44,461 bases of DNA from a virus, in the IMG/VR virus record IMGVR_UViG_3300013132_003067, positions 1 through 44,461 of that record; one strand, written 5' to 3'. Shown here piece after piece: positions 1 to 44,461 of this stretch; within the stretch, counting starts at the first letter, position 1, and each line of letters opens with the position of its first letter. Under the pieces are notes generated by a model. The model saw only the letters and a program-made list of their open reading frames with translations. It ran no database searches and was not told the DNA's origin. Made by a program: the position numbers and the translations under genes.

Positions 1-175
1 ATCCACTGTTAAAGGTTACATTAGATACTACAATGACTCCGTTTACTGAAACCGATGCACGGTTCCCATTCCAACCATCACCATATGTATCGGTCATGTG
101 AAGTGTGTGAGTGCAGGATTGAGAAAATGAGATTGCTGATAGCAACAATGTAAATGCAAGTAATAGTTTCTTCAT
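1..175 (-). CDS. Secreted protein, N-terminal part only (runs off the window)
   Basis: The reading frame starts with ATG at 175 and stays open to the window edge. It begins with a clear signal peptide (MKKLLLAFTLLLSAISFSQ), with likely cleavage just before the Gln as is common in Bacteroidetes. The mature part contains DTYGDGWNG followed by a VSVNG stretch, a motif I associate with extracellular proteins of Bacteroidetes. An AAAAAGGA stretch lies about 7 bases before the start. It follows the other secreted protein on the same strand, and a B-type motif (ATATTTATAA) lies about 75 bases upstream at the end of that gene. The two probably form a surface or secreted protein unit. The function is unknown because only about 58 residues are visible. 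Confidence 0.7.
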   Translation of the reverse strand, partial: MKKLLLAFTLLLSAISFSQSCTHTLHMTDTYGDGWNGNRASVSVNGVIVVSNVTFNSG

Positions 176-259
176 ACGGTATCCTTTTTACGATACTCAC
201 TTGAAGAATCTTTTTAGAAACCCCCATCTACCATGGGCCGGTCGAGTCAATTATAAATA

Positions 260-2698
260 TCAACGAATCAAAATTATATGACCGGTAACAGTATATTTTG
301 CATCTGTATTTTTATCACCAAACCAAATCTTATATGTATATACGCCATCTGCACATAATGCATTGTTATATGTACCATCCCAAGCTGCTTCTGCCCAATA
401 AGATTCCCATACCATTTCTCCCCAACGATTGAATACCGTTAAATGAAATTCTGCAGGATCAAACCCTGAGGTAAACACCGGGCGCCATGTTTGATTGTGT
501 TGGTTACCATCTGGCGTAAATGTATTTGGTACATAATACAACATCTGTGGACAACGAGATACCGTTACCGTTGTGGTTGTAGGTTCTGAAACACATCCAT
601 CGACTGTATGCGTTGCTTGTATCACATACATTCCGGCATTGTTCCATGATACTGTTAGTGTCGGAGATTGTGTTACGTTGCCTAACAACGTCCATTCTGT
701 TATGCCTGGTGCAGTAACTGCGGCTGCATATGATGATACGACTGAATCGCCTTCGCAAATTTGTATGAATTCATCATTTGGAGTAATTGCTAATACTTCA
801 GGCTGTGGATATACTGTTACGGTTGTGTAAGATGTAAATGCACAATTGCTCTGTGTATATGTATATGATATGCTATTTGTTCCAATTGCATTGGTTGGGT
901 CTAACGTATTACCAGTAACACCCAATCCAGCAAACACGCCACCCGCAGGAATTGCTGTGAGTGTTGCATTTGCATCATATACGCAGAATGGACCAATGGT
1001 ATCGATTGTTGGAACAATATTTAATATGAACACATTAACCGTAACAGGTGCACTTAGGCAACCAAACTGATTTGCTGCTACTACTTGAACGGCTCCGCCT
1101 ACTAATCCTGCGTTTAATGCACTACAATCTACCGTGATGGCACTTGTTCCTTGCCCCGATGTAATTGTTCCTGGTGTTGTCCACGCGTATGTATAACCTG
1201 GTTGCGTTGGCACCGAATATGTTGCAGCAGTCTCTCCTAGGCATACGGTATCAAGTGATGCAATAGGACCAGTAATTACCGGAGGCGGATCAATCAACGT
1301 GATGGTGTTAGATGAAGTACATCCATTAGCATCAGTTACCACTACAGCATATGTACCTTGACACAACGTTGTAGCTGTTTGAGTGATTTGTCCATTGCTC
1401 CAAGCATAAGTATACGGAGCTACGCCATCAACCGGATTAGCAGTTGCAGTGCCATTACAATCTCCAACACATACGGGATTGGTTGAAGTTATCAGCGGAT
1501 CTTGTAGTGGGGCTGGATCGATCAATGTAGCAGATGTAGTTATGTTGCAACCATTGATATCGGAAACGGTTACTGTATATGTTCCTGCACAAAGACCTGT
1601 TAATGAATTTGTTGTTTGACCCGTTGTCCATGTATACGTATAAGGTGCAGTACCATTAGTTGGAGTAACAACTAAAGTACCATCGCACGCAGCATTACAT
1701 AATGGATCTGTTATAACAAAGTTAGGTTGATTGAGTACTGGAGGACCTGGTACTACTTGCACCGTATCTGGACCTAAGCCTACTCCTGCATTACATGTTG
1801 ACCATCCTGCATTGCAAGCCGGATACTCTAGATGACAAGTATAATAAGCTCCACCGGCTGGAGGTGTTACAGTGATCTGATTAACGTTTTGTGCAATAGG
1901 CACTGGGTTTCCTACTTGATACCACACTAAGGTTGGTAGCACAGCAGCACCGTTAGGAGTGTATCTTCTAGCATCTTGCTGAGCAGTCCATTGTGTTGAG
2001 TTTCTACCGAGTACAGTGACCGCCTGTGTTCCCGCTGCGTTATGGATTCCTTGCACTGCAGTGCCTCCCGCCCATTGCGGGCAGTTTGGTTTAACGGCAA
2101 TATGGTTTTCAATGTAATTGGTTGATTCATAAATTACTATATGAAATGTACCCTGTGTGCTAGTACACAAAAACATAGGCATGTTAATCCAACTTACAAC
2201 CAACTTTCTGCAAGGAGCAGTACCCTGAACTTGATATCTAATTTGACCACCAACACCAGGATGCCAATCCTGCCAAGGGCCCATAATGCAATTCTTTGGT
2301 ACCGCAGCATTCATCGAAGGTATTGCTATTGATGCAAATGTTGTTGGCTGCACTCCCGCACCTAATGATATCCAACCATTGGATCCTATTCGAAACTGGG
2401 TATAGGTTTGTCCATAAAAGCAAAACGTAAAACCAATGTTAAACGTACCCGATTGTGAATCATCTGACAGCTGTACCAATGTACCCGTATTGGTCTGCAT
2501 AACATATGGTATTGTTGAAACCGCATATGAAGTGGTTTGATTGGGATTGCTTCCTGCTCCGCATTGAGATAGGTCCGCTGTCAATGTAGTTGAGTTTACT
2601 CCGCAAGGAAGAATTTGATCTGGCCCTAATGCGGGACAATACTGAGAATAAGATATGGTGCTAACTAGCATCCAAATAAGTGCGTATACGTGCTTCAT
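260..2698 (-). CDS. Large secreted protein with SprB repeats and T9SS type B (CHU_C) sorting domain
   Basis: An 812-residue protein with a signal peptide at residues 1-19 (cut probably before QYCPALG). Residues 60-250 form a Cys-containing globular part. Two SprB-type repeats lie at about 331-396 and 408-472, each with an APYTY(T/A)W core, a GTY(T/A)V turn, and a D-x-NGC element. Ig/PKD-like strands follow, then a C-terminal domain from about 725 with YVPNTFTPDGN, FNRWGE and DGVYTYKIWF. That last domain matches the gliding-motility-associated CHU_C family, which in Bacteroidetes directs proteins through the type IX secretion system. It is therefore built for export by the host, to the cell surface or medium. 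Such a protein is unexpected in a phage; an adhesin or surface-modifying role is inference. A hairpin terminator and a B-type motif precede it, so it is probably transcribed on its own or with the next secreted gene. Confidence 0.85.
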   Translation of the reverse strand: MKHVYALIWMLVSTISYSQYCPALGPDQILPCGVNSTTLTADLSQCGAGSNPNQTTSYAVSTIPYVMQTNTGTLVQLSDDSQSGTFNIGFTFCFYGQTYTQFRIGSNGWISLGAGVQPTTFASIAIPSMNAAVPKNCIMGPWQDWHPGVGGQIRYQVQGTAPCRKLVVSWINMPMFLCTSTQGTFHIVIYESTNYIENHIAVKPNCPQWAGGTAVQGIHNAAGTQAVTVLGRNSTQWTAQQDARRYTPNGAAVLPTLVWYQVGNPVPIAQNVNQITVTPPAGGAYYTCHLEYPACNAGWSTCNAGVGLGPDTVQVVPGPPVLNQPNFVITDPLCNAACDGTLVVTPTNGTAPYTYTWTTGQTTNSLTGLCAGTYTVTVSDINGCNITTSATLIDPAPLQDPLITSTNPVCVGDCNGTATANPVDGVAPYTYAWSNGQITQTATTLCQGTYAVVVTDANGCTSSNTITLIDPPPVITGPIASLDTVCLGETAATYSVPTQPGYTYAWTTPGTITSGQGTSAITVDCSALNAGLVGGAVQVVAANQFGCLSAPVTVNVFILNIVPTIDTIGPFCVYDANATLTAIPAGGVFAGLGVTGNTLDPTNAIGTNSISYTYTQSNCAFTSYTTVTVYPQPEVLAITPNDEFIQICEGDSVVSSYAAAVTAPGITEWTLLGNVTQSPTLTVSWNNAGMYVIQATHTVDGCVSEPTTTTVTVSRCPQMLYYVPNTFTPDGNQHNQTWRPVFTSGFDPAEFHLTVFNRWGEMVWESYWAEAAWDGTYNNALCADGVYTYKIWFGDKNTDAKYTVTGHIILIR

Positions 2699-2704
2699 AA
2701 CTGG

Positions 2705-2721
2705 CCTTTAATATAAATATG
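2705..2721 (-). promoter_or_regulatory. B-type (ATATTTATA) promoter-like motif
   Basis: The coding strand reads CATATTTATATTAAAGG, about 7 bases before the ATG of the SprB/CHU_C protein. It is one of about eleven near-identical elements before start codons in this window. The AAAGG end may double as the ribosome binding site. Confidence 0.55.
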
Positions 2722-2727
2722 TACAGT

Positions 2728-2754
2728 AAAAAACCCAAGCAGTCTTACTTGGGT
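2728..2754 (-). terminator. Rho-independent terminator after tRNA-Glu
   Basis: On the minus strand a perfect 7-bp stem ACCCAAG/CTTGGGT with an 8-base loop is followed by a run of T. It lies directly downstream of the tRNA and upstream of the secreted protein gene, so it should separate these transcripts. Confidence 0.75.
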
Positions 2755-2762
2755 GCTTTTTG

Positions 2763-2834
2763 TAGTCGGTACGGGATTCGAACCCGTGTGACAAGAATGA
2801 AAATCTTGTATCCTAACCCCTAGATGAACCGACC
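2763..2834 (-). tRNA. tRNA-Glu (anticodon TTC)
   Basis: A 72-base cloverleaf can be drawn. The acceptor stem pairs GGTCGGT with ACCGACT (first pair G-T). The anticodon stem CAAGA/TCTTG encloses TTTTCAT, giving anticodon TTC. The T arm is CACGGGTTCGAATCCCGT-like. The 3' CCA is not encoded. Phage tRNAs commonly support translation of AT-rich late genes. A terminator follows at once. Confidence 0.93.
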
Positions 2835-2838
2835 ATCA

Positions 2839-3009
2839 TTAAAAATCTCCTAATCGCAAATGGAATTGATATGCCGCCTGATCTTCATAATAAGTCATAT
2901 CAGCTAATCGCATTACGCATTCATCATGCGTACCCGTTAATAGGACTTCACCTTGAGCATTTACAAGTTGAAATACGTCCTTCTTTGAATTTACACAAAC
3001 AATATCCAT
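2839..3009 (-). CDS. Small hypothetical protein (56 aa)
   Basis: A short reading frame, MDIVCVNSKKDVFQLVN... ending in FHLRLGDF, fills the space between the tRNA and the next gene. It has no membrane segment or recognised motif. I accept it because it has a good A-type promoter in the correct position (box ending about 15 bases before ATG), an A-rich leader with AAAAAAAAAG, and fills an otherwise empty interval. Its function is unknown. It may be cotranscribed with tRNA-Glu just downstream. Confidence 0.65.
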   Translation of the reverse strand: MDIVCVNSKKDVFQLVNAQGEVLLTGTHDECVMRLADMTYYEDQAAYQFHLRLGDF

Positions 3010-3024
3010 ATACTTTTTTTTTAT

Positions 3025-3053
3025 AAATTATGAAATTGTTTTAAACATTCCAA
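3025..3053 (-). promoter_or_regulatory. A-type (sigma70-like) promoter
   Basis: The coding strand reads TTGGAA, 17 bases, TAATTT, with the shared GG before the first box and TTTCA just before the second. It lies upstream of the 56-aa gene and tRNA-Glu. Confidence 0.6.
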
Positions 3054-3058
3054 CCGGA

Positions 3059-3376
3059 TTAGATAAATTGTAGTAAAAAATAACTTAATTTGTATCCTGC
3101 AAATGCTCCCAATGCTGATGGTATAGGAAATACAATCAATTTACCTAACTCAGTAACATACTTGGGACGATTCACAATTCTACCCATGAATGCATAATAT
3201 GCTAAATAACCAAGCAATACGGCTAAGTCCGTACGGGTCGCAATAAACACTACTAGTATTGCACCCAGAAAGCCAAAGGTAAAATTGTCTCTAACGCCTT
3301 CCCATATCTCGCGAGTGCTTGCATTTTTATATTCAACATAGATACGTTTATAACGTGATGGTTTTTTAGTTTTCAT
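3059..3376 (-). CDS. Small membrane protein
   Basis: A 105-residue protein with a basic N-terminus (MKTKKPSRYKRIY). It has hydrophobic stretches at about residues 33-62 and 82-104, the second with two Gly-rich turns, suggesting two to three membrane helices. No family is recognised. The start overlaps the stop of the upstream acetyltransferase by 4 bases, so it is translated as part of that operon. Confidence 0.65.
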   Translation of the reverse strand: MKTKKPSRYKRIYVEYKNASTREIWEGVRDNFTFGFLGAILVVFIATRTDLAVLLGYLAYYAFMGRIVNRPKYVTELGKLIVFPIPSALGAFAGYKLSYFLLQFI

Positions 3377-3708
3377 TCAATTGTTTTTTCTACATAAGTA
3401 CATGTTTCTCCAGCATCAAATCCTTTTTCTAGGAGTAATGGCAATGATGCTGGTTTGCACCAAGCATATACTTTGTATCCTTTGTAGCGTTGTTGTGCAT
3501 AGTCCCAACGCATCTCCCATAGTGTTCTGTATATTCCTTTGCGACGATACTCTTCATGTACCCAAGCATCAAGGAATTTGATTTTGCGATCATCTTCCCG
3601 CTCCATGTAGATGTGTCCTACTATCTCTCCGTTGATCATAGCAATCCAAGTTTCAAGTCGTTGTGCATTGCTTTTGAGATGTACTATTTTAATATCGTCT
3701 GTTGTCAT
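3373..3708 (-). CDS. GNAT-family N-acetyltransferase
   Basis: A protein of about 111 residues starting MTTDDIKIVHL. The start is chosen because its ATG overlaps the upstream stop as ATGA; a longer frame would run far into the neighbour. The fold signs are a beta strand GEIVGHIYM, then FLDAWVHEEYRRKGIYRTLWE. The last contains the (R/Q)-x-x-G-x-(G/Y) acetyl-CoA pyrophosphate loop (RRKGIY), and a C-terminal LLLEKGFDAGETCTY as in GNAT motif B. It should transfer an acetyl group from acetyl-CoA; the substrate is unknown. It sits between two small membrane protein genes. Confidence 0.8.
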   Translation of the reverse strand: MTTDDIKIVHLKSNAQRLETWIAMINGEIVGHIYMEREDDRKIKFLDAWVHEEYRRKGIYRTLWEMRWDYAQQRYKGYKVYAWCKPASLPLLLEKGFDAGETCTYVEKTIE

Positions 3709-3965
3709 AAATTTCCTAAATAAACTGTTAATGCACCTATCGTATAACCTACAGCAGATGCTAACGCCATATGAAATCGTTCTGGCCATGTTTTTGATTC
3801 AACCATATAACCTACAAAAGGAAGGCTTAGGAATGGTCCAATGAATGCCCAAAACATCATTGTGATGCTACGATCTGCTACCGTTGCAATATACATAGTT
3901 GATGCTGTTTCTAGAATAAACGCAGCAAATGCTATGATAAAATATTTTTTTAAACTTTTATCCAT
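3705..3965 (-). CDS. Small three-helix membrane protein
   Basis: An 86-residue protein with hydrophobic segments at about 8-27, 34-54 and 66-85 (ALASAVGYTIGALTVYLGNL). A conserved-looking WAFIGPFLSLPFVGYMVE-W-ERF section joins them. I have the impression of similar short proteins in other T4-like phages of aquatic bacteria, but cannot name a family. It overlaps both neighbours (ATGA with the acetyltransferase), so it belongs to the same operon. Confidence 0.65.
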   Translation of the reverse strand: MDKSLKKYFIIAFAAFILETASTMYIATVADRSITMMFWAFIGPFLSLPFVGYMVESKTWPERFHMALASAVGYTIGALTVYLGNL

Positions 3966-4327
3966 TTATTATCGTAATTGTATTTAAAACTTGCTATATA
4001 ATTTTGTGTCCATCTATTTGACTCAATTAAGGATAAAAACAATTCGCCGTTGTCTCTACTATACAAATGGTATATTTCGTTGATTACCGGTTCAAAGCTA
4101 AACTTTGACTTATACACAAGATCATTCCATTTATATTCGTCGATCAGTTTTTGGTATTCTTGTTTAAGTTCATCAAACTTAGATAAAAATTGCTTATTGA
4201 CATTAGCAACGCGAGTTTGCCTCCAATGCTTAATATCGTCTACTATGATAGCAGGTGCACCAACATTGCTGGCATATGGTAGCAATCCTGGATTATCGGC
4301 AACGTTGTCTGATTTTTTCATAACCAT
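3950..4327 (-). CDS. DUF2452-like protein
   Basis: A 125-residue protein. The segment NPGLLPYASNVGAPAI, followed by an amphipathic helix with LKQEYQKLIDEYKWNDLVY and then F-FEPV-NEIYHLY, is the pattern I recognise as the DUF2452 family, found in T4-like phages and in Bacteroidetes. The function of that family is unknown. It contains no membrane segment. The ATG shares its A with the stop of the upstream zinc-ribbon gene, so translation is coupled. A second Met at codon 3 is an alternative start. Confidence 0.7.
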   Translation of the reverse strand: MVMKKSDNVADNPGLLPYASNVGAPAIIVDDIKHWRQTRVANVNKQFLSKFDELKQEYQKLIDEYKWNDLVYKSKFSFEPVINEIYHLYSRDNGELFLSLIESNRWTQNYIASFKYNYDNKWIKV

Positions 4328-4713
4328 TAGATACCAATAACAACTTCCTCTGTAATGATATCGCCATCAATCAATCTACTTATCTGTGCAAATTCAACAT
4401 GATCTTGATATTCTAGTTTCATTTCTGCTCGAAACCGATCTGCATCTTCTAGTGTTTCTAATGAACCACACACCGTTGCAACTTCACCCGCCATTTTATA
4501 ACGGTATGCACCATATGGATTTTTTAGTTCAGAAATTTCCCAATCTGATTTTGTTAGCTCCGTAAGCTTTTTATTTCTATTTTTAATAGTTGCTGAATAA
4601 TGATATCCGCAGTTATTGCAGTTAACGTATTCTTCGCCTGTTTTGTAATAAAAGTCACTATATGCTTCTGTTTTGCAATTAGGACATGCAATGTAATCTA
4701 TAACTGATCCCAT
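4327..4713 (-). CDS. Zinc-ribbon protein
   Basis: A 128-residue protein. The N-terminal IACPNCKTEA and later VNCNNCGYHY give a Cys-x2-Cys, about 17 residues, Cys-x2-Cys metal site at roughly residues 9-36. The rest is acidic and has no recognised domain; it holds a NPYGAYRYKMAG segment. Such zinc ribbons are common in phage nucleic acid-associated proteins. A TATAAG-like box occurs about 8 bases upstream, but there is no convincing first promoter box, so it probably belongs to the thymidylate synthase operon. Confidence 0.65.
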   Translation of the reverse strand: MGSVIDYIACPNCKTEAYSDFYYKTGEEYVNCNNCGYHYSATIKNRNKKLTELTKSDWEISELKNPYGAYRYKMAGEVATVCGSLETLEDADRFRAEMKLEYQDHVEFAQISRLIDGDIITEEVVIGI

Positions 4714-4725
4714 AACTTATATTTT

Positions 4726-5823
4726 TTAATTTGATAAAGGTGCTTTAATTGTTGGGTGTGATTGATAGTTGCTTAACTGAATGTCTTCTTCTAACAAACA
4801 TTTACAGAAGTTGACATCCTTAAATTCATTAAACACGGCCGTTGCATCTAATGGACCTTCTCCACATTCGCCACTCTCCGTTGGCCACCATTCCGTATTA
4901 ATGTTAAGTTTCGGTAGTGGATACAGCTCTCGATGCATTTGTTCTTTAGCTTGCTCTATGTGATTCAAATACAAATGGGCATCGCCGATATTGCCAATCA
5001 ACTCATCAGGTACCATACCAACTGCTTTAGCAATGATTTCAAGCAGCAGTCCGTAACTAGCTATATTGAATGGCAAACCTAAGAACATGTCTGCAGAACG
5101 TTGATTCCACATTAGAGAGATTGCTCTGGTTGGGGCATTAAAATTTTCAAGAACTTCAGCAACATTACCTTCCCATCCTAATCTATCAAAAAACTTAGGC
5201 ATTTGTTGACTTCTATTTTTGATGACCCAATTTCTACGTTCACCACTACATAACTCTCTCGTATAAACTTGAAATCCATAGTGACAAGGTGGTAGTGTCA
5301 TTTGGTCTAATTCACCTACATTCCAAGCTGAGACCATTAGTCGTCTTGAATCCGGATTTGTTTTAAGGTCGTTGATTAGGTTTTGTATTTGGTCTATTTC
5401 ACCATTCCAATTACGCCAACCAGCCCCATACACAGGTCCGAGGTCGCCCCACTTCTTAGCAAACTCATCATTAGTTCTGATTTTGTTGATGAATTCTTCC
5501 ATGGTATCTGGCCAATCACCTTTGTATTCATTTGTTTTACTGATGTAATTCTTATAAGCATCTCCATCCCAAATATGACAATCATTATCAACAAGGAACT
5601 TAATGTTGGTATCACCGCGGAGGAACCACAATAACTCAGTTACAATTTGTTTCCACGCCATCTTCTTAGTTGTAAGTAAAGGAAATCCTTCACTCATATC
5701 ATGGCGAATCTGTCTTCCAAACACAGAACGTGTTTTGCCATTTCTGCCTTCCTTCAATTCTCCATTCTTAAACACATCGTATAGTAGTTTAAGATAATCG
5801 TGTTCAATATTATTCATTTCCAT
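4726..5823 (-). CDS. thyA: Thymidylate synthase
   Basis: A 365-residue enzyme that methylates dUMP to dTMP with methylene-tetrahydrofolate. Family marks include RSVFGRQIRHDMSEGFPLLTTKK near the N-terminus, WGDLGPVYGAGWRNW, SRRLMVSAWN, and the catalytic Cys in LPPCHYGFQ. Further on come MWNQRSADMFLGLPFNIASY, GDAHLYLNH and the usual C-terminal IKAP. At about 100 residues over the E. coli size, it carries an extra section between LPPCHYGFQVYTREL and ISLMWNQRS, including RSQQMPKFFDRLGW. The start may be MEMNN or, two codons later, MNNIE. With dUTPase elsewhere in the window it would raise dTTP supply for phage DNA. Confidence 0.96.
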   Translation of the reverse strand: MEMNNIEHDYLKLLYDVFKNGELKEGRNGKTRSVFGRQIRHDMSEGFPLLTTKKMAWKQIVTELLWFLRGDTNIKFLVDNDCHIWDGDAYKNYISKTNEYKGDWPDTMEEFINKIRTNDEFAKKWGDLGPVYGAGWRNWNGEIDQIQNLINDLKTNPDSRRLMVSAWNVGELDQMTLPPCHYGFQVYTRELCSGERRNWVIKNRSQQMPKFFDRLGWEGNVAEVLENFNAPTRAISLMWNQRSADMFLGLPFNIASYGLLLEIIAKAVGMVPDELIGNIGDAHLYLNHIEQAKEQMHRELYPLPKLNINTEWWPTESGECGEGPLDATAVFNEFKDVNFCKCLLEEDIQLSNYQSHPTIKAPLSN

Positions 5824-6001
5824 ATTTTTTTCTCAAGTATTCTGCCCATGCAGATTGCTTACGTCCATTAACAAAGAACCAACCCAAATTCATTTCAAAC
5901 CATTTGTTAATTTCATATGCCCAATAACATACAGCGTGCCAACACCACCATAACACGGATATGGTCCACGCACTAATTAACAGTATCAATAGCAGATTCA
6001 T
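5810..6001 (-). CDS. Small single-helix membrane protein
   Basis: A 63-residue protein with one strong N-terminal hydrophobic helix (residues 1-26, LLLILLISAWTISVLWWCWHA). A basic tail follows (RKQSAWAEYLRKKYGNE), likely cytoplasmic. No family is recognised. It overlaps both the upstream small gene and thymidylate synthase and is translated with them. Confidence 0.6.
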   Translation of the reverse strand: MNLLLILLISAWTISVLWWCWHAVCYWAYEINKWFEMNLGWFFVNGRKQSAWAEYLRKKYGNE

Positions 6002-6215
6002 CTTCTATAATTTTTGCATCTTGTACGGTTTCACAAAATATGAAATGGGTTTCGGATCGTAAAACATGATCTGCACCAACCCATTCCATATACAACTTAA
6101 CATATTCCATATCAGGTTCATCTCCTATCTTACGAGCGAACCCTGATACAGGTTTTTTCTTGATAACAATGTACATTGCATCACCATGGCGATATAATGA
6201 TTTGATCAAATTCAT
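5973..6215 (-). CDS. Small hypothetical protein
   Basis: An 80-residue soluble protein beginning MNLIKSLYRHGDAMYIVIKKKPVSG and ending in an acidic tail. It sits 3 bases after GroEL, where a GroES might be expected. Its length is short for GroES, and I see neither the mobile loop nor the typical start of GroES, so I do not call it one. A later start at MYIVIKKK is possible. Its function is unknown. Confidence 0.55.
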   Translation of the reverse strand: MNLIKSLYRHGDAMYIVIKKKPVSGFARKIGDEPDMEYVKLYMEWVGADHVLRSETHFIFCETVQDAKIIEDESAIDTVN

Positions 6216-6218
6216 ATA

Positions 6219-7859
<1,641 letters not shown>

Positions 7860-7874
7860 TTAATATAAATATTT
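7860..7874 (-). promoter_or_regulatory. B-type (ATATTTATA) motif upstream of groEL
   Basis: The coding strand reads AAATATTTATATTAA, about 30 bases before the GroEL start, with AAAAAGGA between. It overlaps the stop region of the homing endonuclease gene. Confidence 0.5.
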
Positions 7875-8433
7875 ATCTATCGTGTTTCGTTTTAGATTTT
7901 CCTAACAATGATTGTGATATTTTCATTTTAGTTTCATCGCTACGAAGCTTCCCTGTATTTTTTAATGCTCTATTGCGAACTACATCTTCACTTTGTTTTC
8001 TACCTTTTAACTTTAACGAAGTATTAGGTCGTTTACACCGCATTTTTTGTTTGGTTTCTTCTGAATGTATAAATCCAGATAACCCTTTATTCCACGCAGG
8101 TCGTCCTTTTTTTAAATTCGACATATGTTGTCTTAACTCCTCTCCAGGATTAGTTAATCCTTCACCCCCATTAGTCATATTAACTAATATTCCCGTACCT
8201 AAATCTTTACGACCATATAATAAAATAAATTCTTGTTCTTTTTTACAAGCGCCTTCCCACGTTAAATCATCTAATATAATTTCTATTCGATATTGTACTT
8301 TATTTACAACATGAGTCCAATGTTTATTTCTACTTTTATTTGAATTAGCCCGTTCATATAATTCATCAGATCCTATACCAATATAAAATGGTTTATTCGT
8401 GTCTAACCTAATATGTCGATATACATATGCCAT
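7873..8433 (-). CDS. GIY-YIG homing endonuclease with NUMOD3 repeats
   Basis: A 186-residue free-standing mobile endonuclease. The N-terminus carries the GIY-YIG core (VYRHIRLDTNKPFYIGIGSD). Next come an Arg/Lys-rich stretch with W-HVV, then the Glu-containing helix EGACKKEQEFILLYGR and LVNMTNGGEG. The C-terminal half contains NUMOD3-type DNA-binding motifs (GRPAWNKGLSGFIHSEETKQKM, and again RSDETKMKISQSLLG). It lies between GroEL and the CobT-like gene, whose 3' end carries an A-type promoter for it. Homing nucleases spread into allelic sites; none of the flanking genes appears interrupted. Confidence 0.88.
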   Translation of the reverse strand: MAYVYRHIRLDTNKPFYIGIGSDELYERANSNKSRNKHWTHVVNKVQYRIEIILDDLTWEGACKKEQEFILLYGRKDLGTGILVNMTNGGEGLTNPGEELRQHMSNLKKGRPAWNKGLSGFIHSEETKQKMRCKRPNTSLKLKGRKQSEDVVRNRALKNTGKLRSDETKMKISQSLLGKSKTKHDR

Positions 8434-8440
8434 ATATTAA

Positions 8441-8469
8441 TATATATAGAATCATTTAGCAATTTCCAA
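8441..8469 (-). promoter_or_regulatory. A-type (sigma70-like) promoter
   Basis: The coding strand reads TTGGAA, 17 bases, TATATA, then the start of the GIY-YIG gene about 8 bases on. The first box lies inside the last codons of the CobT-like gene. Confidence 0.5.
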
Positions 8470-10518
8470 GAACTTGGAATTCAATGTTCTTGCAACTTCT
8501 TGCATGTTCTTGGGATCGATAAATTTAGCATCAAGTCCGTACATGGTATGGAATGGAGTCTTATCATAACTGTATCCGCCGCCGGTGATGAAATAACTAA
8601 TAACATTGATACCTAATTCACGGAATCCATTAACAACTCTGCGAGTAAATTGAACGCCATCATATCGATGAGCAACACCTGATACATCGGTTGGATATCC
8701 ATCTGAATAATTGATAAAGATGCATTCATCGCCTTTTGCATCGCGCTTAATGTCTTGCTCAATGCTCTTGAATGCTAACCCTTCTGGAGTACACCCAAAC
8801 GTATCTAGATATTTGAAATAGTTACGAATCTTACTCATTTTATCATGTGCCGAATCATATGCATAAACCGTAATTGCTTTTTCTTTACCACCCGTCGACG
8901 ATTCGGTACCACGCAATGAAATTTGTACACGGATGCCAGTTGTCATAGAAGCAGCTTGTGCAATTGCAACGGCTGACATAATGGCATTTCGAAACTTTTC
9001 ACCTGCCATCGATCCGGATGCATCAATTGAAATGTGAATAAAATAATTTTTGAACTGATCCGTTACAATGCGATGAAACACGTTAGCATTATCATAACCC
9101 AATTGGGAAATCAATCTGCGATCAATCTTACCAGCTTGCAAACGAGTGGTCTTCAAGGTACGATCCGAATTGCGAAGCTGCAATTTGCGCCCTAATGCCT
9201 TGCCTAAAATAATACCTTGCGTAATGTTTTGATCATTTTCAATGAGCGATTTAACGCGATATTGATTAGATGCTACATCGGCCGCATAATTTAACGTGCC
9301 TGCAACATAATCATTTGCTCTACTAGCAAATAAATGAGGCATTGCTGCGATGATACCCGGAGTCAATTTTTTAATAACAATTGTATCAACAAAATCGGAA
9401 GTACCTGATTCATTTGTTGCTACTTGACGAACCTCAGTACCCGATTCGCGGATAGCATTAACGATGCTTGCTTGCGTTTTATTCAGTCTACCTGTTTTCT
9501 TGTTGTCACCCTTAAGGAAATCTCGTTGCTTTTCAATTGCCTTTTCTAATTTCTTAAGGTCATTTGCTGACAATGAAGATCCACTATCAACGCCATTTTC
9601 GGTTGTATCATCCGAAGCTTCGCCCTCACCATCTTCATCACCATCATCGCCCTCGCCATCGCCTTGACCCGTACCACCGTTGTCTTGCTGAGGGTCTCCG
9701 TATTGCGATTGCTCTTCAGCTGAATCGGTTTCTGCTTCTGCTTCTGCTACAGCATCCTTAACAAGCTTGTATACTTTGCATGCAACTAACAATGCATCTT
9801 CGGTAGATTGCAATCTTTGAATGTTTCGAAGATCAATCACATTCCAAATTTCTTGCAATGCTGCAAGTGCTTTCAAATTGCGGTTAGGATTAGTTAGATT
9901 GATGATATGAAACATATAATCCTCCCATGTCTCTTGACACTTCTCATTAGCTACCAATGCCTTATCGATAACTTTGTCATTGAAATACTTATCATACATT
10001 GCCTCATAATACATACGATAACCTGGAGCACTAGTATAGATATAAAAGTCAATGCGTCGATCTTCAATCCAATTCAATAAATCTTTGATGATCACAAAGT
10101 CTCGGTGTTGCATTGTCATGTCCGGATCAAGTCCATTCATTCGAACAATTTGTGCCATTGGCGAATTTGCCAAGATGCCACCACCTTTAAACATGTTAAA
10201 GTCAGTCAATGCAATATGCGACCCTTCATGCAATGCTAATCCAACAGCTGGATCAAAATTCTTATCATCAAGTTTGGTGCCAATCACAACGGATTCGCCA
10301 TCGGTATAGCTTGCATCTGCGGACTGAAATACTACGGGAATTGATTTGCCCGTTACAATGTTAACGAAATTAGCAATAGCCCGTTGCGTTGCAGCCAACT
10401 TGGTATAGTCAATACCATCACCTCGTTTGAAGTCTGTATCAAAATCATCACTTAACCAAAAGCTAGATACTGACCTTGAATAATATCGTTTGCCATCAAA
10501 TTTACCTAAAATACTCAT
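8452..10518 (-). CDS. CobT-like VWA-domain metallopeptidase-like protein
   Basis: A 688-residue protein. It has a zinc-protease-type HEGSH at 97-101 in GLALHEGSHIALTDF, and a strongly acidic linker at about 258-310. The C-terminal von Willebrand A domain has the metal-ion site DASGS at 499-503 and a later YSDGYPTD. This plan, next to a MoxR/CobS-type AAA+ gene, matches the CobT/CobS cobaltochelatase-like pairs found in some large phages. A true role in cobalamin synthesis is unlikely, since no other such gene is visible. An AAA+ remodelling partner with a VWA-peptidase adaptor is the better inference. It has its own A-type promoter and follows a terminator. Confidence 0.82.
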   Translation of the reverse strand: MSILGKFDGKRYYSRSVSSFWLSDDFDTDFKRGDGIDYTKLAATQRAIANFVNIVTGKSIPVVFQSADASYTDGESVVIGTKLDDKNFDPAVGLALHEGSHIALTDFNMFKGGGILANSPMAQIVRMNGLDPDMTMQHRDFVIIKDLLNWIEDRRIDFYIYTSAPGYRMYYEAMYDKYFNDKVIDKALVANEKCQETWEDYMFHIINLTNPNRNLKALAALQEIWNVIDLRNIQRLQSTEDALLVACKVYKLVKDAVAEAEAETDSAEEQSQYGDPQQDNGGTGQGDGEGDDGDEDGEGEASDDTTENGVDSGSSLSANDLKKLEKAIEKQRDFLKGDNKKTGRLNKTQASIVNAIRESGTEVRQVATNESGTSDFVDTIVIKKLTPGIIAAMPHLFASRANDYVAGTLNYAADVASNQYRVKSLIENDQNITQGIILGKALGRKLQLRNSDRTLKTTRLQAGKIDRRLISQLGYDNANVFHRIVTDQFKNYFIHISIDASGSMAGEKFRNAIMSAVAIAQAASMTTGIRVQISLRGTESSTGGKEKAITVYAYDSAHDKMSKIRNYFKYLDTFGCTPEGLAFKSIEQDIKRDAKGDECIFINYSDGYPTDVSGVAHRYDGVQFTRRVVNGFRELGINVISYFITGGGYSYDKTPFHTMYGLDAKFIDPKNMQEVARTLNSKFLEIAK

Positions 10519-10536
10519 ATGCTCTTTATTTTATAT

Positions 10537-10565
10537 ATAATATGAAATTACTATTCAGTTTCCAA
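10537..10565 (-). promoter_or_regulatory. A-type (sigma70-like) promoter for the CobT-like gene
   Basis: The coding strand reads TTGGAA, exactly 17 bases ending TTTCA, then TATTAT. The second box ends about 18 bases before the ATG. The sequence is closely similar to the one before the CobS-like gene. Confidence 0.65.
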
Positions 10566-10575
10566 CCAAATACAG

Positions 10576-10601
10576 AAAAAAAGGCGACATTTCTGCCGCC
10601 T
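10576..10601 (-). terminator. Rho-independent terminator after the CobS-like gene
   Basis: The minus strand shows AGGCGGC/GTCGCCT pairing (one G-T pair) with a 6-base loop, followed by a T run. It lies about 20 bases after the stop of the AAA+ gene and just before the promoter of the CobT-like gene, so the partners are transcribed separately. Confidence 0.75.
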
Positions 10602-10619
10602 CTTTTGAGCTATGAAAAA

Positions 10620-11780
10620 TTAGAATGGGTTTTCTTGGCCTTCGCCATCAACACCGGTATTGAAGATGTCCTTCATCTCGGTTGCCATATGCTTTTGGAT
10701 AATTTGCTTAACAAAGGTTCTTTCAGAATCCGTACCGCCAGATGCATCAAAGAATGGAAGGATTGATACCTCAGCGGCTTCTGATAAAGAAAAGCCATCT
10801 GCCAACAATTCACATACGCGCACCGTCATACGAGTGGATACCATTGTGGTAAGTTTACCATCTTCTGATCTCCATTCTTTACGAGTTGCATCTGCAATGT
10901 CTGCTACTGCATGAATCAAACTGCGGTTCACGGTTGGGAATCGTTTTGTCAATAAATCTTCTTCTTGGGATAGTGACAAGATATCAACTTCAATGATTTC
11001 AAATCGATCCATTAATGCTCGGTCCAATACCCGAGTGGATGTATATTCGGTACCAATGTTTGCCGTTGCAATAAATGATACGCCTGAAGCAACTCGAATG
11101 GTAGGTGAATTGATATCTTCATCCAATCGCAGATACCTTTGACCCTCATCTAATACTGTCATCAAGATGTTCCAAGCCTCGGGGTGCGCACGAGACAACT
11201 CATCCAATAGAATAACGGCATTCTCGGTTTGAATTGCCTTGACAAATGCCGATTCATCAAACGATGTTTGACCATCAACGAAATGCGTATTACCAATCAA
11301 GGTTGCTCGAGGGTCTTGCGTTGCACCCAAGTTAAAATAATAGAAAGGTCGATTGGTTGCCACAGGAAGATCTTTTGCGGCTTGCGTCTTACCACAACCT
11401 GCAGGGCCAACCATCATGATGTTTTTACCGCGCACTGCAGACCGAACCAAATATTTCCATTTGATGTCGGACATTTCCAATGTTGCAGGCTTAATTTTAT
11501 AAGCATTCTGAATCAAACTAAGTACTACATCTTGTTCTTGTGGCATAGGTTGTGGTGTTGGTTGTGATTGTTTAATGTCTTCTAATTCAATACCGGACTT
11601 GTTCATGCGTTTGGCTCGGCCGGTTTCTTCATCAAACAACAATATCTCATCATTATCAAATGCATGTTTAATCATGATAGGACGAAACAAGTTGGTAATG
11701 TCTTTGTTTGTACCAAACTCGATAATTTGCGGATTGCCATTTACTAAGGTTGGCACACCAATAACTTTTTTGTTTTTCAT
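10620..11780 (-). CDS. CobS/MoxR-like AAA+ ATPase
   Basis: A 386-residue ATPase. Walker A is GPAGCGKT at 125-132 and Walker B is ILLDEL at about 190-195. Sensor-1 Asn follows in FIATANIGTEY, with an arginine-finger region RALMDRFEII. The insert NLGATQDPRATLIG is typical of the CobS/MoxR clade. The N-terminal about 85 residues form a separate small domain ending in a Pro/Gln-rich linker. It should use ATP hydrolysis to remodel a target together with the adjacent VWA protein. Both have near-identical A-type promoters, which suggests matched expression in spite of separate transcripts. Confidence 0.88.
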   Translation of the reverse strand: MKNKKVIGVPTLVNGNPQIIEFGTNKDITNLFRPIMIKHAFDNDEILLFDEETGRAKRMNKSGIELEDIKQSQPTPQPMPQEQDVVLSLIQNAYKIKPATLEMSDIKWKYLVRSAVRGKNIMMVGPAGCGKTQAAKDLPVATNRPFYYFNLGATQDPRATLIGNTHFVDGQTSFDESAFVKAIQTENAVILLDELSRAHPEAWNILMTVLDEGQRYLRLDEDINSPTIRVASGVSFIATANIGTEYTSTRVLDRALMDRFEIIEVDILSLSQEEDLLTKRFPTVNRSLIHAVADIADATRKEWRSEDGKLTTMVSTRMTVRVCELLADGFSLSEAAEVSILPFFDASGGTDSERTFVKQIIQKHMATEMKDIFNTGVDGEGQENPF

Positions 11781-11799
11781 AACTCTTTTTATTTTCTAT

Positions 11800-11828
11800 A
11801 TAATATGAAATAAAGAGTTACATTCCAA
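11800..11828 (-). promoter_or_regulatory. A-type (sigma70-like) promoter for the CobS-like gene
   Basis: The coding strand reads TTGGAA, 17 bases ending TTTCA, TATTAT; GG precedes the first box. The second box lies about 20 bases before the start codon. Confidence 0.65.
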
Positions 11829-11829
11829 C

Positions 11830-11943
11830 CTATTCGTCTTGTTTTTTATGTTTTTTCTTGCGAGTGTAAGTTTTTTTGCTCTTCTGTATGATTGGACGAG
11901 TTGCTTGCCAAATTTCCTGCATAGTTACTTCAATCTTTTCCAT
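11830..11943 (-). CDS. Very small basic protein (37 aa)
   Basis: A short frame, MEKIEVTMQEIWQATRPIIQ followed by a Lys-rich tail ending KKKHKKQDE. It is supported by its position between two genes, by an A-type promoter whose second box ends about 6 bases before the ATG, and by an amphipathic first half with a nucleic-acid-like basic end. No clear ribosome site is seen, and so short a leader implies a nearly leaderless message. The function is unknown; a chance frame cannot be excluded. Confidence 0.5.
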   Translation of the reverse strand: MEKIEVTMQEIWQATRPIIQKSKKTYTRKKKHKKQDE

Positions 11944-11949
11944 GGCAAA

Positions 11950-11978
11950 AATATATGAAAATGTTTCGTGAAATCCAA
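11950..11978 (-). promoter_or_regulatory. A-type (sigma70-like) promoter
   Basis: The coding strand reads TTGGAT, 17 bases ending TTTTCA, TATATT, upstream of the 37-aa gene. Confidence 0.5.
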
Positions 11979-11979
11979 A

Positions 11980-12342
11980 TTACCATTTTCTACAAGACCA
12001 ATATCTTGCTGAGGTTCTGTCCTTGGCAGTATGACAACGGTGTCTTGCTCTAAATGAACGTCTACGTGCGGGATTGCTTTTACGTATTCGCATATTAGGG
12101 TCACCAAAGTTGACCTTTACAACGTTGCCTTTGGCATTTTTAACGTAGACTTTGAATTTCTTAACATCGCCGCGCATTGGTTTACCCAATTGCACTTTGC
12201 GGCCCTGATATTCGGCTTCATTGATTCCAGATTCCTTGATGGTTACATATTCTGGATTTTCATCTGCAGATTTGATTGTTTCAATTAAGCATTCAGCACA
12301 ATATGCTTCTGCTACTGGTATTTGCGATTCATGTAATGTCAT
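11980..12342 (-). CDS. Conserved phage protein with basic KVYVKN...RYWSC domain
   Basis: A 120-residue protein. The C-terminal about 60 residues (KFKVYVKNAKGNVVKVNFGD, then RRRSFRARHRCHTAKDRTSA and RYWSCRKW) match a domain I know from many T4-like and other large phages, often at the end of virion or head-associated proteins. Its biochemical role is not known. It contains Cys and His that could bind metal. The N-terminal part has a CAEC pair. It stands first after the large LRR-like gene and 3 bases apart from it, so both are probably one transcript. Confidence 0.75.
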   Translation of the reverse strand: MTLHESQIPVAEAYCAECLIETIKSADENPEYVTIKESGINEAEYQGRKVQLGKPMRGDVKKFKVYVKNAKGNVVKVNFGDPNMRIRKSNPARRRSFRARHRCHTAKDRTSARYWSCRKW

Positions 12343-12345
12343 ATA

Positions 12346-14193
12346 TCACCTTAAGTATTCGTTTTTAATATTTAGTTGCAATTTGGCCTGAGCTAACCAT
12401 GTTTCTCGACTATAACTTGACCAATGAGTTATGGTTGGAAGCTGATTTAATATGTCTATAACTACGCGTGCATATACAATTGGTATAACACTATCATCGT
12501 AATTTGTAAAATTTGGTTCTTTTTGCTGCATAAGTTTCCATACATCAGCAGCCAATGGATCCGTTTTTGCGTATCGTTCAAGATTATATCCAGAATAAAA
12601 ATCTGACCCCGGATATAATTCTGTAAGGCCGGTTGGTTTCGTTTCTCGAATTAATTTATCAACTGTCATTGGCGTTTTGCAATTGTTTAAATATAAAACG
12701 TTGACAGTTTGAGGCAATCCAGCAAACGATCTAACCTCACTGTTTTGAATAGTTACATTAGAAGGTCCTGCCGGCAATCCTTTAAAACTTTCAATTGTGC
12801 AGTTTTTTAATTCTAATAGACCCGTAATGTTTGTCGACAATGCTTCAAAAGAATCAATATCCATGTGTCGAAGTACTAAAGTATTTGCAATTCGCGGAAA
12901 ATTTTCAAATGATGCTGGTTGCGGAGTTATATCAAATGTATTAACTTGTTTAAATGCAATAGGCGAATATGGTATATCTACTTTGTATATGATGTTTAGA
13001 TCTGGTGCAGATACATATAATTTATCTGATTCCTGAAATATCATTTCGCTTTTTATTTTTTCTAAAAGATTGGATCCGCCTTGTACATAATGATATAAAA
13101 TATATTTTACTTCATCGGTAGTCGTAGCTAAACGCCGGTCCTTAATCATTGCAGAAATTTTTTCTTGAATCTTTGGATCTGACCAACGCGTCACGGTATC
13201 TAACCCGGTATCACAATACAATGTATCTTTTAATTTGAATATGCCTTGTTTGTTTGTTTGTACTGCACCTAACAATCTATTAATTTCGTCTAAAAATCCA
13301 ATTGGCGGCGTACCATATACTCTTTGTTCTGCTTGATACAATACGTTGCTCGGATCTTCCAACGAAACAAACGGTTTGATTGCAACGCGTGCTACAGGAT
13401 TTTTAATGTTCAAATCATCATTACGAACTAAATATGCAACCAATGTTCCGGCTTTAACATCGTGTTGAACATAATGTGCATTGATTCCAGTATATAAATT
13501 CATGCAGCTTGTCCATCCACGACCCGTACTCATTCCTGCCACATCGTATCGATGTTTTGAAAATACAATGTAAAACGATTTGGTTTTGTTTTCTCGATAC
13601 AATTTAACTTCTGGAATTTCATTGTATTTGTCTATAAGCTTATTGATTTCTGTAACTGCTTTGTCTTTCAATTGTTTGCGAACATCTTCCATTGGACGCT
13701 CGCCCATCAACGTTTCTCGACCTTTTTCATCTTTCTCGATGTAGTTTTCAAGTTCTTTTAATTTGTGTTGAATTTCAATTTTAGTAACAAGACCAGTAAT
13801 CCATTTAGACACTTTTGTTTTGCGGCCATATTCATCTGCTACCATCCCCGGTAACAAATCTTCCCAATTGGGCATACGCGTACTGTATTCTGGTTTACCA
13901 TCTATACGGTCTACACGATTAACTAAGTCTCGCATTTCATACCAAAACCCAGTATATTCATCACTCAAATCGCTAATATCCATGCCAAATTCTTTGGTTT
14001 CATATGGTACGCCGATACGATCCAATCTACGTGATGATTTAGTATCTGGCAATGCTGCCAATGCACTCAACACTGCATCTTGTTGTTGTTCAATGTTTGG
14101 ATTACGTTGCATGGAAACATATTCACGTGCTTTATCTAAGGGCAGTGCTTCTTTGATCAATTGAACTTCTAAAAGTGTTTTCAATTTAATCAC
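12346..14193 (-). CDS. Large conserved phage protein, LxE leader and LRR-like C-terminus
   Basis: A 615-residue protein beginning MIKLKTLLEVQLIKEA, one of six proteins here with this kind of leader. The middle contains SKHRYDVAGMSTGRGWTSCM and LVAYLVRNDD with ARVAIKPF, a conserved block that I recall from marine T4-like phages without an assigned function. From about residue 440 there are short leucine-rich-like repeats (LRHMDIDSFEAL, LKNCTIESFKGLP, IQNSEVRSFAGLP, LYLNNC). Its gene lies in the block with the zinc protease and muramidase-like genes. Packaging inside the capsid is inferred from the leader. Confidence 0.7.
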   Translation of the reverse strand: MIKLKTLLEVQLIKEALPLDKAREYVSMQRNPNIEQQQDAVLSALAALPDTKSSRRLDRIGVPYETKEFGMDISDLSDEYTGFWYEMRDLVNRVDRIDGKPEYSTRMPNWEDLLPGMVADEYGRKTKVSKWITGLVTKIEIQHKLKELENYIEKDEKGRETLMGERPMEDVRKQLKDKAVTEINKLIDKYNEIPEVKLYRENKTKSFYIVFSKHRYDVAGMSTGRGWTSCMNLYTGINAHYVQHDVKAGTLVAYLVRNDDLNIKNPVARVAIKPFVSLEDPSNVLYQAEQRVYGTPPIGFLDEINRLLGAVQTNKQGIFKLKDTLYCDTGLDTVTRWSDPKIQEKISAMIKDRRLATTTDEVKYILYHYVQGGSNLLEKIKSEMIFQESDKLYVSAPDLNIIYKVDIPYSPIAFKQVNTFDITPQPASFENFPRIANTLVLRHMDIDSFEALSTNITGLLELKNCTIESFKGLPAGPSNVTIQNSEVRSFAGLPQTVNVLYLNNCKTPMTVDKLIRETKPTGLTELYPGSDFYSGYNLERYAKTDPLAADVWKLMQQKEPNFTNYDDSVIPIVYARVVIDILNQLPTITHWSSYSRETWLAQAKLQLNIKNEYLR

Positions 14194-14942
14194 TATAACT
14201 CCTGCCGAATTGCCAATTTAGGAAGATATGCTCTCCATGTAGTTAATATGTTTTCTCGTTCTTGTGGAGTAATTGTTTCATTTTCTACCCACATAGATAA
14301 ATATTCATCAACTATCATTTTGAATGGTTGTTTGCTTTTCTTTGCCTTAAAATACAAACCTTGAAGCATTGCTGGTATTTCTTTTGGCAGTGTAAAATAA
14401 CGAGCTGCAGGCAATTTACCTGATTCAATTTTATTTCTAAGTGCCGCATCTGATGAAATATATTTGCCATCAATTGTATTCCAACCCGATTGCGTAACAT
14501 GTTCAATTTCATGCCGCAGTGTATCTCGAAGATTCATTGCAATGCTACTTAATACGCGAGGATATTCCGCCGGATCAATCTGGAACCGTACTTCAATTAA
14601 AGGTGGTTCATCTGCATTGCGTTTGGAATCATTGTATGCATCGCCTCCAGATCGAAGATCATTCAAACCTTCAATCCATTGCACTTTGAGTTGCAAATAA
14701 AATTCTACCGGTATGGTTGTGTTCTCTACCTCTTCAAAATATATTTTAGGTTGAGTTTCATCATCTTCAATTTCAGGAACCGTTTCTCCTTGCTTGTAAA
14801 AGATCTTTACACTGCCATACCGGCCTGCAGGATCAGATGCTGCTGCGTAACTGTCTTTGATTATGCCAAGCAATTTATTTGATAATGTAGTCACTAAAGA
14901 ATCATAGCGACCTTCTAAAAATAATTGCTTCATAGATATCAT
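14193..14942 (-). CDS. Putative zinc metalloprotease with LxE leader
   Basis: About 249 residues, starting MISMKQLFLEGRYDSL. This start aligns the leader with those of the neighbours (M-x-x-L/M-K-x-L-x-x-E) and follows the B-type motif directly. An HExxH site (RHEIEHVTQ) lies in a helix preceded by AMNLRDTL, which suggests a zincin protease. A downstream E in the EIPAMLQG segment could be the third ligand. No signal peptide is seen. If packaged and injected it could cut host proteins or the cell envelope; this is inference. The stop overlaps the start of the next gene. Confidence 0.72.
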   Translation of the reverse strand: MISMKQLFLEGRYDSLVTTLSNKLLGIIKDSYAAASDPAGRYGSVKIFYKQGETVPEIEDDETQPKIYFEEVENTTIPVEFYLQLKVQWIEGLNDLRSGGDAYNDSKRNADEPPLIEVRFQIDPAEYPRVLSSIAMNLRDTLRHEIEHVTQSGWNTIDGKYISSDAALRNKIESGKLPAARYFTLPKEIPAMLQGLYFKAKKSKQPFKMIVDEYLSMWVENETITPQERENILTTWRAYLPKLAIRQEL

Positions 14943-14956
14943 ATTAATAAATATCA
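14941..14956 (-). promoter_or_regulatory. B-type (ATATTTATT) motif touching the start codon
   Basis: The coding strand reads TGATATTTATTAATATG, and the final ATG is the chosen start of the zinc protease gene. If the motif is a promoter, the message would be leaderless. Confidence 0.5.
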
Positions 14957-15508
14957 CTCAAGTAAATTGTAATTCCAATAACGTTCTTTGTCTTGATTAA
15001 ATGGATTGCCTGTTTGTTGATAATAACAATTGATGCAAAGCATCTGCAGATTTTCTATGCAATGATTTGTTTCATCTCCATCAATATGGTCTAAAAGTAA
15101 AGGAACTGTATCATCAGTTATTCGGCGTTCTGCATACCCACAGGAATTGCATTGTTCTGGAAGTATTGCCAATGCCAACAATCTATTGCGTAGCTTCCAG
15201 GTAGGATAGTTAGGATGCTTGCCTGTCAAGATATTATCAATTGAATATATACCTTTATTGGCTTTGCAAACGTCTTTTGGTATGCCTACCCCAAATTGAT
15301 TTTTATGTAGCTCATACAATGTCTTTTCAGTGGTTCGATCCACGTACATTCGAGCATACTTTTTATAAGTAGTAAATGATACTTTAAGAAAGCGAGCAGC
15401 TTCAGCATTAGATTTAGTGTTTTCCATGGCGTAGCGTATTTCGCTTTCTGGAATATCTAATGCCGTTTTGCCAATACCGTAAATGTATTTGTATTGCTTT
15501 TCTTCCAT
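14954..15508 (-). CDS. HNH endonuclease
   Basis: A 184-residue protein. The N-terminal half has a helix-turn-helix-like section (SNAEAARFLKVSFTTYKKYA). The C-terminal HNH domain shows CNSCGY, then LLDHIDGDETNHCIENLQML and CINCYYQQTG, i.e. two Cys pairs holding zinc around the His-Asn-His site. HNH enzymes in T4-like phages are often homing nucleases, or act in packaging. With its own recognition-type N-terminus and place between two virion-like genes, a free-standing homing nuclease is the more likely. Start and stop codons touch the neighbours. Confidence 0.85.
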   Translation of the reverse strand: MEEKQYKYIYGIGKTALDIPESEIRYAMENTKSNAEAARFLKVSFTTYKKYARMYVDRTTEKTLYELHKNQFGVGIPKDVCKANKGIYSIDNILTGKHPNYPTWKLRNRLLALAILPEQCNSCGYAERRITDDTVPLLLDHIDGDETNHCIENLQMLCINCYYQQTGNPFNQDKERYWNYNLLE

Positions 15509-15894
15509 TAATACAAACCATGTGTTTTTAAAATATTAACTGCGTCTTTCGGAAATGTTTTTGATGCATACATTTCCTTTACCATGTCCCCTAACTTGTT
15601 AATTTTCGATATGAAGAACGTTGGATGAACTTTGGATCGTTGTTTAACTTCGTCGAGCCAAAAGGAATATATTGGATACTTGTCATTGAAACGATCTGCA
15701 TCCGTACGATTTTCCCAGTATTCAATTTGATCTTGCAATGGCCACATATGGATCGGAATGTTTGGATCTTTACGTATACCAGATAATACCGGCATATTTT
15801 CATTTCGTTTCAAGTTTTTAGTAATAAACTTGTCCATAAGTATCGCAGAACGATCTTTTGGAGACATTCCTGTGTGTGCTGATTTTTTACCCAT
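15508..15894 (-). CDS. Conserved hypothetical protein
   Basis: A 128-residue, basic and apparently soluble protein (MGKKSAHTGMSPKDRSAILM...). It has several Trp/Tyr (PIHMWPLQDQIEYWENR, YPIYSFWLDEVKQR) and ends with KDAVNILKTHGLY. I do not recognise a family. It overlaps the HNH gene by one base and the following small gene by 8, within one operon that includes ClpS. Confidence 0.55.
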   Translation of the reverse strand: MGKKSAHTGMSPKDRSAILMDKFITKNLKRNENMPVLSGIRKDPNIPIHMWPLQDQIEYWENRTDADRFNDKYPIYSFWLDEVKQRSKVHPTFFISKINKLGDMVKEMYASKTFPKDAVNILKTHGLY

Positions 15895-16084
15895 TTTGTT
15901 TTTGTTTTTCTGTTAATATAACTATTTTGCGCCATGCATCTTCTGCACGGTATGCATATGTTTTAAACTTAATGATATCAAGTTTTTTTCGAGCTGCTTC
16001 CATACGGCGCATATTGCGATGATAAGTTGCATGCAACAATGCAATGTGGAAACGAATAATGTAATTACGAATTTTTCTTAACAT
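15887..16084 (-). CDS. Small basic hypothetical protein
   Basis: A 65-residue, strongly basic, mostly helical protein (MLRKIRNYIIRFHIALLHATY..., RRMEAARKKLDIIKFK). It overlaps the stop of ClpS by 20 bases. No family is recognised. The positively charged helices would suit nucleic acid or acidic-protein binding, which is only a suggestion. Confidence 0.5.
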   Translation of the reverse strand: MLRKIRNYIIRFHIALLHATYHRNMRRMEAARKKLDIIKFKTYAYRAEDAWRKIVILTEKQKQNG

Positions 16085-16340
16085 GTTTTTCTAGTGTTGC
16101 AGTTAAATTGCATTTAATAAAATATTCATATACGGCTTCGCAGGCATCATGAGTATCTATAAATACTGCACAACGGCCTACGTTATGCACAATTAATGCA
16201 CATTGATGCGCTTGAAGTTCGTTGTGATCGCATGCATCCATGATGCACCCTATTACGTGATCAAATGTATTGCGATTATCGTTGAGTAATACAACTTGAT
16301 ACTTGCCTCGTTTAGAGGGTTTCGATACTTTCTTTGACAT
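16065..16340 (-). CDS. clpS: ClpS-like adaptor of the Clp protease
   Basis: About 91 residues from MSKKVSKPSKRGKYQVVL. The start was chosen inside a longer frame that would overlap the upstream gene deeply. The core YQVVLLNDNRNTFDHVIGCI, AHQCALIVHNVGRCAVFI and LTATLEKH aligns by eye with ClpS, most closely with the Bacteroidetes form (NDxxNTFDxV). ClpS carries N-degron proteins to ClpAP/ClpCP. Compared with E. coli, the Asn-Asp pair and the His of the binding pocket are kept, while the next Asp is Asn and the gate Met is Phe. This could change or block substrate choice. It directly follows a UVR-motif gene, another Clp-linked motif. Confidence 0.85.
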   Translation of the reverse strand: MSKKVSKPSKRGKYQVVLLNDNRNTFDHVIGCIMDACDHNELQAHQCALIVHNVGRCAVFIDTHDACEAVYEYFIKCNLTATLEKHVKKNS

Positions 16341-16512
16341 CGCGTATAATTGCACATTGTTCATATAATTCTCGATCCGTAGCATATCGCAGCGATTCAT
16401 TCAAAAAATGCAATCTGCGTTCTTTACTCCATTGTTCTGGCCACTCCCAATTGTTAGTTGCCATGGTGTTAATCGAATCAATAAATAATTGTTCTATAAA
16501 GTTTTGATTCAT
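16312..16512 (-). CDS. Small UVR-motif-like protein
   Basis: A 66-residue protein. Residues about 30-66 (RLHFLNESLRYATDRELYEQ, CAIIRDVKESIETL) fit the UVR helical hairpin consensus (L-x5-A-x3-L-Y/F-E-x-A-x2-I/L-R-D-x-I-x-x-L). That hairpin is known from UvrB/UvrC and from the Clp-associated ClpC and McsA. The N-terminus is Trp-rich (WEWPEQWSKE). It is cotranscribed with ClpS, overlapping it by 29 bases, and led by an A-type promoter. A role in Clp control rather than DNA repair is suggested by this neighbour only. Confidence 0.6.
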   Translation of the reverse strand: MNQNFIEQLFIDSINTMATNNWEWPEQWSKERRLHFLNESLRYATDRELYEQCAIIRDVKESIETL

Positions 16513-16517
16513 AACTT

Positions 16518-16546
16518 AATATAATGAATAATATGTTTGTATCCAA
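16518..16546 (-). promoter_or_regulatory. A-type (sigma70-like) promoter for the UVR/ClpS unit
   Basis: The coding strand reads TTGGAT, 17 bases ending TTCAT, TATATT, then AAG and the start codon about 6 bases later. Confidence 0.55.
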
Positions 16547-16547
16547 A

Positions 16548-17105
16548 TTATGCAGTTAAAATGTCATATACTTTAGTTAAACTCGATACTTTAGGATATG
16601 TTGATTTTACGCCATCTATAATAGTTTTAATATAGTTTTTAGTATTATTTTCACTCGGGGGAGCATATGTATACATGAATTGTTTTATAGTCGGCTTTTC
16701 ACCTTTCACGTATTTAGGTGTCATGTTTAAATTTGTACTAGTACTTGGCATATCACCACCTGCCCATTTTTTTATTTTCATATCAATTAGTGCCTTTGCC
16801 CCTAAAACTGGCGAAGAAAATTTAGCATATTTGCCATTAGTTTCTTGAACAACTTTTGGATCAATTGTTGTAAAACTATCTTGATACATTAAATTACCTG
16901 GATTGTTATTTCGATATGCTCTAGAACCTTTACCTGCATTTGCAGTTGCTAACCAACCTTCTTGTGTTCCTATTATTTTAGCTAAAATGTACTCCGCAGA
17001 TGTTTTTGCATATCCGGTTTGATCTAATACAGATGTTAAACTAGTTTTGTCATATGTTACTTCATTGTTATCAAATTCAACAAGCAATGATTTTAATCGC
17101 ATCAT
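16548..17105 (-). CDS. Muramidase/transglycosylase-like virion protein with LxE leader
   Basis: A 185-residue protein beginning MMRLKSLLVEFDNN, with the LxE leader. After about residue 40 comes an alpha-helical enzyme-like domain: ILAKIIGTQEGW holds a Glu in the expected catalytic helix. AYRNNNPGNLMYQ is the R-NNPGN signature seen in phage peptidoglycan hydrolases, followed by KYAKFSSPVLGAKALI and YAPPSENNTKNYI. It would cut host peptidoglycan, probably as a virion enzyme during DNA entry given the leader. Stop and start overlap as ATGA with the DUF5872-like gene. Confidence 0.72.
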   Translation of the reverse strand: MMRLKSLLVEFDNNEVTYDKTSLTSVLDQTGYAKTSAEYILAKIIGTQEGWLATANAGKGSRAYRNNNPGNLMYQDSFTTIDPKVVQETNGKYAKFSSPVLGAKALIDMKIKKWAGGDMPSTSTNLNMTPKYVKGEKPTIKQFMYTYAPPSENNTKNYIKTIIDGVKSTYPKVSSLTKVYDILTA

Positions 17106-17503
17106 GATTTTTTACCCCAATTCTTTGCACCTTTCTTTCTACAAGCTGATAGTGCTAATGATCCGTATGCCGATGGCCACGTTCCGCCGTTTTTAGTATA
17201 TCTTCGTTTAACTTTGTAGTAGCAAGCATCACGCTTTGCTTTTTCTTCTTCAATAGCACCTTCAGCCTTAGGAGTACGTTTACCCATACCCACTCGGCGC
17301 TTTTGTGCAACTAACGCTTTCTTTTCTTTTTTATCAAATGAACTCCACGTTTTAGGAGTATCTTTGGAAACTCGTCGCGACGGACGACATTTCTTAACGC
17401 TTTTGGTTTCGTCGTTGCCACAAGGACGTCCATGTTGATCTGTCCATTTTTCCTTTACCCATCGGCGAAGGTCTTCTGACAATAAATCAACTAAACGTAT
17501 CAT
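17102..17503 (-). CDS. DUF5872-like basic Cys protein with LxE leader
   Basis: A 133-residue, highly basic protein starting MIRLVDLLSEDLRRW. The N-terminal part (RRWVKEKWTDQHGRPCG, KKCRPSRRVSK) resembles DUF5872. The C-terminal part (RDACYYKVKRRY, WPSAYGSLALSACRKKGAKNWG) is a second short domain widespread in phages of many hosts. Six Cys or so may bind metal. The strong positive charge would suit DNA binding in the head. Role unknown; the leader and the position in the muramidase-protease block point to a virion-internal protein. Confidence 0.7.
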   Translation of the reverse strand: MIRLVDLLSEDLRRWVKEKWTDQHGRPCGNDETKSVKKCRPSRRVSKDTPKTWSSFDKKEKKALVAQKRRVGMGKRTPKAEGAIEEEKAKRDACYYKVKRRYTKNGGTWPSAYGSLALSACRKKGAKNWGKKS

Positions 17504-17832
17504 CGTCCACGTTCCTCTCGGATAATCAATTCGCCTAAGACTTCTAAACGACCTACTTCACGTTGAAATTCAATTTGAGACATTGAAGTAGAAATCTTTT
17601 TATATGTAGCATCAAACTCTTGTTTAGCTTTTTCTAAATCAAATTTTCCGTTTGCTGCTCGTTTATAATAAGGCAATTTAACTTTGAAATGATGCCATGT
17701 TAATAAAGCCAATCCGCCTTTCTTATGAGCTGTAGTTGCAATCTTCTCTGCCCCAGCTTCTCGGGTATCGGCAAATGTTTCAAAAGTCTCTTTTTTATCT
17801 TTTGATTCAAAAAGTAAATTCATTAGTTTCAT
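17500..17832 (-). CDS. Hypothetical helical protein with LxE leader
   Basis: About 110 residues starting MKLMNLLFESKDKKETF. This ATG is chosen over an upstream one because the B-type motif ends at it and the leader then matches its neighbours. The rest is charged and helical (LEKAKQEFDATYKKISTSMS, QIEFQREVGRLEVLGELIIR). An N-terminal stretch AHKKGGLALLTWHHFKVKLP is conserved-looking, but I cannot name the family. It overlaps the DUF5872-like gene as ATGA. Confidence 0.62.
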   Translation of the reverse strand: MKLMNLLFESKDKKETFETFADTREAGAEKIATTAHKKGGLALLTWHHFKVKLPYYKRAANGKFDLEKAKQEFDATYKKISTSMSQIEFQREVGRLEVLGELIIREERGR

Positions 17833-17845
17833 ATTAATAAATATG
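17831..17845 (-). promoter_or_regulatory. B-type (ATATTTATT) motif touching the start codon
   Basis: The coding strand reads CATATTTATTAATATG. It is almost identical to the one at the zinc protease gene, and likewise its last ATG is the start codon. Confidence 0.5.
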
Positions 17846-17846
17846 T

Positions 17847-18248
17847 TTACCACATTTCTTCTTGAGTATACACACAAACTATTTCTTCACCCCGTTCAAT
17901 ATCTCGAATTGCCACAAATTCATCTAAATCTAAATCGTGAGTAACATTTGGAGAATCGGAATGATTTACAAAATAAGCTAAATTGATATTGTTTGGTGTA
18001 CGAGACAAAAATATGCCATGTGCAGTTGAATTACACATCGTATTTAAATATGATTTTACATCTTCATGCAATCCAGACAATTCTGCCCAGCTAATAAATG
18101 TAGTATCTGCAGTAACATCTTTCATTAATACTTCTCCTTTTTTTATTGGGAGTATTGTAAACAAACCCACACCATCACAAACTTTAGATGGCTTCAAATG
18201 AAGATTAGTGTTATGAAGTATGTTTTGAATTATTGTTTGTTTTGTCAT
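17847..18248 (-). CDS. SET-domain protein (putative lysine methyltransferase)
   Basis: A 133-residue protein made of little more than a SET domain. The first core is CDGVGLFTILPIKKGEVL, the pseudoknot part is AYFVNHSDSPNVTHDLD (NHSxxPN), and the end is FVAIRDIERGEEIVCVYTQE, with the closing Tyr of the active site. SET enzymes use S-adenosylmethionine to methylate protein lysines. No Cys-rich post-SET tail is present, as in the small viral and bacterial forms. The target could be a phage or host protein. It overlaps the upstream hypothetical gene by 38 bases. Confidence 0.8.
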   Translation of the reverse strand: MTKQTIIQNILHNTNLHLKPSKVCDGVGLFTILPIKKGEVLMKDVTADTTFISWAELSGLHEDVKSYLNTMCNSTAHGIFLSRTPNNINLAYFVNHSDSPNVTHDLDLDEFVAIRDIERGEEIVCVYTQEEMW

Positions 18249-18873
18249 CTTCTTTGGTAAAATTAGTTATGTAACTGTAATCAGTTTCAAAGCCCCCTTT
18301 GCCTTCAACGCTATATACCGTCATATCAATTCGATATCCAGGATTTTTATCAATTCGTTTAAATGTCCAAGCATTATCCATCCATATAATTCTATTATTT
18401 GGATAAATAAAAAAATTGCCGTTATCCATTTTAAATACGTGGCCGCATTTATGTTCTGGCGTTTCGGAGAAATTCGTATCAATTACATTTCGATTTTCAT
18501 GCGACCAATCCAACGTAAACATGTAAACGCCTTGACGTTTGGTACCTGTTATTGAAATTAAATCTGCACGTAATCCTGCTAATCTTTCTCGTACTTGAAC
18601 ATCAATATATGAAGAAAAACAATCCCAATAAACATGTTCCGTTAATGGAAGAGTTTCTGCATCTTTACGCCATACAAATGCATGAATCGGCCGCCGTGTC
18701 CAATTAACACCATTTTCTAAGAATGCTTCAAATAATGGAGTACGTTTTTGAATTGATGCTATCGAATGTACATCTGCAGCAGTATACTCACCATGCCCTT
18801 GTTCATGATTGAATAAAAATTCATTCCTAATCCAACATGTAATTGTAGGAATGTTTGCATTTAAATATGCCAT
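18211..18873 (-). CDS. Conserved phage hypothetical protein
   Basis: A 220-residue protein. Its beginning (AYLNANIPTITCWIRNEFLF, then HGEYTAADVHSIASI, FEAFLENGVNWTRRPIHAFV) and the centre with CFSSYIDVQVRERLAGLRAD and GVYMFTLDW match a protein I recall as widespread in T4-like phages, without known function. It is apparently soluble and rich in aromatic residues. It is placed between the SET gene and a Cys-rich small virion-like gene. Confidence 0.65.
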   Translation of the reverse strand: MAYLNANIPTITCWIRNEFLFNHEQGHGEYTAADVHSIASIQKRTPLFEAFLENGVNWTRRPIHAFVWRKDAETLPLTEHVYWDCFSSYIDVQVRERLAGLRADLISITGTKRQGVYMFTLDWSHENRNVIDTNFSETPEHKCGHVFKMDNGNFFIYPNNRIIWMDNAWTFKRIDKNPGYRIDMTVYSVEGKGGFETDYSYITNFTKEDDKTNNNSKHTS

Positions 18874-18878
18874 ATAAC

Positions 18879-19361
18879 TTATTTTCGACGTTTTGAAATT
18901 TCTATTGCTGCCAATTGTTTAAGTGCAGCCTTACGTGTTTTATGTGTTCCTAATCGCTTTCCGCCTTTAGATGGATATACTGCATATCCTCCTTTAACTT
19001 TGCGAACTGTTTCGTGCATTGCTTGTTTAAGTTGATCTTTAAATCCAACTGGAATGAATTGTGGTCGTGATACGTTTCCGCCGAAGCCTGACATCTCATT
19101 ATCGTGATGCCCCACGGTGTTCATTAAGAAATCGCCAACTTCTTGAATATCATCTTTGGATGTAGCAATGTGATCGACTGCCCAATCATGGCCATTTGTT
19201 AAAATGTTTTGAATTTGATCTGGATCCATTTGCAACATGGCATCTACATATTTTTTGATTGTTTTTAAATTGCCAAAAAACATGTAATTGGTGTTTTCGG
19301 AATCTTGACATCCGCCTTTAGCTCCGCTGCAACCACAACCACATTCATTCAATCGTTTCAT
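18879..19361 (-). CDS. Conserved phage protein, Cys-rich start and basic tail
   Basis: A 160-residue protein. It begins MKRLNECGCGCSGAKGGC, a compact Cys cluster that may bind metal; LNE could be a protease site as in its neighbours' leaders, but this is weaker. A central acidic helical part contains NLKTIKKYVDAMLQMDPDQI. The last about 40 residues (GGYAVYPSKGGKRLGTHKTR, KAALKQLAAIE) form a basic domain often found at the ends of phage structural proteins. The start lies 1 base from the stop of the holin-like gene. Confidence 0.65.
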   Translation of the reverse strand: MKRLNECGCGCSGAKGGCQDSENTNYMFFGNLKTIKKYVDAMLQMDPDQIQNILTNGHDWAVDHIATSKDDIQEVGDFLMNTVGHHDNEMSGFGGNVSRPQFIPVGFKDQLKQAMHETVRKVKGGYAVYPSKGGKRLGTHKTRKAALKQLAAIEISKRRK

Positions 19362-19362
19362 A

Positions 19363-19533
19363 TTAAGCCTTTGCTAATACTGACCAAATAGTTCCGGTTA
19401 AAGTAATAACACCGCCAATGATTTCCGTAGCAGTTGCTTCATCAATAAGTCCTTTGGCAATTAAAATACCACCTACAAATGTTAAGGTGTGTCGAAGAAT
19501 TCCAAGTAATTGTTCTCGTGTTAAACGTTTCAT
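19363..19533 (-). CDS. Holin-like small membrane protein (56 aa)
   Basis: A short frame reading MKRLTREQLLGILRHTLTFV, then GGILIAKGLIDEATATEIIG and GVITLTGTIWSVLAKA. Two Gly-rich hydrophobic helices separated by a short turn, with a basic start, resemble the putative small holins of the Pam3-gp28 type. A strong AAAAAAGGA site and a B-type motif sit directly upstream. It would form membrane lesions that free the amidase, encoded about 2.3 kb upstream in transcription. The family assignment is by eye. Confidence 0.7.
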   Translation of the reverse strand: MKRLTREQLLGILRHTLTFVGGILIAKGLIDEATATEIIGGVITLTGTIWSVLAKA

Positions 19534-19542
19534 ATGTTCCTT

Positions 19543-19557
19543 TTTTATATAAATATG
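19543..19557 (-). promoter_or_regulatory. B-type (ATATTTATA) motif before the holin-like gene
   Basis: The coding strand reads CATATTTATATAAAA, followed by AAGGAACAT and ATG. It is one of the best examples of the motif. Confidence 0.55.
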
Positions 19558-19573
19558 ATGATTATAATATTAG

Positions 19574-20248
19574 TTAAGTTAATTGAACTCGTTTCCATAG
19601 GCCATTATTTGCATTGTATACATATAGGTATTCAGTGGCGTCATCCCAATATATTGAACCTGCAACTGGTTGATCTGGTCGATCATTTGGTAATACAAAC
19701 TTTCCTGTAAACCCAGACCCGCCAAGTCCGGCCAAGTTTATTATGCCATCTTTATTTGCAGTTAGGTTTGTATTCGTATCAAGTTGTCCAGCAAACCCAA
19801 CGAGTGATCCAGATATAAATGTTGATCCAGTAATGGTTAGTGCATTTTGAGCGAATGGGGTGCCTATTCTTAACGACCCCGATACCGCTAATGAACCTGT
19901 AATGCCCATCGACCCTGTTACTTGAGCTGAACCTGTAAACGGAAAGCCTACTCCCGAACCTCCACCTGCATTAAGAGCAAATGATGCCGTTACAGCGTAT
20001 GATGAACTCAATGCCGATAAGGCATAACTTGCCGTTACGGGAACATTTCCTGCATAAGAAGCACTTAATGCAGTTGTAGCAAATGATGCCGTACCAGTTA
20101 ATGCACCGATTAATGAGCCACTAAATGACCCCGATGCAACGACTGTTGTGGTTGTGCTAGTTCCATCTAATGCATCAATGATATTTGTTATGTGCGTAGG
20201 TTGTATCGTTCCGCCGGGGGTGATACCCGTTCTACTTATTGTTCCCAT
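19574..20248 (-). CDS. Phage structural protein with TAS(Y/F)A repeats
   Basis: A 224-residue, Ser/Thr/Gly/Ala-rich protein. It holds repeated TASFA/TASYA/SASYA elements at about residues 50-93, then repeated GSxxITGS and SGSLxxG elements, as in beta-helical fibre or tail-associated proteins of marine phages. The C-terminal (GSIYWDDATEYLYVYNANNG LWKRVQLT, written with a break) looks like a small globular cap. No chaperone domain is seen. It is short for a tail fibre, so it may be a fibre segment or decoration protein. A TTG-rich start region MGTISRTGITPGGTIQPTHI is typical of such fibres. Confidence 0.68.
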   Translation of the reverse strand: MGTISRTGITPGGTIQPTHITNIIDALDGTSTTTTVVASGSFSGSLIGALTGTASFATTALSASYAGNVPVTASYALSALSSSYAVTASFALNAGGGSGVGFPFTGSAQVTGSMGITGSLAVSGSLRIGTPFAQNALTITGSTFISGSLVGFAGQLDTNTNLTANKDGIINLAGLGGSGFTGKFVLPNDRPDQPVAGSIYWDDATEYLYVYNANNGLWKRVQLT

Positions 20249-20429
20249 TTACGTCCTTGTTTCGTTTTTTGTATATTGGCCAATTCTTTGTTTTTTCGTT
20301 AAGCCATTCTTGTCGTTCATCACAACCGCAATCTTCATCTAAAAGTTTAGCAATTTGTTTTGCTAATTGATCTAAACGAGTTGCACTTGTTATGCGTTTA
20401 ATATCATCTCCTAAGCCTTTACTTGACAT
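20232..20429 (-). CDS. Small CGC-motif phage protein
   Basis: About 65 residues starting MSSKGLGDDIKRITSATRL. An earlier ATG four codons up is possible, but GGGAG lies 5-6 bases before this one. The protein is helical and contains DCGCDERQEWLNE. That pattern (CGC-x-x-R/K-x-x-x-LN) recurs in small proteins of Bacteroidetes phages, often beside tail or lysis genes; the function is unknown. It overlaps both neighbours. Confidence 0.6.
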   Translation of the reverse strand: MSSKGLGDDIKRITSATRLDQLAKQIAKLLDEDCGCDERQEWLNEKTKNWPIYKKRNKDVNGNNK

Positions 20430-21456
20430 ATTTACTCCCATTTCTTATTTTGTTTAATAATTGCATTATGGCCGTTTGCCATTGCGGCGTATGTGGTATT
20501 TCAAATACTCGAGTACCTGGATATGTATAAGATTGTTCAGGATGCATCAATTGCATATGTCCTGTATCATCAATACCTAATACTTTATATGGTACCCGTT
20601 GCATTGTAATTTGATTGCCTGGTATCATGGTACATCGTCCGGGATGTTTCCATTGTCCTTGCGAATCAGAAACGCCGCCGGTTTTTTTGATGATCATGTT
20701 CCATTCTGTTTCTGTAAGTATGCGTTCTTTATTAACATGTTGTGCTAACGCATCAGTTACATTTTCATCAATTATCAATTGATTAGCAGTTATGCGATGA
20801 AGCATTTCTTTTAGTCGATCAATTAATCCTTTGTTTCGCAGATATTTGAAAGCTAAATTTTCTATAGAATATTCGCCTACTGCATCTAATCCTGCCTGGC
20901 GCAAATTGCGAAGTTTAACTAGAATGCGTTTTATTTTTGTTTCTGCCGTTGAATCAGCTTCGTCAATGTTTTCAATTTCATATTCATATGGCTGAGCTTT
21001 CTGCCGAATCAAATCATCATCAATTGAAATTGTATCTGCATCAGGTTTACGTATCCATTTATTTTTCATTACGGAAAATATACCAACCGATCCATGCAAA
21101 CTTTCATTTGAATCTTGTGCATACAATTCAATGTTCATTCCTTTATATGTTAATGGATATTTTGAATTCCATATGCTTTTTTTGGCTTGTAGATATTGTT
21201 GAACTAAATACAAATTATCGCCAACATTCAAATAATTTACAACAACGTGTAAATCTACATCGCTATGTTCTGTCCAATTATAGTTTGCATTGCTACCAAT
21301 CAATATAACATCCAAAATAGGAGCATCAATTTCTAGAGAATCATGAAATGCAGTTGCAATTTTCATAAAGCCAGCACGGAGCTTCTTAGACAAACATTGA
21401 TCTGTTGTCCACAATTTTGGATTGAGTTGATGTTGTGTTTCGTATTCGTTCAGCAT
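20419..21456 (-). CDS. Nucleotidyltransferase-fold protein with a phage HPG domain
   Basis: A 345-residue protein. Residues about 45-75 (DVILIGSNANYNWTEHSDVD LHVV, written with a break) give the Gly-Ser followed by Asp-x-Asp of the polymerase-beta-type nucleotidyltransferase superfamily. A helical middle follows, and then from about 265 the segment GGVSDSQGQWKHPGRCTMIP with ITMQRVPYKVLGIDDTG, a domain recurring in large phages. It may transfer a nucleotide to RNA, protein or an antibiotic-like molecule; the substrate is not predictable. A B-type motif touches its start codon, and the leader is MLNE. Confidence 0.72.
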   Translation of the reverse strand: MLNEYETQHQLNPKLWTTDQCLSKKLRAGFMKIATAFHDSLEIDAPILDVILIGSNANYNWTEHSDVDLHVVVNYLNVGDNLYLVQQYLQAKKSIWNSKYPLTYKGMNIELYAQDSNESLHGSVGIFSVMKNKWIRKPDADTISIDDDLIRQKAQPYEYEIENIDEADSTAETKIKRILVKLRNLRQAGLDAVGEYSIENLAFKYLRNKGLIDRLKEMLHRITANQLIIDENVTDALAQHVNKERILTETEWNMIIKKTGGVSDSQGQWKHPGRCTMIPGNQITMQRVPYKVLGIDDTGHMQLMHPEQSYTYPGTRVFEIPHTPQWQTAIMQLLNKIRNGSKYVK

Positions 21457-21470
21457 TTTATATAAATATC
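21457..21470 (-). promoter_or_regulatory. B-type (ATATTTATA) motif touching the start codon
   Basis: The coding strand reads GATATTTATATAAAATG, with the ATG that begins the nucleotidyltransferase gene. There is no room for a leader with a ribosome binding site. Confidence 0.55.
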
Positions 21471-21471
21471 A

Positions 21472-21819
21472 TTATTTCCAAAAGAGCTGTACTAAAATAA
21501 GAGATACTGCTAACATCAATGAAACTGCAGTTTTTAAATTGATAGCTTCGCCTTTAAACATGTATGTCATTATGGTAAAAATAAAGATACCTGCAACAAA
21601 TGATGTAAATCGTCCAGGCCAAAATTGACCTCCAAATCCCGATACTGCATAGCGGGTGGCTTCCATGAACGCCCATGTTATAGGAACTCCTAAAAACATC
21701 AATGCAAGTTTATATGTTCTAGCCCACTGCCAAAGCAATGGTCCATTTACTTGAACCCAAACAACGATTTGACCCAATAAGAATATTGTTATTGATAGTG
21801 CAATGTGTCGATAATTCAT
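21472..21819 (-). CDS. Four-helix membrane protein in the lysis block
   Basis: About 115 residues from MNYRHIALSITIFLLGQIVV. The start overlaps the amidase stop as ATGA; a longer upstream frame exists but lies inside the amidase gene. Hydrophobic segments are at about 5-20, 34-50, 64-82 and 93-112, with WAFMEATRYAVSGFGGQFWP between. No family is recognised. Its position directly after the endolysin suggests a lysis role such as a holin or a membrane accessory protein. Confidence 0.62.
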   Translation of the reverse strand: MNYRHIALSITIFLLGQIVVWVQVNGPLLWQWARTYKLALMFLGVPITWAFMEATRYAVSGFGGQFWPGRFTSFVAGIFIFTIMTYMFKGEAINLKTAVSLMLAVSLILVQLFWK

Positions 21820-22496
21820 TGCAAAGATTTTAGCATTGCAATCATACGAGGACAAGGATAAATATCCGATTTATCTTTGCGATAAGAATTATGAGTATAA
21901 ACACCCTGTTCTCCTTGCAAAGCTCGTGTCGATACTGTCCATAAGTCATCGTGTCGGTATGTTAAGTCAATGCCATAAGTTTCATTCCAATATACCAATA
22001 ATTGACGAGTTGATTCAATTTGTGCATCAGTATATCGATGATAAAATTTATGTCCTTTATAAGGTGTTTCTAATTCAGTAACCTGATCTGCAGGAATTTC
22101 TCGATCTACATAGTTATAAAATTTGCCATTAACACGATCCAATGGCCCCCAGTTACAAATCTCAATACCAATTGCATGTTTATCTAATGCTCGGTATGGT
22201 AAACCTTTTGATTTGAATACATCTGGTTTAATTCCTAGATGATAACCCCAATGCTTAGATGAAAATGCTTGACAAATTTCACCATCATATGTATCTTTTG
22301 ACTGACCTTTACCTGAAATTGTAACGCAAGTTGCAATGCGACCTCTATCATCCGTATTCCACATTCTAATAGTGCCAACGCCAGAAGAATTACCTGCAGT
22401 ATGATGAAGTACAATTTGTTTCTTTTCGGTTGCTTCTTTTATATATTGCGATTCTCGCAATGGAACTTGTTTGATTTTTGATGTATCTAGTTTCAT
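21816..22496 (-). CDS. N-acetylmuramoyl-L-alanine amidase (endolysin)
   Basis: A 226-residue Amidase_2-type zinc enzyme. The marks are QIVLHHTAGNSSG (first zinc His), WGYHLGIK, HAIGIEICNWG and a later Tyr/His-containing YRHDDLW section. It cleaves the bond between N-acetylmuramic acid and L-Ala in peptidoglycan to release progeny. No signal peptide is present, so it needs a holin. Holin-like proteins lie upstream and downstream. Residues 1-27 form a short leader before the catalytic domain (MKLDTSKIKQVPLRES), not matching the LxE leaders well. Confidence 0.88.
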   Translation of the reverse strand: MKLDTSKIKQVPLRESQYIKEATEKKQIVLHHTAGNSSGVGTIRMWNTDDRGRIATCVTISGKGQSKDTYDGEICQAFSSKHWGYHLGIKPDVFKSKGLPYRALDKHAIGIEICNWGPLDRVNGKFYNYVDREIPADQVTELETPYKGHKFYHRYTDAQIESTRQLLVYWNETYGIDLTYRHDDLWTVSTRALQGEQGVYTHNSYRKDKSDIYPCPRMIAMLKSLQ

Positions 22497-22499
22497 AAC

Positions 22500-22952
22500 T
22501 TAATCTTTTTGTCTTTTACCTTTATGTAAATCAATTTTATCTAATATGTCTGTTAGTAATTTGCCTTCAATGAATCCTGCCATTGAAGCATTTTTCAAAG
22601 CACTAATGATTTGGAAGAATACAAATGGTAACAATATTGTTTCACTCAGCCAACTTGTTCCTGGAAATCCTTTTTCGATAATTAACAACGTTGTTAAAAA
22701 CATGATCCAAACTATACCAGTTCTTAAAATTTTAAGAGCTTTATATGTTTTAAATCCTTCCTTTCGAGTTCCTGCAATGATTCCAAATATGCCATCTAAT
22801 GCTACAGTAACAACGATTGCTAAGTATTGTTCGGCATTATCCATTGTTAGGTTTAATAAATACGTGCAAAGAAATGATACCGTTGTTGCCACTGACATCA
22901 ATAATCCCGTTTTCATTCTACTCATACCTTTTTCATACAGTTGGTTCATCAT
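22500..22952 (-). CDS. Phage holin (toxin-secretion/lysis type)
   Basis: A 150-residue membrane protein with four hydrophobic helices at about 14-34, 42-60, 76-97 and 102-118. The signature region VTVALDGIFGIIAGTRKEGF, followed by KTYKALKILRTGIV, resembles the Phage_holin_4 group, in which an Asp and Gly in the second helix are followed by a turn and an Arg-Lys helix. A charged tail ends it. It is directly upstream of the amidase, as expected for a lysis pair. The start could be either of the two first Met codons, or a later one. Confidence 0.75.
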   Translation of the reverse strand: MMNQLYEKGMSRMKTGLLMSVATTVSFLCTYLLNLTMDNAEQYLAIVVTVALDGIFGIIAGTRKEGFKTYKALKILRTGIVWIMFLTTLLIIEKGFPGTSWLSETILLPFVFFQIISALKNASMAGFIEGKLLTDILDKIDLHKGKRQKD

Positions 22953-23229
22953 CTTGTTTCTTTTGTTGGTTTGAAAACTTGTCTACTACAGTTCCAAACA
23001 TGGCAGCAATAACAATATATTCTATAGCATCAACTAAATATTCTGCAGGTGCAATAGATTTTGAATAAAGAGCGTTAACAAACATTATAACAAGCAAAGA
23101 CACAAATCCAACTACGCCGATAACACGTTTAGACGATACATCGCCTGATCGAGCATCTGATAACATGCGTTGAAAAAAGTTTTTGCTTTTACTCAATGTA
23201 TTCCTTAGTTTTGATAACATTTGTTTCAT
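22933..23229 (-). CDS. Small holin-like or lysis-associated membrane protein
   Basis: A 98-residue protein with a basic N-terminus (MKQMLSKLRNTLSKSKNFFQ), the segment SGDVSSKRVIGVVGFVSLLV, and two membrane helices at about 33-55 and 63-83. An acidic tail ends KKQDDEPTV. Similar two-helix phage proteins are common beside endolysins. It overlaps the holin by 20 bases. A B-type motif comes immediately before the start, so the lysis genes begin here. Confidence 0.62.
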   Translation of the reverse strand: MKQMLSKLRNTLSKSKNFFQRMLSDARSGDVSSKRVIGVVGFVSLLVIMFVNALYSKSIAPAEYLVDAIEYIVIAAMFGTVVDKFSNQQKKQDDEPTV

Positions 23230-23240
23230 GTATAAATATG
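23230..23240 (-). promoter_or_regulatory. B-type (ATATTTATA) motif before the lysis genes
   Basis: The coding strand reads CATATTTATACATG, with the ATG that starts the lysis block. It lies between the last sugar gene and the lysis genes. Confidence 0.5.
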
Positions 23241-24446
23241 TTACTGTTTCGTTTTAATTAGATTTTTTTCATATGATTCGAGATGATTGATTGTAATAAT
23301 AAACATATCAAGTTCAAATTCACCCACTTCGCCGCTTTCTTTAATGATTAATGGCATTTGAGTGAGCAATTGAAAACTTTGTTGTGTTAATTTATTTGGA
23401 TCAAATTTGATAACGATATCATTTTCCCAATCTGGATTATTTCGATATGTCGTAAATACTCGTTTTGATAAATCATATGAAGTTTCTGATTGTTTTTTAT
23501 TTCTAAATTCATATACATGATTGAGCAAAGAATTAGTTGCTGGGTCTACTTCGCTTTCGATATATAAACGATCGCACCATGGTTCCAATGCTTCTAATAA
23601 TTGCATGGAACAATTGTTGATTACGTATGCAATATTATATTTAGGTACAACAATTGGCTCCATTAAGGCAGTATGATTTACACTAGACCCCCATTTGCGA
23701 ATAAATTCCATCGTTGAACGATCCATCGCAGATTTCCACGCAGCGTGGCGATCAGCATCTCCATCAAAACTTCCAGCACCCCGACCCGTCAAATGATATA
23801 CTAACGAATTCCATGGCTGTACAAATTTATAACCTGCTAACTGCATTCGATTAAAGATATCCGAATCCTCTCTGCAAGAATGGAGTATTGGATCATGTCC
23901 CCCCAATTCCATAAAATCCGTTTTATACATCATCCATGGTGCAAATATACCGTTAGTAATTTTAGTATCTGATAAATGTTCTTCAACGTATTGTTTAAAT
24001 TCATCTCGTTTAAATTCTTCTGGCCACATTCCGAGATCAAGAAGTATTTTTTCTCCCCCATTAGGATGAATTGGTGGTTCAATTCGAGTTGAACACACTA
24101 CAGTTTGTGGTTCTAGATGTTCAAATGCTTTTAAGTCTGCATCTTTGCCTAACATCATATCAGCATGAAATATCATAAACACATTCGTAGTGGAATTTTC
24201 AATACAATAATCATATGCTTTGCCAATACCATACAAGCTATTACCTAAATCCGGATTAACGAAATATATTATCTTATATTCATCTTTTACTTGCTCTAAC
24301 CATTCAACCGTTCCATCTTCATCCGAATCAACAAAAATGATAATATCATGATCTTTTCGATGTGCATTTTCGCGAATGGATGGTATACAAGTTTTTAGAT
24401 AACGTAAATTTGATTTACTAGGTATACAAAATGTTATTTTATCCAT
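23241..24446 (-). CDS. Family 2-type glycosyltransferase
   Basis: A 401-residue protein. The GT-A fold begins ITFCIPSKSNLRYLKTCIPS, and DIIIFVDSDEDG, MIFHADMML and the acceptor-side REDSDIFNRM follow. A long C-terminal extension from about 270 has no recognised domain. It transfers a sugar from a nucleotide-sugar to a glycan or protein, in the cytoplasm or at the membrane face; no membrane helix is seen. It is last in the sugar cassette, overlapping the methyltransferase upstream by 8 bases. Confidence 0.82.
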   Translation of the reverse strand: MDKITFCIPSKSNLRYLKTCIPSIRENAHRKDHDIIIFVDSDEDGTVEWLEQVKDEYKIIYFVNPDLGNSLYGIGKAYDYCIENSTTNVFMIFHADMMLGKDADLKAFEHLEPQTVVCSTRIEPPIHPNGGEKILLDLGMWPEEFKRDEFKQYVEEHLSDTKITNGIFAPWMMYKTDFMELGGHDPILHSCREDSDIFNRMQLAGYKFVQPWNSLVYHLTGRGAGSFDGDADRHAAWKSAMDRSTMEFIRKWGSSVNHTALMEPIVVPKYNIAYVINNCSMQLLEALEPWCDRLYIESEVDPATNSLLNHVYEFRNKKQSETSYDLSKRVFTTYRNNPDWENDIVIKFDPNKLTQQSFQLLTQMPLIIKESGEVGEFELDMFIITINHLESYEKNLIKTKQ

Positions 24447-25101
24447 GATTCTTTAATTCTAAAATAAGGTGAGTAACTCCTGGTCTCGTATCCCATGTTT
24501 TAACATCTGAAATATATAACGGTGTATATTCGCACATTTGTTTGTATGTTTCCAAAGATGCATTAAACGGATCTCCAGGTGAATATTTTTTAGATGGAAT
24601 TACTTCCGGAATATAATGACCATTGACTGCATATTGAAGTACTATGATACCAGTAGGTTTAAGTGTCTTTGCCCATTGGTTCAAACAATATATTGGATCA
24701 TATGTATGATCAAAAGAATTTGAATAAATTACATCACACGATCCAATCCACTCCTCCTTAATTTCGTGCATATCCCATTGAATTGTAATTTCAGGATAAC
24801 CAAATTTATCTCCAATTTCTGTACCAATAACGGTACAGTTAAGCATATCACCTAATATTTTATTTTCTCTTCCTGATCTTACACCATGGCACAATCCAAA
24901 TGTTGGAACAGAATTTCTTGTTAATACTTCATCTTTAATTTTTGAAAAAATACTGTCTGGATCATTACATCCCGGTCCAAATTTTCTTTCATTTAAAATT
25001 TTTTGATTGGTAACATATAAATCATATTCGGCAGTATAATCAGTTAATAAAAACGTTTTACCTTCTCCTAATTTTTTATAAATTTTTTTGTCTGTTTTCA
25101 T
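24439..25101 (-). CDS. SAM-dependent methyltransferase-like protein
   Basis: A 220-residue protein. The Rossmann-type pattern reads FGLCHGVRSGRENKIL (motif I variant), VIGTEIGD (motif II) and CDVIYSNSFDHTYDPIYCL with NQWAKTLKPTGIIVL (post-I and motif III). It probably methylates a sugar or glycan carrier, in line with its neighbours. The glycine motif is not the usual E-x-G-x-G, so the binding of SAM is less sure. It begins 9 bases after the dioxygenase stop. Confidence 0.7.
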   Translation of the reverse strand: MKTDKKIYKKLGEGKTFLLTDYTAEYDLYVTNQKILNERKFGPGCNDPDSIFSKIKDEVLTRNSVPTFGLCHGVRSGRENKILGDMLNCTVIGTEIGDKFGYPEITIQWDMHEIKEEWIGSCDVIYSNSFDHTYDPIYCLNQWAKTLKPTGIIVLQYAVNGHYIPEVIPSKKYSPGDPFNASLETYKQMCEYTPLYISDVKTWDTRPGVTHLILELKNHG

Positions 25102-25110
25102 ATTTTTACT

Positions 25111-26007
25111 TTATACTAATTTTAAAAAATCACAAAGTGGTTTATACTTTATATCTAACGTATCAAAATCTGATTTTCGCATTTGAAATGTTTGATTGAC
25201 ATCAAAAAATTCAGGATGGCATGCATAATCTAATGTTAACATGGTACGTTCATTATCAATTGGTTTAGTTCCTCTATGCCAACCATTTGTGTCAGCTATT
25301 AATAAATCTCCTTTTTTAGCAGTAAGATATTTTACTTTATCCGCGCCATATAGTTGGTGAATGTCATTCAATTCCCAATTATACTGCCTATTCCAATTGT
25401 ATCCATTTATTTCAAATTTTTTCGTATGACTACCTTCTACATAACAAAATGGTCCTCCGTTGATATCAACATCATTTAAATACACAAAAAATTTAAGGAA
25501 TCTAGGAGAATTTGGATCGGAATGATAGATTTGGGTTCCTCCTGCAGGTAAATTTGTAACAAATGATTTTCTTAAATTACATGTACTTAACATGGGCATA
25601 CAATCTAAGTATGCACCCGCAATATCAATAATAAAATCATTAAATACAAAAGGAAGTATTTCTGGAACATTTAAGAATGGTTGAAATACTTGAATATACA
25701 ATTGATTAGATCTTGCGTCATGTTGCGATATCTTGCTTTGATTTGCTGGATGCGATGCATCAGACAGTATTTCTTCTACTCGTTGATAAAGTGAATCAAT
25801 AATTGATGTATCTAAAAAATTCTCTATTTTAGCATAACCCTTTTCTTCTAATTCCATAGCAATATTAATTGCAGCATCAGATGACTGATAATCAGGGTAT
25901 TGTTGTTTTCTAGAAACATACGCTTGACTATATTTGTTTAAATTTTCATAACCATTAGTTACTGCTCTATGATCTGGCCACGTAACCCATTCTACTGTTT
26001 GATTCAT
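25111..26007 (-). CDS. Phytanoyl-CoA dioxygenase (PhyH)-family Fe/2OG oxygenase
   Basis: A 298-residue protein. The double-stranded beta-helix marks are QIYHSDPNSPRFLKFFVYLN (H-x-D iron ligands), GGPFCYVEGSHTKKF, then DTNGWHRGTKP (second His) and an Arg in RTMLTLDYA for 2-oxoglutarate. PhyH-type enzymes hydroxylate many small substrates including sugars and lipids. Here it may oxidise a cassette sugar, which is inference. The stop-start junction with the next gene is ATGA. Confidence 0.82.
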   Translation of the reverse strand: MNQTVEWVTWPDHRAVTNGYENLNKYSQAYVSRKQQYPDYQSSDAAINIAMELEEKGYAKIENFLDTSIIDSLYQRVEEILSDASHPANQSKISQHDARSNQLYIQVFQPFLNVPEILPFVFNDFIIDIAGAYLDCMPMLSTCNLRKSFVTNLPAGGTQIYHSDPNSPRFLKFFVYLNDVDINGGPFCYVEGSHTKKFEINGYNWNRQYNWELNDIHQLYGADKVKYLTAKKGDLLIADTNGWHRGTKPIDNERTMLTLDYACHPEFFDVNQTFQMRKSDFDTLDIKYKPLCDFLKLV

Positions 26008-26726
26008 AATTTAATCTTTTGTTTAATTTCTTTACTTAATGGAAAATGTTTCATGCTATATGGAGTAGAACAATTGAAATCAAATCCTTCTCCTAAATTA
26101 TGTAATTTAATTTTTGTTTGCAAACTAGTTTGATATAAAATGTTTGCAAAATATTCATGTGCGTCTACAAAACTTTCATACGAATGCAATCCATTATCTG
26201 CATCAATTAAATTGGTACGAAATGAATTATTAGGAGAATCATTTCTATTTTTTCCATGACCGTCAATTCCTACATAATAAAGTTCTGCAGGAAAAAATTG
26301 CATTACAAAATAACACACCCGGCCAGCTACTCCTTCTATTTTACCATACTCTGTATTGTAATAAACAATTTGTTCTTTATATGTTTCAACAAACCGTTTA
26401 AATGTTTCTGATTGATAGAATGGGTGCATTTTTGGTTCAAATGCAAACGTACATGTAGGATTATTTTGTATAAATTCGATTAAATTGGGATGTTCTAAAT
26501 CCACAACATCAGAAAGTGTAACGTGAGTTATATTTGATAGATTTCTAACTTCATCATTTAAATAAAAAAAACTAGTAGTTACTATTGCGTCTACATCTAA
26601 ATTTTTCCAATTTACTAAATTAACCGATGGGCCTGAACCCATTACTAATATTTTTTTATTTGTAAATTTTTGCGTAAACGTTTCTTGCGATATAGAAGTT
26701 GAATTTGATTCTAAAAATTTTATCAT
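26004..26726 (-). CDS. DUF115/MptE-Maf-like protein
   Basis: A 240-residue protein. KKILVMGSGPSVNLVNW is the glycine loop characteristic of the DUF115 family, and a later ELYYVGIDGHGKN matches its second conserved strand. This family includes archaeal MptE and the Maf flagellin glycosylation proteins that attach nonulosonic acids. In a cassette with nonulosonic acid enzymes a Maf-like transferase or an assembly role is attractive, but the protein lacks the long Maf extensions. A B-type motif lies directly upstream within the cytidylyltransferase 3' end. Confidence 0.62.
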   Translation of the reverse strand: MIKFLESNSTSISQETFTQKFTNKKILVMGSGPSVNLVNWKNLDVDAIVTTSFFYLNDEVRNLSNITHVTLSDVVDLEHPNLIEFIQNNPTCTFAFEPKMHPFYQSETFKRFVETYKEQIVYYNTEYGKIEGVAGRVCYFVMQFFPAELYYVGIDGHGKNRNDSPNNSFRTNLIDADNGLHSYESFVDAHEYFANILYQTSLQTKIKLHNLGEGFDFNCSTPYSMKHFPLSKEIKQKIKL

Positions 26727-27397
26727 AACCTTTTATATAAATATTCTCCTAATCGAAATTGCCATTCGTAATCTATGTCAAATGCTTCTAATTCGTTCAT
26801 GACAAATAACTCCGGAGAGGGTGGAGAAACCGTATCCATCCAATATCCGTCTTTAATAATATCTAATCGACTTGCATATAAACAATGTGCTGCTTCGTAT
26901 ATTGGTTCTACAAACTTCGTATTCATAATACAAGCGCCTTCCCAATCTGTAATGGCTTGTCCTCGTTTGTCCCAATAATATGTTTTCTTTTCAAATACTG
27001 CAAAAGCTCCATCTTTATCAGATTCAATAAATGACTGAATAAAATTATCAATCGTTTCAATTGTCAATATTGGATTACATGCACTTATTAAGACTACATA
27101 TTTAAATGGCAATTTATCGTGCCATTCGTAAATCAATTGCATATCAGTTTCTGCAAATGCCGATTCCTTTGATCGATTAAAAATATTGATTTCATATTTT
27201 TTACCTACTTCTTTTAATTCATCTTCGTATGCCGAAAAATAAATGTTTGATTTAGGAATAATAGTTGAATTAGATAATTTTTCAAATAAAATATCCGTTA
27301 ATGTAGTTTCAGCAAATGGTCGTAACATTTTACCTGGGACGCGTTGTGACCCCATTCTAGCTTGCACTAATATGCATATATCTTGTATCTGTTTCAT
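26723..27397 (-). CDS. Acylneuraminate cytidylyltransferase-like (CMP-sugar synthetase)
   Basis: About 224 residues from MKQIQDICILVQARMGSQRV. This start overlaps the upstream stop as ATGA. The nucleotide loop VQARMGSQRVPGKML and the strand KYVVLISACNPILTIETIDN fit the SpsF/NeuA type family that joins CTP to a nonulosonic or related acid, giving CMP-sugar and pyrophosphate. It would activate the product of the NeuB-like synthase of the same cassette. The exact sugar is not readable from sequence. Confidence 0.8.
   Translation of the reverse strand: MKQIQDICILVQARMGSQRVPGKMLRPFAETTLTDILFEKLSNSTIIPKSNIYFSAYEDELKEVGKKYEINIFNRSKESAFAETDMQLIYEWHDKLPFKYVVLISACNPILTIETIDNFIQSFIESDKDGAFAVFEKKTYYWDKRGQAITDWEGACIMNTKFVEPIYEAAHCLYASRLDIIKDGYWMDTVSPPSPELFVMNELEAFDIDYEWQFRLGEYLYKRL
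26731..26745 (-). promoter_or_regulatory. B-type (ATATTTATA) motif inside the cytidylyltransferase gene end
   Basis: The coding strand reads AATATTTATATAAAA, then GGTTATG. It also encodes EYLYKRL, the last residues of the cytidylyltransferase. It may start a second transcript within the sugar cassette. Confidence 0.5.
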
Positions 27398-28725
27398 ATG
27401 TGAAAATAGTTTAAACAATAATAAATTTCTCGTTCGTATACATCGGGTGACCTAAAATATGTAATAAAACTGCCAATTTCTGCATTATTCCAATGTGCAT
27501 ATCTAGGACCTAGTAATATTCGTTTTAATAACTTCTTTGGCAATGATAATGATAAGTATGGAACCGAATCATCTATATATTTTACAAAATCAATACCGGT
27601 ACCATTAAATGATATTTTTGCAAAAACGTATTCATTAATTTTAATATAAATCATAGTTTCATTATAAAATTTTAATTCTGTTCGTTTCCGGTCAAAACGA
27701 TTAAATGATTTTATGCACAAAGAAATTAATTCTAAATCTTCGACAACTGCATCATTTTCAAATGAATATTTTTTATGTCGCAATACGTTATTAACATATA
27801 AATCTCGATCAGCTGAGGTAAAATGCTTATATGGTGCAGATTGCTCTTTAGTTACTAAATCAAAAGATTCATATGAATTTAATAATATTCCTGTAGATGT
27901 ATTTTGTAATTCATTGTATTTGTCACAAGTATCTTTTATATCATTTATTGCTCGATATGGTTCTAAATTTACTAACTTTCCTGCTAAAATATATGTTCCT
28001 GCATGAAGCATAAAGTATGTAGGTTTACAATGAGTTATAAAATTTAATCCAGAATCAAAATAATATTGTTTTTGTTCTTGTGCTTTTTGTAATTTTTCGC
28101 TATTTGAATAATTAGAAAAACATTGTGGATATGCACTTGCTCCTGTATATCCGGTGATTAAGAAATCAATTTTATTATACGAATTTAAAACAGATTTGAT
28201 TGCAAATTTTGCTACAGGAAATGGGCAATCATTAACGTTTAAAACTGTATATTCATTATTATCAATAACACATAATGTATCTACGATTGTGGATGCAAAA
28301 TTAGTTTCCATCTTACCGCAACCAAATGTTTTAGCACAATGTATCGGATTACAATAACCTGCAGGTATGATATTGATATAAACATCGTTTTTTAAATGGG
28401 TACGTACATTTGATTCTAATTCAATAACAGAAAAACCTAGTTGTTCAATGTTTATTTTTAAAAATGGAGTAGAAAATTTATGTATTAATACCGGAATCTC
28501 TTTGTTGAGTTTTTCTAATGTTAGTTTACTTAAATGATCTGGATGTATGTGTGAAACATAAATATAATCAATATCATTTAATAAATCAAAATCAAAATTG
28601 GGCAACGGCGGATACATATACCAAGATCCGTAATATTCTCCATCAACTAACCACGGATCGGTCAAAATTTTAATACCATTTGCTTGAATAATTTCACAAG
28701 CGCCATTTAAATGGGTTATTTTCAT
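27394..28725 (-). CDS. MBL-fold hydrolase-like protein resembling UlaG/CMP-Neu5Ac hydroxylase core
   Basis: A 443-residue protein. It begins with MKITHLNGACEIIQANGIKI and LTDPWLVDGEYYGSW, followed by the metal motif YVSHIHPDHLS (HxHxDH). A conserved C-terminal GPRYAHWNNAEIGSFITYFR ends it. The start and the HxHxDH block recall the metallo-beta-lactamase portion of UlaG and of animal and bacterial CMP-N-acetylneuraminate hydroxylase; the Rieske iron-sulfur domain of the latter is absent. Placed beside the CMP-sugar synthetase, it may act on a CMP-nonulosonate or on another cassette sugar. It could instead be an unrelated lactonase. Confidence 0.72.
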   Translation of the reverse strand: MKITHLNGACEIIQANGIKILTDPWLVDGEYYGSWYMYPPLPNFDFDLLNDIDYIYVSHIHPDHLSKLTLEKLNKEIPVLIHKFSTPFLKINIEQLGFSVIELESNVRTHLKNDVYINIIPAGYCNPIHCAKTFGCGKMETNFASTIVDTLCVIDNNEYTVLNVNDCPFPVAKFAIKSVLNSYNKIDFLITGYTGASAYPQCFSNYSNSEKLQKAQEQKQYYFDSGLNFITHCKPTYFMLHAGTYILAGKLVNLEPYRAINDIKDTCDKYNELQNTSTGILLNSYESFDLVTKEQSAPYKHFTSADRDLYVNNVLRHKKYSFENDAVVEDLELISLCIKSFNRFDRKRTELKFYNETMIYIKINEYVFAKISFNGTGIDFVKYIDDSVPYLSLSLPKKLLKRILLGPRYAHWNNAEIGSFITYFRSPDVYEREIYYCLNYFHI

Positions 28726-28726
28726 T

Positions 28727-29701
28727 TTAACACTTTAATCCAGTTTCAATCAATTCAATCAATTCATCAGTATCTTCTGTTACCCATAATGCCGAATTAA
28801 ACTCTGGTCCTGTATATTTTTTGAAATCTTGATGACTTTTATTTGTGTATTGCGGACGTATTTGTAACAAATTAATTTCTGGTACTTGATATGTAAAAGG
28901 CAATTCGGTTACTGCTAACATATCTTCATGCAATTTTTCTCCGGGTCGAAGACCTATTAATTCTGTTTTAGGTTGTTTATTTAACATTTTACCTAATGCA
29001 GCTATACATGTTGGCAATGTATAAGAATTAATTTGTGGAACAAATACTTCTCCACCAACTGCATGTTCTAATGCACCCAATACTGTATTAACTGCATCAT
29101 CTAATGTAAATAAAAATCGAGTCATTGCTTCTGATGTAACTTTGAGTGTTTGATTGTTATTAATCATATCCACCCAAAGTGGAATAAACGATCCACGCGA
29201 TGCAATTACATTTCCATATCTAACAGATGCAAATACGGTTGATGTAGAATGATAATCATAATTTGTAAAAATACGCTCAGCAATGAATTTACTCGAACCA
29301 TATACGTTAACTGGTTGACAGGCTTTGTCAGTTGATACTAAAATACACTTTTCAATTCCATTCTCTAATGCAGCTCTTGCAACATTTTCCGATCCGTTGA
29401 TATTTGTTTTTACGCATTCATCAGGATAAAATTCCATATCATCGATACGCTTCAATGCAGCTGTATGTATAATATAATCCGGTTTATGTCTTTGTAGTGT
29501 AACGTTTAATTTATCAAAATCTCTAATGTCGCCAATTACTTTGATAATACTTGCATCTTGTCCAAATTCTAATGCTTGTTTGCCTTCATCTCTGCTATAA
29601 ACAATAATTGTACAATCAAATTGTTTTAATCGTTTAATAAGAGCTTTTCCTAATGAACCGGTACCGCCAGTAATAAATATTTTTTTTCCAGTAAAATTCA
29701 T
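28727..29701 (-). CDS. UDP-sugar 4,6-dehydratase, PseB/CapD-like
   Basis: A 324-residue extended short-chain dehydrogenase. KKIFITGGTGSLGKALIKRL is the NAD(P) loop; DYIIHTAALKRIDDMEFYP, CILVSTDKACQPVNVYGSSK and ASVRYGNVIASRGSFIPLW follow as in PseB and LegB, with LRPGEKLHEDML later. These soluble enzymes remove water from UDP-GlcNAc (PseB with C5 epimerisation), the first step to pseudaminic or legionaminic acids. It lacks the membrane part of PglF/CapD. It is followed in the operon by the MBL-fold and cytidylyltransferase genes. Confidence 0.88.
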   Translation of the reverse strand: MNFTGKKIFITGGTGSLGKALIKRLKQFDCTIIVYSRDEGKQALEFGQDASIIKVIGDIRDFDKLNVTLQRHKPDYIIHTAALKRIDDMEFYPDECVKTNINGSENVARAALENGIEKCILVSTDKACQPVNVYGSSKFIAERIFTNYDYHSTSTVFASVRYGNVIASRGSFIPLWVDMINNNQTLKVTSEAMTRFLFTLDDAVNTVLGALEHAVGGEVFVPQINSYTLPTCIAALGKMLNKQPKTELIGLRPGEKLHEDMLAVTELPFTYQVPEINLLQIRPQYTNKSHQDFKKYTGPEFNSALWVTEDTDELIELIETGLKC

Positions 29702-30318
29702 TATAATGTAACTTTAATAAGTTGTTCAAATCCATGAGATGCATTCAGTGCTTGATTTATTTGAACTTCTGCACACGTACTATACATATCATTAAAGTTA
29801 TGTACATAACGCATAGTTTTATTTGGTAATTTATAATATGTATCACCATGGTGCTCTGCATGAAATATAAATTGTTTTGCTATTTTCTTAAGATTGTTTG
29901 CTATATTTAAAATGTTATCTGTATCTATTTTATCCGAAAAACATGGTATATGAATAAGTACGCCTGCAGTAAAAATAATGTCAAATTGATTTTCGTGAAA
30001 ATATTTATCTAATTCATATATACTCCCATGAATTAAATTTAATTTAGGTAATTTATTTTTTGCATATTCTAATGCATTAGAATTAATATCAAATCCTGTT
30101 AATTCAATTGTAGAATCTAATTCATGAATTTGTCTAAGATTGTATCTGCCAAAACATCCAATTTCTAAAACACTTTTTGGTTTTAATTGTACAATTTGTT
30201 CGGCTAGTTTTTTTCTTCGATCATTTTTAAAATTTTCATATCCCGACCCCGAATATTCTTTTGTATTTTGCCAATGATTTTGTGTTTCTATAAACACTTT
30301 TTTTAAATTTGTTTTCAT
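29701..30318 (-). CDS. Class I SAM-dependent methyltransferase
   Basis: A 205-residue protein. SVLEIGCFGRYNLRQIHEL (E-x-G-C-x-G) is motif I, TGFDINSNALEYAKNKLP motif II, and FDIIFTAGVLIHIPCFSDK motif III. It should methylate a small molecule or sugar of the cassette; the target is not identifiable. It lies between the NeuB-like synthase and the PseB-like dehydratase with one-base and two-base junctions. Thus it is likely to be translated with them. Confidence 0.82.
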   Translation of the reverse strand: MKTNLKKVFIETQNHWQNTKEYSGSGYENFKNDRRKKLAEQIVQLKPKSVLEIGCFGRYNLRQIHELDSTIELTGFDINSNALEYAKNKLPKLNLIHGSIYELDKYFHENQFDIIFTAGVLIHIPCFSDKIDTDNILNIANNLKKIAKQFIFHAEHHGDTYYKLPNKTMRYVHNFNDMYSTCAEVQINQALNASHGFEQLIKVTL

Positions 30319-30320
30319 TT

Positions 30321-31151
30321 TTATCCTCTTAATTTAGTTCTAATTGGTTTTTCTGATTCTGTTACTTGTATGATGCCATCACCATATGCTTCTTCTAATT
30401 CTCGTACGCCTTTAACAAGTTTAATTAGGCCTTGTGGTTCTACTGATGACAAATGATCTGTGCCCCACATTGTACGATCCAATGTTATGTGTCGTTCTAA
30501 TATTGTAGCTCCTAAGTATACTGCTGCTACCGTAGTTCCAATTCTAAATTCATGTCCCGAATACCCTACTTCGCACTTATACTTGTTTTTAAGTGTCGCG
30601 ATGGTACTTAGGTTCAATTCTGCAATGGGTGCAGGATACGTTGAATTACAATGCAATATCGCAAAGTTTTCTGTATGTTTGCGTATCAATGCAATTGCCG
30701 TATCAATTTCTTCTTCTGTACTCATTCCGGTAGATAAAATTAACTTTTTACCACATTGTGCACATGCTTCTACTAATTCATTATTAGTTAACATTGCCGA
30801 TGGTAATTTTATAAACGGAAGATCATATTGCTTCAAAAATTCTAAAGAATTCATATCCCATGGGGATGCTGACCACTTAATGCCCTTTTCTGCACAATAA
30901 CGATCTATTTCATCATATTCTGCTTTTTCAAATTCTACTCGATATTTGTAGTCTAAATAAGTCATCGTGCCCCATGGTGTATCTCGCATGACATTTTTTT
31001 GATGCTCAGGTACGCATACAGCTGGTTTACGTTTTTGGAATTTAACTGCATCACACCCTGACAATGCCGCAATATCAATCAATCGCTTTGCTATGTTTAA
31101 ATCGCCATTATGATTGATTCCAATTTCAGCAATAATGTAAGTTTTTTTCAT
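30321..31151 (-). CDS. neuB: N-acetylneuraminate synthase-like (NeuB family) enzyme
   Basis: A 276-residue protein. The family blocks are IIAEIGINHNGDLNIAKRLI, CDAVKFQKR, WSASPWDMNSLEFL, KLPSAMLTN, LILSTGMST, ILHCNSTYPAP, VGYSGHE and ATILERHITLD with WGTDHLSSVEP. NeuB enzymes condense phosphoenolpyruvate with a six-carbon amino sugar to yield sialic, legionaminic or pseudaminic acid. At 276 residues it keeps the TIM barrel but lacks the usual C-terminal SAF (antifreeze-like) domain of roughly 60 residues, which helps close the active site in dimers. It is probably active, as the barrel is complete by eye. It overlaps the HAD gene as ATGA. Confidence 0.92.
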   Translation of the reverse strand: MKKTYIIAEIGINHNGDLNIAKRLIDIAALSGCDAVKFQKRKPAVCVPEHQKNVMRDTPWGTMTYLDYKYRVEFEKAEYDEIDRYCAEKGIKWSASPWDMNSLEFLKQYDLPFIKLPSAMLTNNELVEACAQCGKKLILSTGMSTEEEIDTAIALIRKHTENFAILHCNSTYPAPIAELNLSTIATLKNKYKCEVGYSGHEFRIGTTVAAVYLGATILERHITLDRTMWGTDHLSSVEPQGLIKLVKGVRELEEAYGDGIIQVTESEKPIRTKLRG

Positions 31152-31441
31152 ATTTCTTCTATTCTTTTTGTTTTATCGCAAATCAATAAATCATATGCAG
31201 GTTTTTGACCCGTAATTAATTTATGATATTTACATCCCCATGTATCTAATTGCATTTTAGTTACATCGAACCAATCTATACCAGTAACTGAACCTCTTGC
31301 GGTCCAATACGTAATGTCATGTCCTTCTTCATATAATATATTGATTTTTTCAATGTTTTCCAAGATGGGGTCTGCTAAATCATAACGACGTTCTCCAGTA
31401 TACATACAAATTGTTTCGTCGATATCTACGTATATATTCAT
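31148..31441 (-). CDS. HAD-like phosphatase domain protein
   Basis: A 97-residue protein. Its start YVDIDETICMYTGERRYDLA holds the DxDET nucleophile motif. GHDITYWTARGS gives the second, and YDLLICDKTKR the last conserved Lys and Asp. Short HADs like this in capsule loci are thought to remove phosphate from sugar phosphates or similar. It may act on NeuB-type products such as a 9-phosphate, which is inference. It overlaps the NeuB-like gene as ATGA. Confidence 0.8.
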   Translation of the reverse strand: MNIYVDIDETICMYTGERRYDLADPILENIEKINILYEEGHDITYWTARGSVTGIDWFDVTKMQLDTWGCKYHKLITGQKPAYDLLICDKTKRIEEI

Positions 31442-31442
31442 G

Positions 31443-32123
31443 TTATCTTAATTTTCCGCCTGCTGCATTAAATTCGCAGACAATATTAATACTATTATTT
31501 TTCAATACATGTTTCAAATCAATTAATTTAGCTGCTTCACACTTATGAAATTCAATCCCGATGTTTTTAATAACGTTGATTCGAGTTGTTGGGAATGTTC
31601 TAAATATTTCATATTCAGCTCCTTCAACATCAATTTTCATTAGTTTGCAACTTGTTATATTATTTTGATCCAAAATATCTTCAAGTGAAATCGTTTGTAC
31701 TTGCGAAACTGGATATTGATTAAAAAACTCAGACTTATAATATATTGAAGAACCTCCAGAATTTGTTGGTGATGTCGGAATCTGTATAATACTATTTGAA
31801 TCAGACCAAACCGCTAAATTAAATGCTTGAATGTTAGTGCAATTGTTATCTTTTATATTTTTAACAAAATTTTGATAATTTATAGGAGATGCTTCAAATG
31901 AATAAATTTTAGTAAATGGAAACTTTTTAGATAATAAAATAGAAATAATTCCTAAATTGGCTCCTAAATCTATTATGCAATCTCCTGGTTGAAATCCTAT
32001 ATCAAACATAGGTTTATATGTAGACAATTCATCTTGTATTAATTTTATAGTATGTTCCGTTTCCTGACACGTTAACGTTAATGTCTGATCTAAAAATTTA
32101 TATTGATTAGTTTTTAAGTTCAT
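31443..32123 (-). CDS. FkbM-family methyltransferase
   Basis: A 226-residue protein. The FkbM pattern is present: DCIIDLGANLGIISILLSKK (motif I), YSFEASPINYQNFVKN, AVWSDSN, and late LMKIDVEGAEYEIFR with GIEFHK. These enzymes put a methyl group on hydroxyls of sugars or polyketides. It is one of two FkbM proteins in this cassette, which suggests that the final glycan carries several O-methyl groups. Confidence 0.88.
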   Translation of the reverse strand: MNLKTNQYKFLDQTLTLTCQETEHTIKLIQDELSTYKPMFDIGFQPGDCIIDLGANLGIISILLSKKFPFTKIYSFEASPINYQNFVKNIKDNNCTNIQAFNLAVWSDSNSIIQIPTSPTNSGGSSIYYKSEFFNQYPVSQVQTISLEDILDQNNITSCKLMKIDVEGAEYEIFRTFPTTRINVIKNIGIEFHKCEAAKLIDLKHVLKNNSINIVCEFNAAGGKLR

Positions 32124-33321
32124 TGTTTAAAAAATTTATTATTCTATTAGTACTATTTCCATCAAATTGATATTCATCAAAATATTTAACTAGATTGTCG
32201 TAGTCTTTTTTTGGTTGATTTAAAAAATTACAGTCCCAATCAAAGTCAATTGTATTTGCATGAACGCATTGCATAAATTCTGTATTTGTTTGTTTGAATG
32301 TATTTATACGACGCAAATCAATCATATTTTTAAATTCATCAACGGAATTTAAATTCCAAACTCCCATCCAAAATTTGGCAGAATCTTCAACGCCATTGTT
32401 TGTTTCTTCAAGATAGGTGTTGATATCATTCATTTTTTCGTCCGCAAAACATATACTATCTAAATTAACTAGTTTTTTATTATGTGCAAATGCAAAGTTA
32501 AATACGCTACTAGCAGCTGCTATATGAGTATCGCAGATTGCAGCCATATCGTATATATCATTTTCATCATATATTACAGTAACGCCATCAACACAAAAAG
32601 GATTGAAATCTTTTTGAAATCGATCATTATATGGTTCACCTGGATAACATTTATAATAAATTTGATGCGTATCTTTTGTTTTATTTGCTAAAACTTGTAA
32701 TGCTTCAAATGCGGTACGTCTTGTTGTATTAATTACACCCCAAAATAATATCTGTTGTTTAGTTGGGTCAATATTATATTTTTCTTTTACTCGTTGCAGA
32801 TCTGTTTCTTTAAAGTTTCTAGTATTGCCTACAACAATTGTTTTTATATCATATGATTCATCTAAACAATCTATTCTACGTTGCTTTGCCCATTGACTAT
32901 GTTCGAAAAAATAATCTACTTGATTTTGTGGATATTGTGTTCTAGATAACATTTCTAATCGATTTTCAATATTGTTAGTTAAATGACTACTTACTTCAAC
33001 ACAACATATTTTACAATCCCATTTAGATTTAAATTCATGTATAATCGATTGTTCCGGATTCCATCGTTCTCGAGCTAAAATTAAAACATCTGGCACAAAT
33101 GGCAATTGTAGTTGCAATGTTTCTGATATGACAGGTGTTTCATCTTGTATCTGGCCATCATATTTAAACCGCTGTTTATGATCTGGGTGATTTGGATAAA
33201 GTAATTGCGTACTTTGTGTATAGTAAAATAAAAATGCATGATTGGTATTTTTTAATTCTTCTGCAATAGGTTGCAAAACCGAATAATATTTTCTATCTCC
33301 TGCATAAATTACGATATTCAT
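32107..33321 (-). CDS. Putative GT-B glycosyl/glycerophosphotransferase-like protein
   Basis: A 404-residue protein. It starts MNIVIYAGDRKYYSVLQPIA, has FLFYYTQS and, in the second half, IYYKCYPGEPYNDRFQKDF, VIYDENDIYDMAAICDTHIA and ASSVFNFAF. This two-domain arrangement, with a late K-x-x-P and a D-x-x-x-x-x-D-x-x-I-x-x-x-SS donor-side pattern, resembles CDP-glycerol glycerophosphotransferase or sialyl-type GT-B enzymes. The exact family is uncertain. It is a candidate to use the CMP-sugar made by the cassette. Confidence 0.6.
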   Translation of the reverse strand: MNIVIYAGDRKYYSVLQPIAEELKNTNHAFLFYYTQSTQLLYPNHPDHKQRFKYDGQIQDETPVISETLQLQLPFVPDVLILARERWNPEQSIIHEFKSKWDCKICCVEVSSHLTNNIENRLEMLSRTQYPQNQVDYFFEHSQWAKQRRIDCLDESYDIKTIVVGNTRNFKETDLQRVKEKYNIDPTKQQILFWGVINTTRRTAFEALQVLANKTKDTHQIYYKCYPGEPYNDRFQKDFNPFCVDGVTVIYDENDIYDMAAICDTHIAAASSVFNFAFAHNKKLVNLDSICFADEKMNDINTYLEETNNGVEDSAKFWMGVWNLNSVDEFKNMIDLRRINTFKQTNTEFMQCVHANTIDFDWDCNFLNQPKKDYDNLVKYFDEYQFDGNSTNRIINFLNNELKN

Positions 33322-34070
33322 AATAAATCTTTTACTAAGTTAGAAAATGTAGTATTTGTAGTTATTATATCAGATTCTGTTAAATTATCTAAATATTTTT
33401 TACCACTACTCTCCCATAGATGATGAGAATATGCATTTGGAAAATCATGATTTTGTTCAAACATTGCTTCAATGTGGTCTTGATGATACAATGGCCAAAA
33501 AAATGCTTCATGATCTAATATTGTAATTTCGTTTGAAAGTTGTTTAGATAACCATAATGGATAATGTACTGAATGCGTGCACCACGTATCACTTCCAGGT
33601 GGGCCACCATGAAAATGATCTTTGAATCCTGCCAACCAATGTTGTGCAAATACTGAATTTGGCTCTGATAAAATCACAGCAGGGCACAATCCTTCCGATC
33701 CATTGGGTGCTTGTTGTCCTAAAACAAATTTATTATGTAGCAATGATAAAAAATCTTTAACAAATATAGTATCCGTATCAACATATATTCCGCCATGTTC
33801 TAAAAGAATTTGTAAACGCAATACATCACTTTTATGTGCTAATTGTGTTATTGGTATTCCAAAAATTTCAGACGGGGCTTCGATGTGAATACATTCAACC
33901 ATTGGTTTAGTTTTTTCCCACCATTCGCCAGTTGGCTCGGCATCAACCCACATACATATCTTATTAACTTTGCTTCGAACATATGCAGATTTTACTGATA
34001 AATAATGATGCAACTTCCATGGCCGACCATTATTACTTAAATGTACATAATGCAAATTATTTGGAATCAT
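33318..34070 (-). CDS. GT32-like glycosyltransferase (DxD)
   Basis: A 250-residue protein. IPNNLHYVHLSNNGRP at the start and HKSDVLRLQILLEHGGIYVD with TDT give the DxD sugar-binding site of the Gly_transf_sug group (GT32, Och1-like). PAVILSEPNSVFAQHWL follows. It transfers a hexose from a nucleotide sugar, with a divalent metal, to a growing glycan. It overlaps its neighbours on both sides by a few bases. Confidence 0.85.
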   Translation of the reverse strand: MIPNNLHYVHLSNNGRPWKLHHYLSVKSAYVRSKVNKICMWVDAEPTGEWWEKTKPMVECIHIEAPSEIFGIPITQLAHKSDVLRLQILLEHGGIYVDTDTIFVKDFLSLLHNKFVLGQQAPNGSEGLCPAVILSEPNSVFAQHWLAGFKDHFHGGPPGSDTWCTHSVHYPLWLSKQLSNEITILDHEAFFWPLYHQDHIEAMFEQNHDFPNAYSHHLWESSGKKYLDNLTESDIITTNTTFSNLVKDLL

Positions 34071-34890
34071 ATATACAAACTAAGTTATGGCCAGAGCCTG
34101 GTTTTATATCATTAACTGATTTTATTTCTTTACCTAAATTATCTAGATCTAAATGATTAATTTCTTCATCATATGCTTTATATCCTAATTCATGAATTGT
34201 ATCTAATAAATCAGTAATTTCATTGAGATGTAAGCCATCATAAATTTCAGTAATTAAAACTGGTTTATGTGTCGTTATTGTATGCTTCAATGTTTTTAAA
34301 ATATCCTTATCATGTCCTTCAGCGTCTATTTTAATCAAAGAAACATGTCCAAGTTCAATTTCATTTTCATTGATAAATTTTTCAAAATTAACTGCCATTA
34401 CGTCAATTGGCACAGTATGACCAGTAACTCCAATGCCATGCCCAGTACGTGTAGCAAATCCTCCATTGCAAAATCCATGATCTGAATAATGAAATGTTAA
34501 TGCTCCTTCTTCATCCGAAATAGCACAATTGAATGGTTGAATATTTTTGTTCAAAGTCGAATTCAATTCTAATACTTCATATGTAGCAGGATTTGGCTCA
34601 AATGCAATTACTTTGTTAGCAAACAATGAATATGCAACGGACATGTTACCGGTATGTGCTCCAATATCAATTACGGTACTGCCGGGTGTAATAATTTTAG
34701 ATAAATTACTTAAAATTGTTTCATTAAACAATGCACGAACTTCCCAATCGCCTTGCCATGGATGCAACCAACGATGATATGATATTGTTTTGTCTGCTAC
34801 TTGCAAATTAATAATTTTAGTAGCATAATGATTGTTACTTTGTTTTAATACATCAAGTACTTGATTTCTATATTCGGTTATCTGCGTCAT
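34057..34890 (-). CDS. FkbM-family methyltransferase
   Basis: A 277-residue protein. GSTVIDIGAHTGNMSVAYSL is motif I, VIAFEPNPATYEVLELNSTL motif II, and VSLIKIDAEGHDKDILKTLK the typical FkbM K-x-D-x-E-G motif, then PVLITEIYDG. It is probably a sugar O-methyltransferase. It differs clearly from the other FkbM protein in the cassette, so the two are unlikely to be recent copies. Confidence 0.88.
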   Translation of the reverse strand: MTQITEYRNQVLDVLKQSNNHYATKIINLQVADKTISYHRWLHPWQGDWEVRALFNETILSNLSKIITPGSTVIDIGAHTGNMSVAYSLFANKVIAFEPNPATYEVLELNSTLNKNIQPFNCAISDEEGALTFHYSDHGFCNGGFATRTGHGIGVTGHTVPIDVMAVNFEKFINENEIELGHVSLIKIDAEGHDKDILKTLKHTITTHKPVLITEIYDGLHLNEITDLLDTIHELGYKAYDEEINHLDLDNLGKEIKSVNDIKPGSGHNLVCIYDSK

Positions 34891-35059
34891 GATTATTCTT
34901 TATAAAGTATTTACGAATAGCGCACCCCAATTCTTTATCATTAGGATATTTTTTGATTAGTTGTTTTATATCACATACTATAGAATTAGCATCCTTGTTT
35001 TGCATTGCTTCAACTTCTAAATCCGTATATATTTCTTGTTTTGTTTTACAATGTTTCAT
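34868..35059 (-). CDS. Small hypothetical protein in the sugar cassette
   Basis: About 63 residues from MKHCKTKQEIYTDLEVEAMQ. The start lies just inside the end of the glycosyltransferase upstream (13-base overlap); an ATG three codons earlier is possible. A much longer frame running through that gene is not credible. It is helical and charged, ending FIKNNHDADNRI. No family is recognised. It also overlaps the FkbM gene by 23 bases. Confidence 0.5.
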   Translation of the reverse strand: MKHCKTKQEIYTDLEVEAMQNKDANSIVCDIKQLIKKYPNDKELGCAIRKYFIKNNHDADNRI

Positions 35060-35675
35060 AATATGCATTTTGTTTGATTTGCCGATCCATTGTTTTTGGA
35101 TGATATAATGAATAATCTTCTTGCATTGGTAAAGTTGAATATTCTTTAAAACCTTGTAATACTTCATGCACTTTATTTTTCCAAGTAATAGAATCATCAT
35201 TGCGATAAATCCTCCATTGATAATCTGGCCAATTGATCCATCCATGTTCATTCACATTCCAACCCCATTGTTGCATATGATCTTGATCCATACCTTCCAC
35301 AGTATTTACTCTAGGTACCAAAACAACATCTACTGTAGAATTTGTTTCTAGTATATTTGGTAGTTGTGTTATCAAAGTTTCATTTGGTATTTCATCTGCA
35401 TCAATCTGAAAAATAAAATCGCCAAAACAATATGATGATAATTTATTTTTCCAATCGGCAAAATGTCCTTGAAATTTATCTTGCCATATGGTTATATGAT
35501 CGTCATAATGTCGTTCATAATGTCGCAGCGTTGATATCATTTCATCATCTGTATTTGTTATATCTAACAACACAACAATTTCATCAGTTTTCTGTTTATG
35601 TTTAAGTAAAAAATCAAGCAAACGTTGTATTTCTTGCAATTCGTTACATACCGTTACTGCATAACTTATTTTCAT
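35046..35675 (-). CDS. Glycosyltransferase family 2-type
   Basis: A 209-residue protein. It begins ISYAVTVCNELQEIQRLLDF, with DEIVVLLDITNTD, FGDFIFQIDADEIPNETLI (the D-x-D site) and ITWKNKVHEVLQGF. This fits the short GT2 proteins in phages and lipopolysaccharide loci. It should add a sugar, possibly the first to a carrier. It is coupled with the GT4-type protein upstream by an ATGA overlap. Confidence 0.82.
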   Translation of the reverse strand: MKISYAVTVCNELQEIQRLLDFLLKHKQKTDEIVVLLDITNTDDEMISTLRHYERHYDDHITIWQDKFQGHFADWKNKLSSYCFGDFIFQIDADEIPNETLITQLPNILETNSTVDVVLVPRVNTVEGMDQDHMQQWGWNVNEHGWINWPDYQWRIYRNDDSITWKNKVHEVLQGFKEYSTLPMQEDYSLYHPKTMDRQIKQNAYYETL

Positions 35676-36925
35676 GCTTCAATTTTCTTTAATTTAGGTA
35701 ACGTTAATTTAGGCAATGACAATTCTACTTGTTTTGGTACTGATGCTAATGCTTCATCAACGATACCTAATACTTTTTCATATACGGGTGCTACTGCAGT
35801 TTTAGTAAATGTCGAATTAACAAAATAACGTTGGCGTTTTGCTAATTCTTGCCATTTTTTATAATTCTTTTGCACTTCTTTCATCATTTTACTAGCATAT
35901 GTATAATCTGGAGTAAACCACTTTGCATCTTTAATTAAAAATTCGTTACGAGCTGATTCATGTATTTCAGTCAAACCGCCTGGCAATGCACAAATGAAAT
36001 CTTTTTTAAGAAAATCAGCTTGACCAGAATAATGAGGTGCAATTACGGGTTTACCTGTAGTTGAAAATTCAAGTAATGGACGACCAAACCCTTCTGCTTT
36101 TGTAAATGATATCATAGCTTTTACTTTAGGATGATTGTAAAGCAAATTCATTTCTTCATCTGCTAAATCTCCGTGCAATAAGTATACGTTTGGTAACTTA
36201 GCTCCCGGAAATAATTCTTGAAGCTGAATTATTTTGTTTTCAATATCCATGCGGTCCATAACTGAATATGTTGCTCCGCTCGACTTTAATACAAGTGCAG
36301 GTGCATCTTTTTGATTTTTGTATGTATTAAAAAAACAATGAATAAGCCCGCTAATATTTTTACGATCTTCGCCAGCTTGACCTTGCAACCAATGACCAAC
36401 TGATAAAAATGCAAATGTTTCAGGAATTGAATCTAGAATCGATAACTGGCCAGTTGTTTTATTAGTATATACATTTTCATCAAAATATTCTGGAATTACT
36501 TCTATTTTAGATGTAATAGGTTTGTTATTCTTTTGGGATGTATTAATAAATACTTGTTTTGTAAATTCGCTTGGTACAATGACCAATTGCATTGCATTAA
36601 GTTTGTCAATCCATTCCGCAGGACAAATATCTCCTTCGGTGCCAGCAGTAACTCCAATATTATACTTTCCAACTGCTTGAAATTCATTAGGCACTGTAAC
36701 TTGTACCCAAACGTCTGGTTGTGATGTAAGTGGTAGCGGAACAATGCGTTGATTCCAATCTTGTGGTATTGGATATGTAAATGGAGTATGTCCCCATGGC
36801 AAAGACACGAGTTTAACGTCCCATTCTTTACCACGTTGTTCTATAATGTTTGCAATAATTTCGCGGGCATGATGACCGTATCCTGATTGTGTTGCTACTG
36901 GTGATGCTATTATAACTGTTCGCAT
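35672..36925 (-). CDS. Glycosyltransferase family 4-like (GT-B)
   Basis: A 417-residue protein. The start TVIIASPVATQSGYGHHARE is the acceptor-side loop. VIVPSEFTKQVF, KIEVIPEYFDENVY, FLSVGHWLQ and the donor-side region KVKAMISFTKAEGFGRPLLE (E-x7-E) are typical of GT4. The last residues, VELSLPKLTLPKLKKIEA, contain a repeated LPKL and are shared with the start of the neighbouring GT4 protein. It uses an NDP-sugar; no membrane segment is seen. It overlaps both neighbours. Confidence 0.85.
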   Translation of the reverse strand: MRTVIIASPVATQSGYGHHAREIIANIIEQRGKEWDVKLVSLPWGHTPFTYPIPQDWNQRIVPLPLTSQPDVWVQVTVPNEFQAVGKYNIGVTAGTEGDICPAEWIDKLNAMQLVIVPSEFTKQVFINTSQKNNKPITSKIEVIPEYFDENVYTNKTTGQLSILDSIPETFAFLSVGHWLQGQAGEDRKNISGLIHCFFNTYKNQKDAPALVLKSSGATYSVMDRMDIENKIIQLQELFPGAKLPNVYLLHGDLADEEMNLLYNHPKVKAMISFTKAEGFGRPLLEFSTTGKPVIAPHYSGQADFLKKDFICALPGGLTEIHESARNEFLIKDAKWFTPDYTYASKMMKEVQKNYKKWQELAKRQRYFVNSTFTKTAVAPVYEKVLGIVDEALASVPKQVELSLPKLTLPKLKKIEA

Positions 36926-38409
36926 ACTATTCCTGTTTTTTCGTATTTTTTTGGTGTAACTTTAGTTAGTGTATATCTTGCACGGATTTCTAATTTAGAT
37001 TCAAATAAATAATCAATCATTTCAATCATTTTGTTGCCCATTTGTTCGGCCGTTAGTCCATTTTTTAATGCCCATTCTCTACCAGATTGACCCATTTGAT
37101 TTCGAAGTGTTTCTGGCGTGTCATACCAATATCGAATTGCATCAGCAACATCTTCATATTTTGCTCGATCATCAAAAATATATGGCGTTTGTGGCGAACC
37201 TTGAAGTGATCTATTACTTGGAAATACTGGTTTAACCCAAACGCCGTGTAATTTATATTTACCTGTATGATTAGTTGCAAATTCTCCATTAAATCTAATC
37301 CACTCGTCATTTTCGTCCACAAATCCACATTGGTCTTGTAATCCACCAGTTACATTGTTAATAATCGGAGTGCCTGATAATATTGCTTCAGTTGAACTAA
37401 GTCCCCATCCTTCGTTGCTACCAATGTTAACAACAACGTCTGCAACATTATACATAGCATTCAATTCAGCATGAGATAATTTTTGTTCCGAAAATATTAT
37501 TTTGCAATCTGGTGCCAATGTTTTAAAAATGGCTCGGAGATCTGTTCCGTTTTCATCTACAATCTGTGTATGCATTAGCAATGCTACTCGTTGCTTTTGC
37601 TCTGCAGGCAATCCGTCAACAAATGTTTTAAACGCTAAAATTAAATCGCCTGGTTGTTTTCGTCTAATATTTCGATTGTTCCAAAACACTACAAAGTCTA
37701 CATCATGTTTCGTTTTAATGTTTTCATAAACATGTTTGTATGTTGCATCATCTACAGGCAATGGTTTGAATGTATTATGATTTAATCCGTGAGGAACAAA
37801 CCCAGTAACAATTTGATTCCATTTTACATCCGTTGGTACTGAATCTTGAGCATCATAATTTACAACATCAAATCCATTTTGTGCGAGTACTTCTCGATGA
37901 ATATTGTCTGATTGTTTGCTAATACCCATAATTAAATCGCAACTTGCATAAAATGGTGCGTTCCACATTGGATAAGGTAAATCATCCCAAATTGAATAAT
38001 AAATAATAGGTATGTTGAATGTTGTTTTAATTTCGTGCTCAATAGCATATAACCAAGTCCAATATCGCGGATCGGTAAAATGAAATATTGCATCTGGACG
38101 TTCATTGTTTATAAGTGCCATTAGAATATTTCGGTCTCCATAACCATTCCATGGAATAATTTTAACTGATGCATCTTCTATGCCCGTTTCTTGTGCAACT
38201 TGTACTGACAAATCAAATGCTTGACCTGCTTCTGGGTGTTTTAATGCGCCGCCTAATTGTACCCAATCATAATGTCGTACGGTATTGAATATAATCTCTC
38301 GGCTGATGGTACCAATACCCGAAGGCAATCGGAAATCATCTGCTAATAATAAAATTTTCTTTTTCTTGGGCTTGTTGGGGTCGATTTTTTTTAGTTTTGG
38401 TAACTGCAT
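36910..38409 (-). CDS. Glycosyltransferase family 4-like (GT-B), first gene of the sugar cassette
   Basis: A 499-residue protein. It opens with MQLPKLKKIDPNKPKKKKIL, then ADDFRLPSGIGTISREIIFN. GT-B features follow: IMGISKQSDNIHREVLAQNG, VVFWNNRNIRRKQPGDLIL, and NVADVVVNIGSNEGWGLSST with EAILSGTPII (E-x7-E donor site). It is the first gene of the cassette on the strand, with a B-type motif and AAAGGA ribosome site ahead. The LPKLKKI tag at the start matches the end of the next protein. Confidence 0.86.
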   Translation of the reverse strand: MQLPKLKKIDPNKPKKKKILLLADDFRLPSGIGTISREIIFNTVRHYDWVQLGGALKHPEAGQAFDLSVQVAQETGIEDASVKIIPWNGYGDRNILMALINNERPDAIFHFTDPRYWTWLYAIEHEIKTTFNIPIIYYSIWDDLPYPMWNAPFYASCDLIMGISKQSDNIHREVLAQNGFDVVNYDAQDSVPTDVKWNQIVTGFVPHGLNHNTFKPLPVDDATYKHVYENIKTKHDVDFVVFWNNRNIRRKQPGDLILAFKTFVDGLPAEQKQRVALLMHTQIVDENGTDLRAIFKTLAPDCKIIFSEQKLSHAELNAMYNVADVVVNIGSNEGWGLSSTEAILSGTPIINNVTGGLQDQCGFVDENDEWIRFNGEFATNHTGKYKLHGVWVKPVFPSNRSLQGSPQTPYIFDDRAKYEDVADAIRYWYDTPETLRNQMGQSGREWALKNGLTAEQMGNKMIEMIDYLFESKLEIRARYTLTKVTPKKYEKTGIVCEQL

Positions 38410-38424
38410 TTTATCCTTTATAAC

Positions 38425-38439
38425 TTTTATATAAATATG
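38425..38439 (-). promoter_or_regulatory. B-type (ATATTTATA) motif, likely start of the sugar cassette
   Basis: The coding strand reads CATATTTATATAAAAG, about 15 bases before the GT4 start, with AAAGGA between. It is the natural promoter candidate for the roughly 15-kb sugar transcript. Confidence 0.58.
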
Positions 38440-38441
38440 GT

Positions 38442-38846
38442 TTAACCTAAGATAACCACAGGTTTTTGTAATTTTTTAGTTCGCGTCCATGCTGTTTGAA
38501 GCACTGGATCTAATTGCATTTGATTGCTTAAAATCATCATGTAATCGCATCGTTCTGCAATAAGCTGCATGCGGTGATGAAGCTGCGAAAAATGATATGG
38601 TTTACCATAATATGATTCTGGCATTGCTGAATACATGTTATGTCCTGAAAATGAAGGGTTATATTCTTCGTAACTTAAACCAAATTCCAATGCATACTTT
38701 CTAACCATACTGTTGGCTCCTTCATTACCACCTGCACCAACAACAATCAAATCGTCACCAAACTTCTTTTTTACAAGCTGCAGAGTTTCTTGTATTTTTC
38801 TTTTATTTTGCCAATCTGTATTTCCGATAATTGCAATTCGTTTCAT
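38442..38846 (-). CDS. SLOG/DUF2493-like nucleotide-binding protein
   Basis: A 134-residue protein. It has RIAIIGNTDWQNKRKIQETL, then LIVVGAGGNEGANSMVRKYA (Gly-rich loop with a nearby Glu). A middle and last strand follow (CDYMMILSNQMQ, KKLQKPVVILG). This is the Rossmann-like plan of the YspA/DUF2493 group of the SLOG superfamily, whose members bind nucleotides or their derivatives. The ligand is unknown. The start overlaps the upstream small gene as ATGA. Confidence 0.72.
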   Translation of the reverse strand: MKRIAIIGNTDWQNKRKIQETLQLVKKKFGDDLIVVGAGGNEGANSMVRKYALEFGLSYEEYNPSFSGHNMYSAMPESYYGKPYHFSQLHHRMQLIAERCDYMMILSNQMQLDPVLQTAWTRTKKLQKPVVILG

Positions 38847-39061
38847 CGTCGTTCTCGTACAAATTTAACACCTTTTGGATAATGCCCATATACTAAACGA
38901 AGCATTTGTTCCAATGTTTTTCTATTTTCTTTATGATCAGGGCCATCTATGTTTGTACACAACGAATACTCCATGACACATGTTTTAGTACCTGGCCACG
39001 TTGGATGATTTTGCATCTGAAATTCGTAAACGTATACATGTTTATGTGTCCACTTAATCAT
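38843..39061 (-). CDS. Small hypothetical protein
   Basis: A 72-residue protein, MIKWTHKHVYVYEFQMQNHP..., with WPGTKTCVMEYSLC and ending HYPKGVKFVRERR. It is rich in His, Tyr and Lys, and apparently soluble. No family is recognised. It has its own A-type promoter, overlapping the end of the nuclease gene, and is coupled to the SLOG gene. Confidence 0.55.
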   Translation of the reverse strand: MIKWTHKHVYVYEFQMQNHPTWPGTKTCVMEYSLCTNIDGPDHKENRKTLEQMLRLVYGHYPKGVKFVRERR

Positions 39062-39066
39062 ACTTT

Positions 39067-39095
39067 ATTATAATGAATTTTATTCACGAATCCTA
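39067..39095 (-). promoter_or_regulatory. A-type (sigma70-like) promoter
   Basis: The coding strand reads TAGGAT, 17 bases ending TTCAT, TATAAT, then AAAGT and the ATG of the 72-aa gene. The first box is the weakest of the set. Confidence 0.45.
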
Positions 39096-40033
39096 TTTTC
39101 TTTAGGACAACGTTCATAATCTGTTTTAAACGGACAATACTTACAATTAACGGCACCTTTACCTGCAACTGCAACATAGTTTCTATCAGCATTCTTATTG
39201 CCTTCTGCATCAAAGCATGCATCAACAAAAGATTCAATCTGCCGTTGAACTTTCTTTTGAGTTACTGAACCAGCTGCTGGTTTATGATTTTGAATTCGTT
39301 TTTGCGGAAACATTGATTCTTCAACAATCTTACGCTTAACGATAAAAAATTCAACTTCAATCTTGTCACGCGATACACCAAATTGTTCTGCAAAGTAATT
39401 TTTATATGCAATTAATTGTGCTGACTTCATTGCATCTGATTTAGCTGATTGCTTCCAACCATTGCGAGACGTTTTAATATCAAACAATTTAAAAGTATTA
39501 GTAGGAACGTGTCGCATAACAACATCAATAAAACCATACCAGTATACTGATGGATTCTTGGGAGATGCCGGATGACATAATTCAATTTCAATGCCAACTA
39601 ATTCCCAATCTTTGCTTGAAAAGTATTGTCCTCGTCGTTTGCTAAACCATTGCAGAATAGCAGCACCATCTTCTAAATATTCTGCTAGTTGCAATGGATT
39701 TGAAAAATGCTCTCCACCAAATTCTTGTACGCATCGTGCATACTCTTCGCGAAGTTTGTTTTGCAATATGCCACGCAAATCCAATGCTTCTGCTTTCTTA
39801 ACGGATTCCGTATACATTACGGTTAAGAAATACTGAAATGTTTCATGGAATGCTGTTCCAAACACTGTTTCAATTGATGCTTGGAACGGCGCTAGACCAT
39901 CGATATATGATAATTTCCAAGAAAGTGGGCAACGTTCATACATTGACCATTGCGAATATGAAATCTTTCTTGGTACAGAAGCTGCGTCTCGTACTGCTAA
40001 TCTATATACTGGATTAATGTATGTGCCTTTCAT
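39080..40033 (-). CDS. PD-(D/E)XK nuclease, Cas4/RecB-like
   Basis: A 317-residue protein. The N-terminus ISYSQWSMYERCPLSWKLSY and the core GTAFHETFQYF (His) precede the active site in YGFIDVVMRHVPTNTFKLFD and IKTSRNGW (D...D-x-K). Toward the end, VNCKYCPFKTDYERCPK adds three Cys to the Cys of the first segment. Four Cys in this order are the 4Fe-4S site of Cas4/AddB-type nucleases. It should be an exonuclease for DNA in recombination or host DNA breakdown. An A-type promoter lies immediately upstream. Confidence 0.85.
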   Translation of the reverse strand: MKGTYINPVYRLAVRDAASVPRKISYSQWSMYERCPLSWKLSYIDGLAPFQASIETVFGTAFHETFQYFLTVMYTESVKKAEALDLRGILQNKLREEYARCVQEFGGEHFSNPLQLAEYLEDGAAILQWFSKRRGQYFSSKDWELVGIEIELCHPASPKNPSVYWYGFIDVVMRHVPTNTFKLFDIKTSRNGWKQSAKSDAMKSAQLIAYKNYFAEQFGVSRDKIEVEFFIVKRKIVEESMFPQKRIQNHKPAAGSVTQKKVQRQIESFVDACFDAEGNKNADRNYVAVAGKGAVNCKYCPFKTDYERCPKENRIRE

Positions 40034-40038
40034 ACTAT

Positions 40039-40067
40039 ATTATATGAAAATAATTTAAAATTTCAAA
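40039..40067 (-). promoter_or_regulatory. A-type (sigma70-like) promoter of the nuclease gene
   Basis: The coding strand reads TTTGAA, 17 bases ending TTTTCA, TATAAT, about 6 bases before the ATG. It stands back to back with the B-type motif of the plus-strand gene. Confidence 0.55.
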
Positions 40068-40071
40068 TCAA

Positions 40072-40086
40072 ATATATTTATAATAT
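40072..40086 (+). promoter_or_regulatory. B-type (ATATTTATA) motif on the plus strand
   Basis: The plus strand reads ATATATTTATAATAT directly before the ATG of the only plus-strand gene. Its turn in direction with the gene shows that the motif belongs to the gene start, not to one DNA strand. Confidence 0.55.
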
Positions 40087-40401
40087 ATGATACGGTTAAA
40101 ACATTTGCTTACAGAACAAACTGATGCTACGAAATTTTGTAAAGCAGATATCTTATCTAAACCACAATTTTCTAAAGAAAAATGGAGTGCAATTGGTATA
40201 TGGCCGCCTCCCGGAGGCCGTAATATTGGTAAAACAAATACTCCGTCGGAACATAATATCGGAAATGCTATTGATTGGCACGGAGCAAAGGGTATCGGCG
40301 ATCCGGTTATGCAAGAATTAGCAGATTATTTAGTAGCAAATCATTCTACATATTCTGCCAAAAATGTTATTTACAATAAACGAATGTGGACTTTCTCCTA
40401 A
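40087..40401 (+). CDS. Peptidase M15-like virion protein, N-terminal part (frame ends early)
   Basis: A 104-residue frame starting MIRLKHLLTEQTDATKF, with the LxE leader. It continues with TPSEHNIGNAIDWHGAKGIG (the His and Asp of a D,D-peptidase-like zinc site) and NVIYNKRMW, and ends at a TAA. The domain is incomplete here: its missing end (KGWHAYTGESPHLEHVHVDF) is encoded by the next frame. Similar phage and bacterial proteins have the two parts in one chain, so a frameshift is present: real, programmed, or a sequence error. It is the only plus-strand gene and has a B-type motif. Confidence 0.75.
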   Translation: MIRLKHLLTEQTDATKFCKADILSKPQFSKEKWSAIGIWPPPGGRNIGKTNTPSEHNIGNAIDWHGAKGIGDPVMQELADYLVANHSTYSAKNVIYNKRMWTFS

Positions 40402-40894
40402 AGGATGGCACGCATACACAGGAGAAAGTCCACATTTAGAACATGTACATGTTGATTTTATAAAAGGTGCAAAACCAAAAGAAAAACCAAAAGCAGATCC
40501 AAATAAAACGTATCGAGAGCAGAATGGAAAAATAATAGCAGCAATTAGACGAGTATATAAAGTTACAACGTTGTATCCTCAAGATTATTTTTATGATTTC
40601 CGTAGTTGGAATCCATTTGCTCCAGGAATTGGCGATGATGAAGAGGGCGCATATTATTGGTTTACCAATTGGTTTGCTGACAACATAAAAAGAGATATCT
40701 TAGATCCAATAAAAAAATCTACAAATACTGAAAATAAAAAATCTATTACTAATTTAGAATCATTAGTTGATGACATTGCCTCTGCCATATGGAATGGTGA
40801 CAGTTTAACACAATCACTTCAATACTATTATTATAGCGACAAACAAAAAAAATTCATTAGTACTTCATTAACATTTGAATGGGACTATATATAA
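40364..40894 (+). CDS. Peptidase M15-like protein, C-terminal part (+1 frame)
   Basis: This frame gives KGWHAYTGESPHLEHVHVDF, which holds the last zinc His residues (H-x-H). An about 120-residue unknown helical and aromatic part follows (YPQDYFYDFRSWNPFAPGIG, YYWFTNWFADNIK). The frame could start by itself at MLFTINECGL, but this lies within the first frame and has no motif or clear ribosome site. Reading +1 at the TCC-TAA-A stop of the first frame would join NKRMWTFS to KGWHAYTG. It ends in a 10-base overlap with the convergent minus-strand gene. Confidence 0.65.
   Translation: MLFTINECGLSPKGWHAYTGESPHLEHVHVDFIKGAKPKEKPKADPNKTYREQNGKIIAAIRRVYKVTTLYPQDYFYDFRSWNPFAPGIGDDEEGAYYWFTNWFADNIKRDILDPIKKSTNTENKKSITNLESLVDDIASAIWNGDSLTQSLQYYYYSDKQKKFISTSLTFEWDYI
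40383..40436 (+). repeat. Perfect 16-bp inverted repeat at the frame break
   Basis: AATGTGGACTTTCTCC (40383-40398) is the exact reverse complement of GGAGAAAGTCCACATT (40421-40436), with 22 bases between. The stop codon TAA of the first frame directly follows the left arm. The right arm encodes the conserved ESPH part of the peptidase. Confidence 0.9.
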
Positions 40895-41082
40895 TTTGAT
40901 TCTTTCAAATAGATATCAATTAAATCTTTAGTCTTCTGCAAGTCTTGTTCAAATGAACCTTTGTGACGGCATCTTACAATGCGTTTAATGATATCAAATT
41001 CATAGGCATTCAATCCCCATTCTTGTGCAAATTTATAAAGACTATCCTTACCTTTGTAATGTGTCTGCGTATTTACACTCAT
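40885..41082 (-). CDS. DUF3310-like small protein
   Basis: A 65-residue protein. THYKGKDSLYKFAQEWGLNA, then IIKRIVRCRHKGSFEQDLQK and TKDLIDIYL, resemble the DUF3310 pattern (HY-x-G..., IKY-x-x-R-x-x-x-K, DL-x-KA-x-x-YL) found in many phages. The usual GNAIKYI is altered to EFDIIKRIV, so the match is partial. Its role is unknown. It overlaps gp62-like by 4 bases. Confidence 0.5.
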   Translation of the reverse strand: MSVNTQTHYKGKDSLYKFAQEWGLNAYEFDIIKRIVRCRHKGSFEQDLQKTKDLIDIYLKESNYI

Positions 41083-41528
41083 TTGATTCCTTTTAACATA
41101 CGTTTTTTCTCAGCATCGCTATATCCATACATTGTTATGATGCGCTCTAATGTAACTTTATCCATTAAATCTGCATAATCCGTTGCTTCTGATTTGCTAA
41201 TTTGATAATGTTCTGCAAGTTGCGTAATTAAATCTTTATCAAATTTATCTTCAGCTTTGCCTTTAATGTATTTTGCAAAGCTCTTATTTGTAGGCAAAAG
41301 TTCATAATACAATCGATATGTTTCTTGCGGTCTAAGTAATCCAATTGTATATGTTTGCAATTCATTGACTAGTTCTGTTAATTCCATTCGCATTGATAAC
41401 CAACGATTAACAATAAATGGAGAAAATTTCTTTTGATCTGTTTCAGACCATTTTTTCCATTCTCGCTTTTTATCCGTTACGCCGCCAATCAAATCAAAAA
41501 TCGTTGCACCTTTCTTTTCTTCTGCCAT
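41079..41528 (-). CDS. Clamp loader small subunit, gp62-like
   Basis: A 149-residue protein. The starting ATIFDLIGGVTDKKREWKKW, then KKFSPFIVNRWLSMRMELTE (PFIVNR-LS block), LYYELLPTNKSFAKYIKGK and YGYSDAEKKRMLKGIK, follow the gp62 proteins of T4-like phages by eye. gp62 joins four gp44 ATPase subunits to load the gp45 clamp. The presence of gp44- and gp45-like genes 1-3 kb upstream on the same strand supports this. Confidence 0.75.
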   Translation of the reverse strand: MAEEKKGATIFDLIGGVTDKKREWKKWSETDQKKFSPFIVNRWLSMRMELTELVNELQTYTIGLLRPQETYRLYYELLPTNKSFAKYIKGKAEDKFDKDLITQLAEHYQISKSEATDYADLMDKVTLERIITMYGYSDAEKKRMLKGIK

Positions 41529-41531
41529 TCG

Positions 41532-41747
41532 TTATAATTTATATTTTTTACGATATTGTTGTTCTAAATATTCACCTATTCCGGCTTCTAAAATAACAGC
41601 AGTATCTGGTATTCCTATGATTCGTTTTGCATTTAAAATATCATCCATTGATTTGTTTCGAAACGTTTTGATTTTAGTTTTTGCGTTGCTACGATTTGAT
41701 GTTTTAAATACAATTGTAACTAAATCTTTATGATATGGTGCAGACAT
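41532..41747 (-). CDS. Small hypothetical protein
   Basis: A 71-residue protein (MSAPYHKDLVTIVFKTSNRS...) with NAKTKIKTFRNKSMDDILNA and ending GEYLEQQYRKKYKL. It is basic and apparently soluble. I recognise no family. It lies between the zinc-ribbon gene, sharing one base, and the gp62-like gene, so it probably has a replication-linked role or is a filler gene. Confidence 0.55.
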   Translation of the reverse strand: MSAPYHKDLVTIVFKTSNRSNAKTKIKTFRNKSMDDILNAKRIIGIPDTAVILEAGIGEYLEQQYRKKYKL

Positions 41748-41980
41748 TACTTTTTAACTTTTATAGGTTGAAATTCTTCTGGAATAGAACCGCAGTCGTC
41801 GCATCTAAATACTGGAATTGGCACCATGGTATCTTTATCGGCGCCTGTTAAAAATTTAGATACTTTGTTAATAGCCATTACTTGTCGAAAATACATTCCG
41901 TTACATTCTTTACATGTAATTGGTTGCATATCATTTGGTTTAATTCCTGGGGTGTTTAATTTATTCATAGTTGAACTCAT
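41747..41980 (-). CDS. Conserved phage zinc-ribbon protein
   Basis: A 77-residue protein. NKLNTPGIKPNDMQPITCKE, with CKEC and later FRCDDCGSIPEEF, gives Cys-x2-Cys, about 32 residues, Cys-x2-Cys. VSKFLTGADKDTMVPIPVF between is the pattern of a small protein present in many T4-like phages, with unknown function. It may start at MSSTM or MNKLN. It overlaps the homing nuclease by 20 bases. Confidence 0.7.
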   Translation of the reverse strand: MSSTMNKLNTPGIKPNDMQPITCKECNGMYFRQVMAINKVSKFLTGADKDTMVPIPVFRCDDCGSIPEEFQPIKVKK

Positions 41981-42647
41981 TTATTCTTATAAATTTACAT
42001 TTTAAATATTCTTCAATTTCTTTTTGACGTTTTATATCTTTTTCTCGTAACTTTTTATTTTTAAAATGATGTTTTTCGTCATATTCAATAACAACGTTTT
42101 TTTCTTTATCATATCCATCTACAAAATAGCCTAAATGTTCTATAAAATATTCTCCACCATTTTCTGCATGTTGAAAATTATATCCATATTTTTGTCCATA
42201 TTCATCTATCCGATTACATGCAATTTTATTATATCCGGGATAACATGGACGTTTTTCATTTAATGATTTTAATCTTTTAATTCTTTGTTTTCTTTTAGTT
42301 TCTGCAGAATGTTTATAACCGTAATGTGGATTATTAATACCCGTAACATTTATTTTAGAAAAATATCGGCCTTTTTCTGATACTTTTTGTTTAATATCCG
42401 GAATTTGTGATATATTTTCATATTGTCCATTACTAATAGTTAATGCAACTAATTTCATTTTACATGCAGGCTTACACGTTTTACCATTATCTGCAGTTTT
42501 AAATTTTGTATTACATATAATACAATCTTTTTCTTTTAGTTTTCTACATTTACTACATTTAAACAAATTAACATTAATTTTTTCAAATCTAGCTTTATAT
42601 CTAAATTCCGTAATACTATCACATTCGATACATTTAATGTTATACAT
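41961..42647 (-). CDS. Homing endonuclease with zinc ribbons, NUMOD3 and a VSR-like nuclease end
   Basis: About 228 residues from MYNIKCIECDSITEFRYKAR. This start follows a B-type motif with AAAGGA; the longer frame reads back through the motif. The first part has several Cys pairs (CIEC, CSKC, CIIC). INNPHYGYKHSAETKRKQRI is a NUMOD3 motif. The end, YFVDGYDKEKNVVIEYDEKH with DIKRQKEIEEYL and CKFIRI, looks like a PD-(D/E)XK/VSR-type catalytic core. It lies between the gp44-like gene and the zinc-ribbon gene, probably as a mobile insertion. Confidence 0.8.
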   Translation of the reverse strand: MYNIKCIECDSITEFRYKARFEKINVNLFKCSKCRKLKEKDCIICNTKFKTADNGKTCKPACKMKLVALTISNGQYENISQIPDIKQKVSEKGRYFSKINVTGINNPHYGYKHSAETKRKQRIKRLKSLNEKRPCYPGYNKIACNRIDEYGQKYGYNFQHAENGGEYFIEHLGYFVDGYDKEKNVVIEYDEKHHFKNKKLREKDIKRQKEIEEYLKCKFIRINEFNYE

Positions 42648-42656
42648 AATATCCTT

Positions 42657-42671
42657 TATTATAAATATATC
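42657..42671 (-). promoter_or_regulatory. B-type (ATATTTATA) motif before the homing nuclease
   Basis: The coding strand reads GATATATTTATAATA, followed by AAAGGATATT and the ATG. It lies in the 50-base gap after the gp44-like gene. Confidence 0.52.
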
Positions 42672-42698
42672 TGTAATAGATAAAGACATTGAATATTT

Positions 42699-43646
42699 TT
42701 ACAATTCTGATAAAATTTTCGTAAACATTGCCATAACATTAATTTCCTGATCAACAACATGAGCTCCTTGATACTGTGCTTCTGCAATAATCAAAATGCA
42801 TGGAGCAATATGACCATGTGCAAAGTCATCTAAATTGTCATAAAGAAAAGTATACAATGGCGTAAAATCTTTTACTTTGCTGTCAGCAATAACCTGACGT
42901 ATTTTATTGAATGCTGCTTTTTTGTCTTTAGCATTTTTCAAAACCTCCAAGACTTCCGTCATGTAATTTGCTTGAATTGCACTTGCTTTATCCAACTGCA
43001 AATTGCCGTTAACAACAGATGCTTGTGCTGCATTGATTGCTCGGCGAATATCTGGATATGATGCATTGATGATTGCTGCTACATCTTTAATATCATATGT
43101 AACGCCTTTTTCATCTAATACCACAACCAATCGCTTTGCTACATCTGATTTGCTCGGGGGCGTAATAGCAAATGTTTGACAACGAGATTGAATTGGATCA
43201 ATGATTTTTTCAACATAGTTACACGTTAAGATAAAACGCGTTGTTTTGCTATATGTTTCCATCAAATTGCGAAGAGCAGCTTGTGCATTCGGTGTTAAAT
43301 AATCTGCTTCATCTAAAATAATGATTTTCCAACGACGAAATCCAACCGTTGATGCATAACGCTTAATCTTATCTCGTACCGCATCTACTGAGTTTTCATC
43401 CGATGCATTAATATACATTAAATCTGCATCTACGCTGTTTGCAATTATTTTCGCCAACGTTGTTTTGCCTGTTCCAGCTGATCCATAAAATAATAGATGC
43501 GGAACATCACCATTTGCGATAAAGATCTTAACTTTTTCAATAATATGTTCATTGCCAATATATCCTTCTAATGTGTCTGGGCGAAATGATTCTACCCAAA
43601 GCGTGTTTTCTTGTTGTACAATCATGTTATTTACCTGTTGATCCAA
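42699..43646 (-). CDS. Clamp loader large subunit, gp44-like AAA+ ATPase
   Basis: A 315-residue replication factor C-type protein. LWVESFRPDTLEGYIGNEHI is the RFC N-box, LLFYGSAGTGKTTLAKIIAN the Walker A, WKIIILDEADYLT the Walker B, ALRNLMETYSKTTRFILTCN sensor 1, and IIDPIQSRCQTF the SRC arginine finger. YPDIRRAINAAQ is sensor 2. It loads the clamp on primer-template DNA using ATP, together with the gp62-like protein. Its start overlaps dUTPase by 20 bases. Confidence 0.95.
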   Translation of the reverse strand: MDQQVNNMIVQQENTLWVESFRPDTLEGYIGNEHIIEKVKIFIANGDVPHLLFYGSAGTGKTTLAKIIANSVDADLMYINASDENSVDAVRDKIKRYASTVGFRRWKIIILDEADYLTPNAQAALRNLMETYSKTTRFILTCNYVEKIIDPIQSRCQTFAITPPSKSDVAKRLVVVLDEKGVTYDIKDVAAIINASYPDIRRAINAAQASVVNGNLQLDKASAIQANYMTEVLEVLKNAKDKKAAFNKIRQVIADSKVKDFTPLYTFLYDNLDDFAHGHIAPCILIIAEAQYQGAHVVDQEINVMAMFTKILSEL

Positions 43647-44052
43647 ATCCTCCTAGCCCCCGTTTTGTATCTGATAATGAATCGGTTATTTGCCATTCTA
43701 TTCGCTCTACGCGGGCCATAACCAATTGTGCAATCCGTTCACCTTTGTTAAATTCAACAACTGTGCTGCTATGATTCATTAAAATAACACCAATTTCTCC
43801 TCGATAATCTGAATCGATAGTTCCGGGCGTATTCAATACGGTTACTCCATGTTTTAAAGCTAAACCGCTGCGAGGTCTTACTTGAATTTCAAATCCTGCA
43901 GGAATTTCTACATATAAACCAGTTTTTGCTAAAACTCGTTCACCCGGATTCATCGTGATGGATTCGGTACATCTTACATCTAAGCCGGCACTCTGAGGAG
44001 TTTCATATGCCGGCAACGCATTTAGCGATTCATTTATTACTCGTACTTGCAT
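43627..44052 (-). CDS. dut: dUTP diphosphatase (dUTPase)
   Basis: A 141-residue trimeric-type dUTPase. All five motifs are present: SAGLDV, RPRSGLALKHG, GTIDSDYRGEIGV, RIAQLV and RGLGGFGSTG. It turns dUTP into dUMP and pyrophosphate, keeping uracil out of DNA and feeding thymidylate synthase, also encoded here. It lies between the clamp and the clamp loader genes, 1 base after the clamp stop. Confidence 0.96.
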   Translation of the reverse strand: MQVRVINESLNALPAYETPQSAGLDVRCTESITMNPGERVLAKTGLYVEIPAGFEIQVRPRSGLALKHGVTVLNTPGTIDSDYRGEIGVILMNHSSTVVEFNKGERIAQLVMARVERIEWQITDSLSDTKRGLGGFGSTGK

Positions 44053-44053
44053 A

Positions 44054-44461
44054 TTAATTTTGTAACATTACTAACCAATAGGTTGATTCAAAATCAGAAC
44101 CTGTAAATTCAATTCGAGCTAAACCATCTGGTGATACTTTTAATTCTCCGCTATCTCCACGATTTGCTACTAATACTTCTTTTAACTTATCTGCAGAAAA
44201 ACAAACAGGATCCATTGCGGCTATTGTTGTTGGACCTACTTCGAATGAAATGTTATCTGCATTAACCGTTGTGTAATTAATAATAAATTTAACTTGTCCG
44301 TTAATAACTTGCACTGCAAAGTTTTTTGCATCTGGTAATGCATTTTTTGCTTTGATGAATTTGCTAACAAATTCTTCATTAACTGAAATAGTAACTTCAT
44401 AATTAGGTTCTGCATTGATTGAAGGTACTGCAGGAATAACCGTCGTGTCAGCTAACATAAA
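44054..44461 (-). CDS. Sliding clamp, gp45-like, C-terminal part only
   Basis: The frame is open to the window edge, and the ATG seen at 44458 is probably internal. The visible about 135 residues (EVTISVNEEFVSKFIKAKNA, FAVQVINGQVKFIINYT, CFSADKLKEVLVANRGDSGE, ESTYWLVMLQN) fit the C-terminal half of T4-type clamps, which are about 220 residues. It is a ring-shaped processivity factor for DNA polymerase, and in T4 also a late transcription activator. Downstream gp44- and gp62-like genes support the assignment. Confidence 0.82.
   Translation of the reverse strand, partial: FMLADTTVIPAVPSINAEPNYEVTISVNEEFVSKFIKAKNALPDAKNFAVQVINGQVKFIINYTTVNADNISFEVGPTTIAAMDPVCFSADKLKEVLVANRGDSGELKVSPDGLARIEFTGSDFESTYWLVMLQN

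Follow-up and report, generated by a model that had tools for sequence, protein, structure and literature searches.

A 44,461-nucleotide stretch of viral DNA (the window) carries a cassette, probably an operon for a phage surface glycan that includes a nonulosonate-type branch. In it, a CMP-activated 3-deoxy-ulosonic acid would be made, tailored and attached to a variable glycan. What is shown is which genes are present, their assignment to families and folds, how they co-occur and the selection on them. Surface-sugar cassettes are already known in phages; what seems to be new is a branch of sialic type that has a sialyltransferase-like enzyme and an unusual oxygenase-like one. If this reading is true, bacterial viruses direct sialic-acid-type glycan capping through a chain of synthase, activation and transfer that passes from one phage lineage to another, a concrete and testable route by which phages could alter host receptors or coat virions.

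Phage setting and layout of the cassette

The contig is a fragment of a large, aquatic T4-like phage, whose host group is probably Bacteroidota. The initial annotation had called it a phage, and clamp loader (1.8e-85), dUTPase, exonuclease, amidase-like, weak holin-like and CobS/CobT-like genes were indeed found in the window. T4-type replication genes are present in the window and in an overlapping record, which carries a DNA polymerase (2.5e-186), a UvsX-like recombinase (9.2e-68), a DnaB-like helicase (1.8e-76) and RNR. Neither the window nor its two overlapping records, all three being fragments, yielded the Gp23 major capsid protein. The contig also encodes a thymidylate synthase, a Hoc-like/SprB Ig protein and, at the window's edge, an 812-aa T9SS-type protein.

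The cassette is one run of 18 minus-strand ORFs from 38409 down to 23241; the run and its limits had been given correctly, with 17 genes instead of 18. Adjacent ORFs are separated by -206 to +9 nt and overlaps do not exceed 25 nt except for the one of 206 nt, due to a 127-aa ORF (34868-35251) whose annotated start may lie too far upstream of the true start codon. Purifying selection acts on the 11 of 18 cassette genes tested, as dN/dS was 0.056-0.283 against the related locus L005 and 0.045-0.286 against L003 (9 genes, the two others having no counterpart in L003). For comparison, relatives of the NeuB-family synthase were collected from 212 IMG/VR stretches and 80 loci were kept (67 after deduplication), reaching no more than 10 kb to each side of it and in some cases incomplete.

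About five glycosyltransferases, four methyltransferases and a 2OG oxygenase had been proposed, and Pfam searches agreed. The conserved cassette start is a GT4-type glycosyltransferase of 499 aa (36910-38409; Glycos_transf_1 3.5e-07; phrog_2170 glycosyltransferase 2.2e-18), matched in 63 of the 80 loci. It is followed by a GT-B glycosyltransferase of 417 aa (35672-36925; matched in 64/80), whose Glycos_transf_1 match is below cut-off (3.6e-05; 23.8 vs 26.4 bits), and by a GT2 glycosyltransferase of 209 aa (35046-35675; Glycos_transf_2 9.5e-09; 30/80). The other two are a DXD-type sugar transferase of 250 aa (33318-34070; Gly_transf_sug 2.9e-11) and, at the cassette end, a GT2 glycosyltransferase of 401 aa (23241-24446; Glycos_transf_2 3.7e-10). 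The methyltransferases, some of them weak, comprise two of FkbM type with 277 aa (34057-34890; Methyltransf_21 3.1e-19) and 226 aa (31443-32123; Methyltransf_21 1.1e-14), one of 205 aa (29701-30318; Methyltransf_31 1.1e-09) and one of 220 aa below cut-off (24439-25101; Methyltransf_31 4.3e-04). The oxygenase is of PhyH type (298 aa, 25111-26007; PF05721 4.8e-10). The 127-aa protein, of unassigned function, had no significant Pfam or PHROG match and has relatives in 7/80 loci, including two twins of this phage. Two members of the run were absent from the initial annotation, an MBL-fold protein (27394-28725) and a 404-aa protein of no known family (32107-33321). The latter is GT-B-like by eye only and has no Pfam match; the 13 family members scanned gave weak single matches only (best PF06265 6.1e-4, PF04464 0.012), and its profile reached E 0.98 against the PDB.

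Synthase, and proposed activation and transfer

The NeuB-family synthase (276 aa, 30321-31151) matched the TIM-barrel domain PF03102 at 2.3e-78 (263.5 bits, cut-off 22.1), and no SAF domain was matched in it by Pfam up to E 0.1. Its best solved relative, 6ncs, is likewise short (290 aa, 9.2e-45); a long paralogue in the related locus L006 bears SAF (PF08666 5.3e-06). The synthase scored below the cut-offs for Neu5Ac synthase (TIGR03569, NeuB_NnaB, 270.1 vs 399.65) and pseudaminate synthase (TIGR03586, PseI, 199.9 vs 340.25). The cytidylyltransferase (231 aa from TTG, 26723-27418; PF02348 5.5e-14) passed CTP_transf_3 (52.9 bits, cut-off 22.6) and failed the PseF equivalog cut-off (1.8e-07; 31 vs 205.7 bits); a Met codon at 27397 would fit the overlap better than the annotated TTG. 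The outcome that the initial annotation would have taken as a refutation, profiles placing these two proteins outside the NeuB/NeuA families, did not occur. The PseB/CapE-like dehydratase (324 aa, 28727-29701) matched PF02719 (Polysacc_synt_2, 1.8e-78), and its best solved relative is the UDP-GlcNAc C6 dehydratase 2gn4 (1.7e-60). The profiles confirm a UDP-sugar 4,6-dehydratase; its score with the PseB equivalog model is 268.5 bits (cut-off 407.75).

No PseC-type (DegT) aminotransferase was matched in the window or in G001 and G005, the overlapping records, all fragments, and among the cassette proteins Pfam recognised nothing PseH- or PseG-like; the sugar therefore cannot be named. DegT was present in 16 of 36 records searched. 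The initial annotation had pointed to pseudaminic, legionaminic or sialic acids, a naming that is not supported, with the three linked enzymes under the NeuB_NnaB, PseI, PseB and PseF cut-offs and DegT not found. The gene content does fit the decorated acidic glycan that it proposed. The phage resembles the bacterial pseudaminic/legionaminic pathways (PseB-C-H-G-I-F) in its PseB-like dehydratase, NeuB-family synthase and cytidylyltransferase, and differs from them in that the aminotransferase was not found, the acetyltransferase and hydrolase were not recognised, the synthase is SAF-less and the scores are sub-cut-off.

The proposed HAD phosphatase (97 aa, 31148-31441), which shares 4 nt with the start of NeuB, had no Pfam match but is HAD-type by motif and profile. 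Its family profile, A4, matched 9iqw, "Capsule biosynthesis protein" (8e-20), residues D6, D8, T10, K80, D84 and D89 are invariant among 15 members, and its best PHROG family carries the label "phosphoheptose isomerase" (4e-22). A HAD gene adjoins NeuB in two of three annotated cellular relatives of the window NeuB.

The 240-aa protein at 26004-26726, labelled DUF115/Maf-like by the initial annotation, is better described as GT42-like. Nine GT42 sequences ranked first in its profile search (3.7e-08, for CST-II, to 7.3e-05; next unrelated 0.005), and ranks 1-15 of a Foldseek search with its model (pLDDT 94) were all GT42. From these comparisons, the Campylobacter GT42 sialyltransferases CST-I/CST-II are its best match, and an MptE-like protein is the alternative reading: in VIA-align, the archaeal pterin kinase 8sd5 (MptE-type, Z 12.7) was level with CST-I (Z 12.6), and Pfam found MptE-like in 18 and CST-I in 3 of 36 family members. 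The phage protein is only 13-17% identical to CST-I/CST-II over the Foldseek/profile rows, and its donor and acceptor are putative. GT42 sialyltransferases have a catalytic histidine and a CMP-donor site; the profile alignment to CST-II stops near the catalytic-histidine region, with no clear match there. With a GT42-like transferase present, the chain of synthase, CMP activation and transfer closes better than the initial annotation could know.

The MBL-fold putative oxygenase

The MBL-fold protein (443 aa; Lactamase_B_3 2e-06; model pLDDT 82, with MBL-fold matches) shares with CMAH (CMP-N-acetylneuraminate hydroxylase) the fold and the HxHxDH site, formed by H59, H61, D63 and H64 in all 46 aligned relatives. 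This predicted enzyme differs from CMAH in that it has no Rieske domain and a four-cysteine set instead. Cysteines occur at 125, 130 and 136 in 37 of the 46 relatives and also at 167 in 36, and the set may hold an Fe-S cluster. The protein begins at the MBL domain with no Rieske match in Pfam; a Rieske-type motif was absent from the whole window, and of the 19 MBL-bearing phage loci scanned 17 had none, the remaining two showing it only within a frame of 40 codons. The annotation of a Nocardia relative (P0008) includes a Rieske domain. The nearest solved relatives by sequence are the diiron MBL monooxygenases FrsH/CmlA (8a90, 1.5e-07; CmlA Z 20.6), the sequence match being confined to the first ~113 residues, and plain hydrolases equal CmlA by fold (Z 20-21). 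The protein is related to diiron monooxygenases and is a putative O2-using hydroxylase. A CMAH sequence scored 90.9 bits against the MBL family profile (3.5e-25 at Z=100,000), a lead only. Of 44 cellular relatives, 12 carry a NeuB homologue within the flanking DNA examined. If the surface-glycan reading is true, the enzyme would be a prokaryotic, Rieske-free model of CMAH-type hydroxylation; a 2016 review (PMC4819959) calls the mechanism interesting and states that by then no structure of CMAH was available.

Spread of the branch and probable destination of the glycan

A GT42-like BLAST cluster ORF was found in 73 of the 80 loci, a cytidylyltransferase in 69 and both in 65 (61, 59 and 55 of the 67 deduplicated loci; 74, 69 and 66 of 80 with slightly looser labels), and the GT42-like ORF comes next after NeuB in 41/78. 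The NeuB, PseB, cytidylyltransferase and GT42-like proteins of L006 are 72-87% identical to those of the window compared with 44% for the phage exonuclease, so the branch moves from one phage lineage to another. The whole cassette is not one moving block, because its first two glycosyltransferases are only 43-46% identical in L006. Some of the glycosyl- and methyltransferases of the window are absent from its close relatives L003 and L005, where flanking genes are still 78-88% identical, a pattern as for variable surface glycans. Of 50,697 phage records, just three had a NeuB relative (27-46% identity).

We infer every reaction, substrate, step order and destination of the following pathway. 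The SAF-less NeuB would condense phosphoenolpyruvate with an aldose to a 3-deoxy-ulosonic acid; the aldose is possibly a sugar phosphate, in which case the small HAD protein would remove the phosphate afterwards. The cytidylyltransferase would convert the acid to a CMP-sugar, which the GT42-like protein would add to an oligosaccharide built by the five glycosyltransferases. The dehydratase would supply a 6-deoxy-4-keto UDP-sugar for the ulosonic acid or another residue, and the four methyltransferases, the PhyH oxygenase and the MBL-fold protein, interpreted as a hydroxylase, would tailor sugar or chain. Host export machinery would display the glycan on the envelope, its most likely destination, masking or changing receptors against competing phages. 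A bolder version, which we regard as rather unlikely, is that a widespread mobile "viral sialylation" module (SAF-less NeuB, CMP-synthetase, GT42-type protein) of aquatic T4-like phages caps a phage-directed glycan with a new CMP-ulosonic acid, and that in some phages an MBL-fold diiron hydroxylase, its four-cysteine Fe-S site replacing the Rieske domain of CMAH, yields an N-glycolyl-like (Neu5Gc-type) or otherwise hydroxylated form.

As in the P-SSM2-type clusters described in the available text of PMC7824862, clustered glycosyltransferases occur here with sugar-production and -modification enzymes in an aquatic phage. Cyanophage P-SSM2 has a 15-gene polysaccharide cluster and pelagimyophages have LPS genes (PMC7824862, PMC7029224); these too are variable clusters of many glycosyltransferases and sugar-modifying enzymes in T4-like aquatic phages, with a proposed change of host surface against competing phages, whereas the available descriptions make no mention of a NeuB, a CMP-sugar synthetase, or a sialyltransferase-like or MBL enzyme. 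Phage-encoded O-acetyltransferases act on nonulosonic acids of Acinetobacter capsules (PMC6586298), likewise modifying a nonulosonate-bearing host surface glycan, but as described there by tailoring only, with no synthesis, activation or transfer.

Pfam recognised no export gene in the cassette, and among the cassette proteins with a Pfam match there is no flippase, polymerase or ligase; envelope display would therefore depend on the host, or the target would be cytosolic, such as a virion part. In the less favoured alternative, the glycan is added in the cytosol to proteins of the virion (capsid or Ig-like decoration proteins). This is consistent with 17 of 18 products having no membrane-like segment in a crude hydropathy test, with the Hoc-like/SprB Ig protein on the same contig and with the GT42/DUF115 fold group, which includes Maf-type cytosolic flagellin transferases; but neither an acceptor protein nor a transferase directed at proteins was identified, and glycosyltransferase sets differ between close relatives as in O-antigen loci. 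Somewhat more doubtful is that the host supplies missing steps for a pseudaminic- or legionaminic-type amino-nonulosonate. Besides the dehydratase, the 205-aa methyltransferase resembles the Pse methylase TIGR03587 (Pse_Me-ase 5.6e-15, below cut-off), and related loci carry PseB, DegT (16/80, all with PseB), a second SAF-bearing NeuB and formyl- or acetyltransferases. However, DegT was not found in the three fragments and no second NeuB appeared near the cassette in this phage, L003 or L005; moreover, the short NeuB seems independent, since 50 of the 80 loci show it without PseB, DegT, long NeuB or MBL in the DNA covered.

A role of the cassette in DNA hypermodification, or in making a small molecule instead of a surface glycan, is improbable: the contig does have the thymidylate synthase gene, and secondary-metabolite clusters with related enzyme classes have been proposed in cyanophages (Iyer et al. 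2021, PMC7824862, in the available text), but capping of a glycan is what the GT42-like transferase and the CMP activation suggest, and Pfam recognised no base-modifying gene in the run. Bacterial DNA misassembled into, or contaminating, the viral record is a very remote explanation. In G+C the cassette lies below the window's left half (0.29-0.31 across 24-36 kb vs 0.335-0.42 across 1-24 kb; also low, 0.315-0.324, at the right end, 40-44 kb), and the T9SS-type protein could be read likewise. Against it, phage genes flank the cassette on both sides, its position between exonuclease and holin/endolysin genes is kept in L003 and L005, all 18 proteins were matched at 100% in two further records, and the Gp23 capsid protein was found in 10 of the 36 NeuB records searched.

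Gene content and setting of the cassette

The minus-strand cassette runs unbroken from 38409 down to 23241 and consists of 18 ORFs, with a spacing between neighbours of -206 to +9 nt and every overlap except one of at most 25 nt. The initial annotation had described a single run of 17 genes; the contiguous run holds and the gene count is 18. Its gene list omitted a 443-aa MBL-fold protein (27394-28725). As proposed there, a NeuB synthase (30321-31151), a PseB-like UDP-sugar 4,6-dehydratase (Polysacc_synt_2, 28727-29701) and a cytidylyltransferase (26723-27418) are present, as confirmed by Pfam, which also supports the PhyH oxygenase, four methyltransferases and five glycosyltransferases, one member of each of the last two groups scoring below cut-off. 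A 404-aa protein (32107-33321) was considered as NeuC/PseG and found to be unsupported by Pfam, by scans of family members (13 of 13 non-redundant members aligned) and by a PDB profile search. Those cassette genes for which dN/dS was estimated evolve under purifying selection: values are 0.056-0.283 for 11 of the 18 genes compared with the close relative L005, and 0.045-0.286 for 9 genes compared with the close relative L003, where the MBL gene and that of a 220-aa methyltransferase have no counterpart.

The window, an IMG/VR viral record of 44,461 bases, is phage DNA and not host DNA. It encodes a clamp loader (1.8e-85), a dUTPase, an exonuclease, an amidase-like gene, a weak holin match, thymidylate synthase and GroEL, together with genes of the PHROG 'porphyrin' and 'cobalamin biosynthesis' families that we read as CobS/CobT-like (Pfam CobT_C below cut-off). 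All 18 cassette proteins are matched at 100% by two other records which, by coordinates, prolong the window leftward and rightward; the right extension carries a T4-type DNA polymerase (2.5e-186), a UvsX-like recombinase, a DnaB-like helicase and RNR. DegT, Gp23 and CHU_C were searched for in 36 NeuB-bearing viral records, namely the window and the records of 35 of 91 IMG/VR loci. The Gp23 capsid protein was detected in 10 of them and was not found in the window fragment. The protein encoded at 260-2698 (PHROG label Hoc-like) combines SprB repeats with a CHU_C signal for type IX secretion, and its neighbour in the left extension (L150:8238-10556) is a large protein with an Ig_7 'CHU_C associated' domain. 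Given the known occurrence of type IX secretion, these two proteins point to a Bacteroidota host, for whose secretion system the phage seems to encode proteins. As the window and the twin that extends it to the left are the only two of the 36 records with CHU_C above cut-off (two further weak matches lie below it), the assignment is not extended to the other phages.

Several further genes were recorded in these stretches. The left extension encodes a sigma-70-type factor (L150:102-839, region 2 at 2.4e-14), and the GroEL gene lies at 6219-7829 (phrog_5725, 5.9e-178). At 4726-5823, 7873-8433, 14954-15508 and 41961-42689 lie several HNH/homing or NUMOD3 endonucleases and a thymidylate synthase that exceeds its profile match in length, possibly through an insert. 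Two overlapping plus-strand ORFs of 104 and 176 aa (40087-40894) lie amid an otherwise minus-strand region, the 176-aa product having no match in Pfam or PHROG.

Phage surface-polysaccharide cassettes are, as a kind, already known. A NeuB relative is present in 3 of 50,697 phage records (27-46% identity), yet in 212 IMG/VR stretches. The literature matches listed, in which subscription papers are mostly not covered, include no report of a phage NeuB or nonulosonate cassette, and a paper listed on viral sialyltransferase concerns a herpesvirus, not a phage. Phage-encoded O-acetyltransferases are reported for Acinetobacter nonulosonic acids (PMC6586298).

The short NeuB, its neighbours and a GT42-like protein

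The window NeuB, of 276 aa, is devoid of a SAF domain as judged by Pfam, and its closest solved relative is 6ncs (290 aa, 9.2e-45). Profile scores do not assign the sugar, all equivalog scores being below cut-off: the model for Neu5Ac synthase gives 270 bits (cut-off 400) and the one for pseudaminate synthase 200 bits (cut-off 340). Related loci were counted in 80 of the 212 viral stretches, and gene order was compared in 29 of 91 loci, the labels being BLAST clusters of ORFs from a simple ORF script rather than per-member profile calls. A longer NeuB ORF is present in 25 of the 80 loci (scored as 300-399 aa; one may be the main copy with a longer start called), and the copy of the related locus L006 has SAF. 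The frequent order in these loci is PseB, DegT aminotransferase, long NeuB, formyl- or acetyltransferase and cytidylyltransferase; DegT occurs in 16 of the 80 loci, accompanied by PseB every time. The window phage has PseB, but DegT was searched for in the window and its two overlapping records and not found, and no long NeuB was seen around its cassette. In 50 of the 80 loci the DNA examined, which is incomplete for many loci, shows the short NeuB and lacks PseB, DegT, long NeuB and MBL alike. Combined, these observations make the short NeuB look like a separate branch.

Some phage cassettes (L006, L056 and L065 among them) carry two NeuB paralogues, one short and SAF-less and one long (the single long copy tested has SAF), and some of these loci have two cytidylyltransferases, which suggests two different ulosonic acids per phage. 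In L014, another related locus, formyltransferase and PIG-L deacetylase genes (12785-14084) adjoin a long NeuB; an N-formyl nonulosonate is a possible product there.

Cellular relatives of the short NeuB were also recovered, and four plasmid-borne sequences (47-53% identity) top the best 100 records listed. A HAD gene lies immediately downstream of the NeuB relative in Methylomagnum and Azospirillum and not in Hymenobacter, the fourth record being unannotated. In the window, the HAD gene (31148-31441) overlaps NeuB by 4 nt, and the profile of its family (15 of 31 non-redundant members aligned) matches a solved 'Capsule biosynthesis protein' at 8e-20; the PHROG label is 'phosphoheptose isomerase'. 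The overlap, the profile match and the position of HAD beside cellular NeuB genes make a phosphorylated intermediate in the NeuB route plausible. An exclusive partnership of HAD with the short NeuB is not upheld, a counter-example being L089, a related locus where the HAD gene adjoins a long NeuB; the HAD gene immediately precedes the short NeuB in 18 of 78 loci.

The protein encoded at 26004-26726 has no Pfam match when searched alone. With a profile of 36 phage members (36 of 65 non-redundant ones), nine GT42 sialyltransferase sequences rank first (3.7e-08 to 7.3e-05), the next unrelated match being at 0.005, and Foldseek ranks 1-15 for its structure model (pLDDT 94) are all GT42 structures. 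Other results speak against the GT42 assignment: by VIA-align, the archaeal MptE-type pterin kinase 8sd5 (Z 12.7) is about equal to CST-I (Z 12.6), Pfam reports MptE-like in 18 of the 36 members and CST-I in 3, and the GT42 catalytic histidine could not be placed in the profile alignment. Genomic linkage to NeuB and the cytidylyltransferase favours a transferase: a member of the cluster (98 members, 79 of which match the window protein directly) is present in 73 of the 80 NeuB loci, jointly with the cytidylyltransferase in 65 of the 80, and its gene is the next after NeuB in 41 of 78.

The MBL-fold protein as a predicted oxygenase

The MBL family profile matches the diiron monooxygenase FrsH (8a90) at 1.5e-07, the SaxA hydrolase at 1.1e-05 and CmlA at 0.003. 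The structure model (pLDDT 82) matches MBL structures generally, and fold matches barely cover the protein past residue ~298. Residues H59, H61, D63 and H64 are present in 46 of 46 aligned relatives; this alignment excluded 10 of 44 cellular loci with partial or short matches (L121, L129, L131, L132, L134-L139), and the phage alignment comprised 9 relatives of 20 redundant ORFs. Cys125, Cys130 and Cys136 are present in 37 of the 46, with Cys167 in 36 of these and Ala in one. The other nine have none of the first three, one retaining Cys167; six of them belong to SAR11, and the remaining three are L130, the Rieske-fused L157 and L128, the frame of which runs for 87 codons. The four cysteines may hold a putative Fe-S cluster; three of them lie within residues 124-147, where model pLDDT is under 50. 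The SAR11 sequences, from single-cell genomes (L122-L127), form a 416-aa subgroup with neither the four-Cys set nor a nearby Rieske motif.

A Nocardia relative without all four cysteines has a record naming a Rieske domain and a C-P-H...C-N-L-H motif at its C-terminal end. A Rieske-type motif is absent from the window and from 17 of 19 phage loci scanned as well. The motif C-x-H...C-x-x-H occurs in 6 of 44 cellular loci: in L099 it belongs to an open frame of 220 codons, about 5.5 kb off on the opposite strand, which looks like a true Rieske protein, and in the remaining five it lies in frames of 43-112 codons. With such a protein in L099 and no motif in the window and most phage loci, a Rieske partner may be encoded elsewhere.

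A plain hydrolase would account for SaxA being second in the profile search and for fold matches to hydrolases as strong as that to CmlA (Z 20.6). However, FrsH is the best profile match, a Rieske-fused relative exists and the cysteine set is almost all-or-none, and for these reasons an oxygenase is preferred. We thus read the MBL protein as a predicted oxygenase whose mode of action would resemble that of CMAH, with a cluster of its own. We do not assign it to CMAH because, in contrast to that enzyme, it has no Rieske domain. A CMAH sequence scored 90.9 bits against the MBL family profile (0 of 20 shuffles were reported), a lead and not a test. Elsewhere in the window, a 220-aa protein (18211-18873) belongs to the PHROG 'ferredoxin' family (1.8e-54, no Pfam match) and could be a candidate electron donor for oxygenases.

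MBL relatives were found in 11 IMG/VR loci by direct scan, to which L009 and L074 add two, and in none of 50,697 phage records. In cells, 44 loci were found in 84,980 species genomes, 12 of them with a NeuB homologue in the locus DNA examined; the six genomes with MBL relatives that were searched all yield a NeuB match of 31-40% identity, at E 1e-20 or better. Thirteen plasmid records carry a relative, six across most of its length, and the two archaeal plasmids examined have polysaccharide genes nearby and no annotated NeuB. The MBL gene co-occurs with PseB in 9 of 9 MBL-bearing loci, compared to 27 of 80 overall (p 2e-5), and after deduplication in 5 of 5 compared to 19 of 67 (p 0.0012). As MBL tracks PseB, it could act on a UDP-sugar rather than on a CMP-sugar, and the case for an enzyme tied to the window's exact NeuB is weak. 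L089 and L090, MBL loci outside the 80-locus set and without a short NeuB, gave no PseB match.

Glycan destination and variation among relatives

Among the cassette proteins that Pfam recognises there is no flippase, polymerase or ligase, and a crude hydropathy test found no membrane-like segment in any product except, at the borderline, a 127-aa protein. We lean to display of the glycan on the host envelope through host export, because published work on related phages (PMC7824862, PMC7029224) proposes, without experiments, that host surface sugars are altered against competing phages; attachment to a cytosolic protein target remains as the alternative.

Between L006 and the window, NeuB, PseB, HAD, the cytidylyltransferase and the GT42-like protein are 72-87% identical, compared to 44% for the phage exonuclease and 43-46% for the first two glycosyltransferases. 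These identities argue that the nonulosonate branch, and not the whole cassette, is what moves between phage lineages. In L003 and L005, the flanking genes are 78-88% identical to those of the window; FkbM, sugar-transferase and methyltransferase genes of the window are missing or replaced there and L003 is without the MBL gene, a gene swapping that would be typical of surface glycans under selection.
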